Source of the DNA: Venturia oleaginea
Lineage: Eukaryota > Ascomycota > Dothideomycetes > Venturiales > Venturiaceae
Direction: 5' to 3'
Length of the DNA: 64,000 nucleotides
NCBI GenBank assembly: GCA_013176395.1
Contig: JABMLP010000042.1
Coordinates: 1 to 64,000, forward strand
The notes below the pieces were generated by a model, which saw only the letters and a program-made list of their open reading frames with translations, had not been told where the DNA came from and searched no databases. How positions within the stretch are numbered: position 1 is the stretch's first letter; the number at the start of each line of letters is the position of its first letter. The translations under genes and the position numbers were made by a program. Below are positions 1 to 64,000 of this stretch, in pieces.

Positions 1-374
1 GTTAAAATATCTGGATTCACATGAGTGTACAGAATCTTTTACCAAAAGGAGTGGAGGACATGAATAGTTATTCCATCGAGTTCAAATTTCTGGTTGGAGG
101 GGATCATACGCTAGTAGCGGTTTTAATTCATCCTTGCACTGTCGAAGCTGAGCATCGGGGAAGCACATCTGCTGTAGTAGCATCCAGACCAGCGCGGCTC
201 TCTCAGTGCTATTAGCTCTCCAACCCGATCTCACCTGCCACGGGTGCCCGCTTCCCAATTGCTGGTCCACAAATTTGTCTCAAGCTTATCTTCTTCTCGC
301 TTTGGCATTGGCACAGCGTCTGGCGCGTCTGTTAACTTTCGCGGTACCATGACTTTTCCGGAACTCACAGCAAC
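1..374. other. no gene recognised
   Basis: I see no coding pattern, RNA gene or repeat shared with the rest of the window in this stretch. It may be the upstream region of the decayed gene that begins at 375. Confidence 0.4.
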
Positions 375-1218
375 ATGTCTGGCTTCCTGGATCTCCCACC
401 AGAAATAAGTGAGCGACGAATAGAGCTGCGCATACCTGACCTCCAACAGCTTCGCATCAAGGTTTACCGATATATCTTTTTTTTATGAGGACGGCGTTTC
501 CAGAAACATACCTTCTCGGGCAAAATCACTGCGGAACTGGACTGACATAGGACTCCTTCGCACTTGCAAAACAATTTGTGATGAAGCAATTGCAATTCGA
601 TGCGGGGAGAACGATTTCTTTCCTTGGAGTCTTCAATCCTAGGTCAAACCATGTCAGCCCACGCTGCAGCCTGCGTACGAACCATGATAGATTCTGTCGC
701 CCAAGAGTGGAGCGGTGCGGCGAGCATTTTGGAACTCTTCGCCGGGCTTCAACGTCTGCGAATCAACATGGATGTCGAGGTCAATATTCAAGAAAGTCCG
801 ATGCTACTTTCACCTCTGGCCTCTGGAGTCACTTTACATCGGTACACGCCAAACCTTCCAAATAGATTTCCTAAGAGTTTCCCCAGTCTTTCCAAGCGTC
901 TCATGGAGCTCTTGTTCAGCTCACTTCGTACGGTCGACTTCACGATTTCCCTGTTCAATCGCTATCGGTACCAGACCTCCGAGGTCAATTTTGAAAAGAT
1001 GTTGTTGACGTTTTATGGGCCATTGGCAAGTCGCATGCCTTACTCAGCGTGTGAGTTTGCCTAAGCATAACGCAGCATTACTCATGGGGATTACGTCGGG
1101 TCGACGAATTGTGTGTTGCCCCACTTTAGTCGCTTGGGAACGCAAAAGAATTACGATCTTGTCGTCGTTAGCTCGGACGTTTTTGCACACCTATGAAAGG
1201 GACCTGCGACAAATATAA
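375..1218 (+). pseudogene. decayed F-box-like (LPPEI-type) gene
   Basis: An ATG at 375 opens 37 codons that contain FLDLPPEI and then VYRYIF. A second frame at 535-636 reads LLRTCKTICDEA followed by GEN, and a third (from about 645) stays open to 1064 with leucine-rich text (LRINMDVEV). The order 'DLPPEI...YRxIF' then 'LLRTCxxIxxEA...GEN' is typical of a large family of fungal F-box-like proteins of unknown or ubiquitin-ligase adaptor function. Three frames are needed to follow the similarity and a TGA stands at 486, so the gene is broken. No partner gene is nearby; it borders transposon relics. The assignment rests on motif recognition alone, and the 3' end is uncertain. Confidence 0.5.
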
Positions 1219-2227
1219 AGAAACATTGGGACAACCTGGGGCCTTGTATGAGAAAGGCTGTGGTGTCCACGACCTATTGCTGGGGCCATGTTTTTCATGA
1301 CCCATCTCAGACGCAACCTGTTTAGATCTCGAGTTTCACTTTTGATCGATGGATAATCAAGGGAATGGTTCTCAGGCTGTCAGAGATGTCTTCTCGACTG
1401 GTTCGCTACTTTGCTGGCAGGCAACAGTACGCTCTATTTCAGATAAGACAGTATCACAGACGAGTCCGAAACTATGCCGAGCCGATATTCAACTCACCGG
1501 CTGAACATCCGCCAAACACGAATGGTCTCGAGGCCTCACAGTGGTCTCTTCATTCATGCTCGCTCTAACCCGTGGATGATAGCAAATGTGTGTTCAGACC
1601 GTCAACTCCCAATTCAAGATATATATTGATAAATTTTCTTCGAGATTGCTAGAAATTTATCGATATCGATAAAAATTTGAGGGTGTTGTAACGAAGTGCA
1701 ATATTTCTCAGCTGGCATGCATTAAGGAGACCACTGTGGCGTCCATAATTCCAAAATCTATGTAACAGGAACTGGACCATCGTCGGCTTGCTCAATTACA
1801 TCACCTCAATTTGATCAAGTATTCTGGCTTCAAATCCCCAACTTTTGTCGATTGCCTACATCTACGAACAGTGCGTTTACAAAATTCTTATGCATTACAT
1901 TGATCTCTGTGATTTCAAGATTATCTTGACATGCAGGTATACGGCCCTCGAGAACCCCAAAAATGTTGGCATAACGTAAATACGCAACAATATGACCCGG
2001 CAAAGCATTGTCTTTGCGCGATCCTGCATCTCCAACGCCTCCTGATGAAGCCTTCCAGCATCCACCCATCCTATTCTCCAAAAATGTCCACCAAAATGCT
2101 CGGGCGATTATCAGCCGCACCGTCCGCGGTACAGGACGAACTATCGACCGACATGATTGCGACTTCTTGTGTACTCTAATCTCCTCGTCACAGAAGACCT
2201 ATTGTACCCATAGTATAGGAATAAAGG
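1219..2227. other. no gene recognised; AT-rich stretch with palindrome
   Basis: I found no supported gene here. Positions 1620-1685 are AT-rich and hold a perfect 18-base palindrome, TTTATCGATATCGATAAA, at 1656-1673. Open frames on both strands between 1830 and 2180 resemble nothing I recognise. Confidence 0.4.
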
Positions 2228-2452
2228 GTAACGTATTCCACCGCGGAGCCGGCCAAACCACGGAGCCGGCCACTTTTCCTTGGCACAGCCCTTATCCTCT
2301 TCAACACGTAATGTCTCAACAACGCGACGCGATAGCCGTTCAAGAAGAAGGTCGAATTGATCTCGCTCTTCAGGCTTATACCTCTGGCCAATTTCAAAGC
2401 CTACGGCGCGCTGCTACAGCCTTTAACCTTAAACACCAAAGGCTCTCTGATC
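2228..2452 (+). pseudogene. pogo/Fot1-type transposase, 5' fragment
   Basis: An ATG at 2311 opens about 47 codons including LALQAYTSGQFQSLRRAA and KHQRLSD. This is the N-terminal psq-type helix-turn-helix of pogo/Fot1 DDE transposases, which binds the element ends. The upstream 80 bases (from GGGTAACGTATTCCACC) match the start of the second pogo relic at 56404. The frame stops exactly where the hAT inverted repeat begins (2453), so the hAT insertion or a later rearrangement removed the rest. The text 'CGGAGCCGGCCA' is duplicated upstream of the ATG, unlike in the 56-kb copy. Confidence 0.75.
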
Positions 2453-2479
2453 CAGTGAAGTAAATAGACTAGACAGACA
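2453..2479 (+). repeat. hAT left terminal inverted repeat
   Basis: The segment pairs with 11432-11458 in inverted orientation with about three mismatches over 27 bases; the shared core is GTAAATAGACTAGA. Copies of GACAGAC/GTCTGTC follow within 100 bases, as expected for subterminal transposase-binding repeats. Confidence 0.85.
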
Positions 2480-2626
2480 CAGATACGACAGCCATATCCG
2501 GTCTGTCCACCTAAAACATGCAGATATCCAAGGATATCTGTCTGTTATCTGTCTGCCAAGGCCGTGTCTACCAAGGTCACTGTAGAAGGTGGTGATAGAA
2601 GGGGTTTTGGTGTTGTATACGATAAA

Positions 2627-3873
2627 TTACAAGTCCCAATCGTCCTCAATAACAACCTCACCATTTACGATAGTAATGCCTTCGCAACCATCCTCTTCAC
2701 CGCTGGATTCTTCAGTGCATCCGTTTTGAATAGAGGCTTTATCCTCATTGAACTGTACCTTGATATCCTGCATCACCAATGTAATACCAGCCTCATTGCG
2801 CTGACTCTCGTCATCGATATCGCGCTGACCTTGAGCCTCAGGGCTGAGGTCAACAGTCTCTTCAACAACAGCTTTATCGAGGTAATGTCATCAATAAAAT
2901 GAGGCCTTCCAAACCAGTTTTTGAGACATTCATTAGCCTCAATAAGATCCATATTGAGCCGATTGCGAGAGTCAGATATAAGGTGTTTGGCGCTCGAAAA
3001 TGTACGCTCACATTCGTCAGACATCAGAGGTATTGCCAACATATCATACGCAAACCTCGCGAGATCTGGCTCAACAAGATAGTGATTGTTCCAGTAACTG
3101 AGGGCGTCGGTAGGCGTTAAATTAGAACCACAGTAATGTTCAAAGCGATCAGTAACCCGGGGAGCCGTTGAGGTTTCAAAATCGTCATCCGAGTGCCAGT
3201 AGTTGTTATCATAAGACGCAAATGAACCCCATTGAGTGTCATCTTAATTACTAGGCCTGTACGGCTCTCGTCGTAATGCAAATAGAGGGTCGATTGAGGG
3301 ATCACCGCCTGTAGAATAGCGGCCTTTGTATTCTTCTTCCCATAGTTTGGTGACGGGTTCCTTGACCTTGATATCATAAACTTCATTGAAATCCGGCCAA
3401 TTACGCTCAAACCATAGGGATTTTCGCGCAGGATCCAGCAGAATGGCAGCAAAGTAAGCTGGAGATTCGGAAGTCTTTTCCCAATATTCAGAGATCTTGG
3501 TGTGAGAAGCCGTACACCATTTGGCCAATATCCCGTAATGGGGATGACCAGATCTGCTAGAAGCATCCTCAAATTTGCCTTGAAAGTACGAGATCCTCCT
3601 CCTCAATTTATCCATTGTAGTGTACCATTTTCGAAGAACTCGGCTCCCTCTGCTGCCTTCAGTGGTAAACGTGGCTTCATGAAAGACTTGAAGACAAGAT
3701 TGTAGTGTTTCGAGGAGGTTCCAATCGGTAGAGAGCAGTTTATCGTCGTTGACGCCCTTTGAACGAGGCTGGGTAGGAATATGGGTATTACAGAACAGCT
3801 CAATACGGCTGCGATAATTGAGGAAGCGATTGATAGACTCAAAGTACGAGTTCCATCGTGTTGCGTTGGATTG
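2627..3873 (-). pseudogene. hAT transposase, C-terminal half
   Basis: Reading leftwards from Copia-J, the protein begins VPQSNATRWNS, a block typical of hAT transposases, and continues to 3244 with EEYKGRY. After a frame change it gives DALSYWNNHYL, then AIPLMSDECERTFSSAKHL and LNMDLIEANECLKNWF (about 2900-3110), the hAT dimerisation domain with its conserved C-E-R-x-F-S. A further shift near 2885 leads to an acidic tail (IEDDWDL) and a stop at 2627. At least three frame changes make it non-functional. It is the continuation of the pieces at 9418-11079. Confidence 0.85.
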
Positions 3874-4046
3874 TGGAACGTGGGTTATGGATTGTGGTTT
3901 GATGTCTCTCTCTCTCTTTGTATCGCTGCAAACAGCCTCATTAAGGCCCATATAAGCAGCTTCAGTCTCTGTATTCTAGACATTATGCATTCATTCATTT
4001 CCACTCGTATTCACACACTTTTGACATCATACATCGCTACTTTGTA
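3874..4046 (+). repeat. Copia-J 5' LTR
   Basis: It begins TGGAACG and ends TTTGTA, so the right terminus is TA rather than the usual CA. It matches 9245-9417 except for one base. CATATAAGCAG near 3950 is a possible TATA box. Confidence 0.8.
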
Positions 4047-4059
4047 GTTATGAGCCCGG
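4047..4059 (+). promoter_or_regulatory. Copia-J primer binding site (half tRNA-iMet)
   Basis: GTTATGAGCCCGG follows the LTR. Its complement CCGGGCTCATAAC is the anticodon stem-loop of initiator tRNA-Met (CAT anticodon). Drosophila copia and yeast Ty5 are known to prime from the cleaved 5' half of that tRNA. Copia-K has the same site at 45278. Confidence 0.75.
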
Positions 4060-4316
4060 AATACTAGGGTCTCACTAATTTTCAGCACGATATCACGTGA
4101 ACCCGCGCATTTCGGCAAAGCAGCATCACACTTTTCGTACACCACGTACTACAAACGACATACTGAGAGCCACTACACACAGTTTGAGAGACTGTAGGCC
4201 TCATTACAAATAGCTCTTGACACTTTTCATACACGATACTTTGCCGGTAACACTGAGAAACAGCAGAAAGTCGCGAAAACAGCATATCAATAACTACCAC
4301 AAACTCCACCCAGCGG

Positions 4317-5560
4317 GTGGAAGTCGTACTGAACGATCATACTGAATGGCCACTCTTCATCCAGTCAGTAAAGCAAACAGCCATCGACAACCACGTATGG
4401 GATATCATCAATCCCGATAGTACAACGCCGAAGGAGCACACAGCAGCACCCACTGTACCAACAGCAGCAAAGGCGTCGAACAACGCGGTCAACGAAGTGG
4501 AGAATTTGGACGATAGAGGATCGAAAAATATAAGCTTCTCGTCACTGAATACAACTTCAAGAACGCTCAGTATCAACGAGAAGACGCCGCCCTCATCCAT
4601 ATTCACGACTGGATTAGGAAACACATCACCCACTCTAACCTTGACACGATCTCTGACACGTCCTCAGTTCGAGACACCCTTATCAAGCTCCAGAAGCGCA
4701 ACAAACCTACGGACGAGGCGGTCAACTTCCAGCTACAGAATCTCTGGTTTTCAACACTTATGATGGATACAGAGAGCAAGTCAAGATTGGAGGATTCTCC
4801 TGGACAAAGTGACTGTAGTCTTTGAGAAGATTACGAAGGCGGACCTCGCAGAGTCAAAGGGCAAGATGCCGATGTTCCAAATCATTAACTTGCTTCACAA
4901 GATAGACAACATCTGGCAGATCAGTGCCGTGCGGGCTTGCAGGATCCAAATTACCGCCTTAAAACTGTGCCAGATCTTCTAAACGATTTTCGATCATACC
5001 AGAACTCGCGCCCACAATCAATGCCAGTACCAGGTGGCCAGAACATGGCTGCATTTTACACTGGACAAGCCTCTCTGAACGGCCTAGGCCCCGACGGCTC
5101 ACAATCCGGCAACAAGAACAAAAAGAAGTGTCCTTGCGGCAACAACCACAAGTTCCACCGACGGGTAACTGCTCCTATTGCACAGGCATCCCGCACAAAG
5201 ATGATTTCGTATTCAAACCTGAGATTGTTGAGAAGGTGGCTAAGGCATTGAAGGACCCCAAGATTCAAGTATGGTGGACAAGGATAAAGCCGAGTACAAG
5301 AAGTGGAAGGAAGCTAAAGATACCAAATCTTCAGGAACTAACAGTCCCTCTAACTCAAATGAGAAGTCTCACAATCAGACAGGGCCAGGCGGAGTCCCAA
5401 TCGCACGCGTGTGTCATACCTCATTCAATCAAGGGGCGATTGGCACAGCGTTTCAGTCATCACTCAACTTTGAAAACCTTTCAGAATCTGATTCAGAAGA
5501 TTCTGAGCTCAATTCCGAGGAGTTTGAACCAGTATATTCACCAGAACATGCTAGCGTAGT
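4317..5560 (+). pseudogene. Copia-J gag
   Basis: The first frame (4317-4763) starts in a gag-like helical region (WPLFIQSVKQTAI, VWDIINP). The similarity then moves through other frames up to about 5270 (MPMFQIINLLHKIDNIW). A poor CCHC-like motif, KKCPCGNNHKFHR, lies near 5130-5165, and a serine-rich linker follows from 5271. Gag would form the virus-like particle and bind the RNA; this copy cannot make it because of the frame breaks. Confidence 0.65.
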
Positions 5561-8500
5561 CAACGTTAACCAGTTTCCATTAAGATCAAGTTCAGCATTC
5601 AACTCAGACAGTCTCTCGGATCCCTACTACTTCACCAACGCCTGGGTCCTGGATGGAGCCTCAGATATTCATATCTGTAATTCTCCTCTTCGCAACAATT
5701 ACACAAAGACTTACGAGGCTTATCCAGATGACTACGAGCAATGTGGCCTCACTAAATACAAGGTGGAGTCATATGGAACTGTCCTTCTCAAAGTGAACAC
5801 GCCTAAGGGTAATGAAGCCTACATCACAGTCTCCGAAGTTGCTCTCTGTCCCTATTACCGTGCTAACCTGCTCTCAAATCACAAACTTGAGCAGAAGGGA
5901 TTGCATTTAATCACCCTCAATGGTGGTTATATCTGCGAAGAACTCACCACACCTTTGTTTATCCCTACCGAGCACTTCAGTTACTGGTGTTTAGAATTCA
6001 CTCCACCTTCTCACCACGCATATGCAATGGATCCTCGTACAGGCACAGCATTCGCCACCCAGTCAGTTGTTCAAAAACTCACGAAGAAGGAAGTTCAGCA
6101 GAAACAGCTACTTACAACAAAGCCATCAGATCTTTGGCACCTCAGATTTTGTCACGCAGGCCCAGCGACAATGAAGCATTTGGCGGCGGCAGTACGAGAT
6201 GATATCACCGTTACTTACGCTCCTTCGACAAAGACTGTGAGGTGTGCGGAGTCTCAAAACATCACCAAGTAATCAGCAAGTCAAGCTTCAAGGAGCACCC
6301 AGCAACAGGACCTTTTCAGCGACTGAACTATGAGGTTGTTCCTATGAAAACAGCATACAACGGCGACAAATGGCTCAGCCATTATGCGTGTGAGTGGTGT
6401 CATTTTCAGCTTATCTTCACACACAAAAGAAGACCGACATCCCTCGCATTTCGATCTACGTGGTCAATCTAATCTTCAACATTTTTGGTATCACTATCAA
6501 GTATTTTCATACAGATGGTGAGACTGCTTTTGGTGAGATTGACACCGCCATCAATACATGGTTTGACTTCGTCAGACTCAGGGGTATCATTATGGAACAA
6601 TCAGCACCTCACACCTCAGAACAGAATGGCCCTGCTGAAGTGCATGGTAAGTGGCTTATAGTAAAGATGAGATGCTTAGCAAATCAGTCAGGACTTTCGT
6701 TTGATCTCTGGCCAGAGTTTGCAAAAACTATGGCTATCATTGAGAACAAACTGCCAATGGAATCTCTAGGGTGGAAGTCTCCGTATGAGATTGTCTATCA
6801 CGAGAAGCCTGTCATCTTCTACTTCAAGGTATATAACTGCAAGTGCTACGTCCTCATTAAGCACGGAATTCCTCGCCTTGACAAAAACTGCAGCGAGGGC
6901 ATTCATTGGTTATCTTATTGGATATGAAGGTACCAATATCTTCAGGGTCTATGCCCCATCACACCGTAAGGTGATCCGTTCTCGGGATGTTATCTTTGAC
7001 GAGAGTGACTACATTTTTGATCCTACAGAACTGGATGCCGCAGCAATCATTCCAGAAGCAATTCAGCCATCTATCATCATAGCACCTCCACCACGGATGC
7101 CAACAGAACCTGGGATTGAACCTCCGGATCTACTTAAGGATGATATTCTGTTTACAATTCCGAAAGCAACAGCACCAGTTCAGCAGGAAGATAACACCAG
7201 CAAGGATAAGGACCTTCCCGATCGGGACGATAAGGAGGAAGAACCAGTTCAACGCACTCGCACATTCGGAAAATTCACTACCCAGGACGCCGCTATTAAG
7301 CCAAGGCACGACGTGAGCAAAGTAGAGATTCTCGAGCGCCGAACCAGATCTAGCCGGAATGCACACTACACCGGCAGTGCAATTGCAACTTCATTCTTCA
7401 TAAGGAAAGTTACCCTCCCATCTTCAGAATGGTCCAGTACATTTCATACCTTCATCCAAACTGCGCGCCGACATAGGGATAACCTTCCACCAGTTCCTCA
7501 GACATACGATCAAGCAAAGAAGCACCCATTGTGGACAGAATGGCTGCAAGCTATGTGCGAAGAGATCGATCGCTGCAAGAAGAAAGGAGTGTTCAAAGTC
7601 ATATCCCACACGCCAGGAATCTCACCGAAACCTATTCCACTCAAGTGGGTCTTTGACTACAAATTCGACAGCGAAGGCTATCTCACCAGACTTAAGCCAC
7701 GATTATGTCTACGAGGCGACAAGCAGCCGTTGACCGATCTTGACACGTATGCAGCAACCCTGGCTGCAGAAGTTATGAGATTCTTAATGGCTCTCTGTAC
7801 ATACTTCGGACTTGGGGCGAGGCAGTATGATGCTATCACAGCATTCCTTAACGCTAAAACTAGATGAAGTCATCTACACAACACCACCTCCAGGTTTCGG
7901 AGAGAAAGGCCAACTTTGACATATTTTGATGGCCCTATACGGACTCCGCCGGTCACCTCATCTCTGGCACAACGACATATCAGGCTTCTTGCAATCCATT
8001 GGATTATTCCCGGTAGTAGGAGTCAATTGTCTCTACCACAACGAATACCTCCTAGTCTTCTTCTTTGTTGACGACATCATTGTGCTATTTCGCAAAGAGC
8101 ACCAGCGACACTTTGAGGATTTTGAGGCTAAACTCACCGCCAAATACGACATCCGAATGATGAGAGAACCTCACCTCTTCCTTGGCATTGAAGTTACCAG
8201 GAATCGAGAAAAGAGAACCCTCACATTGAACCAGGGCGCCTACATTAACAAGGTATGCAAGCGATTTGAATCCTCTCTACTGACGCACACTGTCCACGCA
8301 CCATTACCTTCAGCGCCACTGGTTAAATACATTGGAGAAGCAACAAAAGGACAGATTCAGGAAATGCGCCAGAAGGTGGGTAACCTCGGATATGCAGCAA
8401 TCATTACCAGAGCAGATATTGCATTTGCATTCTCTGAATTATCGCGTTTCCAATGCAATCCAGGTCCGGAACATCTTCATGCCGCAAATCACTGCATCAG

Positions 8501-9059
8501 TTATCTCAGAGATCACCGGGATTACGACATTACCTACGATGGTAGGAACGAAATGGGTCCTCTCCACCACATCTCGACAGATGCATCGTACGGTGATGAT
8601 CCGGAAACCCGCAAAAGCCGTCTAGGCTATGAATTCAGTCTCTTTGGTGGACTCATTGCATGGAAATCGTCAATGCAAAAGACTGTGACAACATCGTCAA
8701 CAGAAGCAGAGTTACTAGCGGCCTCAAGGGTGGGCAAGGAAGTAATATGGTGGAAGAATCTCTTTAGGGAAATCAATTTTCAGCTACCTGAAGACGTTAT
8801 TATCAAATGCGACAACCAGCAGACTATCCGACTAGTTACCACCGAAGCTCCTGAACTAATTACTAAGTTACGGCACGTCGACATACACCACCATTGGCTC
8901 AGGCAAGAAATTCAAGCCGGTCGTATCAAGATAGAATGGCTACCTACCAACGACATGCCAGCAGATGGGTTCACGAAGCTACTCTCAAGGCAGAAGTTCG
9001 AGCATTTTCTGCACTTGATTGGAATGACTAACAAAGGCAAGCCACTCACGTTTGGCTAG
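5561..9059 (+). pseudogene. Copia-J pol (protease, integrase, RT, RNase H)
   Basis: Protease: WVLDGASDIHIC at about 5641; the usual D-S/T-G-A has lost one residue. Integrase: pre-integrase zinc region near 6120-6200 (LWHLRFCHAG), then a core with YFHTDGET and NGPAEVHGKW (6500-6650). Reverse transcriptase: KWVFDYKFD near 7650, an FVDD catalytic box at 8064-8075, YGLRRSP at about 7940. RNase H: STDASYGDDPETRKS to STEAELLAAS and the terminal HIHHHWLR block up to 9059. Frames change near 6250, 6470 and 6900; an extra A near 7858 and a TGA near 7918 break the RT. The last 378 codons are open but lack the RT start. Dead copy. Confidence 0.85.
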
Positions 9060-9244
9060 AGAATCAGTTTGTGTATTATTCTTATTGGGTTAGGCTCAAG
9101 AACCACCAACCACCAGAGGGTCTCATTTTCAGACAGGGTCAAGGGTTTTCATATGTCAGGCAGTTACTCATTTTTGTTGTTCAAACCATTCACTCAGTCT
9201 ATTCATCTTTCTCACTCTGTAATCGCTCAAAAGCTGAAGGGGCG

Positions 9245-9417
9245 TGGAACGTGGATTATGGATTGTGGTTTGATGTCTCTCTCTCTCTTTGTATCGCTGC
9301 AAACAGCCTCATTAAGGCCCATATAAGCAGCTTCAGTCTCTGTATTCTAGACATTATGCATTCATTCATTTCCACTCGTATTCACACACTTTTGACATCA
9401 TACATCGCTACTTTGTA
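9245..9417 (+). repeat. Copia-J 3' LTR
   Basis: It repeats 3874-4046 with one difference. A purine-rich tract (AAAAGCTGAAGGGGCG) stands just before it, as expected for plus-strand priming. Confidence 0.85.
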
Positions 9418-11079
9418 GAATGTATGAGCTGAAAGAATATATTAGCTAGGGAATAGTTCTAGGTTGCGGCGAGGAGATCTGACAAGATTGCAATCGCAGC
9501 CTTCTAATTGGCTGAAACGCTCGAAAAGTGGGGAATATCGCGAGAATTCTGAACTTACATCGTAGGTATTCCACTTGATCTCGCTCGCAACTGTACTCAA
9601 ACACCGCCCAAACTCCTGCCGACTTTGAGGCGTCATCCGAATATACTTCACTATGTTATGGACCTTTCCAATCACTCCTTTCTTGCGCTAGGCAGCTGCA
9701 ATTGAAGAGAAGTCGCCGTTGAGGTTGTAGGGATCCAAATCGCGCAAGTCCTTCTCCGCAGCGTCACCTAATATGAGGACTTGGGCTGATAAATTGATGA
9801 TGTGACCGATACAGCGCAATCTCCTACGCCCTCTCTGCTCCTTAGTCATTTCTGGGTAGAGCCTACGCAGTATAATGTCGATACAGACATCGTTTGAAGC
9901 CGCATTATCGGTCACAAAGAAGTCAACTCTCCTCCAGATCTTGTAGTCCTTGATGACCCGGAGTAACAACGCCGCCATATTCTCGCCTGAGTGCTCGCCA
10001 ATGAGCTCACGGAGGGCTAAAAGCTTGATCTGGCGCCGCCCTTGGTGGTCAATGTAGTGAGCGTTGACTGCAATAATTGCATAGGAGTTTGGAGAGGTCC
10101 ATAAGTCAAAGGTTAAGTGAATATTCGATCTCTATGAGCGTTAGTATAGTAACTAAATCGCGAGTAGAAGATCGACTACCTTGCGCTCCTCATATCTCGC
10201 TGGAGCCATTTTTTACGCTTCGCATAGTTAGCCATTACCCAACTCCGTACCGTGTACCTCCCAGCCAAATATGCAACATATGGCGCGTTCAGATGCTTCA
10301 AAAAGGCTAAGGAGTAGAGGTTATCTACCATCGAGATGGCGATATGACAATACACAATCCAGCGGATGAGGAGCAACTTGAAGAGCTCAAAATTATCGCG
10401 CCAAATAAGTTTGCGCATCGCGTTTACAACTTTGGTGTTGGCCGCCTGGTCCGCCAATTGCTGCAACACGTTGCATTTTGGGATCTCATTACCATTGACA
10501 TTAACGCCGTGTTTGGTGCGCCAATGAGTGAGGGCGTGAGTATGACCGTGGGTAATATCGAGGGTAAATGGAGACTTTGTTTTTTCGCCGTTCTCACCAT
10601 TGCAGTAGCAGCAATAGTAGAGGATAATTGGTTCTGTGGGATGCGCGATTGCAAACCCTCTAAGTTTGCCGTTATTGTCCTTCTGCCAGATCATAAGAGG
10701 TAAGTTTCTTCTTCCTCTCACGCCTCAAGACAATGTCATCCCGCCGGCGGTAGTTAATACCCTCGATTTTGTAGGTTCTGCGCATATAGACATTATCTAA
10801 AGGTTGTGATACTGGATTCTGGTTATCGGCAGAAGGCTCACCTTCACTTGAGGTAAAGGTAACTGTGTGGTTGCCAACTTTCCGGGTTTTTGTGACTCTC
10901 CGTTTGCGTTTATTACCGGTAACTAGGCCAGAATCGATAGCCTCATCGTCGCCGAGGAAAGTTGATGAATTATCGAATATAGAAGGTTGAGTACTGAGAC
11001 GGCCAGAAGCGGTAGAACGCTGAGTTTGAGATTGAGAGGCTTGAGAGCTACCTCGCCCTCGTTCTCCCGGCGCAGGCAT
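9418..11079 (-). pseudogene. hAT transposase, N-terminal half
   Basis: The minus-strand frame begins with ATG at 11079 (MPAPGERG). A basic linker (NKRKRRVTKTRK) leads to a frame change near 10700 and a BED-type finger: CCYC at about 10600, then HALTHWRTKH near 10520. After the intron (10132-10179) come LTFDLWTSPNS, DFFVTDNAASND (catalytic-domain aspartate) and CIGHIINLSAQ, all classic hAT blocks. A TAG at 9688-9690 interrupts the frame, which otherwise continues as GVIGKVHNIVKYIR down to 9442. Transposases of this class cut and paste the element from its inverted repeats. The protein continues at 2627-3873 beyond Copia-J. Confidence 0.85.
10132..10179 (-). other. spliceosomal intron in hAT transposase (48 bases)
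   Basis: On the minus strand it starts GTAGTC, ends CATAG, and has TACTAACG 14-7 bases before the end, a perfect fungal branch site. Removing it joins ...YEERK to RSNIHLTFDLWTS in frame, which restores the conserved hAT block; unspliced, the frame is closed by stops. Confidence 0.75.
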
Positions 11080-11431
11080 TGTTGTAACGCAATTGAAAAG
11101 ATGTTCAAATTTGAGCGATTTGGAGGGTTCGATAATTCATAATATTAAGGTCCACGCCGGCGAGGTTTTTGGCTGCCCCTGAGCTGGATTTTTCAGTATA
11201 TTCAAAGTAACCAATCGCTTGCAAAGCCGAAGATATTAGCGTAGATTCCTTGCTAAATCCACGCCAATGGCTACTATCCTCGCTAAAATCCACGCCAAAA
11301 TCCACTACCTCTACACCCACCACCAACAACAGCGCTATACAGACATGCCAAGCCAATATCTGGACCTTGATTGGTGGAGATCTGCTCCATCTAGACCCCC
11401 CTGTTGTCTCAAGTCCGTCCGTCTGTCTGTT

Positions 11432-11458
11432 TGTCTTTCTAGTCTATTTACATCACTG
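11432..11458 (-). repeat. hAT right terminal inverted repeat
   Basis: It is the inverse of 2453-2479 (about three mismatches) and ends ...ATCACTG. The 350 bases between it and the transposase start hold several CCACGCC boxes and no gene. Confidence 0.85.
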
Positions 11459-11459
11459 C

Positions 11460-11701
11460 TGTCACGGGCTAGACCCTTGGGCCTTCATCTAGGCTTTGCC
11501 TATCTCTCTAGGGCAAGCTTGTGAATGGCTTGACGTCTCCTGTCAAACCTCGGAATGATTCTGTGTCAAGCATGTGAATGGCTTGGCATCTCCCTCGAGA
11601 GGAGTTTGCAATCGTGTATCTATCTTTTTGTCATTAGCTAGATTGTATTGCACATTTGGGTGGTTTTTCCTGGTATCCAGGCATGATCTTAACCCGTCAC
11701 A
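11460..11701 (+). repeat. Gypsy-F 5' LTR
   Basis: It begins TGTCACGGG and ends CCCGTCACA, a nearly perfect short inverted repeat with TG...CA termini. A gag frame follows 180 bases downstream. A direct repeat (CAAGC..GTGAATGGCTTG) occurs at about 11514 and 11569. The other LTR is gone. Confidence 0.7.
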
Positions 11702-11714
11702 TTACAATCTAGCT
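11636..11714 (+). promoter_or_regulatory. Gypsy-F self-primer and primer binding site
   Basis: AGCTAGATTGTA inside the LTR (11636-11647) is the exact reverse complement of TACAATCTAGCT (11703-11714), which lies one base after the LTR. This is the layout of Tf1/sushi self-priming: the 5' end of the transcript folds back and primes minus-strand DNA. Confidence 0.65.
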
Positions 11715-11881
11715 CTCTCCCTCTCTCTCTCTTTATCGAACAAGCTGGACCGCGCCAGTATCGGCGTGAGCTTGTTACGACTCTTCCACCTGGGATTAGC
11801 CGCGGATAAGTACGCGTGCTTTGCGTCCTAAGTAAGAGGAGGTGTGAGAGTTACAGTTGCATACAAAAGGAATACGCAGCT

Positions 11882-12927
11882 ATGGAAGACGGTCCACAGC
11901 AGCAACAACAGCCCACAATGGAGTCGCTGATTATGATAATTCAGGAGCTCCGGGCAAGAAACGAAGCCTTGGAACGACAGAACCAGGAAGTGGTATCTGA
12001 AGTTCGGGCTATACAGAGCTCTGCCACGCAGAGCCCTGCTACGTCGATACCGAATGTTATATCCGTGGTACCTCGATCGGAACGACCCCGCCACAGTTTT
12101 CCCCACCTTTCAAAATACAGCGGGATACGATCGACATGGGTAGTATGGAAACTGCAAGCGATAGTGAAAGTTCGCACGGATAGAGAAGCGATTGGGATCC
12201 CAGCGGACTGTTTCAATTACCTATACATGAGCATGGAAAATACGGCCCAGAACAGAGTACGAGCCTGGGTCGCGTCGACCTCGGAGAACAATCAGACCCC
12301 CGAGAACTTCTTGAATACGCCGAATCAGTCTTCGGGGATCCCAACGAACAGCAGAATGCACTGGCTCAGCTCAACTCTCTAAGACAAGGACCCCGGCAGT
12401 CATTGAGCAGCTTTATGCCAAAATTTGACGACTTGCTAGCAAGGGCGGGAGGCAGCACATGGGGCGACTGTGTTCAGATCAATACCCTGAACCTAACCCT
12501 ATCCAAAGGCTTTCGCGAACTGCTCGTCACGGCATCACTGGATACCACAAGTTTTTTGAAATACCGGCAAGGTCTACTCGACATTGACGCGAAACTACAA
12601 GCCTTGAAATCAACCCCAGGTACCTTTGCCCAAATAGTAGACCGGCCCGAGATAGGAACGAAGCCCAACTTTCAAGAGAAAATGGATTGGGAACCCACAA
12701 AGTCAAACCGAGCAAAATGGGTATCCCAAGAAGAAATTCAACGACGTCGCGAATCGGGGGCATGCTTACGTTGTGGAAAGAAAAGGCGTATGGTCAAGGA
12801 CTGCAAGATGCTCCCTGCAAAGAAACCGGGAGTTACCAAGACCAATAAATCTACAAACAACAACGAAACCAAAGCGAGCGCGGCCAGCGAAGATTGCAGT
12901 TCAGAACCAGAATCGGAAAAAGAGTAA
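11882..12927 (+). pseudogene. Gypsy-F gag
   Basis: ATG at 11882 follows an AT-poor leader. The frame holds a coiled-coil start (LIMIIQELRARNEALERQ) and then the gag helical region. A shift near 12300 moves the similarity (LLEYAESVFGDPNEQ, about 12306-12350) into the frame that runs to the stop at 12925. The zinc knuckle reads CLRCGKKRRMVKDC: C-x2-C-x4-R-x4-C, so the histidine is missing. MDWEPT just upstream is shared with Gypsy-B gag, which shows close kinship. The frameshift and the knuckle loss make it non-functional. Confidence 0.75.
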
Positions 12928-12956
12928 CCTCTGGTCAAAGTCGTGATCAGAGGTTA
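12925..12956 (+). promoter_or_regulatory. gag-pol recoding hairpin, Gypsy-F
   Basis: A 12-pair stem begins at the gag stop (TAACCTCTGGTC against GATCAGAGGTTA, one G-T pair). Its loop, AAAGTCGT (12937-12944), is identical to that of the Gypsy-B hairpin, while the stem bases differ in a pairing-preserving way. Confidence 0.65.
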
Positions 12957-13281
12957 ACATCAAGTGCACCATCTTTAGTACGACCATCTCAACTCTCAGA
13001 ATGGAAGCAATTCAAATAAAAAATGGAAAGACCACTCTTCCTTGTTGACTCACTACTGAACGATGTGTTACGCTGAACGAGCAAAACAGAGTTATTCGGA
13101 AGTAGATTCAACACGAACTTAACGATAGGAGCCGATGAAAAGAACGAGTGTCACCCTTGTGACTTGGCTGTATTGACTAAGGAGGTTAAGTACACCGTGG
13201 CATCTTTCACGTGCACTATGCCTGAGGTATCAAGGACTGGCATGCCACTGTTCAACACTCCCACTCATGCCTAGACCTTAG
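12928..13281 (+). pseudogene. Gypsy-F pol start, truncated
   Basis: At 13026 the frame reads ERPLFLVDSLLNDV, which aligns with the protease start of Gypsy-C (FLIDTLING) and Gypsy-B (FYTNTIVND). The expected catalytic D-N-G region is scrambled by stops. The frame is -1 relative to gag, as in B and C. The element is cut off where Copia-E sequence starts at about 13282. Confidence 0.5.
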
Positions 13282-13698
13282 CTATACCACTCCCAGTTGA
13301 TGTAAGAAGTTCTGGAACTGTTGACCATTCTTTGGCTTAGTCAACCCATCTGCAACCATGTCTGCAGTAGGACAGAACTCCACGATCAATTGGTTCCTTT
13401 CCCTCATTCTTCTGACATTGTTGTATGCGATGTCAATGTGTTTAGATCTCTCATGAGCATGGGAGTCCTTAACCAGGCTGAGACAAGCTTGGTTGTCTCC
13501 CTTCAGAACCATGAGAGGCTCAAAAGCGTTCTTGCCTACCATGTCCGGATGTCCCATTTCCCTCAAGAGCGATGAAAGAAATTGAGCTTGTTTACCACCG
13601 CTGCTCATTGCCATGTATTCAGCTTCCATCGTAGAGGTTGCTACTGACTTCATCTTCTTGCTCATCCAGACAACTGGTGCTCCAGCAAGAAAGAACAC
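13282..13698 (-). pseudogene. Copia-E pol, RNase H end
   Basis: The minus frame reads FFLAGAPVVWMSKKMKS, ATSTMEAEYMAMSSGGKQ, then LKGDNQACLSL and the terminal HERSKHIDIAYNNVR block, ending HQLGVV. This is the C-terminal RNase H of Ty1/Copia pol, which removes RNA from the RNA-DNA hybrid. The N-terminal continuation is at 19927-20931; Gypsy-A1 separates the two, with AACAC duplicated at 13694-13698 and 19927-19931. No LTR of Copia-E is visible. Confidence 0.85.
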
Positions 13699-13933
13699 TG
13701 TAAGAGTTCAACCCTCAAAGGTGTTTCGCAAGTGAGAGAAGACTGCTTGTATTTCGAAGTATCTAAGTACAGAGGAGAATGTGTAAGTGTATGAAGGACG
13801 ACTAGTATATATGTCCTCCGTATAAGAAAAAAGGACATGCTGCAAACAATCCCTGCTAGGCGCACGTGAAAGACTACCAGGTAGTGCTAAGAATCCATCC
13901 AGGATAAGTTGAGAAAGGATCTATCCTTTGACA
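13699..13933 (-). repeat. Gypsy-A1 3' LTR
   Basis: Plus-strand text runs TGTAAGAG...TTTGACA. A purine tract (GGGGGAGAAGAAGGGTAA on the minus strand) precedes it in element orientation. It lacks about 46 bases of U3 that the A2 LTR has. Confidence 0.88.
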
Positions 13934-14066
13934 TTACCCTTCTTCTCCCCCGTTTCCGTTGGGGCGGTTCTGCTTTTTGTACGCCTAGGAGGACGTAGAC
14001 TCGGTCCGTCGTTTTGAAAAACATCACCGTAGATACTTTCAAAGGTATCTAATGCGACAGTTTCTG
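13934..14066 (-). pseudogene. Gypsy-A1 chromodomain tail (B-derived)
   Basis: The frame reads VALDTFESIYGDVFQNDGP and ends GNVKG near the LTR. It matches the end of Gypsy-B pol (ALDAFESTYGNVLENDGP) and not the end of Gypsy-H. It follows the integrase zinc finger directly but in another frame, so the integrase core and most of the chromodomain are missing at a junction near 14060-14066. Confidence 0.8.
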
Positions 14067-14861
14067 TCGTTCGTACTTGGCCTTTTTGCAAAGAACACAC
14101 TTTCCTATTTCCTTGAAAACTTCCTGTCGCATGTGCGGGAAGTAGAAGGTATTCTGAAGTCGTGAAAGGACAATCTCTGGTCGGCAATGACCATTGAGTG
14201 GAGATTCGTGTTGATGTAGGATGTACTGTTTCCTAAGGCTCGTGGGAAGATATACCAAGTTGTTGAAGAGGAGCAATCCGTCTTCAATACGAGTATTCTG
14301 ATCTGCTGATTGAATGTAGCCTTGTACATCTGGATCCTTTGCTGCGCGTTCCTGACCTCTTGCCAATAAGAGGACTTTCCTGTCTGAAGTGATGAGACTT
14401 GGTGCACAAGTGCATCACCTTCTGTCGGAACAAAGCGCGTTCGACTTTCTCTTTTTCTCCTGCCATGAAGTCTTCTCGTCGACTTAATGCATCGGCGTTA
14501 ACGTTTTCCTTTCCTTTCTTGTAAAGGATATGGAAGTTGTAAGATGACAGTTCTTCTGACCATCTTAGTTGCCGTCGATTCAATTCCTTTGTCGTCGTGA
14601 AATTCCGCAGATTCTTGTGATCGGAATACACGGTAATCTTGTGTTTCGCTCCTTCAAGATAATGCTTCCAGTGCTTGAAGGCATCAGCTATGGCCATGAG
14701 TTCCTTGTCTGAAGTGGAGTAGTTGACTTCTGCTTTCAGGAATTTTCGTGCGTGGTAAGCTACTGGTCTAAGCTTTCCATCTGAATCGGGCTGGCTGAGG
14801 CATGCTCCGAGGGCTCGATCGGACGCATCCGCCTCGACTGTGGCTGTTTTTTCTGAGTTAA

Positions 14862-15172
14862 TGTAAGAGTTCAACCCTCAAAGGTGTTTCGCAAGTGAGA
14901 GAAGACTGCTTGTATTTCAAAGTATCTAAGTACAGAGAAGAAAGTGTAAGTACAGAAAGGATAGCTCGTATATATAATCCTCCTCTTACAATAGATCCTT
15001 CTAGAAAGTATCTTTAAATGGAAACGTGACAGCTTGCAAAATAGAACATGACAGCTTGCAAAATAGAACATGACAGCTTGCAAAATAGAACATGACAGCT
15101 TGCAGAATAACAAGAGAACAATTGGAAATCCAGTCATGGATAAGCTAGAGAGAAGGATTCCATCCCTTAACA
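14862..15172 (-). repeat. solo LTR of the Gypsy-B family
   Basis: It starts TGTAAGAG, ends CTTAACA and is bounded by GTTAA (14857-14861 and 15173-15177). It has four copies of the 21-base U3 repeat where other B LTRs have five, which explains 311 rather than 332 bases. Confidence 0.9.
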
Positions 15173-15943
15173 GTTAAACAGTTGCAGAATGGGTGGTGTT
15201 GTTAACCGTATCTTGAGTGCGTCAAAGGCCTTTTGCGCATGCTCGTTCCATTCCAAGGTAATCCCCTTCTTCATCAATCCCGTGAGGGGTTCTGCAACTT
15301 CGGAAAAGCTTTCGATGAATTGTCGATAATAATTCGCGAAGGCGTGAAATGACTGTACTCCTTTGACGTTCGAGGGTACCGGCCAATCGCGGACCTTCTG
15401 GTACATTTCCGGGTCCATCTCAAGTCCATCTTGAGAGACAAAACATCCAACGAACTTGATTCATTGCTTGTGGAATTCGCTTTTCGAGGGTTTCGGCCGC
15501 AAGTTAAATATCTGTAGTGCGCGGAGGACGGTTCGAACGTGATTGGCGTGTTCTTCGAACTTTCGATAGTAAACCAAAATGTCATCCATATAAACAGACA
15601 CAAACTTGTCTAAGTGCTCGCGAAGCACATTGTTCATATAGGCTTGCAGCGTCGCAGGGGCGTTTGTCAAACCAAAGGGCATGACAAGGTATTCGTAGTG
15701 CTCAAGGTGAGTGCGGAATGCTGTCTTCCACTCGTTACCTTCCTTAATCCTAATTCGATGAAAAGCCGCAGGAATATCGAATTTCGTGAACCATCTGGCT
15801 CCTTGGAGTCTGTCCCTCAACTCCTGGATTAAAGGCAGCGTGTACGCATTCTTCACCAAAATCTCATTTAGATGTCGGTAATCGACACACAATCGTTGTG
15901 AACCATCGGGCTTGGGTACGTAGAAAACTGAATATCCGGCGGG

Positions 15944-16275
15944 TGTTAAGGGATGGAATCCTTCTCTCTAGCTTATCCATGACTGGATTTCCAATTGTTC
16001 TCTTGTTATTCTGCAAGCTGTCATGTTCTATTTTGCAAGCTGTCATGTTCTATTTTGCAAGCTGTCATGTTCTATTTCGCAAGCTGCCATGTTCTATTTT
16101 GTAAGCTGTCACGTTTCCATTTAAAGATACTTTCTAGAAGGATCTATTGTAAGAGGAGGATTATATATACGAGCTATCCTTCCTGTACTTACACTTTCTT
16201 CTCTGTACTTAGATACTTGAAATATAAGCTGTCTTCCCTCACTTGCGAAACACCTTTGAGGGTTGAACTCTTACA
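15944..16275 (+). repeat. solo LTR of the Gypsy-B family, plus orientation
   Basis: It starts TGTTAAGG, ends TCTTACA and is bounded by GCGGG (15939-15943 and 16276-16280). Full 332-base length with five 21-base repeats. It splits the A1 reverse transcriptase. Confidence 0.9.
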
Positions 16276-17047
16276 GCGGGTGACTTCGACTCCCGGATGA
16301 ACTTCTTCTTCGTGAAATCGTCGATGTATTCACGAAGGGTTTCAAGCTGATCTTCCCTCAATGGGTAGATCTTGAACTTCTTTGGTTGTTCATTATTCTT
16401 AAGCTCGATCTCATAATCCCATGGTTGGTGTGGTGGAAGAGAATCTTCGATCGATTCCCCTTTAAAAAGTTCTGCAAATTCCTGGTACCCATGGGGAATT
16501 TGGAACACTGACCTATCCTCCTCTGTCTGGAGACGATAGCAGTATGCCACTTCAACGTGTGTAGGCCTTTTCCGCAAAGGTCTTTGTGCTGTCCGTGTTC
16601 TAGCGCGCATGCTAGCCTGCACGGGATATCGTTGGTCTGGGAACGTGAGCGTCAATGTTCTCCAGTCGATATGCGGATTGTGAGTTCGAAGCCACGACAG
16701 ACCAAGGATCAAATCCGAGTCTCCAATATTCGTGACGTCTAGAACAATCTGTTCTTTCCTCCCTTGTATCCATAAGATTATGTCTGCTTCGTAGATCACT
16801 ATGCCTCCATTGAAGTTGTCAGGTCTTCCATCAGCGATAGTTAGTGGATATGGATGCCGTTTCGACCGTACGGGTAGTTTCCATTCGTCGACCAATTTCT
16901 CGCTTAGAAGATTCCTATCGGCACCAGTGTCGATGAAGGCCCATGCTGGTACGTTGTCGATCTTTCCTTCGACCAGCATTTTGGATGTACCAAGGTTGTT
17001 CAGAAAATGAGGCGCTTCATTAGGATTCAACAGGGGCCTCTCTACTG

Positions 17048-18346
17048 TTAATCCTCCTCGTTTCCCGAATTCTCATCCCATTTGCGTGCTTGCTTTGTTT
17101 TGACTGCGATGTCCAATCGTCGGACAAGGTGTCGAAGGTTCCTTGCCCCATTCGGATGGTATGGGCAGGTGAAGTCAAGGCATGCATTTGGATAGACGTC
17201 TTTGCACTGAGAATCGTCCTGATCAATTGCTCGTTCAACGTCTCGTGTCAAACGTGAGAGCCGGAAGGTCATAAACTCTAGATTTTCCTTCGATTCTCCT
17301 TCGTTGGAGTTGTCTTCTACTGTAGACTCACTGTCGTCGCCCGACATAGACTGTAGAGATTCGTTTTCGTTTGGTGTAGACCAACTCCCGGAAATGGCTG
17401 GCAACTCTTGGAGTATTTCTCCAAGATCTTTCATTTCCTGGTGCTGAGGTAAATCGCATTCCTCATTCTCGCAGCAATTCATAGGTGAGTGTCTGTGGTG
17501 GACGTGCTGTACATCTGCACTGATGTTTGGGATTTTCATGATCTTCCTGAGGGTCGTATTGTTGACTTCCTTTTCGTGAACCCAGTGGAATTCCCAATCT
17601 GGTTCTCCTGGGTCTTCCTCGGACTTGTGCTCCCACAGTGGGCATTCTTTGACTTTGTACCAGTTCGATGGAATCATCCAGTGAAGATCGTGTTCCGGAT
17701 TCTTTCTCACGCTTGGGTATCTGCTGATAACTTTGACAGCAGCCATTGTATTCCCAACCCCGAATTGGTTTGTGCCATACTCTGCTTTTGGCACTTCCAA
17801 CTGAGTGCCATAAAGACCGGGTGAGCTAGATGACGAACTCATCATAGCGAGATGTCCTTTGACATTGCCGTTACCTTGGTAACCTCCTCTATCCCGAGGG
17901 TAGTATCCGGAGCTCTGCTTCTCGGATAGGTGTACTTTGCAGTCGTCCTCATAACAAGCCGTCCAGCTCAGTATGTTGTGGATTGGCGGTACTTACGCAT
18001 CGGATTGTAAAGCCTTGAGGTGTTCTGAGCCCATGGGTGAGTTTCCGAATCGTTGTCCCTGATTCGTGAAACGTCCAGTGTTGTTCTTTTTGGGCTTTCT
18101 GACCTGTAACTTTCTTGGATCCACGTGGACCGCTCTGAATCTTGTCGAGCTCCATTGGCTGCGGTCCGTATGAATCAACTCAAACACCTATATTCGCACG
18201 ACTGTTGTTTCCATGTCCTCGATAAGAACTAACTCCCTTCCTCTGAAGTTTTCTTTCGAATAGGCGGTTATCAATCTTGATTGACGTTCCAATCATCGAG
18301 TACAGGCTCTGAGGCTGAGTTTCCTTCCGACTGATTTCATCCTTGA
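17048..18346 (-). pseudogene. Gypsy-A1 gag (H-like, zinc knuckle deleted)
   Basis: It starts abruptly at the B/H junction (18346) inside sequence matching Gypsy-H gag (KDEISRKE, SMIG.SIKIDNRLFERKLQRKG). Compared with Gypsy-H, 53 bases are missing at about 18097, which removes the whole CCHC knuckle and shifts the frame. Downstream, the long C-terminal extension is still readable: TACYEDDCKVH, ECPLWEHKSE, CCENEECDLPQHQ and ACLDFTCPYHPNG, four cysteine-histidine units. The N-terminal capsid-like part of H gag is absent. A2 shares both the junction and the deletion, so they predate amplification. Confidence 0.8.
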
Positions 18347-18749
18347 CAGTCTGCTCTGCAACCCTTATTACTAAGGACGGAGCTCCTAGGGACTATGAAG
18401 GTCAAGGGTATTGAATCTCTCTTCCTAACTCTTTCTTCCCTCAGCTTATTACAGCTTCGACTCCTAAGACTACGCTGTCTTAGGATGACCTCTGATTTCC
18501 TCTTTGTAAATTTTGCGAGAATTTACTGTGGATTGGCCCTTACAGTTGGCCCTTGCTTCTTGGAGATTCTAGCACCTTCTAGAAAATCTCAGCTTGAATT
18601 CTCTTGAATTCCCTTTTTGTTTGGCCCTTGAGGTTGGCTCTTGAGGTTGGTCTTTGAGGTTGGCCCTTGCTTCTTGGGTTAGGACAAGTGTTCTCTTCTT
18701 GAAATTCCTTTTTGTTTGGCCCTTGAGGTTGGCCCTTGCTTCTTGGGTT
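18347..18749 (-). other. Gypsy-A1 leader shared with Gypsy-B
   Basis: This is nearly the same as 21335-21790 of Gypsy-B in reverse orientation, including GATTTTCTAGAAGGTGCTAG and repeated GGGCCAACCTCAAGGG. It is noncoding as far as I can see. Being shared by a defective and an intact element, it is a candidate for RNA packaging or translation signals (inference). Confidence 0.65.
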
Positions 18750-19075
18750 AGGTGTCCTCTTTAGGACCTTGACTCTACAGGCTCTTCCTGAGAGTACTGA
18801 AATGGCTGGGGTGTCCTCTTTAGGACCTTGACTCTGCAGGCTCGTCCTGAGAGTACTGAAAATGGCTTGGGTGTCCTCTTTAGGACCTTGACTCTACAGG
18901 CTCGTCCTGAGAGTACTGAAAATGGCTTGGGTGTCCTCTTTAGGACCTTGACTCTACAGGCTCTTCCTGAGAGTACTGAAATGGCTGGGGTGTCCTCTTT
19001 AGGACCTTGACTCTGCAGGCTCGTCCTGAGAGTACTGAAAATGGCTTGGGTGTCCTCTTTAGGACCTTGACTCAC
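18750..19075. repeat. 59/60-base minisatellite in A1 leader
   Basis: Units start with GTGTCCTCTTTAGGACC at 18752, 18811, 18871, 18931, 18990 and 19049. Two unit types occur: 59 bases with AAATGGCTGGG and 60 bases with AAAATGGCTTGG. The A2 copy has about 13 units. Three shorter units (CTCGCTC.ATGGAGGGCTTTCTC) lie at 19250-19330. Confidence 0.9.
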
Positions 19076-19394
19076 CAACAGGATTGACCTGGGAGTACTT
19101 TCAACTTGTGGGTGTCACTTTGGACGTTGTTGATATCCCTTCGCAAAGGACAAGTTTCAACAACTCTCAATCTTCGACGTTCGTCATTACTACACAATGA
19201 GAAGATGTAGCATCCGTCCTAGGTTATGAGGTACCTAGCAAACTCTTTCTCAATGCCTCGCTCAATGGAGGGCTTTTTCAGTGCCTCGCTCGATGGAGGG
19301 CTTTCTCGGTACCTCGCTCAATGGAAGGCTTTCTCTTTGCTCTGACGATTGCTGCAGAGACTCTCTCTTACTGTCAGCAAGAGGTATTGGTGCG

Positions 19395-19478
19395 GTACTT
19401 AGATAATGTAAGAGTTCAACCCTCAAAGGTGTTTCGCAAGTGAGAGAAGACTGCTTGTATTTCGAAGTATCTAAGTAC
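19395..19478 (-). promoter_or_regulatory. Gypsy-A1 primer binding site and self-primer
   Basis: GTACTTAGATA at 19395-19405 (the primer site in element orientation is TATCTAAGTAC) lies one base outside the LTR. TATCTAAGTAC at 19468-19478 inside the LTR is its exact complement, eleven bases, as in Tf1-type self-priming. Confidence 0.7.
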
Positions 19479-19926
19479 AGAGGAGAATGTGTAAGTGTAG
19501 GAAGGACGACTAGTATTGTAAGAGTTCAACTCTCAAAGGTGTTTCGCAAGTGAGGGAAGACAGCTTATATTTCAAGTATCTAAGTACAAAGAAGAAAGTG
19601 TAGGTACAGGAAGAACAACTTGTATATATAATCTTCCAAGTAGGAAAAGGACATGCTGTCCTGAGAAGAGAATAGAAAGGAGTAGAAGCGCATGTGAAAC
19701 GGTCCCTGAATAATCCCTGCTAGGCGCACGTGAGAACTACCAGGTAGTGCTAAGAATCCATCCAGGATAAGTTGAGAAAGAATCTATCCTTTGACAAGTA
19801 TATATGTCCTCCGTATAAGAAAAAAGGACATGCTGCAAACAATCCCTGCTAGGCGCACGTGAAAGACTACCAGGTAGTGCTAAGAATCCATCCAGGATAA
19901 GTTGAGAAAGGATCTATCCTTTGACA
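19407..19926 (-). repeat. Gypsy-A1 5' LTR, split by a solo LTR
   Basis: It consists of 19407-19516 and 19802-19926, together 235 bases, with one difference from 13699-13933. The insertion point lies at its TATATAT promoter region. Confidence 0.88.
19517..19796 (-). repeat. solo LTR of the A2 subtype inside the A1 LTR
   Basis: It starts TGTAAGAG, ends TTTGACA and is bounded by AGTAT (19512-19516 and 19797-19801). Its U3 matches the 281-base A2 LTR, not the 235-base A1 LTR, so A2-type elements were active after A1 inserted. Confidence 0.92.
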
Positions 19927-20931
19927 AACACCCATCCTAGGATGGAGACCCTGTCTGCCTTGTCCATAGCGTAATCTGCATCTGAGTATCCCACAAGCCC
20001 AGTATGTCCTCCAATGCTGTATTCCAGTCCAAGATCTGGAAATGACCTGAGATACCTGGCTACTTTCTTGATTGCCTTCTCATGGAATACCGTTGGGTCA
20101 GATGCATAGGAGCTGAGTCTTCTAATAGCAAAAGCTATATCTGGCCTGCACATCACATTGGCCACATCAAAGTTCCCATCTGCTCCTGGTAGCTCCCACT
20201 ATCTGCTCAAGGATCTGTTGGTCCTGATTTTCTCAGATCATCATAGGAATCCATGGGTGATAGCGTGGGCTTCCCTTTTTCCGCCGACATTCCAAACTTT
20301 GCGAGGGCCTCCCTGATGTAGTGTCCTTGGTCAAGCTTCAGGGTTCTCTTCGTTCTGTCTCTAGTGATCCTCATGCCAACAATCTTGTCTGGTTCTCCTA
20401 GGTCCTTGATCTTGAAGATCTTCCCAAATTCTTGCTTGAACCATTTGATATTGTCGAGATTTGAGGATGCAATAGGTATGTCGTCTACCCATGTAAAAAT
20501 CATGATGTCTCTCTCCTTGTGAACCAAAAGACAGGGGTCAACTTCTGATTGGGCAAAGCCCAGCTTCTTCAATTTCTCTACACAGAGTTGGTTCCAGTCT
20601 CTTGCTGCTTGTTTCAGACCATACAAGCTCTTCAGCATCTTGAAGACTTTGCCTGGTGGAATGTCTACTCCTGGGGGAGGGATCATGAAGATGTCCTCTT
20701 TCAGGAATGATTCGGTGAATGCATTGTTTACATCAACTACATGTATGTTGAGATTCTTCTTGGCAGCAGTAGCCATAAAGCATCTCAGGGTATCATGCCT
20801 AACAGTAGGTGCAAAGGTGTCCGTGAAGTCTACATCTAGTTTCTGTGAGAATCCTCTGGCCACAAGCCTTGCCTTGAATTTATCGATTGCTCCACTGATG
20901 AGGTACTTCACGTCGAATATCCATTTGGATG
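19927..20931 (-). pseudogene. Copia-E pol, reverse transcriptase part
   Basis: The frame from 20931 reads KWIFDVKYL, KFKARLVARGFSQ, VVDVNNAF, LYGLKQAARDW and the catalytic WVDD (20480-20491), then LGEPDKIVGMRI. A frame break near 20170-20206 leads to MCRPDIAFAIRRLSSY and YSDADYA (RNase H start), which would continue at 13698. The N-terminal part of pol and the 5' LTR are missing where the Gypsy-B LTR begins. Confidence 0.85.
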
Positions 20932-21263
20932 TGTTAAGGGATGGAATCCTTCTCTCTAGCTTATCCATGACTGGATTTCCAATTGTTCTCTTGTTATTCT
21001 GCAAGCTGTCATGTTCTATTTTGCAAGCTGTCATGTTCTATTTTGCAAGCTGTCATGTTCTATTTCGCAAGCTGCCATGTTCTATTTTGCAAGCTGTCAC
21101 GTTTCCATTTAAAGATACTTTCTAGAAGGATCTATTGTAAGAGGAGGATTATATATACTAGCTATCCTTCCTGTACTTACACTTTCTTCTCTGTACTTAG
21201 ATACTTGAAATATAAGCTGTCTTCCCTCACTTGCGAAACACCTTTGAGGGTTGAACTCTTACA
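20932..21263 (+). repeat. Gypsy-B 5' LTR
   Basis: TGTTAAGG...TCTTACA. U3 holds five tandem 21-base units (GCAAGCTGTCATGTTCTATT) at about 20998-21103. A TATA box (TTATATATA, 21149-21157) stands 36 bases before the putative transcript start GTACTTAGATA at 21193. Confidence 0.9.
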
Positions 21264-21275
21264 TTATCTAAGTAC
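21193..21275 (+). promoter_or_regulatory. Gypsy-B self-primer and primer binding site
   Basis: GTACTTAGATA at 21193-21203 in the LTR is the exact complement of TATCTAAGTAC at 21265-21275, one base past the LTR. No tRNA 3' end fits this site. The distance to a TATA box supports the LTR copy lying at the RNA 5' end, as in Tf1. Confidence 0.72.
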
Positions 21276-21927
21276 CTCAGTCTTACAAAGGAAGAAAGGC
21301 TCACAGAGAGCAAGCTCCAAAAAGGAATTTCAAGAAGAGAACACTTGTCCTAATCCAAGAAGCGAGGGCCAACCTCAAGGGCCAAACAGAAAGGAATTTC
21401 AAGAAGAGGACACTTGTCCTAACTCAAGAAGCAAGGGCCAACCTCAAAGGCCAACTTCAAGGGCCAACCTCAAGGGCCAAACAAAAAGGGAATTCAAGAG
21501 AATTCAAGCTGAGATTTTCTAGAAGGTGCTAGAATCTCCAAGAAGCAAGGGCCAACCGAAAGGGCCAATCCAAAAAGGGAATTCAAGAGAATTCAAACTG
21601 AGATTTTCTAGAACGTGCTAGAATCTCCAAGAAGCAAGGGCAGGTCATCCTAAGACAGCGTAGTCTTAGGAGTTGAAGCTGTAATAAGCTGAGGAAAGAA
21701 AGAGCTAGGGAGAGAGATTTAATACACTTGGCCTTCACAGTCCCTGGGAGCTCTGTCCTTAGTAATAAGGATTGCAGAGCGGACTATAGTGTAAAAAATC
21801 CTTCTGGGATTCTATAGTCACCTTCCTATACTAATAGGCATTGACTCTATACTGCCTAGCAAATCTCTAGAGTAGAGCCTAGGAGTGTGTATAGTAGTGC
21901 TCTCTATTATCTCTCATAGGTGAAAAT
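21264..21927 (+). other. Gypsy-B 5' leader
   Basis: No gene is seen. It is made of imperfect repeats (AAGGAATTTCAAGAAGAG, CAAGAAGCAAGGGCCAACC, GGGAATTCAAGAGAATTCAA). A 21335-21790 stretch is shared with A1 and A2 leaders. Confidence 0.7.
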
Positions 21928-22950
21928 ATGGAAGGAGAAGATCAGGAACAAAGAGTTCCTCAAGAACCCCAAGCCCTACAAGAAGCTATGGCAGCATTAC
22001 AACATCAACTAGCCATTCAGAACGATGCTATTACGCGTATTCTTACAATCTTGCCTAACACTACTCGCTCTGAGAACGTAGTAGAAGGACAAGAGACTAA
22101 GAATTCACAAAAAGACAGAATACATAGGAAGAAAGCTGTACTTCCTAAGCTCCAAGAATTTGATGGCAAGCGTTCTGAATGGGCTCAGTGGTTTCAACAA
22201 GCAAGGATGAAGTTGGAGATAGACGCAGAATCTATAGGGGATAGTAGGAACCAATTTGCCTACATCTTCTCCTCTCTACGAGGCTCCGCAGCTCAGGCTA
22301 CTCTGGCCTACGTAAAGACAGCTCCAGAGGAAGATAAAACGGGACAGAAATTGTTACAGTATATGGACAACTTCTATGGCGATCCAGTACAACAACAAAG
22401 AGCTACTGTAAGCCTGTCCACAATCAAACAAAAAGAGAAAGAACCCTTCTTCTCTTTTCTTCCCCGTTTTGAAACCACTCTTGCTAATGCTGGAGGAATG
22501 ACTTGGCCTGACGCTGTTAAAATTGCATTTCTACACAAAGCAATAAATCAAGAGCTGCGAAACCAGAGAATAGGCCAATCTCAGAGTACCTCCTACCAGC
22601 AGTTTGTGTCCGATCTTTTGAATACAAGTATGCAAATCACTACAGCAAAGATGCTCTCTTCCTCAGAAGATAAGTTACGATTCAGAGATAAAGAGAAGTC
22701 TTTTAAAGATCTGAACGCTATGGACTGGGAGCCTACACGCGTAAACAAGTTAAAAATTTCGTCTAAAGCCTATGAATATAGGAAGGCAAATAACCTCTGC
22801 TTACGCTGTGGGAAGGCCGGCCATAGAATGAAAGACTGCTGGTTGGATACAGAGGTAGAAAGAGTCACGCAACTTGGTTCAAAAAGGGCCAAAGGAACCA
22901 CTGAGGAGAATGAAGAAGTTGAAGAAGAGGACTACTCGGAAAAAGAGTAG
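21928..22950 (+). CDS. Gypsy-B gag polyprotein
   Basis: 340 codons, open. A coiled-coil N-terminus (residues about 10-45) is followed by the retrotransposon gag domain (VLPKLQEFDGKRSEW at about 72, MDNFYGDP and LPRFETTLANAGG in the middle). A perfect zinc knuckle CLRCGKAGHRMKDC (C-x2-C-x4-H-x4-C) lies near residue 290, then an acidic tail. Gag builds the cytoplasmic particle and packages RNA. ATG at 21928 is the first in-frame start after the leader. Pol lies in the -1 frame, with a hairpin directly after the stop. It is a plausible helper protein for A1/A2, which lack a knuckle (inference). Confidence 0.9.
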   Translation: MEGEDQEQRVPQEPQALQEAMAALQHQLAIQNDAITRILTILPNTTRSENVVEGQETKNSQKDRIHRKKAVLPKLQEFDGKRSEWAQWFQQARMKLEIDAESIGDSRNQFAYIFSSLRGSAAQATLAYVKTAPEEDKTGQKLLQYMDNFYGDPVQQQRATVSLSTIKQKEKEPFFSFLPRFETTLANAGGMTWPDAVKIAFLHKAINQELRNQRIGQSQSTSYQQFVSDLLNTSMQITTAKMLSSSEDKLRFRDKEKSFKDLNAMDWEPTRVNKLKISSKAYEYRKANNLCLRCGKAGHRMKDCWLDTEVERVTQLGSKRAKGTTEENEEVEEEDYSEKE

Positions 22951-22976
22951 CCTCTATCCAAAGTCGTGGATGGAGG
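22951..22976 (+). promoter_or_regulatory. gag-pol recoding hairpin, Gypsy-B
   Basis: Immediately after the gag TAG, CCTCTATCC pairs with GGATGGAGG (nine pairs, one G-T) around the loop AAAGTCGT. The pol frame (-1) stays open through the gag end, and GGAAAAA precedes the stop. Together they suggest a -1 frameshift signal. Confidence 0.65.
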
Positions 22977-25094
22977 CGTAGAGTAGATAGAGCAAAATTG
23001 TCAAAGGAGTCAATTGAGAGAGTAAATAGTATTTTGAATTCGAACAAAGACACTGATTCACACCGTTCTCGGATAGAAAAAGAATGGGAGCAGTTCAGAC
23101 CCAAGATGCTCTCCCGCCTTTTCTACACAAATACTATAGTGAACGATATATACTCTCTTAAAACTCTCCTTGATAATGGATCTAGCTGCTACGCATCAAT
23201 AAACGAGGAGAAAGCTTCGCAGATGGACCTTGAAGTACTCCCTATTAGTCCGCGTACTATAGGTGGAGTTCTTAAGGAAGAAGGACAGACCCAAGTGACA
23301 AAAATTGCGAAGTTGAACCTAGATTTAGGGGGACTTATATGCAACGCTTTTGCTTATATAGTCCCGGGACAATTTGAGGATCTTCTACTAGGCAGGCCTT
23401 TTCTCAAGGACACCAAAGCCGTTATCAATGAATCTAAAGGTACTCTTACCTTTGCAAACGGGATTAGCATTCGCGATGCTAAATTTGAAGACAAACTTGA
23501 TATACAACAAGTAGCGCCCGTAAGATTCCACCGCCTTGTCACTTCTACACTTGAGAAAATCAAAGACGCGTCTAGAGTATTTGCTGTTACTCTTCGAGAT
23601 ATTGATATTGCCTTGAAGCCGAAAGTCCCTTTGACAACAGAGCAAATACTGGAATTGCTACCTAAGAGGTTTCATAAGTACGCTGCTGTCTTTGATCCTA
23701 AAAGGGCCGAGAGACTACCACCGCATCGCCCTGGGATTGATCACGAAATACACATAGAAGAAGGAAAACCACTTCCTTGGGGACCTCTATATGGTATGGG
23801 TCGAGAACAACTCCTTGTTTTGCGAAGGACTCTTACAGAGCTACTAGATAAAGGCTTTATCCGAGAGAGTAAATCAGTTGCTGCGTCTCCAGTTCTCTTT
23901 GTGAAGAAACCAGGAGGGGGCTTACGCTTTTGCGTAGACTACCGAGCCTTAAACGCAATTACTCGAAAGGATAGGTACCCGCTACCGTTAGTAAAAGAGA
24001 CTTTACTAACCTTAGCTCGTGCTAAGTATCTTAGTAAGCTTGATGTAAATGCTGCCTTCCACAAGATTCGAATCGCAACGGGAGATGAGTTCAAAACTGC
24101 CTTTCGAACTAGATATGGTCTATTTGAATGGCTAGTTACTCCCTTTGGCTTAACCGGTGCACCTGCGTCTTTTCAACGGTATATAAACTATATCCTTCGA
24201 CGATACCTAGACGAGTTCTGCTCAGCTTATCTAGACGATATAGTAATATACTCTTCAAAGAACCTTAAAGACCATGAAGAAAAGACTGAAAAGATACTTC
24301 AAAGCTGCCTTAACGCTGGGTTATACCTTGATATTCGGAAGTGCGAGTTTAATACCAAACGAGTCAAGTATCTAGGCTTCGTTATAGATACTGAAACGGG
24401 CCTACACATGGATCCGGAGAAGATCAAAGCAATTAAAGAATGGGAACGTCCTACTACTCTACGAGGAGTACGTGGCTTCCTAGGCTTTACAAACTTCTAC
24501 CGTGACTTTGTAAAAGATAACTCAACAATAAGGGAGCCTCTGGTTCGCCTTACAAAGAAGAATACTCCATTTTTATGGGGAAAGGAGCAAGAAGAATCTT
24601 TTCAAAAACTTAAGGCAGAGTTTTGCAAAGAACCTGTCCTGTCTGCACTTGATGAAGATAAGCCTACGCGAGTAGAACCTGATGCTTCAGGCTGGGCTTC
24701 CGGAGCAGTACTTAGTCAAAAAGATGAGCTAGGTAACTGGAAACCATGTGCTTTCTTCTCTACTAAGCACTTGCCAGCCGAATGCAATTATGATATCCAC
24801 GACAAAGAACTTATGGCTATAGTCAAAGCTCTAGTCCATTGGACTAGCGAGCTACTAAGCCTAAGTAAGCCATTCATTATCCTCACAGATCACAAGAACC
24901 TTGAGAAGTTTATGGTAAAAAGGGAACTAAATGAAAGGCAAATGAGATGGGCGCAGATACTAGCTAAGTTTAACTTCAAACTAGGCTATCGCCCAGGCTC
25001 TGAATCTGTAGTTCCAGACGCCTTAACTCGAAGGGATCAAGATCTCCCAAAGGATATTCAAGACCCAAGAATCGTTGAAAGAACTAGAACGTTA
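22951..25094 (+). pseudogene. Gypsy-B pol part 1: protease, RT, RNase H
   Basis: The frame is open from upstream of the gag stop; no ATG is needed if expressed by frameshift. Protease: LLDNGSSCYASI (about 23168-23203), with D-N-G instead of D-T/S-G, then LLLGRPFL. RT: FVKKPGGGLRFCVDYRALN (about 23900), YLDD at 24228-24239, LTGAPASFQRY. RNase H: EPDASGWASGAVLSQ (24680) and LTDHKNLEKF (24885). It ends at the C1 insertion (CGTTA, 25090-25094) and continues in frame at 30678. No internal stop is seen, so loss of function is due to insertion only. Confidence 0.88.
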
Positions 25095-25270
25095 TATTAC
25101 GGGACGGTAGCTGGAAAGACGCAGCATACTCGTAGCCAAAGATTGTTTAGATTCAGTTAAAGAGTGAAGGTATCTACAAACAGAGAACCTCAATGAGGTT
25201 CTTTCTCTATACTAGGCTCAATCAGGCTTAGGCTCTTAGCCTATACCAACCATGGGCCATGCCCATAACA
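25095..25270 (-). repeat. Gypsy-C1 3' LTR
   Basis: Plus text TATTACGGG...CCATAACA; in element orientation it starts TG and ends TA, not CA. The tract next to it (TTACCCCCCTCC in plus) is the purine tract GGAGGGGGGTAA of the element. Confidence 0.92.
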
Positions 25271-25282
25271 TTACCCCCCTCC

Positions 25283-28200
25283 TTACCGGGTGTGCAGGAC
25301 TAAAGAGGGTGTGGTAGGTGGGATAATCAAACAGACAAACGCCATACATCGCTTCTGCCAGCTTGTAGCAGATTCGAAGGCGCTGGCCACCGCTACTCGG
25401 TTTCTTCGGGCCCCTGTTTGAGCTCCTATATCTTCGCCGACACCGTCGCCCTTGCTATACTCTGCCTCGAAGCGGTCTAAGTCCTCGACTTCTGTGAATA
25501 ATGAACGTGGCTGCCAATCGGGATCTGCATAGCCTTTCCATTTGATTAATAACTGACGAACCCAGCCTCGCCCAACCCGTTTCTTCTCTGCGCGAAGTAT
25601 ACGTTCTACTTCAAACTCAGCCTCTGTTTCTTCGGTTTGAGGCACTAATGGTGGCGGCTGGGTATCATCGGATTCTTGTGAGGGCAGTGTGTCGGTTGCG
25701 GCTCGGCGGAGTAGGTCAACGTGGAAACGGTTATGGATACCACTTGGCAGGTCAGCCAGCTCGTATACCATCGGGGAGATCTGGTTCTCGACAGTGTATT
25801 TGGCTTGCGTCCACGACAGTTTCTTTGATAGCTGCGGAGTATTGATATTCCTAAGGTTCAACCAGACTTTGTCGCCCTTTTTTAACGTTTCGGCAGCTTG
25901 ACGTGACCTGTTGGCGTCGTTCTCCATCTTCTGCTGGGACCAGGCCATCGCTGCCTGTGCATATTCTTGTGCCTCTTCTATTCGTTGCACAAAGGTCTCG
26001 GCATCGGCTGTTGGTGAGTTACTGGGTGAGATTCGTTGTACTTTCTGGATTGGTTCCGCATGGTAGCCGTGGGTTAGATAGAATGGACTCATCCCTGTGA
26101 CTGAAGAGTCACGATTGTTCAGTGCTAACATAGCCGTAGGTAGTAGCGTTGGCCAGTCTAGTTGGGAGTATGCGATGAAGGCGCGGAGATAGCGTAGAAC
26201 TTCCTGGTTCATACGCTCGGTCGCGCCATCGGTCTGTGGATGAAAGGCTGTAGAGAGTCTCTGCTCAATCTTTGTAAGTTCGCAAAGCTTCCTCCAAAAA
26301 CGACCTGTCCAATTGCTGCCTCTGTCCGACGTCAATGCCATGGGAAATCCGTGGTAGCGATAGTGGCATTGTAAGAACCTTTTCGCGCACTCTTTGGCGC
26401 TCATTGTAGTCATAGCCTCCAACGTAACACTTTTGAGGAGGCGATCTGTGATAACCATGAGGTATTTTGGGCCGTTTTCCTCCGCGGGCAAATCAGTCAT
26501 GAAATCGATTGATAGCTCGCTGTGGAAGCGGGCCGGGATTGGAAGTGGTTTCAGAAGACCTCGCTTCTTATCACGCCATATTCCTGTTCTCCCACATACG
26601 TCGCAATTACGTACAAACTGCCGGACTGTCTTGTATTGTTGGGGCCAAAAGAAACTTCTGGATAGAATCGCAAGCATGCTATCTCTCCCTGGGTGTCCAG
26701 TAACATGGGAATCGTGAGTTTGTTGGACCAGCGTTGTTCGCAGCGGTTCCCAATCTGGTACCCATAGGATCCCTCTTCTCGTGACCGCGCCGTGGTCGTC
26801 TACTTCGCATTCGGGTAGCTGTACCGACAACTTGAGCTCTGGAGGAAAGGAACGTTCGCCAGTAACTATAGCCGTATGAATAGCTTCGTAGGATTGGTCC
26901 TCTGCTATTGCGCGATCCCAGAGAAGTTGTAACTCTGGTTTCTCGAAAAGATCGCATCCTTTTGCAACTGACCGGTTTTGACCGTACCTAGTAGTGGACC
27001 GGTGTTGACCGTTTTCGGCAGTCAGCTGGTGTCGACCGTCCAGTCCAGTATTTTGCTGGGGCTCCCGTATAACGTCCCATGTACTATTGGATGTATTCGG
27101 TGTATTGACTGGGCAGATAAGGGCTTGTATTGCGATTGTTTCGGTCGTCCTCTCGGAAAGAGGAGGAAGCCATTCGTCCTTGATCAACTGGGCCACTCGC
27201 CCTTGTAGTCTCTCGTCGTTCTTGTCATGTGGCATATCTTGATGTCTTCTTGATAGTGCGTCTGGTCTTTGCGCTAGTTTTCCGGCGCGAAATTCCAGCT
27301 GGAATTGGTACTCAGATAGAATTAGCGACCATCTTGCTTGTCTCTCTGACAAACGCTGCGCTGTCATAAAGTAGCGGAGATTCTTGTGATCGGTAAGGAC
27401 TTTGAAAGGTGCTGCAACACTGCGTAGTTCTCCTCTCCAGTGTTCAATGGACTTGATTACTGCCAGTAATTCTTTATCGTGGATCTCGTAGTTACATTCA
27501 GCCGCAGTGAGCTTGCGGGAGAAGTATGCTACTGGTCGTAGTTTTCCTTTCATATCCTTCTGCGACAACGTGCCTCCCAGCGCGTAGCCAGAGCAGTCGC
27601 ACTCGAGTACCGTATCCAGGTCTGGATTCCAGTGAGCCAGTATTGGGGCGGAGATGAATAGCTCCTTCAAGACTTGAAAGGCGTTCTCATGTTCTTTGTT
27701 CCAGACAAAAGCGACGGCCTTCCGTGTTAACTTGATTAAGGGGTCGGAGAGCTCTGAGAAGTTGTCGATGAAGTCTCGGTAGAAATTTGCAAAGCCTAGG
27801 AAGGAGCGTACGCCTGTGACATTGACTGGAGCCTCCCATTCTTTAATCGCGGCAACTTTCTCTGGGTCGACTTTGATCCCTTCTCCTGCAGTGATAATGA
27901 ACCCCAGATATTTGACCTCCTGAACAGCAAACTCGCACTTGCTTAAGTCTAGCCGAAGTCCAGCAGTCTTGAGCTTGGCAAGAATTTGGTTAACCTTAAC
28001 CATGTGATCCAGATAGTCGCCGTCGCTCCATATCAAGACATCGTCCATGTAGGCTGAACAGCAGATATCTAGGGATTCCCGTAGGACTCCGTTGATGTAT
28101 CGTTGAAAGCTCGCGGGTGCGCCAGCTAGTCCGAAGGGGGTAACTAGCCATTCGAATAGTCCAAATCGAGTGCGAAAAGCCGTTTTCCACTCATCGCCGT

Positions 28201-29359
28201 GCTTGATGCGGAGCCGATGAAATGCCGCTCTGACGTCAAGTTTGGTGTACCAACGCGCTGTTGCTAGATTTCGTAGGGTTTCTCGGATTAGTGGCAATGG
28301 GTAGCGGTCCGATCGAGTGATTCGATTCAGTGCCCGATAGTCTACACACATCCGAATGCCTCCACCTGGTTTCCTTACAAATAAGACTGGGGCTGCCGCT
28401 GGTGAGTTGCTGGCGCGTATCCAGCCCTTGTCCATATAGTCCGAAAGTGTTTTTCGTAGGACTAATAGCTCTTCCCTCGACATGCCGTATAATGGGCCCC
28501 AAGGAACTTCTGCCTCGCGACCTTGTTCATCTCGTATCAATTCGATAACGTGATCGCGACCCTCTTGATGGGGCGCGATCTCTCCGTCTTCGTCGTCGAG
28601 AAAGGCATCAGCATGCTCTGCTATTTCTTCTGGTATCTCTTGTCGGATTTCTTCCTCAGTCTTTCTCTGTTTTCTTTCTGCTAACTTGCTTAGGGCCTTG
28701 TTGATATCCGACATCGAGATAGCCAGCACTTGTGTACCATCCGGTCCATCTCTTCTCAACCGTCGCTGGGCCCTTCCAACAATAGCTGCAAATACAGATC
28801 CTGACACTAGACAAGCCGCCCGCACGTGAGCGAGCCGGTCTCGCGCTTTGGTGTTCTGTTCTAGCCACCCCTTTTCTCTTACCGTGATGCGCTGGGATCC
28901 TTGACCAATAAGCAGCTTTCTCTTAGCTGCTATATATCGCACCCAGTTTCTCTCTGCCCATGCCTTGCCTAGGATAATAGGGAAGCTCAATCCTTTCACT
29001 ATATACCCATAGACTCGCTCTGCTCGACCATCAATGTCGATCGTAGCGTAGGTCATGTGCGTAATACGGAGGTCTTCTCCGTTCTCGTGGCTCTCTTTAG
29101 CCAGTGCCAATTGTTTGGTGTCAATTGGGATGCGCGGTAGACGATGTGTTTGGACACTCTTCTCGCTGAAAGCAGCATAAGGGAGGCAGCCGTTATCAAA
29201 GAAGGATTCGGTGAAAGAAGTTCCGTTGATCAAGGTATCTATCAAGAAGGGTGTACTTTCCATCCTATCCTTTGCTGCTTTGATTTCTCTTATGCCTGGT
29301 AGCTTTGTAATGTCTTCGCCATGTACATCTACTTCAGACCCTCGTGCGCGACGATGCAC
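25283..29359 (-). CDS. Gypsy-C1 pol polyprotein with chromodomain
   Basis: About 1,358 codons, open; the frame lies -1 to gag and is open upstream of its stop, so the first codon (GTG at 29359) is arbitrary. Domains from the N-terminus: protease with FFDNGCLPYA (D-N-G, residue about 55); RT with FVRKPGGGIRMCVDYRALN and YMDD (28040-28051); RNase H with ECDCSGYALGGTLSQ; integrase HHCC finger (HVTGHPGRDS, CDVCGRTG) and core (SIDFMTDLP, TSDRGSNW, HPQTDGATERMNQE); GPY-like linker; chromodomain near the end (EVERILRAEKK, LLIKWKGY). Chromodomains steer integration to marked heterochromatin. This is the best candidate for an active autonomous element in the window. Confidence 0.93.
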   Translation of the reverse strand: MHRRARGSEVDVHGEDITKLPGIREIKAAKDRMESTPFLIDTLINGTSFTESFFDNGCLPYAAFSEKSVQTHRLPRIPIDTKQLALAKESHENGEDLRITHMTYATIDIDGRAERVYGYIVKGLSFPIILGKAWAERNWVRYIAAKRKLLIGQGSQRITVREKGWLEQNTKARDRLAHVRAACLVSGSVFAAIVGRAQRRLRRDGPDGTQVLAISMSDINKALSKLAERKQRKTEEEIRQEIPEEIAEHADAFLDDEDGEIAPHQEGRDHVIELIRDEQGREAEVPWGPLYGMSREELLVLRKTLSDYMDKGWIRASNSPAAAPVLFVRKPGGGIRMCVDYRALNRITRSDRYPLPLIRETLRNLATARWYTKLDVRAAFHRLRIKHGDEWKTAFRTRFGLFEWLVTPFGLAGAPASFQRYINGVLRESLDICCSAYMDDVLIWSDGDYLDHMVKVNQILAKLKTAGLRLDLSKCEFAVQEVKYLGFIITAGEGIKVDPEKVAAIKEWEAPVNVTGVRSFLGFANFYRDFIDNFSELSDPLIKLTRKAVAFVWNKEHENAFQVLKELFISAPILAHWNPDLDTVLECDCSGYALGGTLSQKDMKGKLRPVAYFSRKLTAAECNYEIHDKELLAVIKSIEHWRGELRSVAAPFKVLTDHKNLRYFMTAQRLSERQARWSLILSEYQFQLEFRAGKLAQRPDALSRRHQDMPHDKNDERLQGRVAQLIKDEWLPPLSERTTETIAIQALICPVNTPNTSNSTWDVIREPQQNTGLDGRHQLTAENGQHRSTTRYGQNRSVAKGCDLFEKPELQLLWDRAIAEDQSYEAIHTAIVTGERSFPPELKLSVQLPECEVDDHGAVTRRGILWVPDWEPLRTTLVQQTHDSHVTGHPGRDSMLAILSRSFFWPQQYKTVRQFVRNCDVCGRTGIWRDKKRGLLKPLPIPARFHSELSIDFMTDLPAEENGPKYLMVITDRLLKSVTLEAMTTMSAKECAKRFLQCHYRYHGFPMALTSDRGSNWTGRFWRKLCELTKIEQRLSTAFHPQTDGATERMNQEVLRYLRAFIAYSQLDWPTLLPTAMLALNNRDSSVTGMSPFYLTHGYHAEPIQKVQRISPSNSPTADAETFVQRIEEAQEYAQAAMAWSQQKMENDANRSRQAAETLKKGDKVWLNLRNINTPQLSKKLSWTQAKYTVENQISPMVYELADLPSGIHNRFHVDLLRRAATDTLPSQESDDTQPPPLVPQTEETEAEFEVERILRAEKKRVGRGWVRQLLIKWKGYADPDWQPRSLFTEVEDLDRFEAEYSKGDGVGEDIGAQTGARRNRVAVASAFESATSWQKRCMAFVCLIIPPTTPSLVLHTR

Positions 29360-29365
29360 AAGGGT
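29338..29365 (-). promoter_or_regulatory. gag-pol recoding hairpin, Gypsy-C1
   Basis: In element orientation ACCCTTGTGC pairs with GCACGAGGGT (ten pairs, one G-T) around the 8-base loop ATCGTCGC, two bases after the gag TAG. The loop shares A..GTCG with the B and F loops. The C2 copy is at 53528-53555. Confidence 0.65.
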
Positions 29366-29367
29366 AG

Positions 29368-30462
29368 CTAGTTTTCCGACTCTGATGAGGCTTCCTGTAG
29401 GGAGTCATCGGTATGCTGTGTGATTACCGCAGTGACCTGAGTCTTTGGACGTGTTGCTGGTCGGAATTCGCATACGTTCGGATGGTGCTTGGGCTTCTTA
29501 CAGCGCCCGCATTTGCCCGCTTGTATAAGTGCCAAGAACTCTGTTTGGGATCGCCATTTCGCTCTAGGTCGTCGGTCCTTCTTCGCATCCTTTCCGAGTG
29601 TATCGACCCGAGCTATCAGTGCTGCGATCTGCGCTGAAAGGGCGTTGATGCCAGTCATTTCGACATCGCCTTCTGCGTCACGACTGACTGTTTGGGGTGA
29701 TTGTGGCCTCCCTCGAGTCGTTGGCGTCTCCTTATCCGTACTTGGATAGCGGCGTTGGTGGGATAGAGCCTCTGTCTTCGTCGCGAAGTACTGTACATCT
29801 TTTACGTAAGTGTCGTAGTCGTCCCTGGACAATCGCACTGATTTCAAGGTCTGTTGGAGGGAGTAGTTGAGCGCGTTGTTCATGATAGTGATCTTTGAGG
29901 CTCTTTGCGGCGCTAGGGATCCAGCTTGCGATGTCAGTTGTTCGAACTGCTGGCGGAAGTCTTCGAACGGTTGTCTGCTGCCTTGGCTAATCTTGTTCAG
30001 CTCGTCGAGAGCTTTAGCTTCCGCTTCATGATCTAAGAACTTGTCGTCCATATGCTTGATAAAGGACTCGGGTTCGTAGTTGTCATGTTGCTCTCCATTG
30101 CTTAGCCATTGGATGACGCGTTGTTGTTTCTCTGTCGGAAGCCCGTTGAAGATGTTCGCGCATATTCCTTGATTGCTTCCAAGCTTCCCATTTTCAACAG
30201 TGATTTTTGTCTTGATCTGCCATCTGAACAGCGTGTAGTTGTCTCTTTTCCCGTCCCATTTAGGCCATGCAATAGCTTTTGCACCGGTGTTCCCATCAAC
30301 ACTGACTGCGGTCAGAGCTGCCACCAATTGTTGTACGGTGTCAGGCGAATTTGCTCGAGCCATTGAGAGTTTGTCGATTCCTTGCGTAATGCTCGCGATT
30401 GGGTCGTCGTCGGTAGTAGGGGTGTAGGTTGTAGGAGTCGATAGGGTACTGTTGCTACGCAT
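29368..30462 (-). CDS. Gypsy-C1 gag polyprotein
   Basis: The first ATG (30462) opens 364 codons beginning MRSNSTLS. Gag domain: IAWPKWDGKRDNYTLF at about residue 65, MDDKFLDHEAEAKALDEL, and FRQQFEQLTSQAGSL in the middle. A zinc knuckle CGRCKKPKHHPNVC (C-x2-C-x4-H-x4-C) lies near the end, followed by an acidic tail ending SESEN. The stop at 29368-29370 is followed by the hairpin and by pol in the -1 frame. No defect is visible. Confidence 0.93.
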   Translation of the reverse strand: MRSNSTLSTPTTYTPTTDDDPIASITQGIDKLSMARANSPDTVQQLVAALTAVSVDGNTGAKAIAWPKWDGKRDNYTLFRWQIKTKITVENGKLGSNQGICANIFNGLPTEKQQRVIQWLSNGEQHDNYEPESFIKHMDDKFLDHEAEAKALDELNKISQGSRQPFEDFRQQFEQLTSQAGSLAPQRASKITIMNNALNYSLQQTLKSVRLSRDDYDTYVKDVQYFATKTEALSHQRRYPSTDKETPTTRGRPQSPQTVSRDAEGDVEMTGINALSAQIAALIARVDTLGKDAKKDRRPRAKWRSQTEFLALIQAGKCGRCKKPKHHPNVCEFRPATRPKTQVTAVITQHTDDSLQEASSESEN

Positions 30463-30485
30463 CAAGTACACCTAGGTTTGTAAAG

Positions 30486-30560
30486 AACTGAATCTATATT
30501 ACGGGACGGTAGCTGGAAAGACGCAGCATACTCGTAGCCAAAGATTGTTTAGATTCAGTT
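30486..30560 (-). promoter_or_regulatory. Gypsy-C1 primer binding site and self-primer
   Basis: AACTGAATCTA (30486-30496) abuts the LTR; TAGATTCAGTT (30550-30560) inside the LTR is its exact inverse, eleven bases, 53 bases away from the LTR edge. Confidence 0.7.
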
Positions 30561-30672
30561 AAAGAGTGAAGGTATCTACAAACAGAGAACCTCAATGAGG
30601 TTCTTTCTCTATACTAGGCTCAATCAGGCTTAGGCTCTTAGCCTATACCAACCATGGGCCATGCCCATAACA
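30497..30672 (-). repeat. Gypsy-C1 5' LTR
   Basis: It is identical to 25095-25270 by eye, which indicates very recent insertion. Confidence 0.92.
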
Positions 30673-30677
30673 CGTTA

Positions 30678-31721
30678 TTACCTCCAAAGCTTTGGATTAA
30701 CGTTCTAGAGGATAAGACTCCTGCAAGAGAAGAAGCTGCCCAAGAAAATGCTCAAGAAGTAGACAAAGAACCTATCCCCTTTATACAAAATCCCTTTCTC
30801 TCAGGTGATCTAAGGGATAGATGGGAAACTGCACTCGAAGGAGATCTAGACTACAGACGTATTTTCCAAAGCGTTCTAAAGCAAGATAGGCAGTTCCCAT
30901 CTAAGCTAAAGGTTCCTACTTCTATAGGAGATTGTAAAGTCGAAAACAACCAGCTCTACTATAGAGACCGAATCTGGTTGCCCTCCTACGAGCCTCTCTT
31001 AACAGGAGTAATTCAAGAAATACACGATTCAGTCCTATCAGGGCATCCTGGACGAGAAGCTACTATTGCTATTCTCTCCAGACAGTTCTACTGGCCGGGA
31101 TTTGCTCAAGATATACGTCAGTTTATACGCAATTGTGACGTCTGCGGAAGAACTTCAGTCTGGCGAGACAAAAAGAAAGGTTTACTTAAACCTCTTCCTG
31201 TCCCTAGCCGTATCTGGCAAGATATTTCAGTAGACTTCATAGTCGAATTACCAGAGAGCCAAAGATGCACAAGACTCTGCGTTATTACTGACCGCTTGGG
31301 TAAAGGAACTATCCTGTTCCCAGTGCCTAAAGAACAGTTTGGAGCTGAAGGATTTGCAAAACTATTTATGCAGAACTACGTAAGATTACACTGGCTTCCT
31401 AGATCTCTAGTCTCAGATAGGGACACGCAATTTGTTAATGCTTTCTGGAAAGAAGTTTGTCACCTTCTTAAGATAGAGAGAAGACTCTCTACAGCGTATC
31501 ACCCTGAGACTGATGGATCTACGGAAAGAAGAAATCAAGAAGTTGAAGCCTATCTACGTAAGTTCTGTACATTTAGTCAGAACGACTGGGTCGAGCTCCT
31601 GCCTATTGCTCAAATATGCCTCGATAATAGACCAAACCAAGCTACGGGCCTATCGCCTTTCTTCTTAACCCACGGTTATAACATTGAGCATATAGGAACT
31701 GTTGAAGCTCCCCAGGAAACC
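30678..31721 (+). pseudogene. Gypsy-B pol part 2: integrase
   Basis: It continues part 1 in frame past C1. Integrase zinc finger: SVLSGHPGREATI and CDVCGRTSVWRDKK; core: SVDFIVELP, VSDRDTQF and HPETDGSTERRNQE, giving the D-D-E triad. It runs to THGYNIEHIG and stops at the A2 insertion (AAACC, 31717-31721). No stop codon interrupts it. Confidence 0.88.
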
Positions 31722-32002
31722 TGTAAGAGTTCAACCCTCAAAGGTGTTTCGCAAGTGAGAGAAGACTGCTTGTATTTCAAAGTATCTAAGTACAAAGAAG
31801 AAAGTGTAGGTACAGGAAGAACAACTTGTATATATAATCTTCCAAGTAGGAAAAGGACATGCTGTCCTGAGAAGAGAATAGAAAGGAGTAGAAGCGCATG
31901 TGAAACGGTCCCTGAATAATCCCTGCTAGGCGCACGTGAGAACTACCAGGTAGTGCTAAGAATCCATCCAGGATAAGTTGAGAAAGGATCTATCCTTTGA
32001 CA
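31722..32002 (-). repeat. Gypsy-A2 3' LTR
   Basis: TGTAAGAG...TTTGACA, identical to 37302-37582 by eye. U3 contains about 46 bases absent from the A1 LTR. Confidence 0.92.
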
Positions 32003-34451
32003 TTACCCTTCTTCTCCCCCGTTTCCGTTGGGGCGGTTTTGCTTTTTGTACGCCTAGGAGGACGTAGACTCGGTCCGTCGTTTTGAAAAACATCACCGTA
32101 GATACTTTCAAAGGTATCTAATGCGACAGTTTCTGTCGTTCGTACTTGGCCTTTTTGCAAAGAACACACTTTCCTATTTCCTTGAAAACTTCCTGTCGCA
32201 TGCGCGGGAAGTAGAAGGTATTCTGAAGTCGTGAAAGGACAATCTCTGGTCGGCAATAACCATTGAGTGGAGATTCGTGTTGATGTAGGATGTACTGTTT
32301 CCTAAGGCTCGTGGGAAGATATACCAAGTTGTTGAAGAGGAGCAATCCGTCTTCAATACGGGTATTCTGATCTGCTGATTGAATGTAGCCTTGTACATCT
32401 CGATCCTTTGCTGCGCGTTCCTGACCTCTTGCCAATAAGAGGACTTTCCTGTCTGAAGTGATGAGACTTGGTGCACAAGTGCATCACCTTCTGTCGGAAC
32501 AAAGCGCGTTCGACTTTCTCTTTTTCTCCTGCCATGAAGTCTTCTCGTCGACTTAATGCATCGGCGTTAACGTTTTCCTTTCCTTTCTTGTAAAGGATAT
32601 GGAAGTTGTAAAATGACAGTTCTTCTGACCATCTTAGTTGCCGTCGATTCAATTCCTTTGTCGTCGTGAAATTCCGCAGGTTCTTGTGATCGGAATACAC
32701 GGTAATCTTGTGTTTCGCTCCTTCAAGATAATGCTTCCAGTGCTTGAAGGCATCAACTATGGCCATGAGTTCCTTGTCTGAAGTGGAGTAGTTGACTTCT
32801 GCTTTCAGAAATTTTCGTGTGTGGTAAGCTACTGGTCTAAGCTTTCCATCTGAATCGGGTTGGCTGAGGCATGCTCCGAGGGCTCGATCGGACGCATCCG
32901 CCTCGACTGTGGCTGTTTTTTTTTTGAGTTAAACAGTTGCAGAATGGGTGGTATTGTTAACCGTATCTTGAGTGCGTCAAAGGCCTTTTGCGCATGCTCG
33001 TTCCATTCGAAGGTAATCCCCTTCTTCATCAATCCCGTGAGGGGTTCTGCAACTTCGGAAAAGCTTTCGATGAATTGTCGATAATAATTCGCGAAGGCGT
33101 GAAATGACTGTACTCCTTTGACGTTCGAGGGTACCGGCCAATCGCGGACCTTCTGGTAAATTTCCGGGTCCATCTCAAGTCCATCTTGAGAGACAAAACA
33201 TCCAACGAACTTGATTCGTTGCTTGTGGAATTCGCTTTTCGAGGGTTTCAGCCGCAAGTTAAATATCTGTAGTGCGCGGAGAACGGTTCGAACGTGATTG
33301 GCGTGTTCTTCGAACGTTCGATGATAGTAAACCAAAATGTCATCCATATAAACAGACACAAACTTGTCTAAGTGCTCGCGAAGCACATTGTTCATATAGG
33401 CTTGCAGCGTCGCAGGGGCGTTTGTCAAACCAAAGGGCATGACAAGGTATTCGTAGTGCTCAAGGTGAGTGCGGAATGCTATCTTCCACTCGTCACCTTC
33501 CTTAATCCTAATTCGATGAAAAGCCGCAGGAATATCGAATTTCGTGAATCATCTGGCTCCTTGGAGTCTGTCCCTCAACTCCTGGATTAAAGGCAGCGTG
33601 TACGCATTCTTCACCAAAATCTCATTTAGATGTCGGTAATCGACACACAATCGTTGTGAACCATCGGGCTTGGGTACGTAGAAAACTGAATATCCGGCGG
33701 GTGACTTCGACTCCCGGATGAACTTCTTCTTCGTGAAATCGTCGATATATTCACGAAGGGTTTCAAGCTGATCTTCCCTCAATGGGTAGATCTTGAACTT
33801 CTTTGGTTGTTCATTATTGTTGAGCTTGATCTCATGATCCCATGGTTGGTGTGGTGGAAGAGAATCTTCGATCGATTCCCCTTTAAAAAGTTCTGCAAAT
33901 TCCTGGTACCTATGGGGAATTTGGAACACTGACCTATCCTCCTCTGTCTGGAGACGATAGCAGTATGCCACTTCAACGTGTGTAGGCCTTTTCTGCAAAG
34001 GTCTTTGTGCTGTCCGTGTTCTAGCGCGCATGCTAGCCTGCACGGGATATCGTTGGTCTGGGAACGTGAGCGTCAATGTTCTCCAGTCGATATGCGGATT
34101 GTGAGTTCGAAGCCATGGCAGACCAAGGATCAAATCCGAGTCTCCAATATTCGTGACGTCTAGAACAATCTGTTCTTTCCTCCCTTGTATCCACAAGATT
34201 ATGTCTGCTTCGTAGATCACTATGCCTCCATTGAAGTTGACAGGTCTTCCATCAGCGATAGTTAGTGGATATGGATGCCGTTTCGACCGTACGGGTAGTT
34301 TCCATTCGTCGACCAATTTCTCGCTTAGAAGATTCCTATCGGCACCAGTGTCGATGAAGGCCCATGCTGGTACGTCGTCGATCTTTCCTTCGACCAGCAT
34401 CTTGGATGTACCAAGGTTGTTCAGAAAATGAGGCGCTTCATTAGGATTCAA
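32003..34451 (-). pseudogene. Gypsy-A2 protease-RT-RNase H-integrase finger and tail
   Basis: Protease (AFIDTGADRNLL, 34340 region; ILGLPWLRTHNP) and the RT start are open down to 33549, where a TGA replaces the tryptophan codon seen in Gypsy-H. RT continues in another frame with MPFGLTNAP and YMDD (about 33337-33348). A run of T at 32915-32924 shifts the frame before RNase H (YSDHKNLRNF near 32690). The integrase finger ends near 32135 and joins the B-like tail (VALDTFESIYGDVF), as in A1. No integrase core exists, so the element cannot integrate by itself. Confidence 0.85.
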
Positions 34452-34462
34452 CAGGGCCTTCT

Positions 34463-35766
34463 CTACTGTTGATCCTCTTCGTTTCCCGAATTCTCATGCC
34501 ATTTGCGTGCTTGCTTTGTTTTGACTGCGATGTCCAATCGTCGGACAAGGTGTCGAAGGTTCCTTGCCCCATTCGGATGGTATGGGCAGGTGAAGTCAAG
34601 GCATGCATTTGGATAGACGTCTTTGCACTGAGAATCGTCCTGATCAATTGCTCGTTCAACGTCTCGTGTCAAACGTGAGAGCCGGAAGGTCATAAACTCT
34701 AGATCTTCCTTCGATTCTCCTTCGTTGGAGTTGTCTTCTACTGTAGACTCACTGTCGTCGCCCGACATAGACTGTAGAGATTCGTTTTCGTTTGGTGTAG
34801 ACCAACTCCCGGAAATGGCTGGCAACTCTTGGAGTATTTCTCCAAGATCTTTCATTTCCTGGTGCTGAGGTAAATCGCATTCCTCGTACTCGCAGCAATT
34901 TATAGGTGAGTGTCTGTGGTGGACGTGCTGTACATCTGTACTGATGTTTGGGATTTTCATGATCTTCCTGAGGGTCGTATTGTTGACTTCCTTTTCGTGA
35001 ACCAGTGGAATTCCCAATCTGGTTCTCCTGGATCTTCCTCGGACTTGTGCTCCCACAGTGGGCATTCTTTGACTTTGTACCAGTTCGATGGAATCATCCA
35101 GTGAAGATCGTGTTCCGGATTCTTTCTCATGCTTGGGTATCTGCTGATAACTTTGACAGCAGCCATTGTATTCTCAACCCCGAATTGGTTTGTGCCATAC
35201 TCTGCTTTTGGCAATACCAACTGAGTGCCATAAAGACCGGGTGAGCTAGATGACGAACTCATCATAGCGAGATGTCCTTTGACATTGCCGTTACCTTGGT
35301 AACCTCCTCTATCCCGAGGGTAGTATCCGGAGCTCTGCTTCTCGGATAGGTGTACTTTGCAGTCGTCCTCATAACAAGCCGTCCAGCTCAGTATGTTGTG
35401 GATTGGCGGTACTGACGCATCGGATTGTAAAGCCTTGAGGTGTTCTGAGCCCATGGGTGAGTTTCCGAATCGTTGTCCCTGATTCGTGAAACGTCCAGTG
35501 TTGTTCTTTTTGGGCTTTCTGACCTGTACCTTTCTTGGATCCACGTGGACCGCTCTGAATCTTGTCGAGCTCCATTGGCTGCAGTCCGTATGAATCAACT
35601 CAAACACCTATATTCGCACGACTGTTGTTTCCATGTCCTCGATAAGAACTAACTCCCTTCCTCTGAAGTTTTCTTTCGAATAGGCGGTTATCAATCTTGA
35701 TTGACGTTCCAATCATCGAGTACAGGCTCTGAGGCTGAATTTCCTTCCGACTGATTTCATCCTTGA
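34463..35766 (-). pseudogene. Gypsy-A2 gag (H-like, zinc knuckle deleted)
   Basis: It carries the same 5' junction with B leader (35766) and the same 53-base loss of the CCHC knuckle (about 35515) as A1. One frame shift near 35005 separates two readable parts. The cysteine-histidine units of the extension remain (TACYEDDCKVH, CCEYEECDLPQHQ, ACLDFTCPYHPNG). Confidence 0.8.
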
Positions 35767-36967
35767 CAGTCTGCTCTGCAACCCTTATTACTAAGGACAG
35801 AGCTCCTAGGGACTATGAAGGTCAAGGGTATTGAATCTCTCTTCCTAACTCTTTCTTTCCTCAGCTTATTACAGCTTCAACTCCTAAGACTACGCTGTCT
35901 TAGGATGACCTCTGATTTCCTCTTTGTAAATTTTGCGAGAATTTACTGTGGATTGGCCCTTACAGTTGGCCCTTGCTTCTTGGAGATTCTAGCACCTTCT
36001 AGAAAATCTCAGCTTGAATTCTCTTGAATTCCCTTTTTGTTTGGCCCTTGAGGTTGGCTCTTGAGGTTGGTCTTTGAGGTTGGCCCTTGCTTCTTGGGTT
36101 AGGACAAGTGTTCTCTTCTTGAAATTCCTTTTTGTTTGGCCCTTGAGGTTGGCCCTTGCTTCTTGGGTTAGGTGTCCTCTTTAGGACCTTGACTCTACAG
36201 GCTCTTCCTGAGAGTACTGAAATGGCTGGGGTGTTCTCTTTAGGACCTTGACTCTGCAGGCTCGTCCTGAGAGTACTGAAAATGGCTTGGATGTCCTCTT
36301 TAGGACCTTGACTCTACAGGCTCTTCCTGAGAGTACTGAAATGGCTGGGGTGTCCTCTTTAGGACCTTGACTCTGCAGGCTCGTCCTGAGAGTACTGAAA
36401 ATGGCTTGGGTGTCCTCTTTAGGACCTTGACTCTACAGGCTCTTCCTGAGAGTACTGAAATGGCTGGGGTGTCCTCTTTAGGACCTTGACTCTGCAGGCT
36501 CGTCCTGAGAGTACTGAAAATGGCTTGGGTGTCCTCTTTAGGACCTTGACTCTACAGGCTCTTCCTGAGAGTACTGAAATGGCTGGGGTGTCCTCTTTAG
36601 GACCTTGACTCTGCAGGCTCGTCCTGAGAGTACTGAAAATGGCTTGGGTGTCCTCTTTAGGACCTTGACTCTACAGGCTCTTCCTGAGAGTACTGAAATG
36701 GCTGGGGTGTCCTCTTTAGGACCTTGACTCTGCAGGCTCGTCCTGAGAGTACTGAAAATGGCTTGGGTGTCCTCTTTAGGACCTTGACTCTACAGGCTCT
36801 TCCTGAGAGTACTGAAGTGGCTGGGGTGTCCTCTTTAGGACCTTGACTCTGCAGGCTCGTCCTGAGAGTACTGAAAATGGCTTGGGTGTCCTCTTTAGGA
36901 CCTTGACTCTACAGGCTCTTCCTGAGAGTACTGAAATGGCTTGGGTGTCCTCTTTAGGACCTTGACT
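35767..36967. repeat. Gypsy-A2 leader with expanded minisatellite
   Basis: 35767-36170 is the B-like leader. From 36172 to 36967 about 13.5 units of the 59/60-base repeat follow, alternating strictly between the AAATGGCTGGG and AAAATGGCTTGG types for most of the array, so the true period is about 119 bases. 119 is not a multiple of three, so the array is unlikely to be coding. Confidence 0.9.
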
Positions 36968-37289
36968 CACCAACAGGATTGACCTGGGAGTACTTTCAAC
37001 TTGTGGGTGTCACTTTGGACGTTGTTGATATCCCTTCGCAAAGGACAAGTTTCAACAACTCTCAATCTTCGACGTTCGTGATTACTACACAATGAGAAGA
37101 TGTAGCATCCGTCCTAGGTTATGAGGTACCTAGCAAACTCTTTCTCAATGCCTCGCTCAATGGAGGGCTTTCTCAGTGCCTCGCTCGATGGAGGGCTTTC
37201 TCGGTACCTCGCTCGATGGAGGGCTTTCTCTTTGCTCTGACGATTACTGCAGAGACTCTCTCTTACTGTCAGCAAGAGGTATTGGTGCG

Positions 37290-37373
37290 GTACTTAGATA
37301 ATGTAAGAGTTCAACCCTCAAAGGTGTTTCGCAAGTGAGAGAAGACTGCTTGTATTTCAAAGTATCTAAGTAC
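37290..37373 (-). promoter_or_regulatory. Gypsy-A2 primer binding site and self-primer
   Basis: GTACTTAGATA (37290-37300) one base outside the LTR is the inverse of TATCTAAGTAC (37363-37373) inside it. Confidence 0.7.
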
Positions 37374-37582
37374 AAAGAAGAAAGTGTAGGTACAGGAAGA
37401 ACAACTTGTATATATAATCTTCCAAGTAGGAAAAGGACATGCTGTCCTGAGAAGAGAATAGAAAGGAGTAGAAGCGCATGTGAAACGGTCCCTGAATAAT
37501 CCCTGCTAGGCGCACGTGAGAACTACCAGGTAGTGCTAAGAATCCATCCAGGATAAGTTGAGAAAGGATCTATCCTTTGACA
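37302..37582 (-). repeat. Gypsy-A2 5' LTR
   Basis: Identical to 31722-32002 by eye; bounded on the right by AAACC (37583-37587). Confidence 0.92.
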
Positions 37583-37587
37583 AAACC

Positions 37588-38232
37588 CCTAAGAATCCAA
37601 AAGAAAAAGCACAAGATCTTGTAGCAAAATTGAAGGACGCACAAGAATGGGCAGAAACGTCAATGGTATCAGCTCAGCAACAGCAAGAATACTACTCTAA
37701 TAGAGATCGTGCTCCGGCTGACTCTTTTAAAGTGGGAGACAAAGTCTGGCTCAACCTAAAGAACGTAAAAACCCTACGTCCTTGTAAGAAACTAGACTGG
37801 ATTCATGGGAAGTATACAGTTACACGAGTTATCAACTCAATGTCTTACGAGCTTGATACACCCAGAGGAATCCACAACCGATTTCATACGTCTTTACTTA
37901 GGAGAGCTGGCACAGATCCCCTACCTTCACAAATACAAGATAATACACAGCCGCCTCCTATAGTAACTGAACAAGGAGACGAGGAATACGGTATCGAGGC
38001 TATTCTAGCCGCAAGATGGCGCCGGCGAGATCGACAACAAACGCGAGAAGTCTTAGTTAAGTGGGTAGGCTACGTTGATCCTACGTGGGAACCCCTTAGC
38101 GAACTCCAACAAACTACAGCTCTGGACGCTTTTGAAAGTACCTACGGCAACGTTCTTGAAAACGACGGACCTATACTACGCTCTCAGAGACTACGCTCAC
38201 ATCGATCTACAAGAGAGGGGGGGAGGGGATAA
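37588..38232 (+). pseudogene. Gypsy-B pol part 3: integrase C-end and chromodomain
   Basis: It resumes the B frame after A2. DKVWLNLKNVKT and YELDTPRGIHNRFH form the integrase C-terminal (GPY/F-type) region; EYGIEAILAARWRRRDRQ with VLVKWVGYVDPTWEPL is the chromodomain. The stop at 38230-38232 follows a purine tract (GAGAGGGGGGGAGGGGATAA) that doubles as the polypurine tract next to the 3' LTR, so coding end and priming signal overlap. Confidence 0.88.
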
Positions 38233-38564
38233 TGTTAAGGGATGGAATCCTTCTCTCTAGCTTATCCATGACTGGATTTCCAATTGTTCTCTTGTTATTC
38301 TGCAAGCTGTCATGTTCTATTTTGCAAGCTGTCATGTTCTATTTTGCAAGCTGTCATGTTCTATTTCGCAAGCTGCCATGTTCTATTTTGCAAGCTGTCA
38401 CGTTTCCATTTAAAGATACTTTCTAGAAGGATCTATTGTAAGAGGAGGATTATATATACGAGCTATCCTTCCTGTACTTACACTTTCTTCTCTGTACTTA
38501 GATACTTGAAATATAAGCTGTCTTCCCTCACTTGCGAAACACCTTTGAGGGTTGAACTCTTACA
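38233..38564 (+). repeat. Gypsy-B 3' LTR
   Basis: 332 bases, one difference from 20932-21263 (at the base after TATATATA). The right neighbour is Gypsy-D integrase sequence. Confidence 0.9.
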
Positions 38565-41500
38565 TTTAGCCAAACCCAGTCACCAACTTTGTAGTTTGGA
38601 GAACCAAGCCGATGTTTGTTCTTGAAATATTCGTAGGTAGCGCTGGCGTGGTGGATCTCGTTGTAGCAAATCTTCTCAAGGTTTGCCATGAAGTCAGCCA
38701 TGGAATTAGCTTTTCGTGTCTCGGTAATTTCGTGGCGAGAGGCGTTACGGTCTGGTTGAATTGGCGCTTCCAATCCGGAGCGTGGATCGTAGCCGTAGGC
38801 GGCAAAAAATGGTGTGAGTTTTGTTGCATTGGAGGGTGTGTTGTTGATCACGAATTCGCAGAGTATTCGTCCCAATCATCTTGTTGATAATTGCAGTAAG
38901 CACGGATGTAGATTTCGACTTGGGCATTCGCTCGCTCGGTCCCGCCATCTGTCTCGGGGTGGAAACTGGTAGAGAGGCGGATTCGGATTCCGAGGCGTTT
39001 GCAGAGTACTTTCCAGAGGATAGCAACGAATTGGGATCCTCGGTCGGAGATAATGCTTCGAGGTAAGCCGTGGAGGCGGTAGACGTGTTGGAGAAAGAGT
39101 AAGGCGCATTCGCGGGCTTCTGGGAGTTTTTGGCAGGGGATAAGGTGCTTGATTTTGGTGAGGCAATCGACAATTACTAAGAGGCAGGTATTACCTCCTT
39201 TGCGTGTAGCAGGTAAATCGGTAATGAAGTCCATCTGGATGTCTTCCCATCTTCGTTGAGGGGCTTCGAGAGTGTTGAGGAGTCCTTGGTACATTAGGTT
39301 GCTCGGTTTTGCGCGTCGACAGGCGTCGCATCGTGAGATCCATTTGTCCGAGGTGGCGTGCATGCCATGCCAGTAGTAGAACTTGCGGAGTTTGAGGAAG
39401 TTGTTAGCTTTACCCGGGTGACCTGCGACATTACAGTCGTGGTTCGCTTTCAGAATGTATGCTTGTAGTGTATCGTCTTGGGGAATAAATAGACACTTTT
39501 TATACCAAAGGCGGCCGTCGCGTTCTTCGCAGTCCTGCATCCGCAACGTTCGGTGGTGGGTTTTGCCGTCGCGTAGTTTTTTCAAGACTTCGCGTGGTTC
39601 TTTGTCTTTAGTCAACGCTCTAGCGTAGAGTTCTTCAAACTTGTCTTCGTCCCAAATAAGCTCTTCGTCGTCTGGGTCTTGCGAAGGGATGAATATGTCC
39701 GGAGGGGAGAACGGGGTGGTTGGGGTTTGTTCTTCAGCTACTACGTCGTTGCTAGGTTTGTTCCATATATCGTTGAGGGGCTCAAGGGATTCGTCCCCGT
39801 CATTTTCGGAAGAGTCGCGGTAGTCTGGGTTTTTCTCGAAGTCTTGTGGAGAGGAGTGGTCACGAAGCGTAACTGGGCATAATGAAAGATTGTGGACTTG
39901 GAGCGCTAGTTCTTTTCGAATCTTAGGGTCAAGTGTGTGGGGTTTAAGCATAACCTGTGACTGGTGCTGGATACGCGGGTCGGATACGTTTGAGGGGAGG
40001 TTTTGGGAGCGGCGGGTCAAGGCGTCGGGTTTCGTAGTATCTTTTCCTGGTCTCCATTTGATTTCGAAGTGGAATTGGGAGAGGAATTCGGCCCAACGGG
40101 CTTGTCGGCGAGTGAGTTTTTTGGTTGACATGTAGTATTCGAGGTTTTGGTGGTCTGTAATAACTTCGATCGGGTCTTCAGTTCCTTCGAGCTCTCCTCG
40201 CCACTCTTCAAATGCGCGAATGATTGCTAGGAGTTCTTTGTCGTAGATTTCGTAATTACACTCCTGGGGTGTGAACTTGTGAGAGAAGAAGGCGACGGGG
40301 TGTAGCAAACCGTCATTGCCGATTTGTGAGAGTACTCCAGCGCCTACCCAGTTGGAGGCGTCTGTTTCGACAATACACTTCTTTGTAGAGTCGAAATGTG
40401 CGAGGATTGGTGCGGAGATGAAGGCTTCTTGGAGTTTATCAAAAGCGGCGCGCTGTTTTGGGCCGAAGTAGAACGGCTTGTCTTTTTTCAGTAAGTCGGT
40501 AAGAGGTTTCGCGGTGGAGGAGTAATTGAAAATAAAACGGCGGTAGAAATTGGCAAAACCGAGGAAGGATTGGACGTCGTGGCGAGTGGTACAGTATTGC
40601 CAATCAATGATTGTTTTGACTTTGTCCGGGTCCATCCGGATTCCGTGGTCTGTGATAATTAAACCGAGAAATTTGACTTCTGTCTGGTAGAATTCGCATT
40701 TGTCGATGTCGATGTTGAGTCCTGCTGCGTGCATTCGTTCGATAACCTGCCGCACTTGAATTTTATGCTCTTCGAGAGTTTCGCTGTAGATTAGGATATC
40801 GTCGAGGTACGCGGTGCAGAAAACGTCGAGGAAGTCTTTAAGTTGTTCGTTAATAATATACGACTGCCAGGTCGCCGGGGCATTGCAGAGGCCGAAGTTC
40901 ATAACTAGAGATTCGAACAGACCGAAGCGGGTTCTGAATGCAGTGAGAGGAACGCTGTCGGGGTGGACTCGGAGTGCGTTGAATGCTGAGATAATATCGA
41001 TCTTCGTGAAGTACTTGGCTTTGCTGAGTTTGTCTAGGGTTTCGCGGAGTAAGGGAATAGGGTATCGGTTTTTTCGAGTAATCGCGTTGAGTTTTCGGTA
41101 GTCTACGCAGAATCGCAGACCACCACCTGGTTTTTTGACAAAGATACATGGGGAACTGACGTCGAACTGGCTTTTTCTGATAAAGCCTTTTCCCAAATTC
41201 TCCTCCAGCCATTTCCGGAGGCATTTGAGTTCGTTCTGGGACATATCGTAGAGAGGAGCGTTGGGTAACTGGTCTTTCTTGTCTTCTTGAATTTCGATTT
41301 TGTGGTCGACGAGGCGTGAAGGGGGCAGTGAATCAGCAGCTTTTCTGTTAAAAGCGTGCGCGAGGTCGTGAAGGTCTTTGGGTAACTGGGGGCGAGGGTC
41401 TTTGTAATCTGGTTTCTTCGCCAGAAATTTATCGATATCTTGAATACTGATTGCGTAGATTTGAGCATTGGGCTGCTTAGAATTCCATTGAAAAGCGTGA

Positions 41501-42321
41501 GAGTTGACAATCTTCCAATCGCGAGGAGAGTCCGGGGTTTCTTGAGGGGGTGCGCAGGCACCAAACGGGAGCGGGATATACTCAACAGAGCCCTTGTGGC
41601 CCTGAAAACATTTCTTAGAACAGTGGGTACCGAAGTGAATACTACGATTCTCAAAATCGAGTTTCACACCGTGGAAGTTCATCCAGGGAGTGCCAAAGAT
41701 GACTGCTGCGGAGCCGAGACGGGTAACAAAGAATTTCGTGGTTTCGAGGTGGTGTTCTCCGGTTCTGACGGAGACGTGGATTTCGTGAGTAACGTAAGAG
41801 GGTGCAGAGGATGCCTGTTCGCCGTCAAAGGCTTTGAGGCGGCCGGGGTTTTCGAGGGGAATAAAGGGAAAGCCGTGGGATTGCGCAAAATCGAGGTCTA
41901 TGAAACTTCCTGTGGCAAAGGAATCAGTAACGGCGAGGGTTTTGATCGATTCATTAAGTGTAATTGGGACTATGATTGGTCTAGAGTCTACTGGTCCATC
42001 AATCTCTCCTGTTGATTTCTCTGAGTAACCTAGAACTGCTGAACTGATGTAAAGAACATGTCGTTTCGATTTGTTGTCGTGTCTCGATGAACGTCTTTTC
42101 AACGAGACTGAGTTTTCCGAACTCGGGGTGTATGGGGCTGATCCGAAGCCGTAGCTTGTGGTGCTAGAAGAGGCGGTAGAACCTGAGCGTTCTTCAGGGC
42201 CTTGAGTGATCCGGGAAGTCTGGACGTTCTGTGGATACGCTCCCGATGCTCCTGACATACTCATATTGCTAAAGCTCATAGGGGGAATGAAGTTTCGAGC
42301 TCCGGAGTTGCCAAACTGCAT
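38565..42321 (-). pseudogene. Gypsy-D pol (protease, RT, RNase H, integrase)
   Basis: The ATG at 42321 (MQFGNSG) is in the same frame as gag, separated from it by a single TAG. The frame stays open for 1,157 codons. Protease region: AVTDSFATGSFIDLDFA. RT: FVKKPGGGLRFCVDYRKLN, YLDD at 40798-40809. RNase H: VETDASNWVGAGVLSQ. Integrase: finger (CNVAGHPGKAN, CDACRRAK) and core (QMDFITDLP, ISDRGSQF, HPETDGGTERAN). Near 38870 a small shift closes the frame; similarity goes on as FVINNTPSNATKLTPFF to KVGDWVWLN at the B LTR. The chromodomain, if any, is lost. Confidence 0.88.
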
Positions 42322-42336
42322 GGGGCCACTGGCGAA

Positions 42337-43671
42337 CTAGTTGGGAGTAGTGAACTGATTGGAGGGGCGTCCACGCTGGGCTTTCTTAGGGCATACGGCG
42401 GCGATGTGCTTCTGACCATTAGGCATAATTACTACGGGCTCTCCGCAGTATCCGCAACGGTTGTTGGTCTTTCGCCATTGGATATTGGCGGCTTTCTCTT
42501 CCAGGGTCCAGGATGCAATTGGTTTCATCTGGAGAGACGGAAGGCAGGTACCTATGTCGGCGCCGGCACTACCGTTGAGGTTCATAACTGAAATGTCCAT
42601 GGCATCTCCGAAAGCGTGAGAAGTGACGGGGGAGACTAGGAATGCGCGTTGGGATGCAGAGGGAGCGGTAGCTGATGTAGATGATCCTGAGAATACGGGA
42701 GCTTTTCGAGCTCGAGAGATTTTCTCGAATTGTTTCATGTTGGCTTCGCAGTTGTGGCACAGATCGATTAACTCTTCCAGTTTCTTTGTCGTAGGGACGT
42801 GAATCATTGCTCCGCTGAGTTCTGCGCTCAGGCCGTTGCGAAAGTTGACAATCATAAGTTGTTCCAAGGGGTTTGCGGGTTCTGAGACGTGAGGGAGGGT
42901 GATTCCGGCTTCTTGGAGTAGGCGTCGGAAGTCTGCGGCGTAAGTAGCAAATGTTCGGTTTTCCATCTTGTGGTTCTGCAGCTTATTCATAGCATCTTGA
43001 GTATCGAAACGAGGAGTGTAGCTGTCGTTGAGTTTTGAGATAAATTCGTCGAGGGATTCAAAAGGCCATGAATTCGTAGTTTCGTTGTAGTATGGGCGAA
43101 TTGTGGATTTGCACTTGTCGTCAAGTCGATTGAAGGCGTAAGTAACTTGTGAGTTTACTGAAGGGAATGCTTTGGAGTCTGCGCTGAGTTTTATCCGGAG
43201 GTCTAAGAGCCAGCTCTTGTATTTGTTTTTATCTCCTTCAAAGATAGAGATGTCGCCTTGGGTTGGTCGAGGGGCGGAGATTTCGCGAGAAGTAACGCCC
43301 TGGAGTTCTGCTCGAAGGGCGCGAGCTTCGTTCTCAGAGGCTTCGAGCTTGAGTTCTTGAATTGAACGGGACATGGTATCCTGGTCTCGCTGGGCTGTGT
43401 TGAACATATGGGAGATGGTAGCTAAAAGCTGGAGGAGTGGGAGCGCCGAAGCGCGGTCGAGAGTAACGTGTGAGACTGGGACGTATTCATTTTCGTTGAC
43501 TGAGGCTTCGTCCGCCGGGGTTGCAAAGGTAGCTTGGATCTTCTGAGTAAGGGTTGCTGCGAGTCTAGGGGTTATAGAGAAGTCGTAGAAGGCTAGGGGG
43601 TTTTCGAGAGTACTGTTTTCGAGGGTGGTAGTATCGTCCGCAAGGGAGGGAAGGTCGAGAATTCGGGGCAT
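42337..43671 (-). CDS. Gypsy-D gag polyprotein
   Basis: 444 codons from ATG at 43671 (MPRILDLPSL). Gag domain in the middle (FEGDKNKYKSWLLDLRIKL, YAFNRLDDKCKSTI, FATYAADFRRLLQEAG). The zinc knuckle is expanded: CGYC, then twelve residues, then HIAAVC (C-x2-C-x12-H-x4-C) near residue 420. The TAG at 42337-42339 is followed after five codons, in frame, by the pol ATG, so pol would need readthrough or reinitiation. No internal stop. Related to fungal Gypsy gag but distinct from B, C and H. Confidence 0.88.
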   Translation of the reverse strand: MPRILDLPSLADDTTTLENSTLENPLAFYDFSITPRLAATLTQKIQATFATPADEASVNENEYVPVSHVTLDRASALPLLQLLATISHMFNTAQRDQDTMSRSIQELKLEASENEARALRAELQGVTSREISAPRPTQGDISIFEGDKNKYKSWLLDLRIKLSADSKAFPSVNSQVTYAFNRLDDKCKSTIRPYYNETTNSWPFESLDEFISKLNDSYTPRFDTQDAMNKLQNHKMENRTFATYAADFRRLLQEAGITLPHVSEPANPLEQLMIVNFRNGLSAELSGAMIHVPTTKKLEELIDLCHNCEANMKQFEKISRARKAPVFSGSSTSATAPSASQRAFLVSPVTSHAFGDAMDISVMNLNGSAGADIGTCLPSLQMKPIASWTLEEKAANIQWRKTNNRCGYCGEPVVIMPNGQKHIAAVCPKKAQRGRPSNQFTTPN

Positions 43672-43743
43672 AGTTGGTGAGGTTTGTCGACTGCGTAGAC
43701 AATAGCAGCCCGACTTTTATCGTAAAAAGGGATCCTTACAAAC

Positions 43744-43947
43744 TGTCACGTTTGACCTTGGACTTGACTTGGAAGCATGACTTGAATTCTATGGGATGTG
43801 CGAAGTTGTAGGGATGAGGAGCTAACTAAGAGGTAGAGACGAGTCTAAGTACTTGCGACCAGTCTCGCGCTAGACCTGATCGAGCAGAACCACCACATTT
43901 AACTACGTTTAACTGCATTCGAATACCAACATAGTTCGATCATGACA
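43744..43947 (-). repeat. Gypsy-D 5' LTR
   Basis: In element orientation it starts TGTCATGATC and ends AACGTGACA. Its first 121 bases recur exactly at 56078-56198. ATCCTTACAA at 43732-43741, just outside, pairs with TTGTAGGGAT (43806-43815) with one mismatch, a weak self-primer candidate. Confidence 0.65.
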
Positions 43948-44469
43948 CCGATATAGCGCGGATCCGGCGGAGAAATTCTTTCCCGCGCAGCAGGAGGCTG
44001 ATCTCAGCGACATCGAAGGGGGACCAGAATCAGACCGGCCGTGGGCCGTACGGGTCGAGGGCGAAGAAGTGCCGGATATCACAGAGGAGATGATCGAGAC
44101 GGTTATCTTGGAAATGCCCAATAGGAAAGCCCCAGGGCCGGACGAGATCCAGAACGAAGCTATCAAGCTGCTGGTGAAGGACATTAAGAAGCCGGTTGCG
44201 GAAGCGCTACAGACCATGCTTGAGACTGGAGGCCTCCCGCCGTCATTTAAGGAATCCATCACGTGCGTCCTGAAGAAGAAGGGCAAGGGCGACTACACTG
44301 ACCCGGGAGCGTACCGGCCCATCCAATTGGAAACTACACTTGCGAAGCTGGTGGAGAAGGTGGTCGCGCAGCAACTCACAGCTTTTGCTGAGAAAAGCGG
44401 CGCACTGCCGTGGAACCAGTTTGGCGGGAGGAAGCAGAGGTCCACCCTCTCCGCGGTAACGTTCCTGCG
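43948..44469 (+). pseudogene. LINE reverse transcriptase fragment
   Basis: An open frame runs through the fragment with PDITEEMIETVI, MPNRKAPGPDEIQNEAIK, LPPSFKESITCVLKKKGKGDY, YRPIQLETTLAKLVEKVVAQQL and NQFGGRKQRSTLSAV. These are the finger and early palm blocks of non-LTR (I/Tad1-like) reverse transcriptases. The catalytic Y/F-x-D-D block is not reached because the Gypsy-C2 LTR follows. No start codon or 5' UTR is present. Function in life: target-primed reverse transcription. It is GC-rich compared with its neighbours. Confidence 0.82.
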
Positions 44470-44645
44470 TATTACGGGACGGTAGCTGGAAAGACGCAGC
44501 ATACTCGTAGCCAAAGATTGTTTAGATTCAGTTAAAGAGTGAAGGTATCTACAAACAGAGAACCTCAATGAGGTTCTTTCTCTATACTAGGCTCAATCAG
44601 GCTTAGGCTCTTAGCCTATACCAACCATGGGCCATGCCCATAACA
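44470..44645 (-). repeat. Gypsy-C2 3' LTR
   Basis: TATTACGGG...CCATAACA, same as the C1 LTRs. Confidence 0.92.
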
Positions 44646-44657
44646 TTACCCCCCTCC

Positions 44658-45109
44658 TTACCGGGTGTGCAGGACTAAAGAGGGTGTGGTAGGTGGGATA
44701 ATCAAACAGACAAACGCCATACATCGCTTCTGCCAGCTTGTAGCAGATTCGAAGGCGCTGGCCACCACTACTCGGTTTCTTCGGGCCCCTGTTTGAGCTC
44801 CTATATCTTCGCCGACACCGTCGCCCTTGCCATACTCTGCCTCGAAGCGGTCTAAGTCCTCGACTTCTGTGAATAATGAACGTGGCTGCCAATCGGGATC
44901 TGCATAGCCTTTCCATTTGATTAATAACTGACGAACCCAGCCTCGCCCAACCCGTTTCTTCTCTGCGCGAAGTATACGTTCTACTTCAAACTCAGCCTCT
45001 GTTTCTTCGGTTTGAGGCACTAATGGTGGCGGCTGGGTATCATCGGATTCTTGTGAGGGCAGTGTGTCGGTTGCGGCTCGGCGGAGTAGGTCAACGTGGA
45101 AACGGTTAT
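44658..45109 (-). pseudogene. Gypsy-C2 pol, chromodomain end
   Basis: It carries EVERILRAEKK and LLIKWKGYADPDWQP, the chromodomain, and runs to the same stop as C1. It is separated from the rest of pol (49925-53549) by Copia-K, which inserted in the codons for GIHNRFH with GTTAT duplicated. A few substitutions distinguish it from C1. Confidence 0.88.
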
Positions 45110-45277
45110 TGTTGGAAGGAGTATCCTCATGCTATTGCCTCCACCTGCGCCAGCGTGGCTACTCTCTGTCACTGGAGTTTGTTTACTGCCCAATTGGGCT
45201 TAGTGTATTACTATATAGCTGAGATCCTCCGGATCTCACCCTCAATACACTTGTTACTCAACTTTCATACTTCAACA
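45110..45277 (+). repeat. Copia-K 5' LTR
   Basis: TGTTGGAAGG...TTCAACA; identical to 49752-49919 by eye. TACTATATAG near 45210 is a possible TATA box. Confidence 0.92.
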
Positions 45278-45291
45278 GGTTATGAGCCCGG
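45278..45291 (+). promoter_or_regulatory. Copia-K primer binding site (half tRNA-iMet)
   Basis: GGTTATGAGCCCGG directly follows the LTR. The complement CCGGGCTCATAACC matches the anticodon arm of initiator tRNA-Met. Confidence 0.8.
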
Positions 45292-45475
45292 CATCACGCC
45301 GCGCGCTCCTCCGATATACAGCACCTTACTGAGCATCACTGCTTCAAATTTGTTGTTCATCATCGCTGCTGTTGTTGCTGCCGACGCTCCGCTACCCGGC
45401 GTACAGCACACCGTACCAGCACAGCACGGCACCCACCTTTACCTCTGAAGCAGACTTCAGACCACCTCTGTCATC

Positions 45476-48400
45476 ATGTCATCTTCCTTCAGCTTCAAGC
45501 TTGACCCCAACTCGCTGCCCAAGCTTTCTGCCTGCGGCGATAACTACACAGAATGGCGCTCCGCGTGGACTGTCGCACTCAGGTACGCTGGCCTCTGGCC
45601 GATCGTGTCTGGCAAGAAGACAAAGCCCGCCGCCGTCGCTGGGACTGGCGCAGAAGCTCGCGAGGAGCTCATCTACAAGTGGGACGCCGACGACAACAAG
45701 GCCATGGTCATGCTGCTCTCGTCGGTACACAACGACCTCACGATGTCCATCGCGTCGTGCGACACGTCACCCGAGGCCTGGAAACACCTCGGCAGCCGGT
45801 TCGACCGCGATACCGGCAACGCGTCCATCACCCTCTTCCGGTCGCTCACAAACCTTCGCTACGCGGATGGAGACGACCTCAGACTACACCTGGACGAGTT
45901 CCATCAGCGATGGACTCGCATGGCAAAGCGATGCGCTGGCTCTTCACAGAGCGTCGCAAAAGCCATGAAGGCCATGTTTGAATCGGATGAGGTCAAGGGC
46001 TCATTCTTCCTGGCCACCCTACCAGATACTATGGACCACGTCATCGACAACCTCAGCTCTCGTGACGTTACCAAGTTTGTCGACATCGAACCCAAGATCC
46101 TCGACATCTCCGACAAGCACTCCCTCGACGCTGACTCCTCTACCGCGTACGCTGCGAAACAATCCGCCGCGCGCGGCGCCAAACAGAACCAAGGTGGCGC
46201 ACGCGGAACGCGTCCGGCTACTAATACTACCGAATGCTCCTGGTGCCGCAAGCACAACATGACGTTCATTGGGCACGCCTACACGAACTGTAACGAGCTC
46301 AAGAAACACAAGGAGCAACAGCAGCGCAAAGGCAACGGCGCGCCAAAGGAGACGAAGAATGGCGCAAAACATCAAAAGGCGAACAACGCGAACGCCGCTG
46401 AATCATCAGACGATGAGGACGACGAGGACAGCGCAACTGAGGTGGTGAGCTTCATAGCACATTACCGCGCCACCAACGCCACTGCCGGCGCAACCATTGA
46501 CCTGACTGGATCACCACCGCAGTCGACGCGGACCACGATGATCAACGTAAACGGCAAGCAATCACGCGAAACTATAAGTGCTCACGCCGCAATACGTCGG
46601 CCCTCAGCAATCGATCCTCCCACGGTATGGCTTCTTGACACTGGTGCCTCGCGGCACATGACTGGCTGCGCCGATGATTTCGTGTCCTTGTCACCCAAGC
46701 AAGGAACGATCACGGTGGCCGGCGGTATCAAGTTACCCATCAATGGTGTTGGACTCGTTCGATTACGCTGCAGAATGCCTGACAGATCCACCAAGATCGT
46801 CGAACTGACCAACGTCCTCTACAGTAGCGAGCTCTATGGTACACGGCTCTTCTCCTGGAGTTATGTCCGTCACCATCACAACCTCGAATTGCACGGCAAA
46901 GCAAACGACATCTTCCTCACGCGCAACGGCGCCACGGTACTGTGGGCACGGCACGCGGACGGCGTTGTACAAATCCAAACTAAAACGAAACCCACAGCGC
47001 ACGTTGCCTCGACCGAATCCCACGCGCCAACTAACCGAGACCTGACGCGCAAATCGTCACTACACAAAACCGAGACCGCACCTGCTGCAACCGTCAGTGC
47101 ACCATCTTGGCCAACACTGGCGCAGAAGACTGCATGCTTCTCATCGTATACGGAGTTTCATCACTCAGTCGGTCATCTTCACGTCCCAAACCCTGCAAGG
47201 ATATACAATGATGGGCACCTGGTACCGGCGAAACCTCATGACTTCCACTGCGACATGTGCTCCCTCAGCAAGTCCAAGCGACAGCGGCCTGCGCCATCCC
47301 CACCAGTACTGGCGCGCACCATCAAGCCGCTCGAAGTCATACACTCAGACTTGTCAGGGAAGTTTCCTCGCCCAAGCCTTGGAGGCGCGCGTTACTTCAT
47401 ATCCTTCATCTGCCAAGCAACTCGCTACTCCTGGATCAAGCTTCTTAAGCTGAAGTCTGATGGCCCCCAGGCGATCCGCGAATTCATCGCCTTCGCCAAT
47501 ACTCAATACAACGCTCAGATGAGTACTGCGAACATCCACATACACAGCTCTACGGTAAAACGCTTCAAGTCTGACAACGGCGGCGAATACCGCGCCGCTG
47601 CCCAGGACCTTCGGCGCATGGGCATACAACATGACATGGTCCCACCTTACCATCATGAGCTCAATGGCGTCGCAGAACGGTGGAATCAGTCCATCATTCA
47701 GATCGCTCGATCAATGATCCCTACTGACAGTCAGCTGTTCCTTTGGGGTGAGGCTGTGCAGACAGCCAATTTCCTCAAGAACATATCCCCTCACGCTGCT
47801 GACAAACTGGGTCGTACGCCGCATGAATTACTCATTGGCGCGAAACCATCCATCAAGCATCTGCACCCATTCGGCTCCAAAATCTTCGCTCACATACCTG
47901 TAGAAGCTCGCAAGCCTGGCTCCAAGCTCTTGCATAGAGCGGAGGAAGGCATCTTCGTTGGGTATGGGCGCAACACCAAAACTGCGAGGATCTACATCCC
48001 ATCGCGTCATGTCATCATGGAAACTCGCAACCTGCGCTTTGAGCCTTTCTCAAGGTCTCAGACTGCGCCGTATTTCCAACCTGTGGCGGAGAATGAGATA
48101 CCAGCTGCTGAACCAGTCTCTACATCTCCAAGACGGCCTCAAAACAAAGATCGTCGGCCGTCGGGGGACACTTTTGCCACACCTCCTACATCACCAACGT
48201 GGTCCACGACGACAGCGTACACCCCATCCCGGCTTGAAGCTGGGGTACCTTTGGACCACTCGTACGATCAGCCTGCGCCAACGCCTGTGCAGCCCAGCGC
48301 AGACAATGGACAACACACGCGCTCCGCTCCACTCACCTCTGCACCCGGCGCTGGAGCAAGAGGAACTCGAAGGGAGACGCGACCGTCACAGGACCTGTCT

Positions 48401-49702
48401 GATCCAGTCGAGCTCCGACGCTCCAAACGAGTTGCTAAACCTTCACGCAAAGCCGCAGACAACGCTGAAGCGTCATTGGCTTTGGAAGACATGCTTGCGC
48501 CAGATGATGAGAACATGGCGCACGCTGTGGCTTGCGTCACCAAGGCAGACATCGACCACGAGATACCTCGCACGTTCAATGAAGCTGTCAACGCCCCTAA
48601 CTCCCCTTTGTGGGTTACACCGATCAACAAAGAAATCCAAGCACATCTTGACAATGGCACATGGGTGATGGAACACAATCCTCCGCCAAACCTCAAGCTC
48701 GTTGGCACACGCTGGGTCGTTGACATCAAGCGCGACGAGCATGGAAAGGTCGTCAAGCGCAAAGCCCGCCTGGTGGCACAAGGCTTCTCACAACGTCCTG
48801 GGGTGGATTTTGACGACACATATTCCCCAGTGGTGCGCTACGACAGTCTGCGTCTCATCATCGCTATTGCTTCGTGGCACATCGCAGCGATATTGCGGCG
48901 CTACGGCATGGATGATTGTAATGGGCGCCACACACCGCTTGACCCTAACTCGTTCCCACCAAGGTCAACCGACTCAGTGGACCTTGATCGCCAGAAACTG
49001 TATCAATCCATCATCGGCTCGATCAACTTCCTTGCCATCGTCAGTCGCCCAGACCTGTCCTACACGGTCAGCATGCTGGGTTCATACAACTCCAACCCAT
49101 CAGACCTGCATCTGAAGATGGCTTACCAGACTCTACGTTACATTCAAGCCACCCGAGCTGTTGAACTTGACGTACGATCTCCTGCGCCGTCTGATCGCTC
49201 TGCAGCGCGGACCGCGTCCATTCCTACGCTCGTCATGTTCTCAGATGCGTCTTTCGGGTCTGACCCAGACAACTCCAAGTCCTTCTCTGGTTACCTCATG
49301 AAGGTCGGTGGATCGACAGTCTCATGGTCTTCAAAGCGTCAGTCATGCGTGGCAAGGAGCACTTGTGAAGCCGAGTACATGGCATCATCCCACGCCGCCA
49401 GCCACCTCGTGTGGTCGCGCCAGACCATCAAGGAGCTTATGGGTCACGCCAAGTACCCCAACTGTTGGCTCATGGTTAACAACGAGCCCGCCCTGTCGCT
49501 CATCAAGGACCACAGGATCAGCAATCGTTCTAAACATATCAACGTTCACTACCACTTCGTCCGGGAGCGATTCGTCCTGGGTGACTACGCCATCGAGCAT
49601 GTCTGCTCCGCTGACAACCTCGCCGACATTGGTACTAAATCACTACCACGACCCCTCCTGGATAACCTCCGAGGCCGTATTTGTGCAACTACTGCGCCAT
49701 GA
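45476..49702 (+). CDS. Copia-K gag-pol with in-frame loss of RT catalytic core
   Basis: 1,408 codons from ATG at 45476. Gag domain (residues about 15-220), expanded knuckle CSWC...HAYTNC near 258. Protease WLLDTGASRHMTG near 390 (D-T-G intact). Integrase: finger HHSVGHLH...CDMCSLSKSKR, core with HSDLSGKF, KSDNGGEY and NGVAERWNQS. RT: TRWVVDIKRDEHGK to SLRLIIAIASWH, then directly IAAILRRYGMDDCN at about residue 1135. The segment between them, which holds the D-V-K-x-A-F/Y and YVDD boxes, is missing without a frame change. RNase H: FSDASFGSDPDNSKS to CEAEYMASSHA. All other domains look sound. It cannot reverse transcribe itself and needs an RT in trans. It is GC-richer than its host element. 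Confidence 0.92.
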   Translation: MSSSFSFKLDPNSLPKLSACGDNYTEWRSAWTVALRYAGLWPIVSGKKTKPAAVAGTGAEAREELIYKWDADDNKAMVMLLSSVHNDLTMSIASCDTSPEAWKHLGSRFDRDTGNASITLFRSLTNLRYADGDDLRLHLDEFHQRWTRMAKRCAGSSQSVAKAMKAMFESDEVKGSFFLATLPDTMDHVIDNLSSRDVTKFVDIEPKILDISDKHSLDADSSTAYAAKQSAARGAKQNQGGARGTRPATNTTECSWCRKHNMTFIGHAYTNCNELKKHKEQQQRKGNGAPKETKNGAKHQKANNANAAESSDDEDDEDSATEVVSFIAHYRATNATAGATIDLTGSPPQSTRTTMINVNGKQSRETISAHAAIRRPSAIDPPTVWLLDTGASRHMTGCADDFVSLSPKQGTITVAGGIKLPINGVGLVRLRCRMPDRSTKIVELTNVLYSSELYGTRLFSWSYVRHHHNLELHGKANDIFLTRNGATVLWARHADGVVQIQTKTKPTAHVASTESHAPTNRDLTRKSSLHKTETAPAATVSAPSWPTLAQKTACFSSYTEFHHSVGHLHVPNPARIYNDGHLVPAKPHDFHCDMCSLSKSKRQRPAPSPPVLARTIKPLEVIHSDLSGKFPRPSLGGARYFISFICQATRYSWIKLLKLKSDGPQAIREFIAFANTQYNAQMSTANIHIHSSTVKRFKSDNGGEYRAAAQDLRRMGIQHDMVPPYHHELNGVAERWNQSIIQIARSMIPTDSQLFLWGEAVQTANFLKNISPHAADKLGRTPHELLIGAKPSIKHLHPFGSKIFAHIPVEARKPGSKLLHRAEEGIFVGYGRNTKTARIYIPSRHVIMETRNLRFEPFSRSQTAPYFQPVAENEIPAAEPVSTSPRRPQNKDRRPSGDTFATPPTSPTWSTTTAYTPSRLEAGVPLDHSYDQPAPTPVQPSADNGQHTRSAPLTSAPGAGARGTRRETRPSQDLSDPVELRRSKRVAKPSRKAADNAEASLALEDMLAPDDENMAHAVACVTKADIDHEIPRTFNEAVNAPNSPLWVTPINKEIQAHLDNGTWVMEHNPPPNLKLVGTRWVVDIKRDEHGKVVKRKARLVAQGFSQRPGVDFDDTYSPVVRYDSLRLIIAIASWHIAAILRRYGMDDCNGRHTPLDPNSFPPRSTDSVDLDRQKLYQSIIGSINFLAIVSRPDLSYTVSMLGSYNSNPSDLHLKMAYQTLRYIQATRAVELDVRSPAPSDRSAARTASIPTLVMFSDASFGSDPDNSKSFSGYLMKVGGSTVSWSSKRQSCVARSTCEAEYMASSHAASHLVWSRQTIKELMGHAKYPNCWLMVNNEPALSLIKDHRISNRSKHINVHYHFVRERFVLGDYAIEHVCSADNLADIGTKSLPRPLLDNLRGRICATTAP

Positions 49703-49751
49703 ATGGGGGGACTGGCACTGATGGGAGGAACATCGTTCGGATTCGGGGGAC

Positions 49752-49919
49752 TGTTGGAAGGAGTATCCTCATGCTATTGCCTCCACCTGCGCCAGCGTGG
49801 CTACTCTCTGTCACTGGAGTTTGTTTACTGCCCAATTGGGCTTAGTGTATTACTATATAGCTGAGATCCTCCGGATCTCACCCTCAATACACTTGTTACT
49901 CAACTTTCATACTTCAACA
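49752..49919 (+). repeat. Copia-K 3' LTR
   Basis: Identical to the 5' LTR by eye. ATTCGGGGGAC before it is the likely polypurine tract. Confidence 0.92.
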
Positions 49920-49924
49920 GTTAT

Positions 49925-52900
49925 GGATACCACTTGGCAGGTCAGCCAGCTCGTATACCATCGGGGAGATCTGGTTCTCGACAGTGTATTTGGCTTGCGT
50001 CCACGACAGTTTCTTTGATAGCTGCGGAGTATTGATATTCCTAAGGTTCAACCAGACTTTGTCGCCCTTTTTTAACGTTTCGGCAGCTTGACGTGACCTG
50101 TTGGCGTCGTTCTCCATCTTCTGCTGGGACCAGGCCATCGCTGCCTGTGCATATTCTTGTGCCTCTTCTATTCATTGCACAAAGGTCTCGGCATCGGCTG
50201 TTGGTGAGTTACTGGGTGAGATTCGTTGTACTTTCTGGATTGGTTCCGCATGGTAGCCGTGGGTTAGATAGAATGGACTCATCCCTGTGACTGAAGAGTC
50301 ACGATTGTTCAGTGCTAACATAGCCGTAGGTAGTAGCGTTGGCCAGTCTAGTTGGGAGTATGCGATGAAGGCGCGGAGATAGCGTAGAACTTCCTGGTTC
50401 ATACGCTCGGTCGCGCCATCGGTCTGTGGATGAAAGGCTGTAGAGAGTCTCTGCTCAATCTTTGTAAGTTCGCAAAGCTTCCTCCAAAAACGACCTGTCC
50501 AATTGCTGCCTCTGTCCGACGTCAATGCCATGGGAAATCCGTGGTAGCGATAGTGGCATTGTAAGAACCTTTTCGCGCACTCTTTGGCGCTCATTGTAGT
50601 CATAGCCTCCAACGTAACACTTTTGAGGAGGCGATCTGTGATAACCATGAGGTATTTTGGGCCGTTTTCCTCCGCGGGCAAATCAGTCATGAAATCGATT
50701 GATAGCTCGCTGTGGAAGCGGGCCGGGATTGGAAGTGGTTTCAGAAGACCTCGCTTCTTATCACGCCATATTCCTGTTCTCCCACATACGTCGCAATTAC
50801 GTACAAACTGCCGGACTGTCTTGTATTGTTGGGGCCAAAAGAAACTTCTGGATAGAATCGCAAGCATGCTATCTCTCCCTGGGTGTCCAGTAACATGGGA
50901 ATCGTGAGTTTGTTGGACCAGCGTTGTTCGCAGCGGTTCCCAATCTGGTACCCATAGGATCCCTCTTCTCGTGACCGCGCCGTGGTCGTCTACTTCGCAT
51001 TCGGGTAGCTGTACCGACAACTTGAGCTCTGGAGGAAAGGAACGTTCGCCAGTAACTATAGCCGTATGAATAGCTTCGTAGGATTGGTCCTCTGCTATTG
51101 CGCGATCCCAGAGAAGTTGTAACTCTGGTTTCTCGAAAAGATCGCATCCTTTTGCAACTGACCGGTTTTGACCGTACCTAGTAGTGGACCGGTGTTGACC
51201 GTTTTCGGCAGTCAGCTGGTGTCGACCGTCCAGTCCAGTATTTTGCTGGGGCTCCCGTATAACGTCCCATGTACTATTGGATGTATTCGGTGTATTGACT
51301 GGGCAGATAAGGGCTTGTATTGCGATTGTTTCGGTCGTCCTCTCGGAAAGAGGAGGAAGCCATTCGTCCTTGATCAACTGGGCCACTCGCCCTTGTAGTC
51401 TCTCGTCGTTCTTGTCATGTGGCATATCTTGATGTCTTCTTGATAGTGCGTCTGGTCTTTGCGCTAGTTTTCCGGCGCGAAATTCCAGCTGGAATTGGTA
51501 CTCAGATAGAATTAGCGACCATCTTGCTTGTCTCTCTGACAAACGCTGCGCTGTCATAAAGTAGCGGAGATTCTTGTGATCGGTAAGGACTTTGAAAGGT
51601 GCTGCAACACTGCGTAGTTCTCCTCTCCAGTGTTCAATGGACTTGATTACTGCCAGTAATTCTTTATCGTGGATCTCGTAGTTACATTCAGCCGCAGTGA
51701 GCTTGCGGGAGAAGTATGCTACTGGTCGTAGTTTTCCTTTCATATCCTTCTGCGACAACGTGCCTCCCAGCGCGTAGCCAGAGCAGTCGCACTCGAGTAC
51801 CGTATCCAGGTCTGGATTCCAGTGAGCCAGTATTGGGGCGGAGATGAATAGCTCCTTCAAGACTTGAAAGGCGTTCTCATGTTCTTTGTTCCAGACAAAA
51901 GCGACGGCCTTCCGTGTTAACTTGATTAAGGGGTCGGAGAGCTCTGAGAAGTTGTCGATGAAGTCTCGGTAGAAATTTGCAAAGCCTAGGAAGGAGCGTA
52001 CGCCTGTGACATTGACTGGAGCCTCCCATTCTTTAATCGCGGCAACTTTCTCTGGGTCGACTTTGATCCCTTCTCCTGCAGTGATAATGAACCCCAGATA
52101 TTTGACCTCCTGAACAGCAAACTCGCACTTGCTTAAGTCTAGCCGAAGTCCAGCAGTCTTGAGCTTGGCAAGAATTTGGTTAACCTTAACCATGTGATCC
52201 AGATAGTCGCCGTCGCTCCATATCAAGACATCGTCCATGTAGGCTGAACAGCAGATATCTAGGGATTCCCGTAGGACTCCGTTGATGTATCGTTGAAAGC
52301 TCGCGGGTGCGCCAGCTAGTCCGAAGGGGGTAACTAGCCATTCGAATAGTCCAAATCGAGTGCGAAAAGCCGTTTTCCACTCATCGCCGTGCTTGATGCG
52401 GAGCCGATGAAATGCCGCTCTGACGTCAAGTTTGGTGTACCAACGCGCTGTTGCTAGATTTCGTAGGGTTTCTCGGATTAGTGGCAATGGGTAGCGGTCC
52501 GATCGAGTGATTCGATTCAGTGCCCGATAGTCTACACACATCCGAATGCCTCCACCTGGTTTCCTTACAAATAAGACTGGGGCTGCCGCTGGTGAGTTGC
52601 TGGCGCGTATCCAGCCCTTGTCCATATAGTCCGAAAGTGTTTTTCGTAGGACTAATAGCTCTTCCCTCGACATGCCGTATAATGGGCCCCAAGGAACTTC
52701 TGCCTCGCGACCTTGTTCATCTCGTATCAATTCGATAACGTGATCGCGACCCTCTTGATGGGGCGCGATCTCTCCGTCTTCGTCGTCGAGAAAGGCATCA
52801 GCATGCTCTGCTATTTCTTCTGGTATCTCTTGTCGGATTTCTTCCTCAGTCTTTCTCTGTTTTCTTTCTGCTAACTTGCTTAGGGCCTTGTTGATATCCG

Positions 52901-53549
52901 ACATCGAGATAGCCAGCACTTGTGTACCATCCGGTCCATCTCTTCTCAACCGTCGCTGGGCCCTTCCAACAATAGCTGCAAATACAGATCCTGACACTAG
53001 ACAAGCCGCCCGCACGTGAGCGAGCCGGTCTCGCGCTTTGGTGTTCTGTTCTAGCCACCCCTTTTCTCTTACCGTGATGCGCTGGGATCCTTGACCAATA
53101 AGCAGCTTTCTCTTAGCTGCTATATATCGCACCCAGTTTCTCTCTGCCCATGCCTTGCCTAGGATAATAGGGAAGCTCAATCCTTTCACTATATACCCAT
53201 AGACTCGCTCTGCTCGACCATCAATGTCGATCGTAGCGTAGGTCATGTGCGTAATACGGAGGTCTTCTCCGTTCTCGTGGCTCTCTTTAGCCAGTGCCAA
53301 TTGTTTGGTGTCAATTGGGATGCGCGGTAGACGATGTGTTTGGACACTCTTCTCGCTGAAAGCAGCATAAGGGAGGCAGCCGTTATCAAAGAAGGATTCG
53401 GTGAAAGAAGTTCCGTTGATCAAGGTATCTATCAAGAAGGGTGTACTTTCCATCCTATCCTTTGCTGCTTTGATTTCTCTTATGCCTGGTAGCTTTGTAA
53501 TGTCTTCGCCATGTACATCTACTTCAGACCCTCGTGCGCGACGATGCAC
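49925..53549 (-). pseudogene. Gypsy-C2 pol, main part
   Basis: It is the same as C1 pol from the start (53549) to the Copia-K insertion. Protease D-N-G, RT YMDD (52230-52241), RNase H and the whole integrase are open. At 50172-50174 a CGA codon of C1 has become TGA (C to T), an early stop about 80 codons before the insertion. Both defects came after copying, since C1 is open. Confidence 0.9.
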
Positions 53550-53557
53550 AAGGGTAG

Positions 53558-54652
53558 CTAGTTTTCCGACTCTGATGAGGCTTCCTGTAGGGAGTCATCG
53601 GTATGCTGTGTGATTACCGCAGTGACCTGAGTCTTTGGACGTGTTGCTGGTCGGAATTCGCATACGTTCGGATGGTGCTTGGGCTTCTTACAGCGCCCGC
53701 ATTTGCCCGCTTGTATAAGTGCCAAGAACTCTGTTTGGGATCGCCATTTCGCTCTAGGTCGTCGGTCCTTCTTCGCATCCTTTCCGAGTGTATCGACCCG
53801 AGCTATCAGTGCTGCGATCTGCGCTGAAAGGGCGTTGATGCCAGTCATTTCGACATCGCCTTCTGCGTCACGACTGACTGTTTGGGGTGATTGTGGCCTC
53901 CCTCGAGTCGTTGGCGTCTCCTTATCCGTACTTGGATAGCGGCGTTGGTGGGATAGAGCCTCTGTCTTCGTCGCGAAGTACTGTACATCTTTTACGTAAG
54001 TGTCGTAGTCGTCCCTGGACAATCGCACTGATTTCAAGGTCTGTTGGAGGGAGTAGTTGAGCGCGTTGTTCATGATAGTGATCTTTGAGGCTCTTTGCGG
54101 CGCTAGGGATCCAGCTTGCGATGTCAGTTGTTCGAACTGCTGGCGGAAGTCTTCGAACGGTTGTCTGCTGCCTTGGCTAATCTTGTTCAGCTCGTCGAGA
54201 GCTTTAGCTTCCGCTTCATGATCTAAGAACTTGTCGTCCATATGCTTGATAAAGGACTCGGGTTCGTAGTTGTCATGTTGCTCTCCATTGCTTAGCCATT
54301 GGATGACGCGTTGTTGTTTCTCTGTCGGAAGCCCGTTGAAGATGTTCGCGCATATTCCTTGATTGCTTCCAAGCTTCCCATTTTCAACAGTGATTTTTGT
54401 CTTGATCTGCCATCTGAACAGCGTGTAGTTGTCTCTTTTCCCGTCCCATTTAGGCCATGCAATAGCTTTTGCACCGGTGTTCCCATCAACACTGACTGCG
54501 GTCAGAGCTGCCACCAATTGTTGTACGGTGTCAGGCGAATTTGCTCGAGCCATTGAGAGTTTGTCGATTCCTTGCGTAATGCTCGCGATTGGGTCGTCGT
54601 CGGTAGTAGGGGTGTAGGTTGTAGGAGTCGATAGGGTACTGTTGCTACGCAT
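53558..54652 (-). CDS. Gypsy-C2 gag polyprotein
   Basis: 364 codons from ATG at 54652, apparently identical to C1 gag, with knuckle CGRCKKPKHHPNVC and the same stop, hairpin (53528-53555) and -1 pol frame. It could still make gag although its pol is broken. Confidence 0.92.
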   Translation of the reverse strand: MRSNSTLSTPTTYTPTTDDDPIASITQGIDKLSMARANSPDTVQQLVAALTAVSVDGNTGAKAIAWPKWDGKRDNYTLFRWQIKTKITVENGKLGSNQGICANIFNGLPTEKQQRVIQWLSNGEQHDNYEPESFIKHMDDKFLDHEAEAKALDELNKISQGSRQPFEDFRQQFEQLTSQAGSLAPQRASKITIMNNALNYSLQQTLKSVRLSRDDYDTYVKDVQYFATKTEALSHQRRYPSTDKETPTTRGRPQSPQTVSRDAEGDVEMTGINALSAQIAALIARVDTLGKDAKKDRRPRAKWRSQTEFLALIQAGKCGRCKKPKHHPNVCEFRPATRPKTQVTAVITQHTDDSLQEASSESEN

Positions 54653-54686
54653 CAAGTACACCAAGGTTTGTAAAGAACTGAATCTA

Positions 54687-54862
54687 TATTACGGGACGGT
54701 AGCTGGAAAGACGCAGCATACTCGTAGCCAAAGATTGTTTAGATTCAGTTAAGGAGTGAAGGTATCTACAAACAGAGAACCTCAATGAGGTTCTTTCTCT
54801 ATACTAGGCTCAATCAGGCTTAGGCTCTTAGCCTATACCAACCATGGGCCATGCCCATAACA
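54687..54862 (-). repeat. Gypsy-C2 5' LTR
   Basis: One G/A difference (GTTAAGGAG against GTTAAAGAG) from the other three C LTRs. The self-primer pair is conserved (54676-54686 and 54740-54750). Confidence 0.92.
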
Positions 54863-55684
54863 GTCATTACTGGAGGAGCGGAAGGCATCATTTCCGGCGC
54901 TACAGCGGCCAGCTACCTCTCCGCAGTACGTTCAAAGCATATCGACCTGGGATACCCTATCAGCGCGTTCGCTGATCCGATGCTCCTACGCGCAAGACAG
55001 GGGGCTCTCAACCTCAGGCCTCCGAAGCGCAAGAATAGGCTCCCTATTACTGTACGCATCCTTGAGGGACTGACGGCTGTGGAACCGACCACCGGAGCCG
55101 ACCTCAATCTCGACACTCTCTTCAAGGTGGCCTATGCTGGTTTCTTCCGCCTTGGCGAACTGGCTTACACTAGAAGAGATAGGGAGCACCCGCTGTTCTC
55201 CTATACTCACGTCTTACGGAGCGATATCGCCTTCCATCGTCATACGCCTAGCCATCAGCCTTACGGGGTCTCTATTTTCCTGAAGCGTAGCAAGACCGAT
55301 TACGCTAATCAGGGCGTTCCCATCTCCATCGCCGCAACGGGAAAACCTACCTGTGCAGTAGCCGCCCTGGTAAGACTTTTCAGGCACGATCCGAAGCCGC
55401 TTTCGGCGCCTCTCTTCGACATCGGCAAAGGGCATTGTTCGGCCGCTGCTGTACACATGCAACTACGCCGACGCCTCCTCGCTACTGGTATTATCTCCTC
55501 GCTGGACGACAAGTCCTACACAGGCCATTCCTTCCGCAGGGGTGCTGCTACGGACGCAGCTGCGAAGGGAGTGCCTGAGCTCGAGCTTAAGGCAGCGGGT
55601 CGATGGTCCTCCGAAGCTTTCCTCCGTTACATATCCCGTTCGTTCGAACAGCAGCTTGCAATCAGTCGCCTGTTCCTGATATAA
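54863..55684 (+). pseudogene. tyrosine recombinase, N-terminus lost
   Basis: An open frame enters from the C2 LTR and runs 273 codons to TAA at 55682. The first part (AASYLSAVRSKHIDLGYP) is the end of a core-binding domain. The catalytic domain has every key residue; counted from an in-LTR start at 54851 they are Arg 100 (FFRLGEL), Lys 148 (KRSKTD), His 226 and Arg 229 (GHSFRRGA), Trp 252 (GRWSS) and Tyr 260 (LRYISRS). Such enzymes cut and rejoin DNA through a 3'-phosphotyrosine bond. In fungi they occur in DIRS-like elements, Cryptons and related integrase-like genes; the GHSFRRGAAT...GRW pattern fits the DIRS/integrase-like side best, but I cannot settle it. The missing start suggests a relic, though the domain shows no decay. 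Confidence 0.75.
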
Positions 55685-56077
55685 CACCGTTGTGTTCACC
55701 CGATCGCCAAAAGCTATACTCTGCTTCGCTACACCGCTGTGTTTCTCGCCTCTACCCTGGACCGAGTATGTCGTACAGACTCGCCTCCTATCCCACCTCG
55801 TTTCCTTCTTGTTTGTCTGGGCCGCAGGCGCTTCGCTTCTGGGCAGTAGGGCACCTCATTTGCCTTCAATCGAGAAGCAATTGAGCCGTGGGCATGCCAT
55901 CCTGAGACCTACCCCGTGGCTGAAGCCCCGTGTGGCTGAGGAAGCCTGTATGGCTCAGGGCTCAATGGCTTGCTCGCTCACAATGAAAATTCACGTGCCC
56001 TGGCCTGCGTCCGGCCAATCAACAGATAAAACGTGCCAGATGACCGTGATCCGAAGGCGTGGCGAGATGGAGATAGA
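55685..56077. other. no gene recognised
   Basis: Downstream flank of the recombinase gene. Short repeats of GTGGCTGAGGAAGCC/ATGGCTCAGG type are seen near 55925-55970. I found no coding pattern or RNA gene. Confidence 0.4.
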
Positions 56078-56198
56078 TAAGAGGTAGAGACGAGTCTAAG
56101 TACTTGCGACCAGTCTCGCGCTAGACCTGATCGAGCAGAACCACCACATTTAACTACGTTTAACTGCATTCGAATACCAACATAGTTCGATCATGACA
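56078..56198 (-). repeat. 121-base fragment of Gypsy-D LTR
   Basis: It is identical by eye to 43827-43947, the first 121 bases of the Gypsy-D LTR, and ends at about the expected U3/R border. The rest of the LTR is absent. Confidence 0.85.
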
Positions 56199-56201
56199 CT
56201 A

Positions 56202-56349
56202 GATTACTTTGAGTCATAGCCTCTGCGTAACACTTAGATCCTAAGTGTAATTCGGTGACATGTTCTGAAGTGCCTTATGCCTTCGTATGGATATGTCGTG
56301 CCGTCACAATACATGTCACTAAACGTTCAACGTGACAGTATCCGTAACA
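56202..56349. repeat. two Gypsy-H LTR end scraps
   Basis: 56202-56232 is the inverse of the left end of the H LTR (TGTTACGCAGAGGCTATG, two or three differences). 56331-56349 matches its right end exactly (GACAGTATCCGTAACA). The 100 bases between resemble nothing I know. Their opposite orientation rules out a simple solo LTR. Confidence 0.55.
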
Positions 56350-56403
56350 GATATCTACTTATTGTACTTAATCGAGGGCTAAGATAAAAATTTCACTTAG
56401 GGG

Positions 56404-57170
56404 TAACGTATTCCACCACCGAGCCGGCCATTTTTCCTTGGCACAGCCCTTATCCTCTTTAACACGTAATGTCTCAACAATGCAACGCGATAGCCGTTCA
56501 AGAAGAAGATAGAATTGATCTCGTTCTTCAAACTTATAGCTCTGGCCAATTTCAAAGCCTACGGCGCGCTACTATAGCGTTTAACGTTAAACACCAAAGG
56601 CTCTCTGATCGACTCCGCGAATCACCTCTCCATCTCAAACTCGCCCAAACTTTCATAAGCTCACTACGATAGAAGAGCAAACGATTATCCGATATATCCT
56701 CGATCTTGATTCGCGAGGATTCGCATCCCGGCTGTGTGAGGTGGCAGATATGGCGGATAAACTACTGGGTATACGCGGTGGAGAGCCAGTGGGCAAAAAC
56801 TGGGCTGAGAGATTCGTAACGCGCTCAGATGAGCTCAAAATAGCCTTCAATCGAGCAAAGGATAGGCAGAGGATACTACAGGAGACACTAGATATAATTG
56901 GCGCGTGGTTCAAGCTAGTTGCAGATACTAAAGCCAAGTACGGCGTCCACGAAGAGGATACGCGTAACTTTGACGAGATTGGCTTACAGATGGGCGTTAT
57001 TGGGTCAATGAAGGTCGTTACAGCTTCTGAAAGACGTACAAGGCCTGAACTCATCTAGCCGGGCGATCGCGAATGGGTTACGGTTATTCAGAGCATCTGC
57101 GCAGCTGGGTATGCGACCCCGCCATTTATTATCTAAAAAGGACGCGTTCACATCTCTGCGTGGTATGAGG
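56404..57170 (+). pseudogene. pogo/Fot1-type transposase relic
   Basis: ATG at 56469 opens MSQQCNAIAVQEED and the psq helix-turn-helix (SGQFQSLRRA, KHQRLSDRLRE). A shift near 56650 leads to TIIRYILDLDSRGF and the CENP-B type domain (GKNWAERFVTRSDELK), then KYGVHEEDTRNFDEIGLQMG, with the first catalytic aspartate (NFDE), and ERRTRPELI. A TAG at 57056 replaces a glutamine codon; after it WVTVIQSICAAGYATPPFII runs to about 57140. The remaining DDE domain and 3' end are missing. Its 5' end matches the fragment at 2228. Confidence 0.85.
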
Positions 57171-57198
57171 ATTGATTGATTGATTGATTGATTGATTT
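57171..57198. repeat. ATTG microsatellite
   Basis: About six and a half tandem ATTG units at the end of the pogo relic. Confidence 0.9.
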
Positions 57199-57687
57199 TA
57201 TCCTACTCGGTTGCAGCCGCTTAATCACGCAGCTATGTCCGGTTAGGAGGACTTCATCAGACAGCCGACACGTGATAGATTATATAATCCACCGCGCCCC
57301 ACTTCGCCCCGTTCACTGAAACAAGACCAGCTGTGCCCTCGGTCCTCCCCCTTTTCCCCTAACCAGTATCTCCAAATGCCCGCGGGCTCTTGTAGATACT
57401 GGTTACTCTGCTAGTATATCTGTGCTATGTAGACTCAAGAGGCAATGCCTCGTGTTTCGCTATCCTTCTACCTACAGTATCCTTCTACCTACAGTCTCCC
57501 TCTAGTGCTCAGCTTTGTCTATCTGTTTCGCCTTATCCCTCAAGGCCAATGGGTTCCCTAAGTATGTTTCTGCTTGTGAAAGTTGCCTTGCACCAGATTC
57601 CTATGCGGCAGTGTATTTGGTTGTGTGATGCTGGAGACAATAGTAACCATCGTAGTCGTGATTTCGCTGCTTGGGTGTGATACTCCG
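57199..57687. other. no gene recognised
   Basis: Flank of Gypsy-H. It holds a tandem pair of an 18-base unit (ATCCTTCTACCTACAGT) near 57462-57497 and the inverted words CCAGTATCTCCAAATG / TAGATACTGG near 57362-57405. No gene is seen. Confidence 0.4.
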
Positions 57688-58157
57688 TGTTACGCAGAGG
57701 CTATGGCTCAAGTAATATAGCTGGAATTGGCTATTCCGTACAGTGAGGTTCAAGTAATCCTGGGGCGACAATATCGTATCAAACAAGTGTAGCGAAGTTT
57801 GTGAGATATAAGAGTCGTGAATTGTGCTAAGTAACTAAAGCAATAGCGAAGTAACTATGAGAGTGAAGATACGAGATACTGAGGGAGCAGTGTCTCGTCC
57901 TTTATATAGAGATCCCATCTCTATGAAAATCCTCCGTTCATTATGATCATCCCGATCATGATGAACAGCCTGAGCGGAATGAACACAAACGTTCATTCTG
58001 CTTACCTTGCCAAGAATGATCAACCACGTGATCCTTCAACCCCGTGTAACAATCATCCAATCATAAGAAGACATGATGGTATGCACTTAGGAATCCAAAT
58101 GCATACGAATGCATCAAATATAATCCTGTACACGCTCACGTGACAGTATCCGTAACA
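57688..58157 (-). repeat. Gypsy-H 3' LTR
   Basis: It starts TGTTACG and ends CGTAACA (7-base inverted ends). On the minus strand CTATATAAAGG (about 57903-57913) is a good TATA box for the element. GAAGGAGGGCTA next to its right edge is the polypurine tract in element orientation. CACGTG boxes occur near 58025 and 58135. Confidence 0.82.
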
Positions 58158-58231
58158 TAGCCCTCCTTCTTAGTAAGCTGGTCCCACAGCGCTTACTTAA
58201 GGTCACACGGACCCCGCACAGAAAACCAAAG

Positions 58232-58810
58232 ATGTCTTCTGCATCATCTTTACGACGCAAACGTATCGCCGACGAGATCGAACAACAAGGTGATCCATCC
58301 GCTATCGCCTGCGAATACTGCTTCAAACATAACATCCTTTGCATCATTATGCCGTCGTCGAAGTCGCTGAAATGCGCAAGCTGCGCCAAGAAGGGAATTA
58401 AGTGTGTCGATGTGTCCTGGGCTTCCCTAGACAAAACGAGAGAACAAACAAAGAAGTCGTTATCTCGTGACGAGGAGAAGCTGGGGAAAATCCTTATTGA
58501 AATGCAAAGAGTGTTGAGTGAGCAACAAGAGTTGTTGTCTCGGATATCAAGGAATCGCAAACTCTTGGAGTTGGCTGAGGCGAGAGCAAAAACGAAAACA
58601 ATTTGTTTATTAGAGGAACTCGAGGAAGAGGAGGAAGAGAAACGGAGAGTAAACGGTGGGCTTTCGAACGGTGAGCTCGCCGAAGCTTCTAACGATCTTT
58701 CCGTCTTCCTTGGTTCGATCGAGACTTCAGGGATGAAGGTCTGGAATGCTCTGGATGTTCCCGATGGAAATCCCGCAGAGCTTGGAGAGAGTTCTTCAAG
58801 TGTGACATAG
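58232..58810 (+). CDS. antisense Zn2Cys6-like coiled-coil protein in Gypsy-H
   Basis: 192 codons from ATG at 58232, transcribed against the element, 75 bases from its LTR. Residues 27-58 hold six cysteines as C-x2-C-x6-C-x10-C-x2-C-x6-C, exactly the spacing of the fungal Zn2Cys6 binuclear cluster, but the basic residues usual between the cysteines are scarce (EYCFKHNILC). A basic start (LRRKRIADE) precedes it; a long charged helix, probably a coiled coil, covers residues about 70-140 and includes a run of glutamates. The last 122 bases overlap the end of pol in antisense. A DNA- or protein-binding regulator is possible, but its function is unknown. TATAAT in the LTR (about 58119) is a possible promoter. 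The frame is undamaged while pol has a nonsense codon. Confidence 0.78.
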   Translation: MSSASSLRRKRIADEIEQQGDPSAIACEYCFKHNILCIIMPSSKSLKCASCAKKGIKCVDVSWASLDKTREQTKKSLSRDEEKLGKILIEMQRVLSEQQELLSRISRNRKLLELAEARAKTKTICLLEELEEEEEEKRRVNGGLSNGELAEASNDLSVFLGSIETSGMKVWNALDVPDGNPAELGESSSSVT

Positions 58811-61800
58811 GCTCCCAAGTGTTTTCCGAGGTAGGATAGCCTTTCCACTTAATGAGGTACTTGTGCTGACGTTGCACAATAGCATGGTTAACGACAGTTT
58901 CGACATCATACTCAGGCTCGAGTTGATCGCCTTGGAGTATCGTTTTTTGGTCAAGCGGGGCGTCTGGATGTGCTGGTTCAAGCAGGGAGACATGGAATAC
59001 CGGGTGTATTCTCATTCCCTTAGGTAGCTTGAGTTTGTAATTGACTGCACCTTTAACTTCGTCGATTTCGAAAGCGCCGAGCTTTCTGAAGTCAAGTTTC
59101 TCGCTTGGTCTTTTTGTCTTGATGTTGCGTCGCCATAGGTAAACTTTATCCCCCTTCTTAAGAACAGGTCCCACTGTTCTTTTCTGATTCACACGCATAG
59201 CCATGCGCATGTTCAAGAAGGTAATGTCATACTTCAATTGGTCGTGAAGCTGTGACAACTCAGATGCAACAACCGTTGCGTCTGTGGGTAATAGGTTTCC
59301 TTGCTCAATCTCGAATTGAGGTTCTCGTCCAAAGTTAGCAAAGAATGGAGACATCCTGATGGTGTCTTGAACAGTAGCATTATAAGCGAATGCTGCAAGA
59401 GGTAAAAGCGATACCCAATTGCTTTGATCGTCATCGACGTATATGCGAAGGTACTGTTCCATTGTCTGGTTCATTCTTTCTGTTTGTCCATCCGTCTGAG
59501 GGTGGTAAGCTGTTGATAAACTTCTTCTGATCTTTAGCATCTCACAGAGCTCTTCCCAGAAATGAGAGGTGAAGAGGCTGTCTCGATCTGAGATAATATT
59601 ATCAGGAATGCCATGCTTGCTGACGACATCTCGTAAGAATACTCCTGCCAAGTATCGCGTGTCGTAGCCTTTTGGTAGTGGGATAAAGATCGCGTACTTC
59701 GTGAGTCGATCTATCACAACCATGATGTGTTCGTACTGAACACCATCCAAGCTTGGAGAAGGTGGCAAAGGTCCAACGAAATCCATGGATATGGTTTTCC
59801 ATGCGCCGTGAGGCGCTTTGTTGGGTTGGAGAAGTCCGTAGGGCTTGTGTCGTTCGTATTTGGCTTTCTTGCAAAGAACACACTTTCCTATTTCCTTGAA
59901 AACTTCCTGTCGCATGCGAGGGAAGTAGAAGGTATTCTGGAGTCGTGAAAGGACAATCTCTGGTCGGCAATGACCGTTAAGCGGAGATTCATGTTGGTGT
60001 AGGATGTACTGTTTCCTTAGGCTTGCGGGAAGATATACCAGGTCGTTGAAGATAAACAAGCCATCTTCAATACGGGTATTCAGATCCGCTGATTGAATAT
60101 AGCCTTGTACATCTGGATCCTTTTGTTGCGCGTTCCTGACCTCTTGCCAATAAGAGGGCTTTCCAGACTGGAGTAATGATACCTGGTGTATAAGGGCATT
60201 ACCTTCCTGTCGGAATAAAGCGCGTTCGACTCTCTCTTTTTCTCCTGCCATAAAGTCTTCTCTTCGACTTAATGCATCGGCGTTGATATTTTCCTTTCCT
60301 TTCTTGTAAAGGATTTGGAAACTGTAAGATGACAGCTCTTCTGACCATCTTAGTTGCCGTCGATTCAATTCCTTTGTTGTCGTGAAATTCCGCAGGTTCT
60401 TATGGTCGGAATACACAGTGATCTTGTGTTTCGCTCCTTCAAGATAATGCTTCCAGTGCTTGAAGGCATCAACTATTGCCATAAGTTCTTTGTCTGACGT
60501 GGAGTAGTTGATTTCTGCTTTCAGGAATTTTCGTGCATGGTAAGCTACCGGTCTTAGCTTTCCATTTGAATCGGGTTGGCTGAGGCATGCTCCGAGGGCT
60601 CGATCGGATGCATCCGCCTCGACTGTGGCTGGTTTTTTTGGGTCAAACAGTTGCAGAATAGGTGGTGTGGTTAACCGTGTCTTGAGTGCGTCAAAGGCCT
60701 TTTGCGCATGCTCATTCCATTCGAAAGTAATCCATTTCTTCATCAATCCCGTAAGGGGTTCTGCAACCTCGGAAAAGCCTTCGATGAATTGTCGGTAGTA
60801 GTTTGCGAAGGCGTGAAATGACTGTACTCCTTTGACGTTCGAGGGTACTGGCCAATCGCGGACCTTCTGGTAGATTTCCGGATCGATCTCAAGTCCAGCT
60901 TGAGAGACAAAACATCCAACGAACTTGATTCGTTGCTTGTGGAATTCGCTTTTCGATGGTTTTAGCCGTAGGTTAAATTTCATCAGTGCGCGGAGGACTG
61001 TTCGAACGTGTTTGACGTGTTCTTCGAACGTTCGAGAGTAAACCAAAATATCGTCCATATAAACAGACACAAACTTGTCTAAATGTTCACGAAGAACATT
61101 GTTCATATAGGCTTGCAGCGTAGCAGGGGCGTTTGTCAATCCGAAGGGCATGACAAGGTATTCGTAGTGCCCAAGGCGAGTGCGGAATGCTGTCTTCCAC
61201 TCGTCACCTTCCTTAATCCTAATTCGATGAAAAGCCGCAGGAATATCGAATTTTGTGAACCATTTGGCTCCTTGGAGTCTGTCCCTCAACTCCTGGATTA
61301 AAGGCAGCGTGTACGCATTCTTCTCTGAAATCTCGTTCAGATGTCGGTAGTCAACACACAATCGTTGTGAACCATCGGGCTTGGGTACGTAGAAAACTGG
61401 ATATCCGGCGGGTGACTTTGACTCCCGGATAAACCCTTTCTTCGTGAAATCGTCGATGTACTCACGAAGGGTTTCAAGCTGATCTTCGCGCAGCGGGTAG
61501 ATCTTGAACTTCTTGGGTTGTTCGTTGTTTTTGAGCTTGATCTCATGATCCCATGGTTGGTGTGGTGGAAGAGAATCCTCGATTGATTCCTCTTTGAAAA
61601 GTTCCGCAAATTCCTGGTACTCATTGGGAATTTGGAACACTGGACTATCCTCCTCTGTCTAGAGACGATAGCAGTATGCCACTTCAACGTGTGTAGGCCT
61701 TTTCCGCAAAGGTCTTTGTGCTGTCCGTGTTCTAGCGCGCATGCTAGCCTGCACGGGATATCGATGATCTGGGAACGTAAGTGTCAACGTCCCCCAGTCG

Positions 61801-62162
61801 ATATGCGGATTGTGAGTTTGAAGCCATGGCAGACCAAGGATCAGATCCGAGTCTCCAATATTCGTGACGTCTAGAACGATCCGTTCTTTTCTCCCTTGTA
61901 TCCACAAGGTTACGTCTGCTTCATAAATCACCATGCCTCCATTGGAGTCGACAGGTCTCCCATCAGCGATCGTTAATGAATATGGATACCGTTTCGACTT
62001 GATAGGTATTTTCCATTCATTCACTAAGGACTCGCTTAGGAGGTTCCTATCGGCGCCAGTGTCGATGAAGGCCAATGCTGGTACATAGTCGATCTTTGCT
62101 TCGACCAGCATCTTAGGTATACCAAGGTTATTCAGGGAATGAGGCGCTTCAATTGGATTCAA
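58689..62162 (-). pseudogene. Gypsy-H pol, one nonsense codon
   Basis: One frame of about 1,158 codons, -1 to gag, closed once by TAG at 61659-61661 where A1 and A2 have CAG. Protease before the stop: AFIDTGADRNLL (D-T-G) and ILGLPWLQTHNP. After it: RT with FYVPKPDGSQRLCVDYRHLN and YMDD (about 61050-61061); RNase H with EADASDRALGACLSQ, YSDHKNLRNF; integrase finger (HESPLNGHC, CVLCKKAKYER) and core (SMDFVGPLPP, ISDRDSLF, HPQTDGQTERMNQT); chromodomain YDVETVVNHAIV and YLIKWKGYPTSENTWEP near the C-end. Apart from the one C-to-T change it looks functional. Its 3' end overlaps the antisense gene. Confidence 0.9.
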
Positions 62163-62173
62163 CAGAGGCCTCT

Positions 62174-64000
62174 CTACTGTTGATCCACCTCATTTCCCGA
62201 ATTCTCGTGCCATTTGCATGCATGCTTCGTGTTGACTGCGATGTCCAATCGTTGGACAAGGTGTCGAAGGTTCCTTGTCCCATTCGGATGGTGTGGGCAG
62301 GTGAAGTCGATACAAGCATCTGGGTTGAGTCCCTTATGGTGAGGGTCATCCTGATCGATGGCTCGCTTGATGTCCCTGACAAAGCGATTAATTCGGAATG
62401 TCTTGAATTCTGAATCTTCCTCATCGTCGTCTGTGGATTCCTCTTCAGAACTGTCTTCTTCCTCAGATCCATCGTCGTCGCTAGGCACGGTTTGAGAAGA
62501 GTTGTTCTTGTAAGCAATCGGTAGTTCCTCGTTGTTCGTTCCTCCCGGGGCATTCGCCAATGCAGCGTTGAGGTCGAGTTCCGGAACGTCGGAATCATTC
62601 GATTCTTCGAAGTCCTGGTGCTGGGGGAGATCGCACTCCTCGCTTGTGCACCAGTTCATAGGTACATGTTTATGGTATTCGCTCGTAGCGTCGGTTCGGA
62701 CGTTGGGGATTTCCATGATCTTTCGACGGGTTGTATGATTAATCTCTTCGTCGTGAAAAGGATGGAATACCCAATCTTTCTCGCCTGGGTCCTGCTCGGA
62801 TTTGTGCTCCCACATCAGGCACTCTTTAAGCTGGCACCAGTTTGCTGGAATGATCCAGTGGAGATCGTGTCCTGCATCTGTTCGAACATTCGGGCGTCTA
62901 CTAACGAGTTTGACGGCCGTTGCTGTATTACCGACCCGAGCTTGGTTAACCCCGTACTCTGGTGTTGGTAATCCTGCTCGTTCGCAGATTTTCGCGATGC
63001 TGTCGGGTGACGAACTCATCATTGCGAGATGTCCTTTGCCTTGACCGTTGTAACCTTTCCTACCCCTTGGGTAGTATCCGGAACCCTCTTTCTCGGATCG
63101 GTGTACTTCACAGTCGTCCTCATAGCAAGCTGTCCAGCTTAGTACGTCGTGGTCTGAAAGTTTGACTGACAGTACTACAGCGTTGGATCGGATAGCGTTG
63201 AGGTGTACTATGGACGGGTTTCCAAATCGTTGTCCCTGATTCGTGAAACGTCCATTGTTGTTCTTCTTAGGCTGTCGACATTTGTTGGCGTAATGTCCTG
63301 TTTTACCGCAGTTATAACATTTTCCTTTCTGACCTGTGCCTTTCTTGGGTCCACGTGGAGCGCTTTGAATCTTGTCAAGCTCCATCGGCTGTGGTCCGTA
63401 CGGATCAACGCGTCGAGCGCTTGTATTAGCTCGCCCGTGGTTTCCGTTTCCTCGATAAGAACTTGCTCCCTTCCTTTGGAGTTTTCTTTCGAAAAGGCGG
63501 TTATCGATCTTGATTGACGACTCAATCATCGAGTGTAGGTCCTGAGGCTGATCTTCCTTCCTACTGATTTCATCCTTGATATCCTCCTTGAGGCCATCGT
63601 AGTATCGGCTGAGCAGAGCCTCACTTCCCCAATTAAGGTGTGCAGCGATGCGCTGGAAGTGGGCGGAGTAGTCTGCAGCTGATATATGTTGTCTCAAAAC
63701 CTTCAGTTCTCTTTCGGCGATTCTCTTTTCATCAACATTTCCAAAGACCATGTTGATTTCTTTCAAGAACTCTCCGTGTGAAAGGAAGAGTCTCCTGTAC
63801 TCGTAATCGTCGGGATCCGTAAGATACTCGTTGAGGCGGTCCTCAATCCATGCGTAAGCTGTTCCTCGCATGTAGCTGATAACAAACATGACTCTCTTTT
63901 CTTGGGTAGCGAACTCGGAAGCGTTCCAATACATGTAAAGATTGCATTGTGTAAGGAATGTCTTAAGTTTTCCGCGTTCTCCCTTGAACACTTCGGGTGG
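62174..64000 (-). CDS. Gypsy-H gag with long cysteine-histidine extension (partial)
   Basis: Open from the right edge of the window to TAG at 62174; the start lies outside. The first 120 residues are a retrotransposon gag domain (FLTQCNLYMYWN, AYAWIEDRLNEYL, YYDGLKEDIKDEI). A perfect knuckle CYNCGKTGHYANKC follows. Then comes an unusual extension of about 350 residues with four short units: CYEDDCEVH, CQLKECLMWEH, CTSEECDLPQH, CIDFTCPHH (C-x4-C then H), and an acidic stretch (DDDGSEEEDSSEEES). Typical Gypsy gags end soon after the knuckle. Pol is in the -1 frame behind the stop. Confidence 0.88.
   Translation of the reverse strand, partial: PPEVFKGERGKLKTFLTQCNLYMYWNASEFATQEKRVMFVISYMRGTAYAWIEDRLNEYLTDPDDYEYRRLFLSHGEFLKEINMVFGNVDEKRIAERELKVLRQHISAADYSAHFQRIAAHLNWGSEALLSRYYDGLKEDIKDEISRKEDQPQDLHSMIESSIKIDNRLFERKLQRKGASSYRGNGNHGRANTSARRVDPYGPQPMELDKIQSAPRGPKKGTGQKGKCYNCGKTGHYANKCRQPKKNNNGRFTNQGQRFGNPSIVHLNAIRSNAVVLSVKLSDHDVLSWTACYEDDCEVHRSEKEGSGYYPRGRKGYNGQGKGHLAMMSSSPDSIAKICERAGLPTPEYGVNQARVGNTATAVKLVSRRPNVRTDAGHDLHWIIPANWCQLKECLMWEHKSEQDPGEKDWVFHPFHDEEINHTTRRKIMEIPNVRTDATSEYHKHVPMNWCTSEECDLPQHQDFEESNDSDVPELDLNAALANAPGGTNNEELPIAYKNNSSQTVPSDDDGSEEEDSSEEESTDDDEEDSEFKTFRINRFVRDIKRAIDQDDPHHKGLNPDACIDFTCPHHPNGTRNLRHLVQRLDIAVNTKHACKWHENSGNEVDQQ

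Follow-up and report, generated by a model that had tools for sequence, protein, structure and literature searches.

BARE1 and BARE2 belong to the Ty1/Copia superfamily, BARE2 being a parasite of BARE1, while Ty1 and Ty2 are close relatives of each other and elements of the Tf1/sushi type are self-primed chromoviruses. BARE2 of barley cannot make Gag, keeps its packaging signals and is packaged in the particles of the other family (PMC3735527); a jump between RNAs that share a particle appears to have given rise to it (PMC1950507), and its pol is according to the authors still translatable (PMC3735527). The Athila recombinants of Arabidopsis (Va-rec, VI, IIIb and IIIa-rec) combine the LTRs and a portion of gag of one family with remaining sequence of a second, and Athila VI is at once recombinant, non-autonomous and multiplied (PMC2410132). 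For VejuL and the template-switch complexes of Triticeae a jump of the reverse transcriptase between different co-packaged RNAs has been proposed (PMC1950507), Ty1/Ty2 hybrids of yeast are mentioned as a two-family recombinant in a fungus (PMC2410132), the Onsen family exemplifies recombination within a family (PMC5668417), and self-priming has been described as a mechanism (PMC2864245).

The element treated here, A, adds another recombinant of the sort already known from Athila, Ty1/Ty2 and BARE2, and as plants and yeast had already revealed the principle, its value is that of a clear example and not of a novel concept. Compared with BARE2, A has in addition lost the integrase core, its reverse transcriptase (RT) frame is no longer intact in most copies read, and its packaging is putative. 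Many non-autonomous Athilas have frames under purifying selection (PMC2410132) while those of A are broken; the Triticeae complexes consist of two elements fused around shared LTRs (PMC1950507) while in A a single LTR pair encloses two joins; and in contrast to the Ty1/Ty2 hybrids both joins of A link non-corresponding places. As in Tf1/sushi-type elements the primer binding site (PBS) of A is complementary to its own LTR and not to a tRNA, but unlike them A has lost the chromodomain. No description of A was found in the open-licence text of PubMed Central by titles and abstract openings.

Mosaic structure of the element

A is a non-autonomous mosaic Ty3/Gypsy retrotransposon, of which two copies, A1 and A2, lie in the window, that is, the whole stretch of 64,000 nucleotides that was analysed. 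R-U5, the self-primer site, the leader and the 3' tail are of the clade of family B, the enclosed core is of the lineage of family H, and two fixed illegitimate junctions have removed the capsid region of Gag, the integrase core and the chromodomain. The features are as follows, in window coordinates.

37302..37582, minus strand: A2 5' LTR, 281 bp, TG...CA, 100% identical to 31722-32002
31722..32002, minus strand: A2 3' LTR, pair of 37302..37582
31717-31721 and 37583-37587: A2 target duplication AAACC, 5 bp
37363..37373, minus strand: A2 self-primer in R of the 5' LTR (GTACTTAGATA), LTR position 210, exact complement of the 11-nt PBS, same in B
37290..37300, minus strand: A2 primer binding site, 1 nt inside the LTR end
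36990..37301, minus strand: A-specific 5' UTR, without scoring match to B or H except the PBS at its edge
36164..36968, minus strand: A2 tandem array, A-specific, 6.8 copies of a 119-bp unit (2 x ~60)
35767..36170, minus strand: A2 leader, B-clade, 94% to B over 403 bp
35766..35767, minus strand: A2 5' junction of B-clade leader and H' gag (blastn and genome-wide junction matches)
32131..35766, minus strand: A2 core from H' (C-terminal part of gag, protease, RT, RNase H, integrase zinc finger), frames broken
32130..32131, minus strand: A2 3' junction of H' integrase finger and B-clade tail, integrase core and chromodomain missing
32003..32130, minus strand: A2 tail, a relic of a B-type post-chromodomain C-terminus, and purine-rich tract
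13699..13933, minus strand: A1 3' LTR, 235 bp
13694-13698 and 19927-19931: A1 5-bp target duplication
19407..19926, minus strand: A1 5' LTR, interrupted by a solo LTR of A2 type
19517-19796: A2-type solo LTR inside the A1 5' LTR, with its own 5-bp duplication ATACT
18744..19073, minus strand: A1 tandem array, unit as in the A2 array (119 bp)
18347..18749, minus strand: A1 leader, B-clade (blastn)
14062..18346, minus strand: A1 core from H', interrupted by B-type solo LTRs at 14862-15172 and 15944-16275
20932..38564, plus strand: B, of the end-donor clade, with LTRs at 20932-21263 and 38233-38564, leader at 21349-21785 and gag ORF at 21928-22950
25075-30672: another Gypsy element inserted in B, which also contains A2
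57688..64000, minus strand: H, relative of the core donor, continuing to 64720 on the contig, with LTRs at 57688-58157 and 64251-64720 and target duplication CTCCG

A1 is fragmented by nested solo LTRs.

When the window was compared with itself by blastn, A1 was H-like up to 18346 (H 63579) and B-like from 18348 (B 21785), and A2 was H-like up to 35766 and B-like from 35768, whereas on the 3' side the similarity to H sets in at 14062 in A1 and 32131 in A2, both corresponding to H 59845. The initial annotation had placed the switches at 18346/18347, 35766/35767, 14060-14066 and about 32130, which is thus accurate to within 1-2 bases, and the per-segment identities of A likewise switch sharply at both junctions. 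Both copies have the hallmarks of Ty3/Gypsy elements (TG...CA LTRs, a 5-bp target duplication, a PBS and a purine-rich tract); segments nearest to different families, with breakpoints fixed in many copies, mark A as a recombinant LTR retrotransposon, and missing or broken genes common to the amplified copies mark it as non-autonomous. A does not class as a chromovirus, since it lacks the chromodomain that both B and H have.

Origin of the ends

The initial annotation had described leader, primer site and R-U5 as B-like, and all three are: the leader has, besides its likeness to B, no scoring match to H, the 122 bp of R-U5 are 92% identical to B, and the first 13 bases after the LTR, within which the 11-nt complement of R is found, are identical in the primer sites of A1, A2 and B. 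The PBS of A2 and B pairs over 11 nt with the R of A and of B but over at most 7 nt with the LTR of H, which has a separate 11-nt self-priming pair of its own and lacks that of A and B. An exact 11-nt complement, in each case the pair of the own clade, thus marks A2, B and H as self-primed, and the PBS of A1 is the same as that of A2; the start of R is putative throughout. The claim that a defective element had kept the cis signals of B is in agreement with this retention of priming and leader signals.

The leader belongs to the B clade, since B and its relative C both carry it upstream of a B-like gag, and A is accordingly the recombinant. Several families, B and C among them, share this leader, and a 451-bp leader/gag piece of B is found at 100% identity in all of the best 40 of 205 candidate places. 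C is no closer than B as leader donor, as two of its copies match 156 bp of the A2 leader at 90% and 89%, while B matches 403 bp at 94%. The leader bases adjacent to the junction have more in common with C than with B. L084, sought as the 3' end of C, and L081, read on at C8, are both copies of B.

The tail had likewise been said to match B. It is indeed of the B clade (z = 16.7 against the B tail and -0.75 against the H tail, 500 shuffles), but it is diverged and only distantly B-like, the best likeness being a stretch of 55 bp at 80% in a single B copy, L083. Furthermore, neither U3 (37424-37582) nor the 5' UTR between PBS and leader (36171-37301, about 1.1 kb) gives a scoring match to B or H, the PBS itself being shared, and the 5' tip of the LTR of A (TGTCAAAGG) does not resemble that of B (TGTTAAGGG) clearly more than that of H (TGTTACGGA), which counts against a B-clade origin of the ends. 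Since tail, U3 and 1.1-kb 5' UTR are not close to any copy of B or C that was read, the exact end donor is missing, and the present-day B named as donor in the initial annotation has to be replaced by a B-clade relative.

Origin of the core

None of the six segments of the core gives a scoring match to B. The assignment of the core to H holds at the level of the lineage, but not for the H of the window: the A2 core is by segment 92-98% identical to an older H subfamily, H', and 81-93% to the window H, and as the H' copies are closer wherever they align, except for the RT-RNase H part of L075, which at 93% equals H, the window H was rejected and the sequence comparison indicates H' as the core donor. 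A third parent for gag, suggested by the blastn identity of 70-72% to H, likewise became superfluous with the 92-98% identity to H' over the gag segments. In the H' copies L076 and L078 the sequence crosses the 5' breakpoint of A and continues as gag of H type, and in L071 the N-terminus of gag, following an internal deletion, is of H type as well. When H pol was searched as a protein there were 6,834 matches; few of the 120 listed had an organism name, and they shed no light on A.

Pfam domains were found for protease in A1 and A2, for RT in A2 and for RNase H in A1. The zinc finger of A is seen by alignment to H only, the Pfam finger of H ending 3 residues before the break, and with the integrase core absent it is joined straight to the post-chromodomain tail. 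Among covering loci of A, with A2 entered once, two frameshifts in the RT frame are present in 27 of 31 and 26 of 31 and a stop in 20 of 23, against 0 of 3, 0 of 3 and 0 of 5 covering H' loci at the same sites. Four C34 places lack both common frameshifts, and not every copy of A therefore stems from the same broken frame; three of the four are units of one array and were read over the last third only, and the fourth has two other lesions.

Copies in the genome

In the genome of 46 Mb, a 43-mer spanning the 5' junction has 59 matches, of which 54 are exact and 5 carry one mismatch, and a 43-mer spanning the 3' junction has 46, of which 37 are exact, 8 carry one mismatch and 1 carries two; the reversed patterns of both gave no match genome-wide. 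In 25 of the 59 copies the junctions are 3,577-3,646 bp apart, and this constant spacing argues for the amplification of one founder. The notion of a single origin followed by multiplication is thereby strengthened, and the mosaic is shared throughout the genome. Against it, 22 of the 59 5' junctions are without a 3' partner on the same strand over 20 kb, and four of the 37 with such a partner all have a single 3' junction in common. Of 57 candidates for the A-type UTR the best 40 were scored, and 33 of these have a 5' junction within 3 kb while 7 have none (C56:1573654, C45:71145, C45:61622, C11:1110867, C15:1070871, C5:291320 and C4:1588095); for the A-type tail, 1 of the 40 best-scored places, C45:1569292, is without a 3' junction. 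The 100% identity of the LTR pair of A2 and its 5-bp duplication support real transposition, and among eight further copies with both edges visible four have distinct 5-bp duplications and four have no matching 5-bp flanks.

How the mosaic may have arisen

The best explanation, to which we assign a probability of roughly 70%, is that ends of the B clade and a core of H' were joined by template switching and that the product was mobilised in trans by B-clade proteins. Reverse transcriptase would have started on a B-clade RNA, copying from its 3' end, would have switched, where a few bases coincide, to an H' RNA packaged alongside it and then, in a second jump, back to the B-clade leader, and the mosaic RNA would have been packaged, self-primed, reverse-transcribed and integrated by Gag, RT and integrase of the B clade. 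Template switching between the two RNAs seems likely, and the joins, at which 3-4 bases are common to both sides (GAC/GGAC on the 5' side and ACAA on the 3' side), are compatible with it; near the 3' join three copies keep the base of H. From the cis signals only we infer that B proteins may mobilise A, and the self-priming pair that A and B have and the H LTR lacks fits this notion.

The mechanism leaves no unique trace however, since the same product is expected if a B-clade element received an H' insertion in its own orientation and then lost both inner LTRs and the neighbouring genes through two deletions. Nested insertions are indeed frequent in the window (A2 in B, solo LTRs in A1), and joins at microhomology are also compatible with end-joining deletions, but this route requires three events in one lineage with the outer ends functional after each, and no intermediate was found in a search for one guessed form, the B chromodomain joined to the A tail (no match when up to 3 mismatches were allowed), which is a weak test since B stood in for the donor's own sequence; we regard this route as unlikely. 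Rather unlikely is also the notion that the A ends are a pre-existing parasitic shell, composed of the A-type LTR, the 1.1-kb UTR with its 119-bp array and the B-type primer and leader, that exchanges its fillings, so that the H' core would be one cargo among several, and the A-type UTRs without junction (C4, C5, C45, C56 and C11) would hold other cargoes; A would then be an LTR parasite of a single helper family that swaps its cargo.

Those junction-less UTRs and the single junction-less tail, the sharing of the leader by several families, and the C34 places with fewer RT lesions, which leave room for a less broken ancestor, could also be taken to mean that A descends by deletion from a third family, autonomous and with natively B-like ends and an H'-like gag-pol. 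We consider this improbable, since of 25 H-type places not one is at normal distance from a 5' junction among the 59 (the closest two, 7.1 and 11.8 kb away, are of H type), since the B leader is absent from all eight H' stretches examined (that of L078 begins inside gag and does not reach the leader), and since both missing pieces lie exactly at the sequence switches, which is not expected of simple deletions within a family. In addition, at least one of the seven junction-less UTRs (C15) adjoins the LTR of another A copy (L068), and a complete autonomous element with the ends and core of A, which the initial annotation had named as what would overturn the mosaic, was not found among the best 40 candidates of each genome DNA search. 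That A spread chiefly by segmental duplication is highly improbable: regular arrays (four copies at about 10.48 kb on C11, three at 10.01 kb and three at 1.83 kb on C34), pairs at 10.46 kb on C18 and C27 and a left flank common to four copies speak for such duplication, but 5-bp target duplications that differ from copy to copy, seen in 4 of the 8 copies that could be read and also in A1 and A2, confine it to part of the copies.

As an unusually well-preserved natural experiment, A bears on which parts of a retrotransposon must match a helper. It keeps the self-primer pair, leader and U5 tip of the B clade around a core that is foreign and mostly dead, and its junctions nevertheless recur at dozens of sites. 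Provided that B is the helper, mobilisation would require nothing beyond cis sequences, and jumps between unlike RNAs would create new parasites in a filamentous fungus.

The host is probably a fungus of the Venturiales, since a host-like gene on L077, related to beta-lactamase, matches Venturia effusa at 88% identity and both V. inaequalis and V. nashicola at 81-82%.

Structure of the A elements

The genome examined comprises 46.08 Mb in 61 contigs, with the window corresponding to C37:1-64000, and the readable content of the window is mostly LTR retrotransposons, one nested within another. The two copies of the mosaic Ty3/Gypsy family A are found alongside B, a Gypsy of the end-donor clade, and H, a Gypsy related to the core donor.

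Principal elements of the window
13699-19926, minus strand, A1, broken by three solo LTRs
20932-38564, plus strand, B element hosting A2
31722-37582, minus strand, A2, inside the B element
57688-64720, minus strand, H, extending beyond the window end

In A1, window self-comparison places the 5' switch from B-clade leader to H-type gag at 18346/18347-8 and the 3' switch from integrase finger to B-clade tail at 14062; in A2 the two lie at 35766/35767-8 and 32131. Both 3' sites are opposite H position 59845, and the switch sites put forward in the initial annotation hold to within 1-2 bases. In segment-wise comparison, the B-like character claimed for the leader and R-U5 is borne out, since the A2 leader matches B at 94% across 403 bp and gives no scoring match to H, and R-U5 matches B at 92%; no core segment has a scoring match to B, and a match of the A2 U3 to either B or H was sought but not found. 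The proposed match of the 3' tail to B stands insofar as the tail resembles the B C-terminus past the chromodomain (z = 16.7 with 500 shuffles, as against -0.75 for H), but it has diverged from B far more than the leader has. The A 5' UTR (36171-37301) includes a 119-bp array of variable copy number, and apart from the primer binding site no scoring match to it was found in B, H or the B-related family C.

The core had been assigned to H from gag to integrase finger, and while the H lineage is confirmed, a subfamily termed H' is closer, with 92-98% identity over A2 segments versus 81-93% for H. When the best 40 of 74 candidates from a search with H sequence spanning the 3' breakpoint were scored, 16 places at 99-100% were H itself, 7 (one in two pieces) had integrase at 83-91%, 2 stopped 6 and 49 bases beyond the breakpoint, and 15 were A copies stopping at it or within 3 bases of it. 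Eight of the nine non-H places, leaving out one on C8, were read at least partly (L071-L078) and constitute H', mostly truncated or rearranged. H-type gag is continuous across the position of the A 5' breakpoint in L076 and L078, and its end is present in L071 after an internal deletion. The B leader was found in none of these eight stretches, of which L078 starts within gag, and it is missing from H as well. Since it lies upstream of B-like gag in both B and C, we conclude that the recombinant element is A rather than B.

One H' copy (L078:4012-4101 and L079) ends 6 bases beyond the A 3' breakpoint and is followed by sequence resembling a pogo-type transposase gene. Family C, with B-like leader and gag (L080:700-1301 and L082:490-1501), is about 73% identical to B in DNA and was found at 10 genome places by pattern search.

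Copies in the genome

The claim that the junctions are common to A copies is upheld by 43-mers spanning them, as the 5' junction occurs 59 times, in 54 cases without mismatch and in 5 with a single one, and the 3' junction 46 times (37 exact, 8 with one and 1 with two mismatches), with no genome matches for the control patterns of either. A same-strand 3' junction lies within 20 kb of 37 of the 59 5' junctions, four of these 37 pairing with one single 3' junction, and the spacing is 3,577-3,646 bp in 25 of the 59. Of the 25 H-type places among the best 40 of 74, two are found downstream of a 5' junction at distances of less than 12 kb (7.1 and 11.8 kb), and unlike the A core both are H at 100%. 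A-type UTRs lacked a 5' junction within 3 kb in 7 of 40 scored, one of which, on C15, is next to a further A copy within L068, and 1 of 40 scored A-type tails lacked the 3' junction.

Regular arrays containing A junctions
C11:1117926-1149364, unit about 10.48 kb
C34:156488-176511, unit about 10.01 kb
C34:200874-204530, unit about 1.83 kb
C18:665359-675821, unit about 10.46 kb
C27:289535-299997, unit about 10.46 kb

These arrays are probably duplicated blocks of nested retrotransposons, and since four A copies furthermore share one left flank, not every copy is independent. Independent insertions exist as well, since four of the eight copies with both edges visible have differing 5-bp target duplications (the other four have none), and A1 and A2 each have one.

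Coding capacity

No N-terminal Gag portion, integrase core or chromodomain is present in A, whose integrase finger runs into a stop shortly beyond the 3' join, and with Gag and integrase missing no copy was seen that could move alone. With the frame that is open in H between RT and finger as reference, A loci covering the positions concerned show two RT-frame frameshifts (27 of 31 and 26 of 31) and a stop codon (20 of 23). The H' loci covering these positions show none of the three (0 of 3, 0 of 3 and 0 of 5), though H' copies bear other lesions of their own. Most of the A copies read thus multiplied with no functional RT of their own. Descent of all copies from one founder with a dead frame is opposed by L062-L065, all on C34, in which both common frameshifts are absent; L063-L065 are array units covered over the last third only, and L062 has two other lesions instead. 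These loci perhaps represent an early branch of the family.

Origin of the mosaic

The 5' join falls at a shared GAC/GGAC and the 3' join at a shared ACAA, the shared bases being clearer at the latter since three A copies keep an H base near it. Each join connects non-corresponding sites of the two parents with loss of coding sequence, and a polymerase jumping between unlike RNAs would join non-corresponding places and drop coding sequence in this manner. A less probable alternative is that nested insertion followed by deletions produced the mosaic. Hybrids between families, Gag-less parasites and RNA-to-RNA jumps are already established, as seen from reports on recombinant Athila lineages (PMC2410132), BARE2 (PMC3735527) and template-switch complexes (PMC1950507), and A joins these as a new and well-supported case of a known type of element. 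A term search of a fungal LTR element survey (PMC3248453) gave neither 'mosaic' nor 'chimer'.

Cis signals and a possible helper

Directly inside the LTR, A2 and B have a site with 11 nt complementary to R (GTACTTAGATA), and the priming site of A1 is identical. H has its own, different 11-nt pair, and cross-pairing reaches at most 7 nt for the A2/B site with the H LTR and at most 5 nt for the H site with the A or B LTR. The final U5 bases of A2 equal those of B and differ in H, while the first U3 bases are not decisive between B and H. All three have a purine-rich tract in front of TGT, which reads TAATGT at its end in both A2 and B, and CTATGT in H. A bears the priming, leader and U5-tip signals of the B clade, as had been proposed, and we infer that it was moved by B proteins. 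B is the plausible helper, since all 40 B pieces scored, the best of 205 candidates, showed 100% identity, which points to recent activity.

Other elements

The element around A1 reads by eye as a Copia. The B element, despite 99.7% identity between its LTRs, lacks a 5-bp target duplication (GGATG at 20927-20931, TTTAG at 38565-38569) and may have arisen by recombination between two B copies. A 22-bp minisatellite of 4-5 copies lies in the U3 of B-type LTRs (20995-21103, 38296-38404, 16007-16115 and 15023-15109). A relative of the H target repeat without H is found at L080:2-743, where the H flanks (64720-64972 and 57176-57690) adjoin at 95-96% identity. A third Gypsy family has minus-strand copies at 25075-30672 and 49916-54870, which self-comparison shows to be 99.88% identical across 4956 bp; the former has long ORFs of 1358 and 367 aa (25283-30471), and the latter a shorter pol ORF of 1125 aa.
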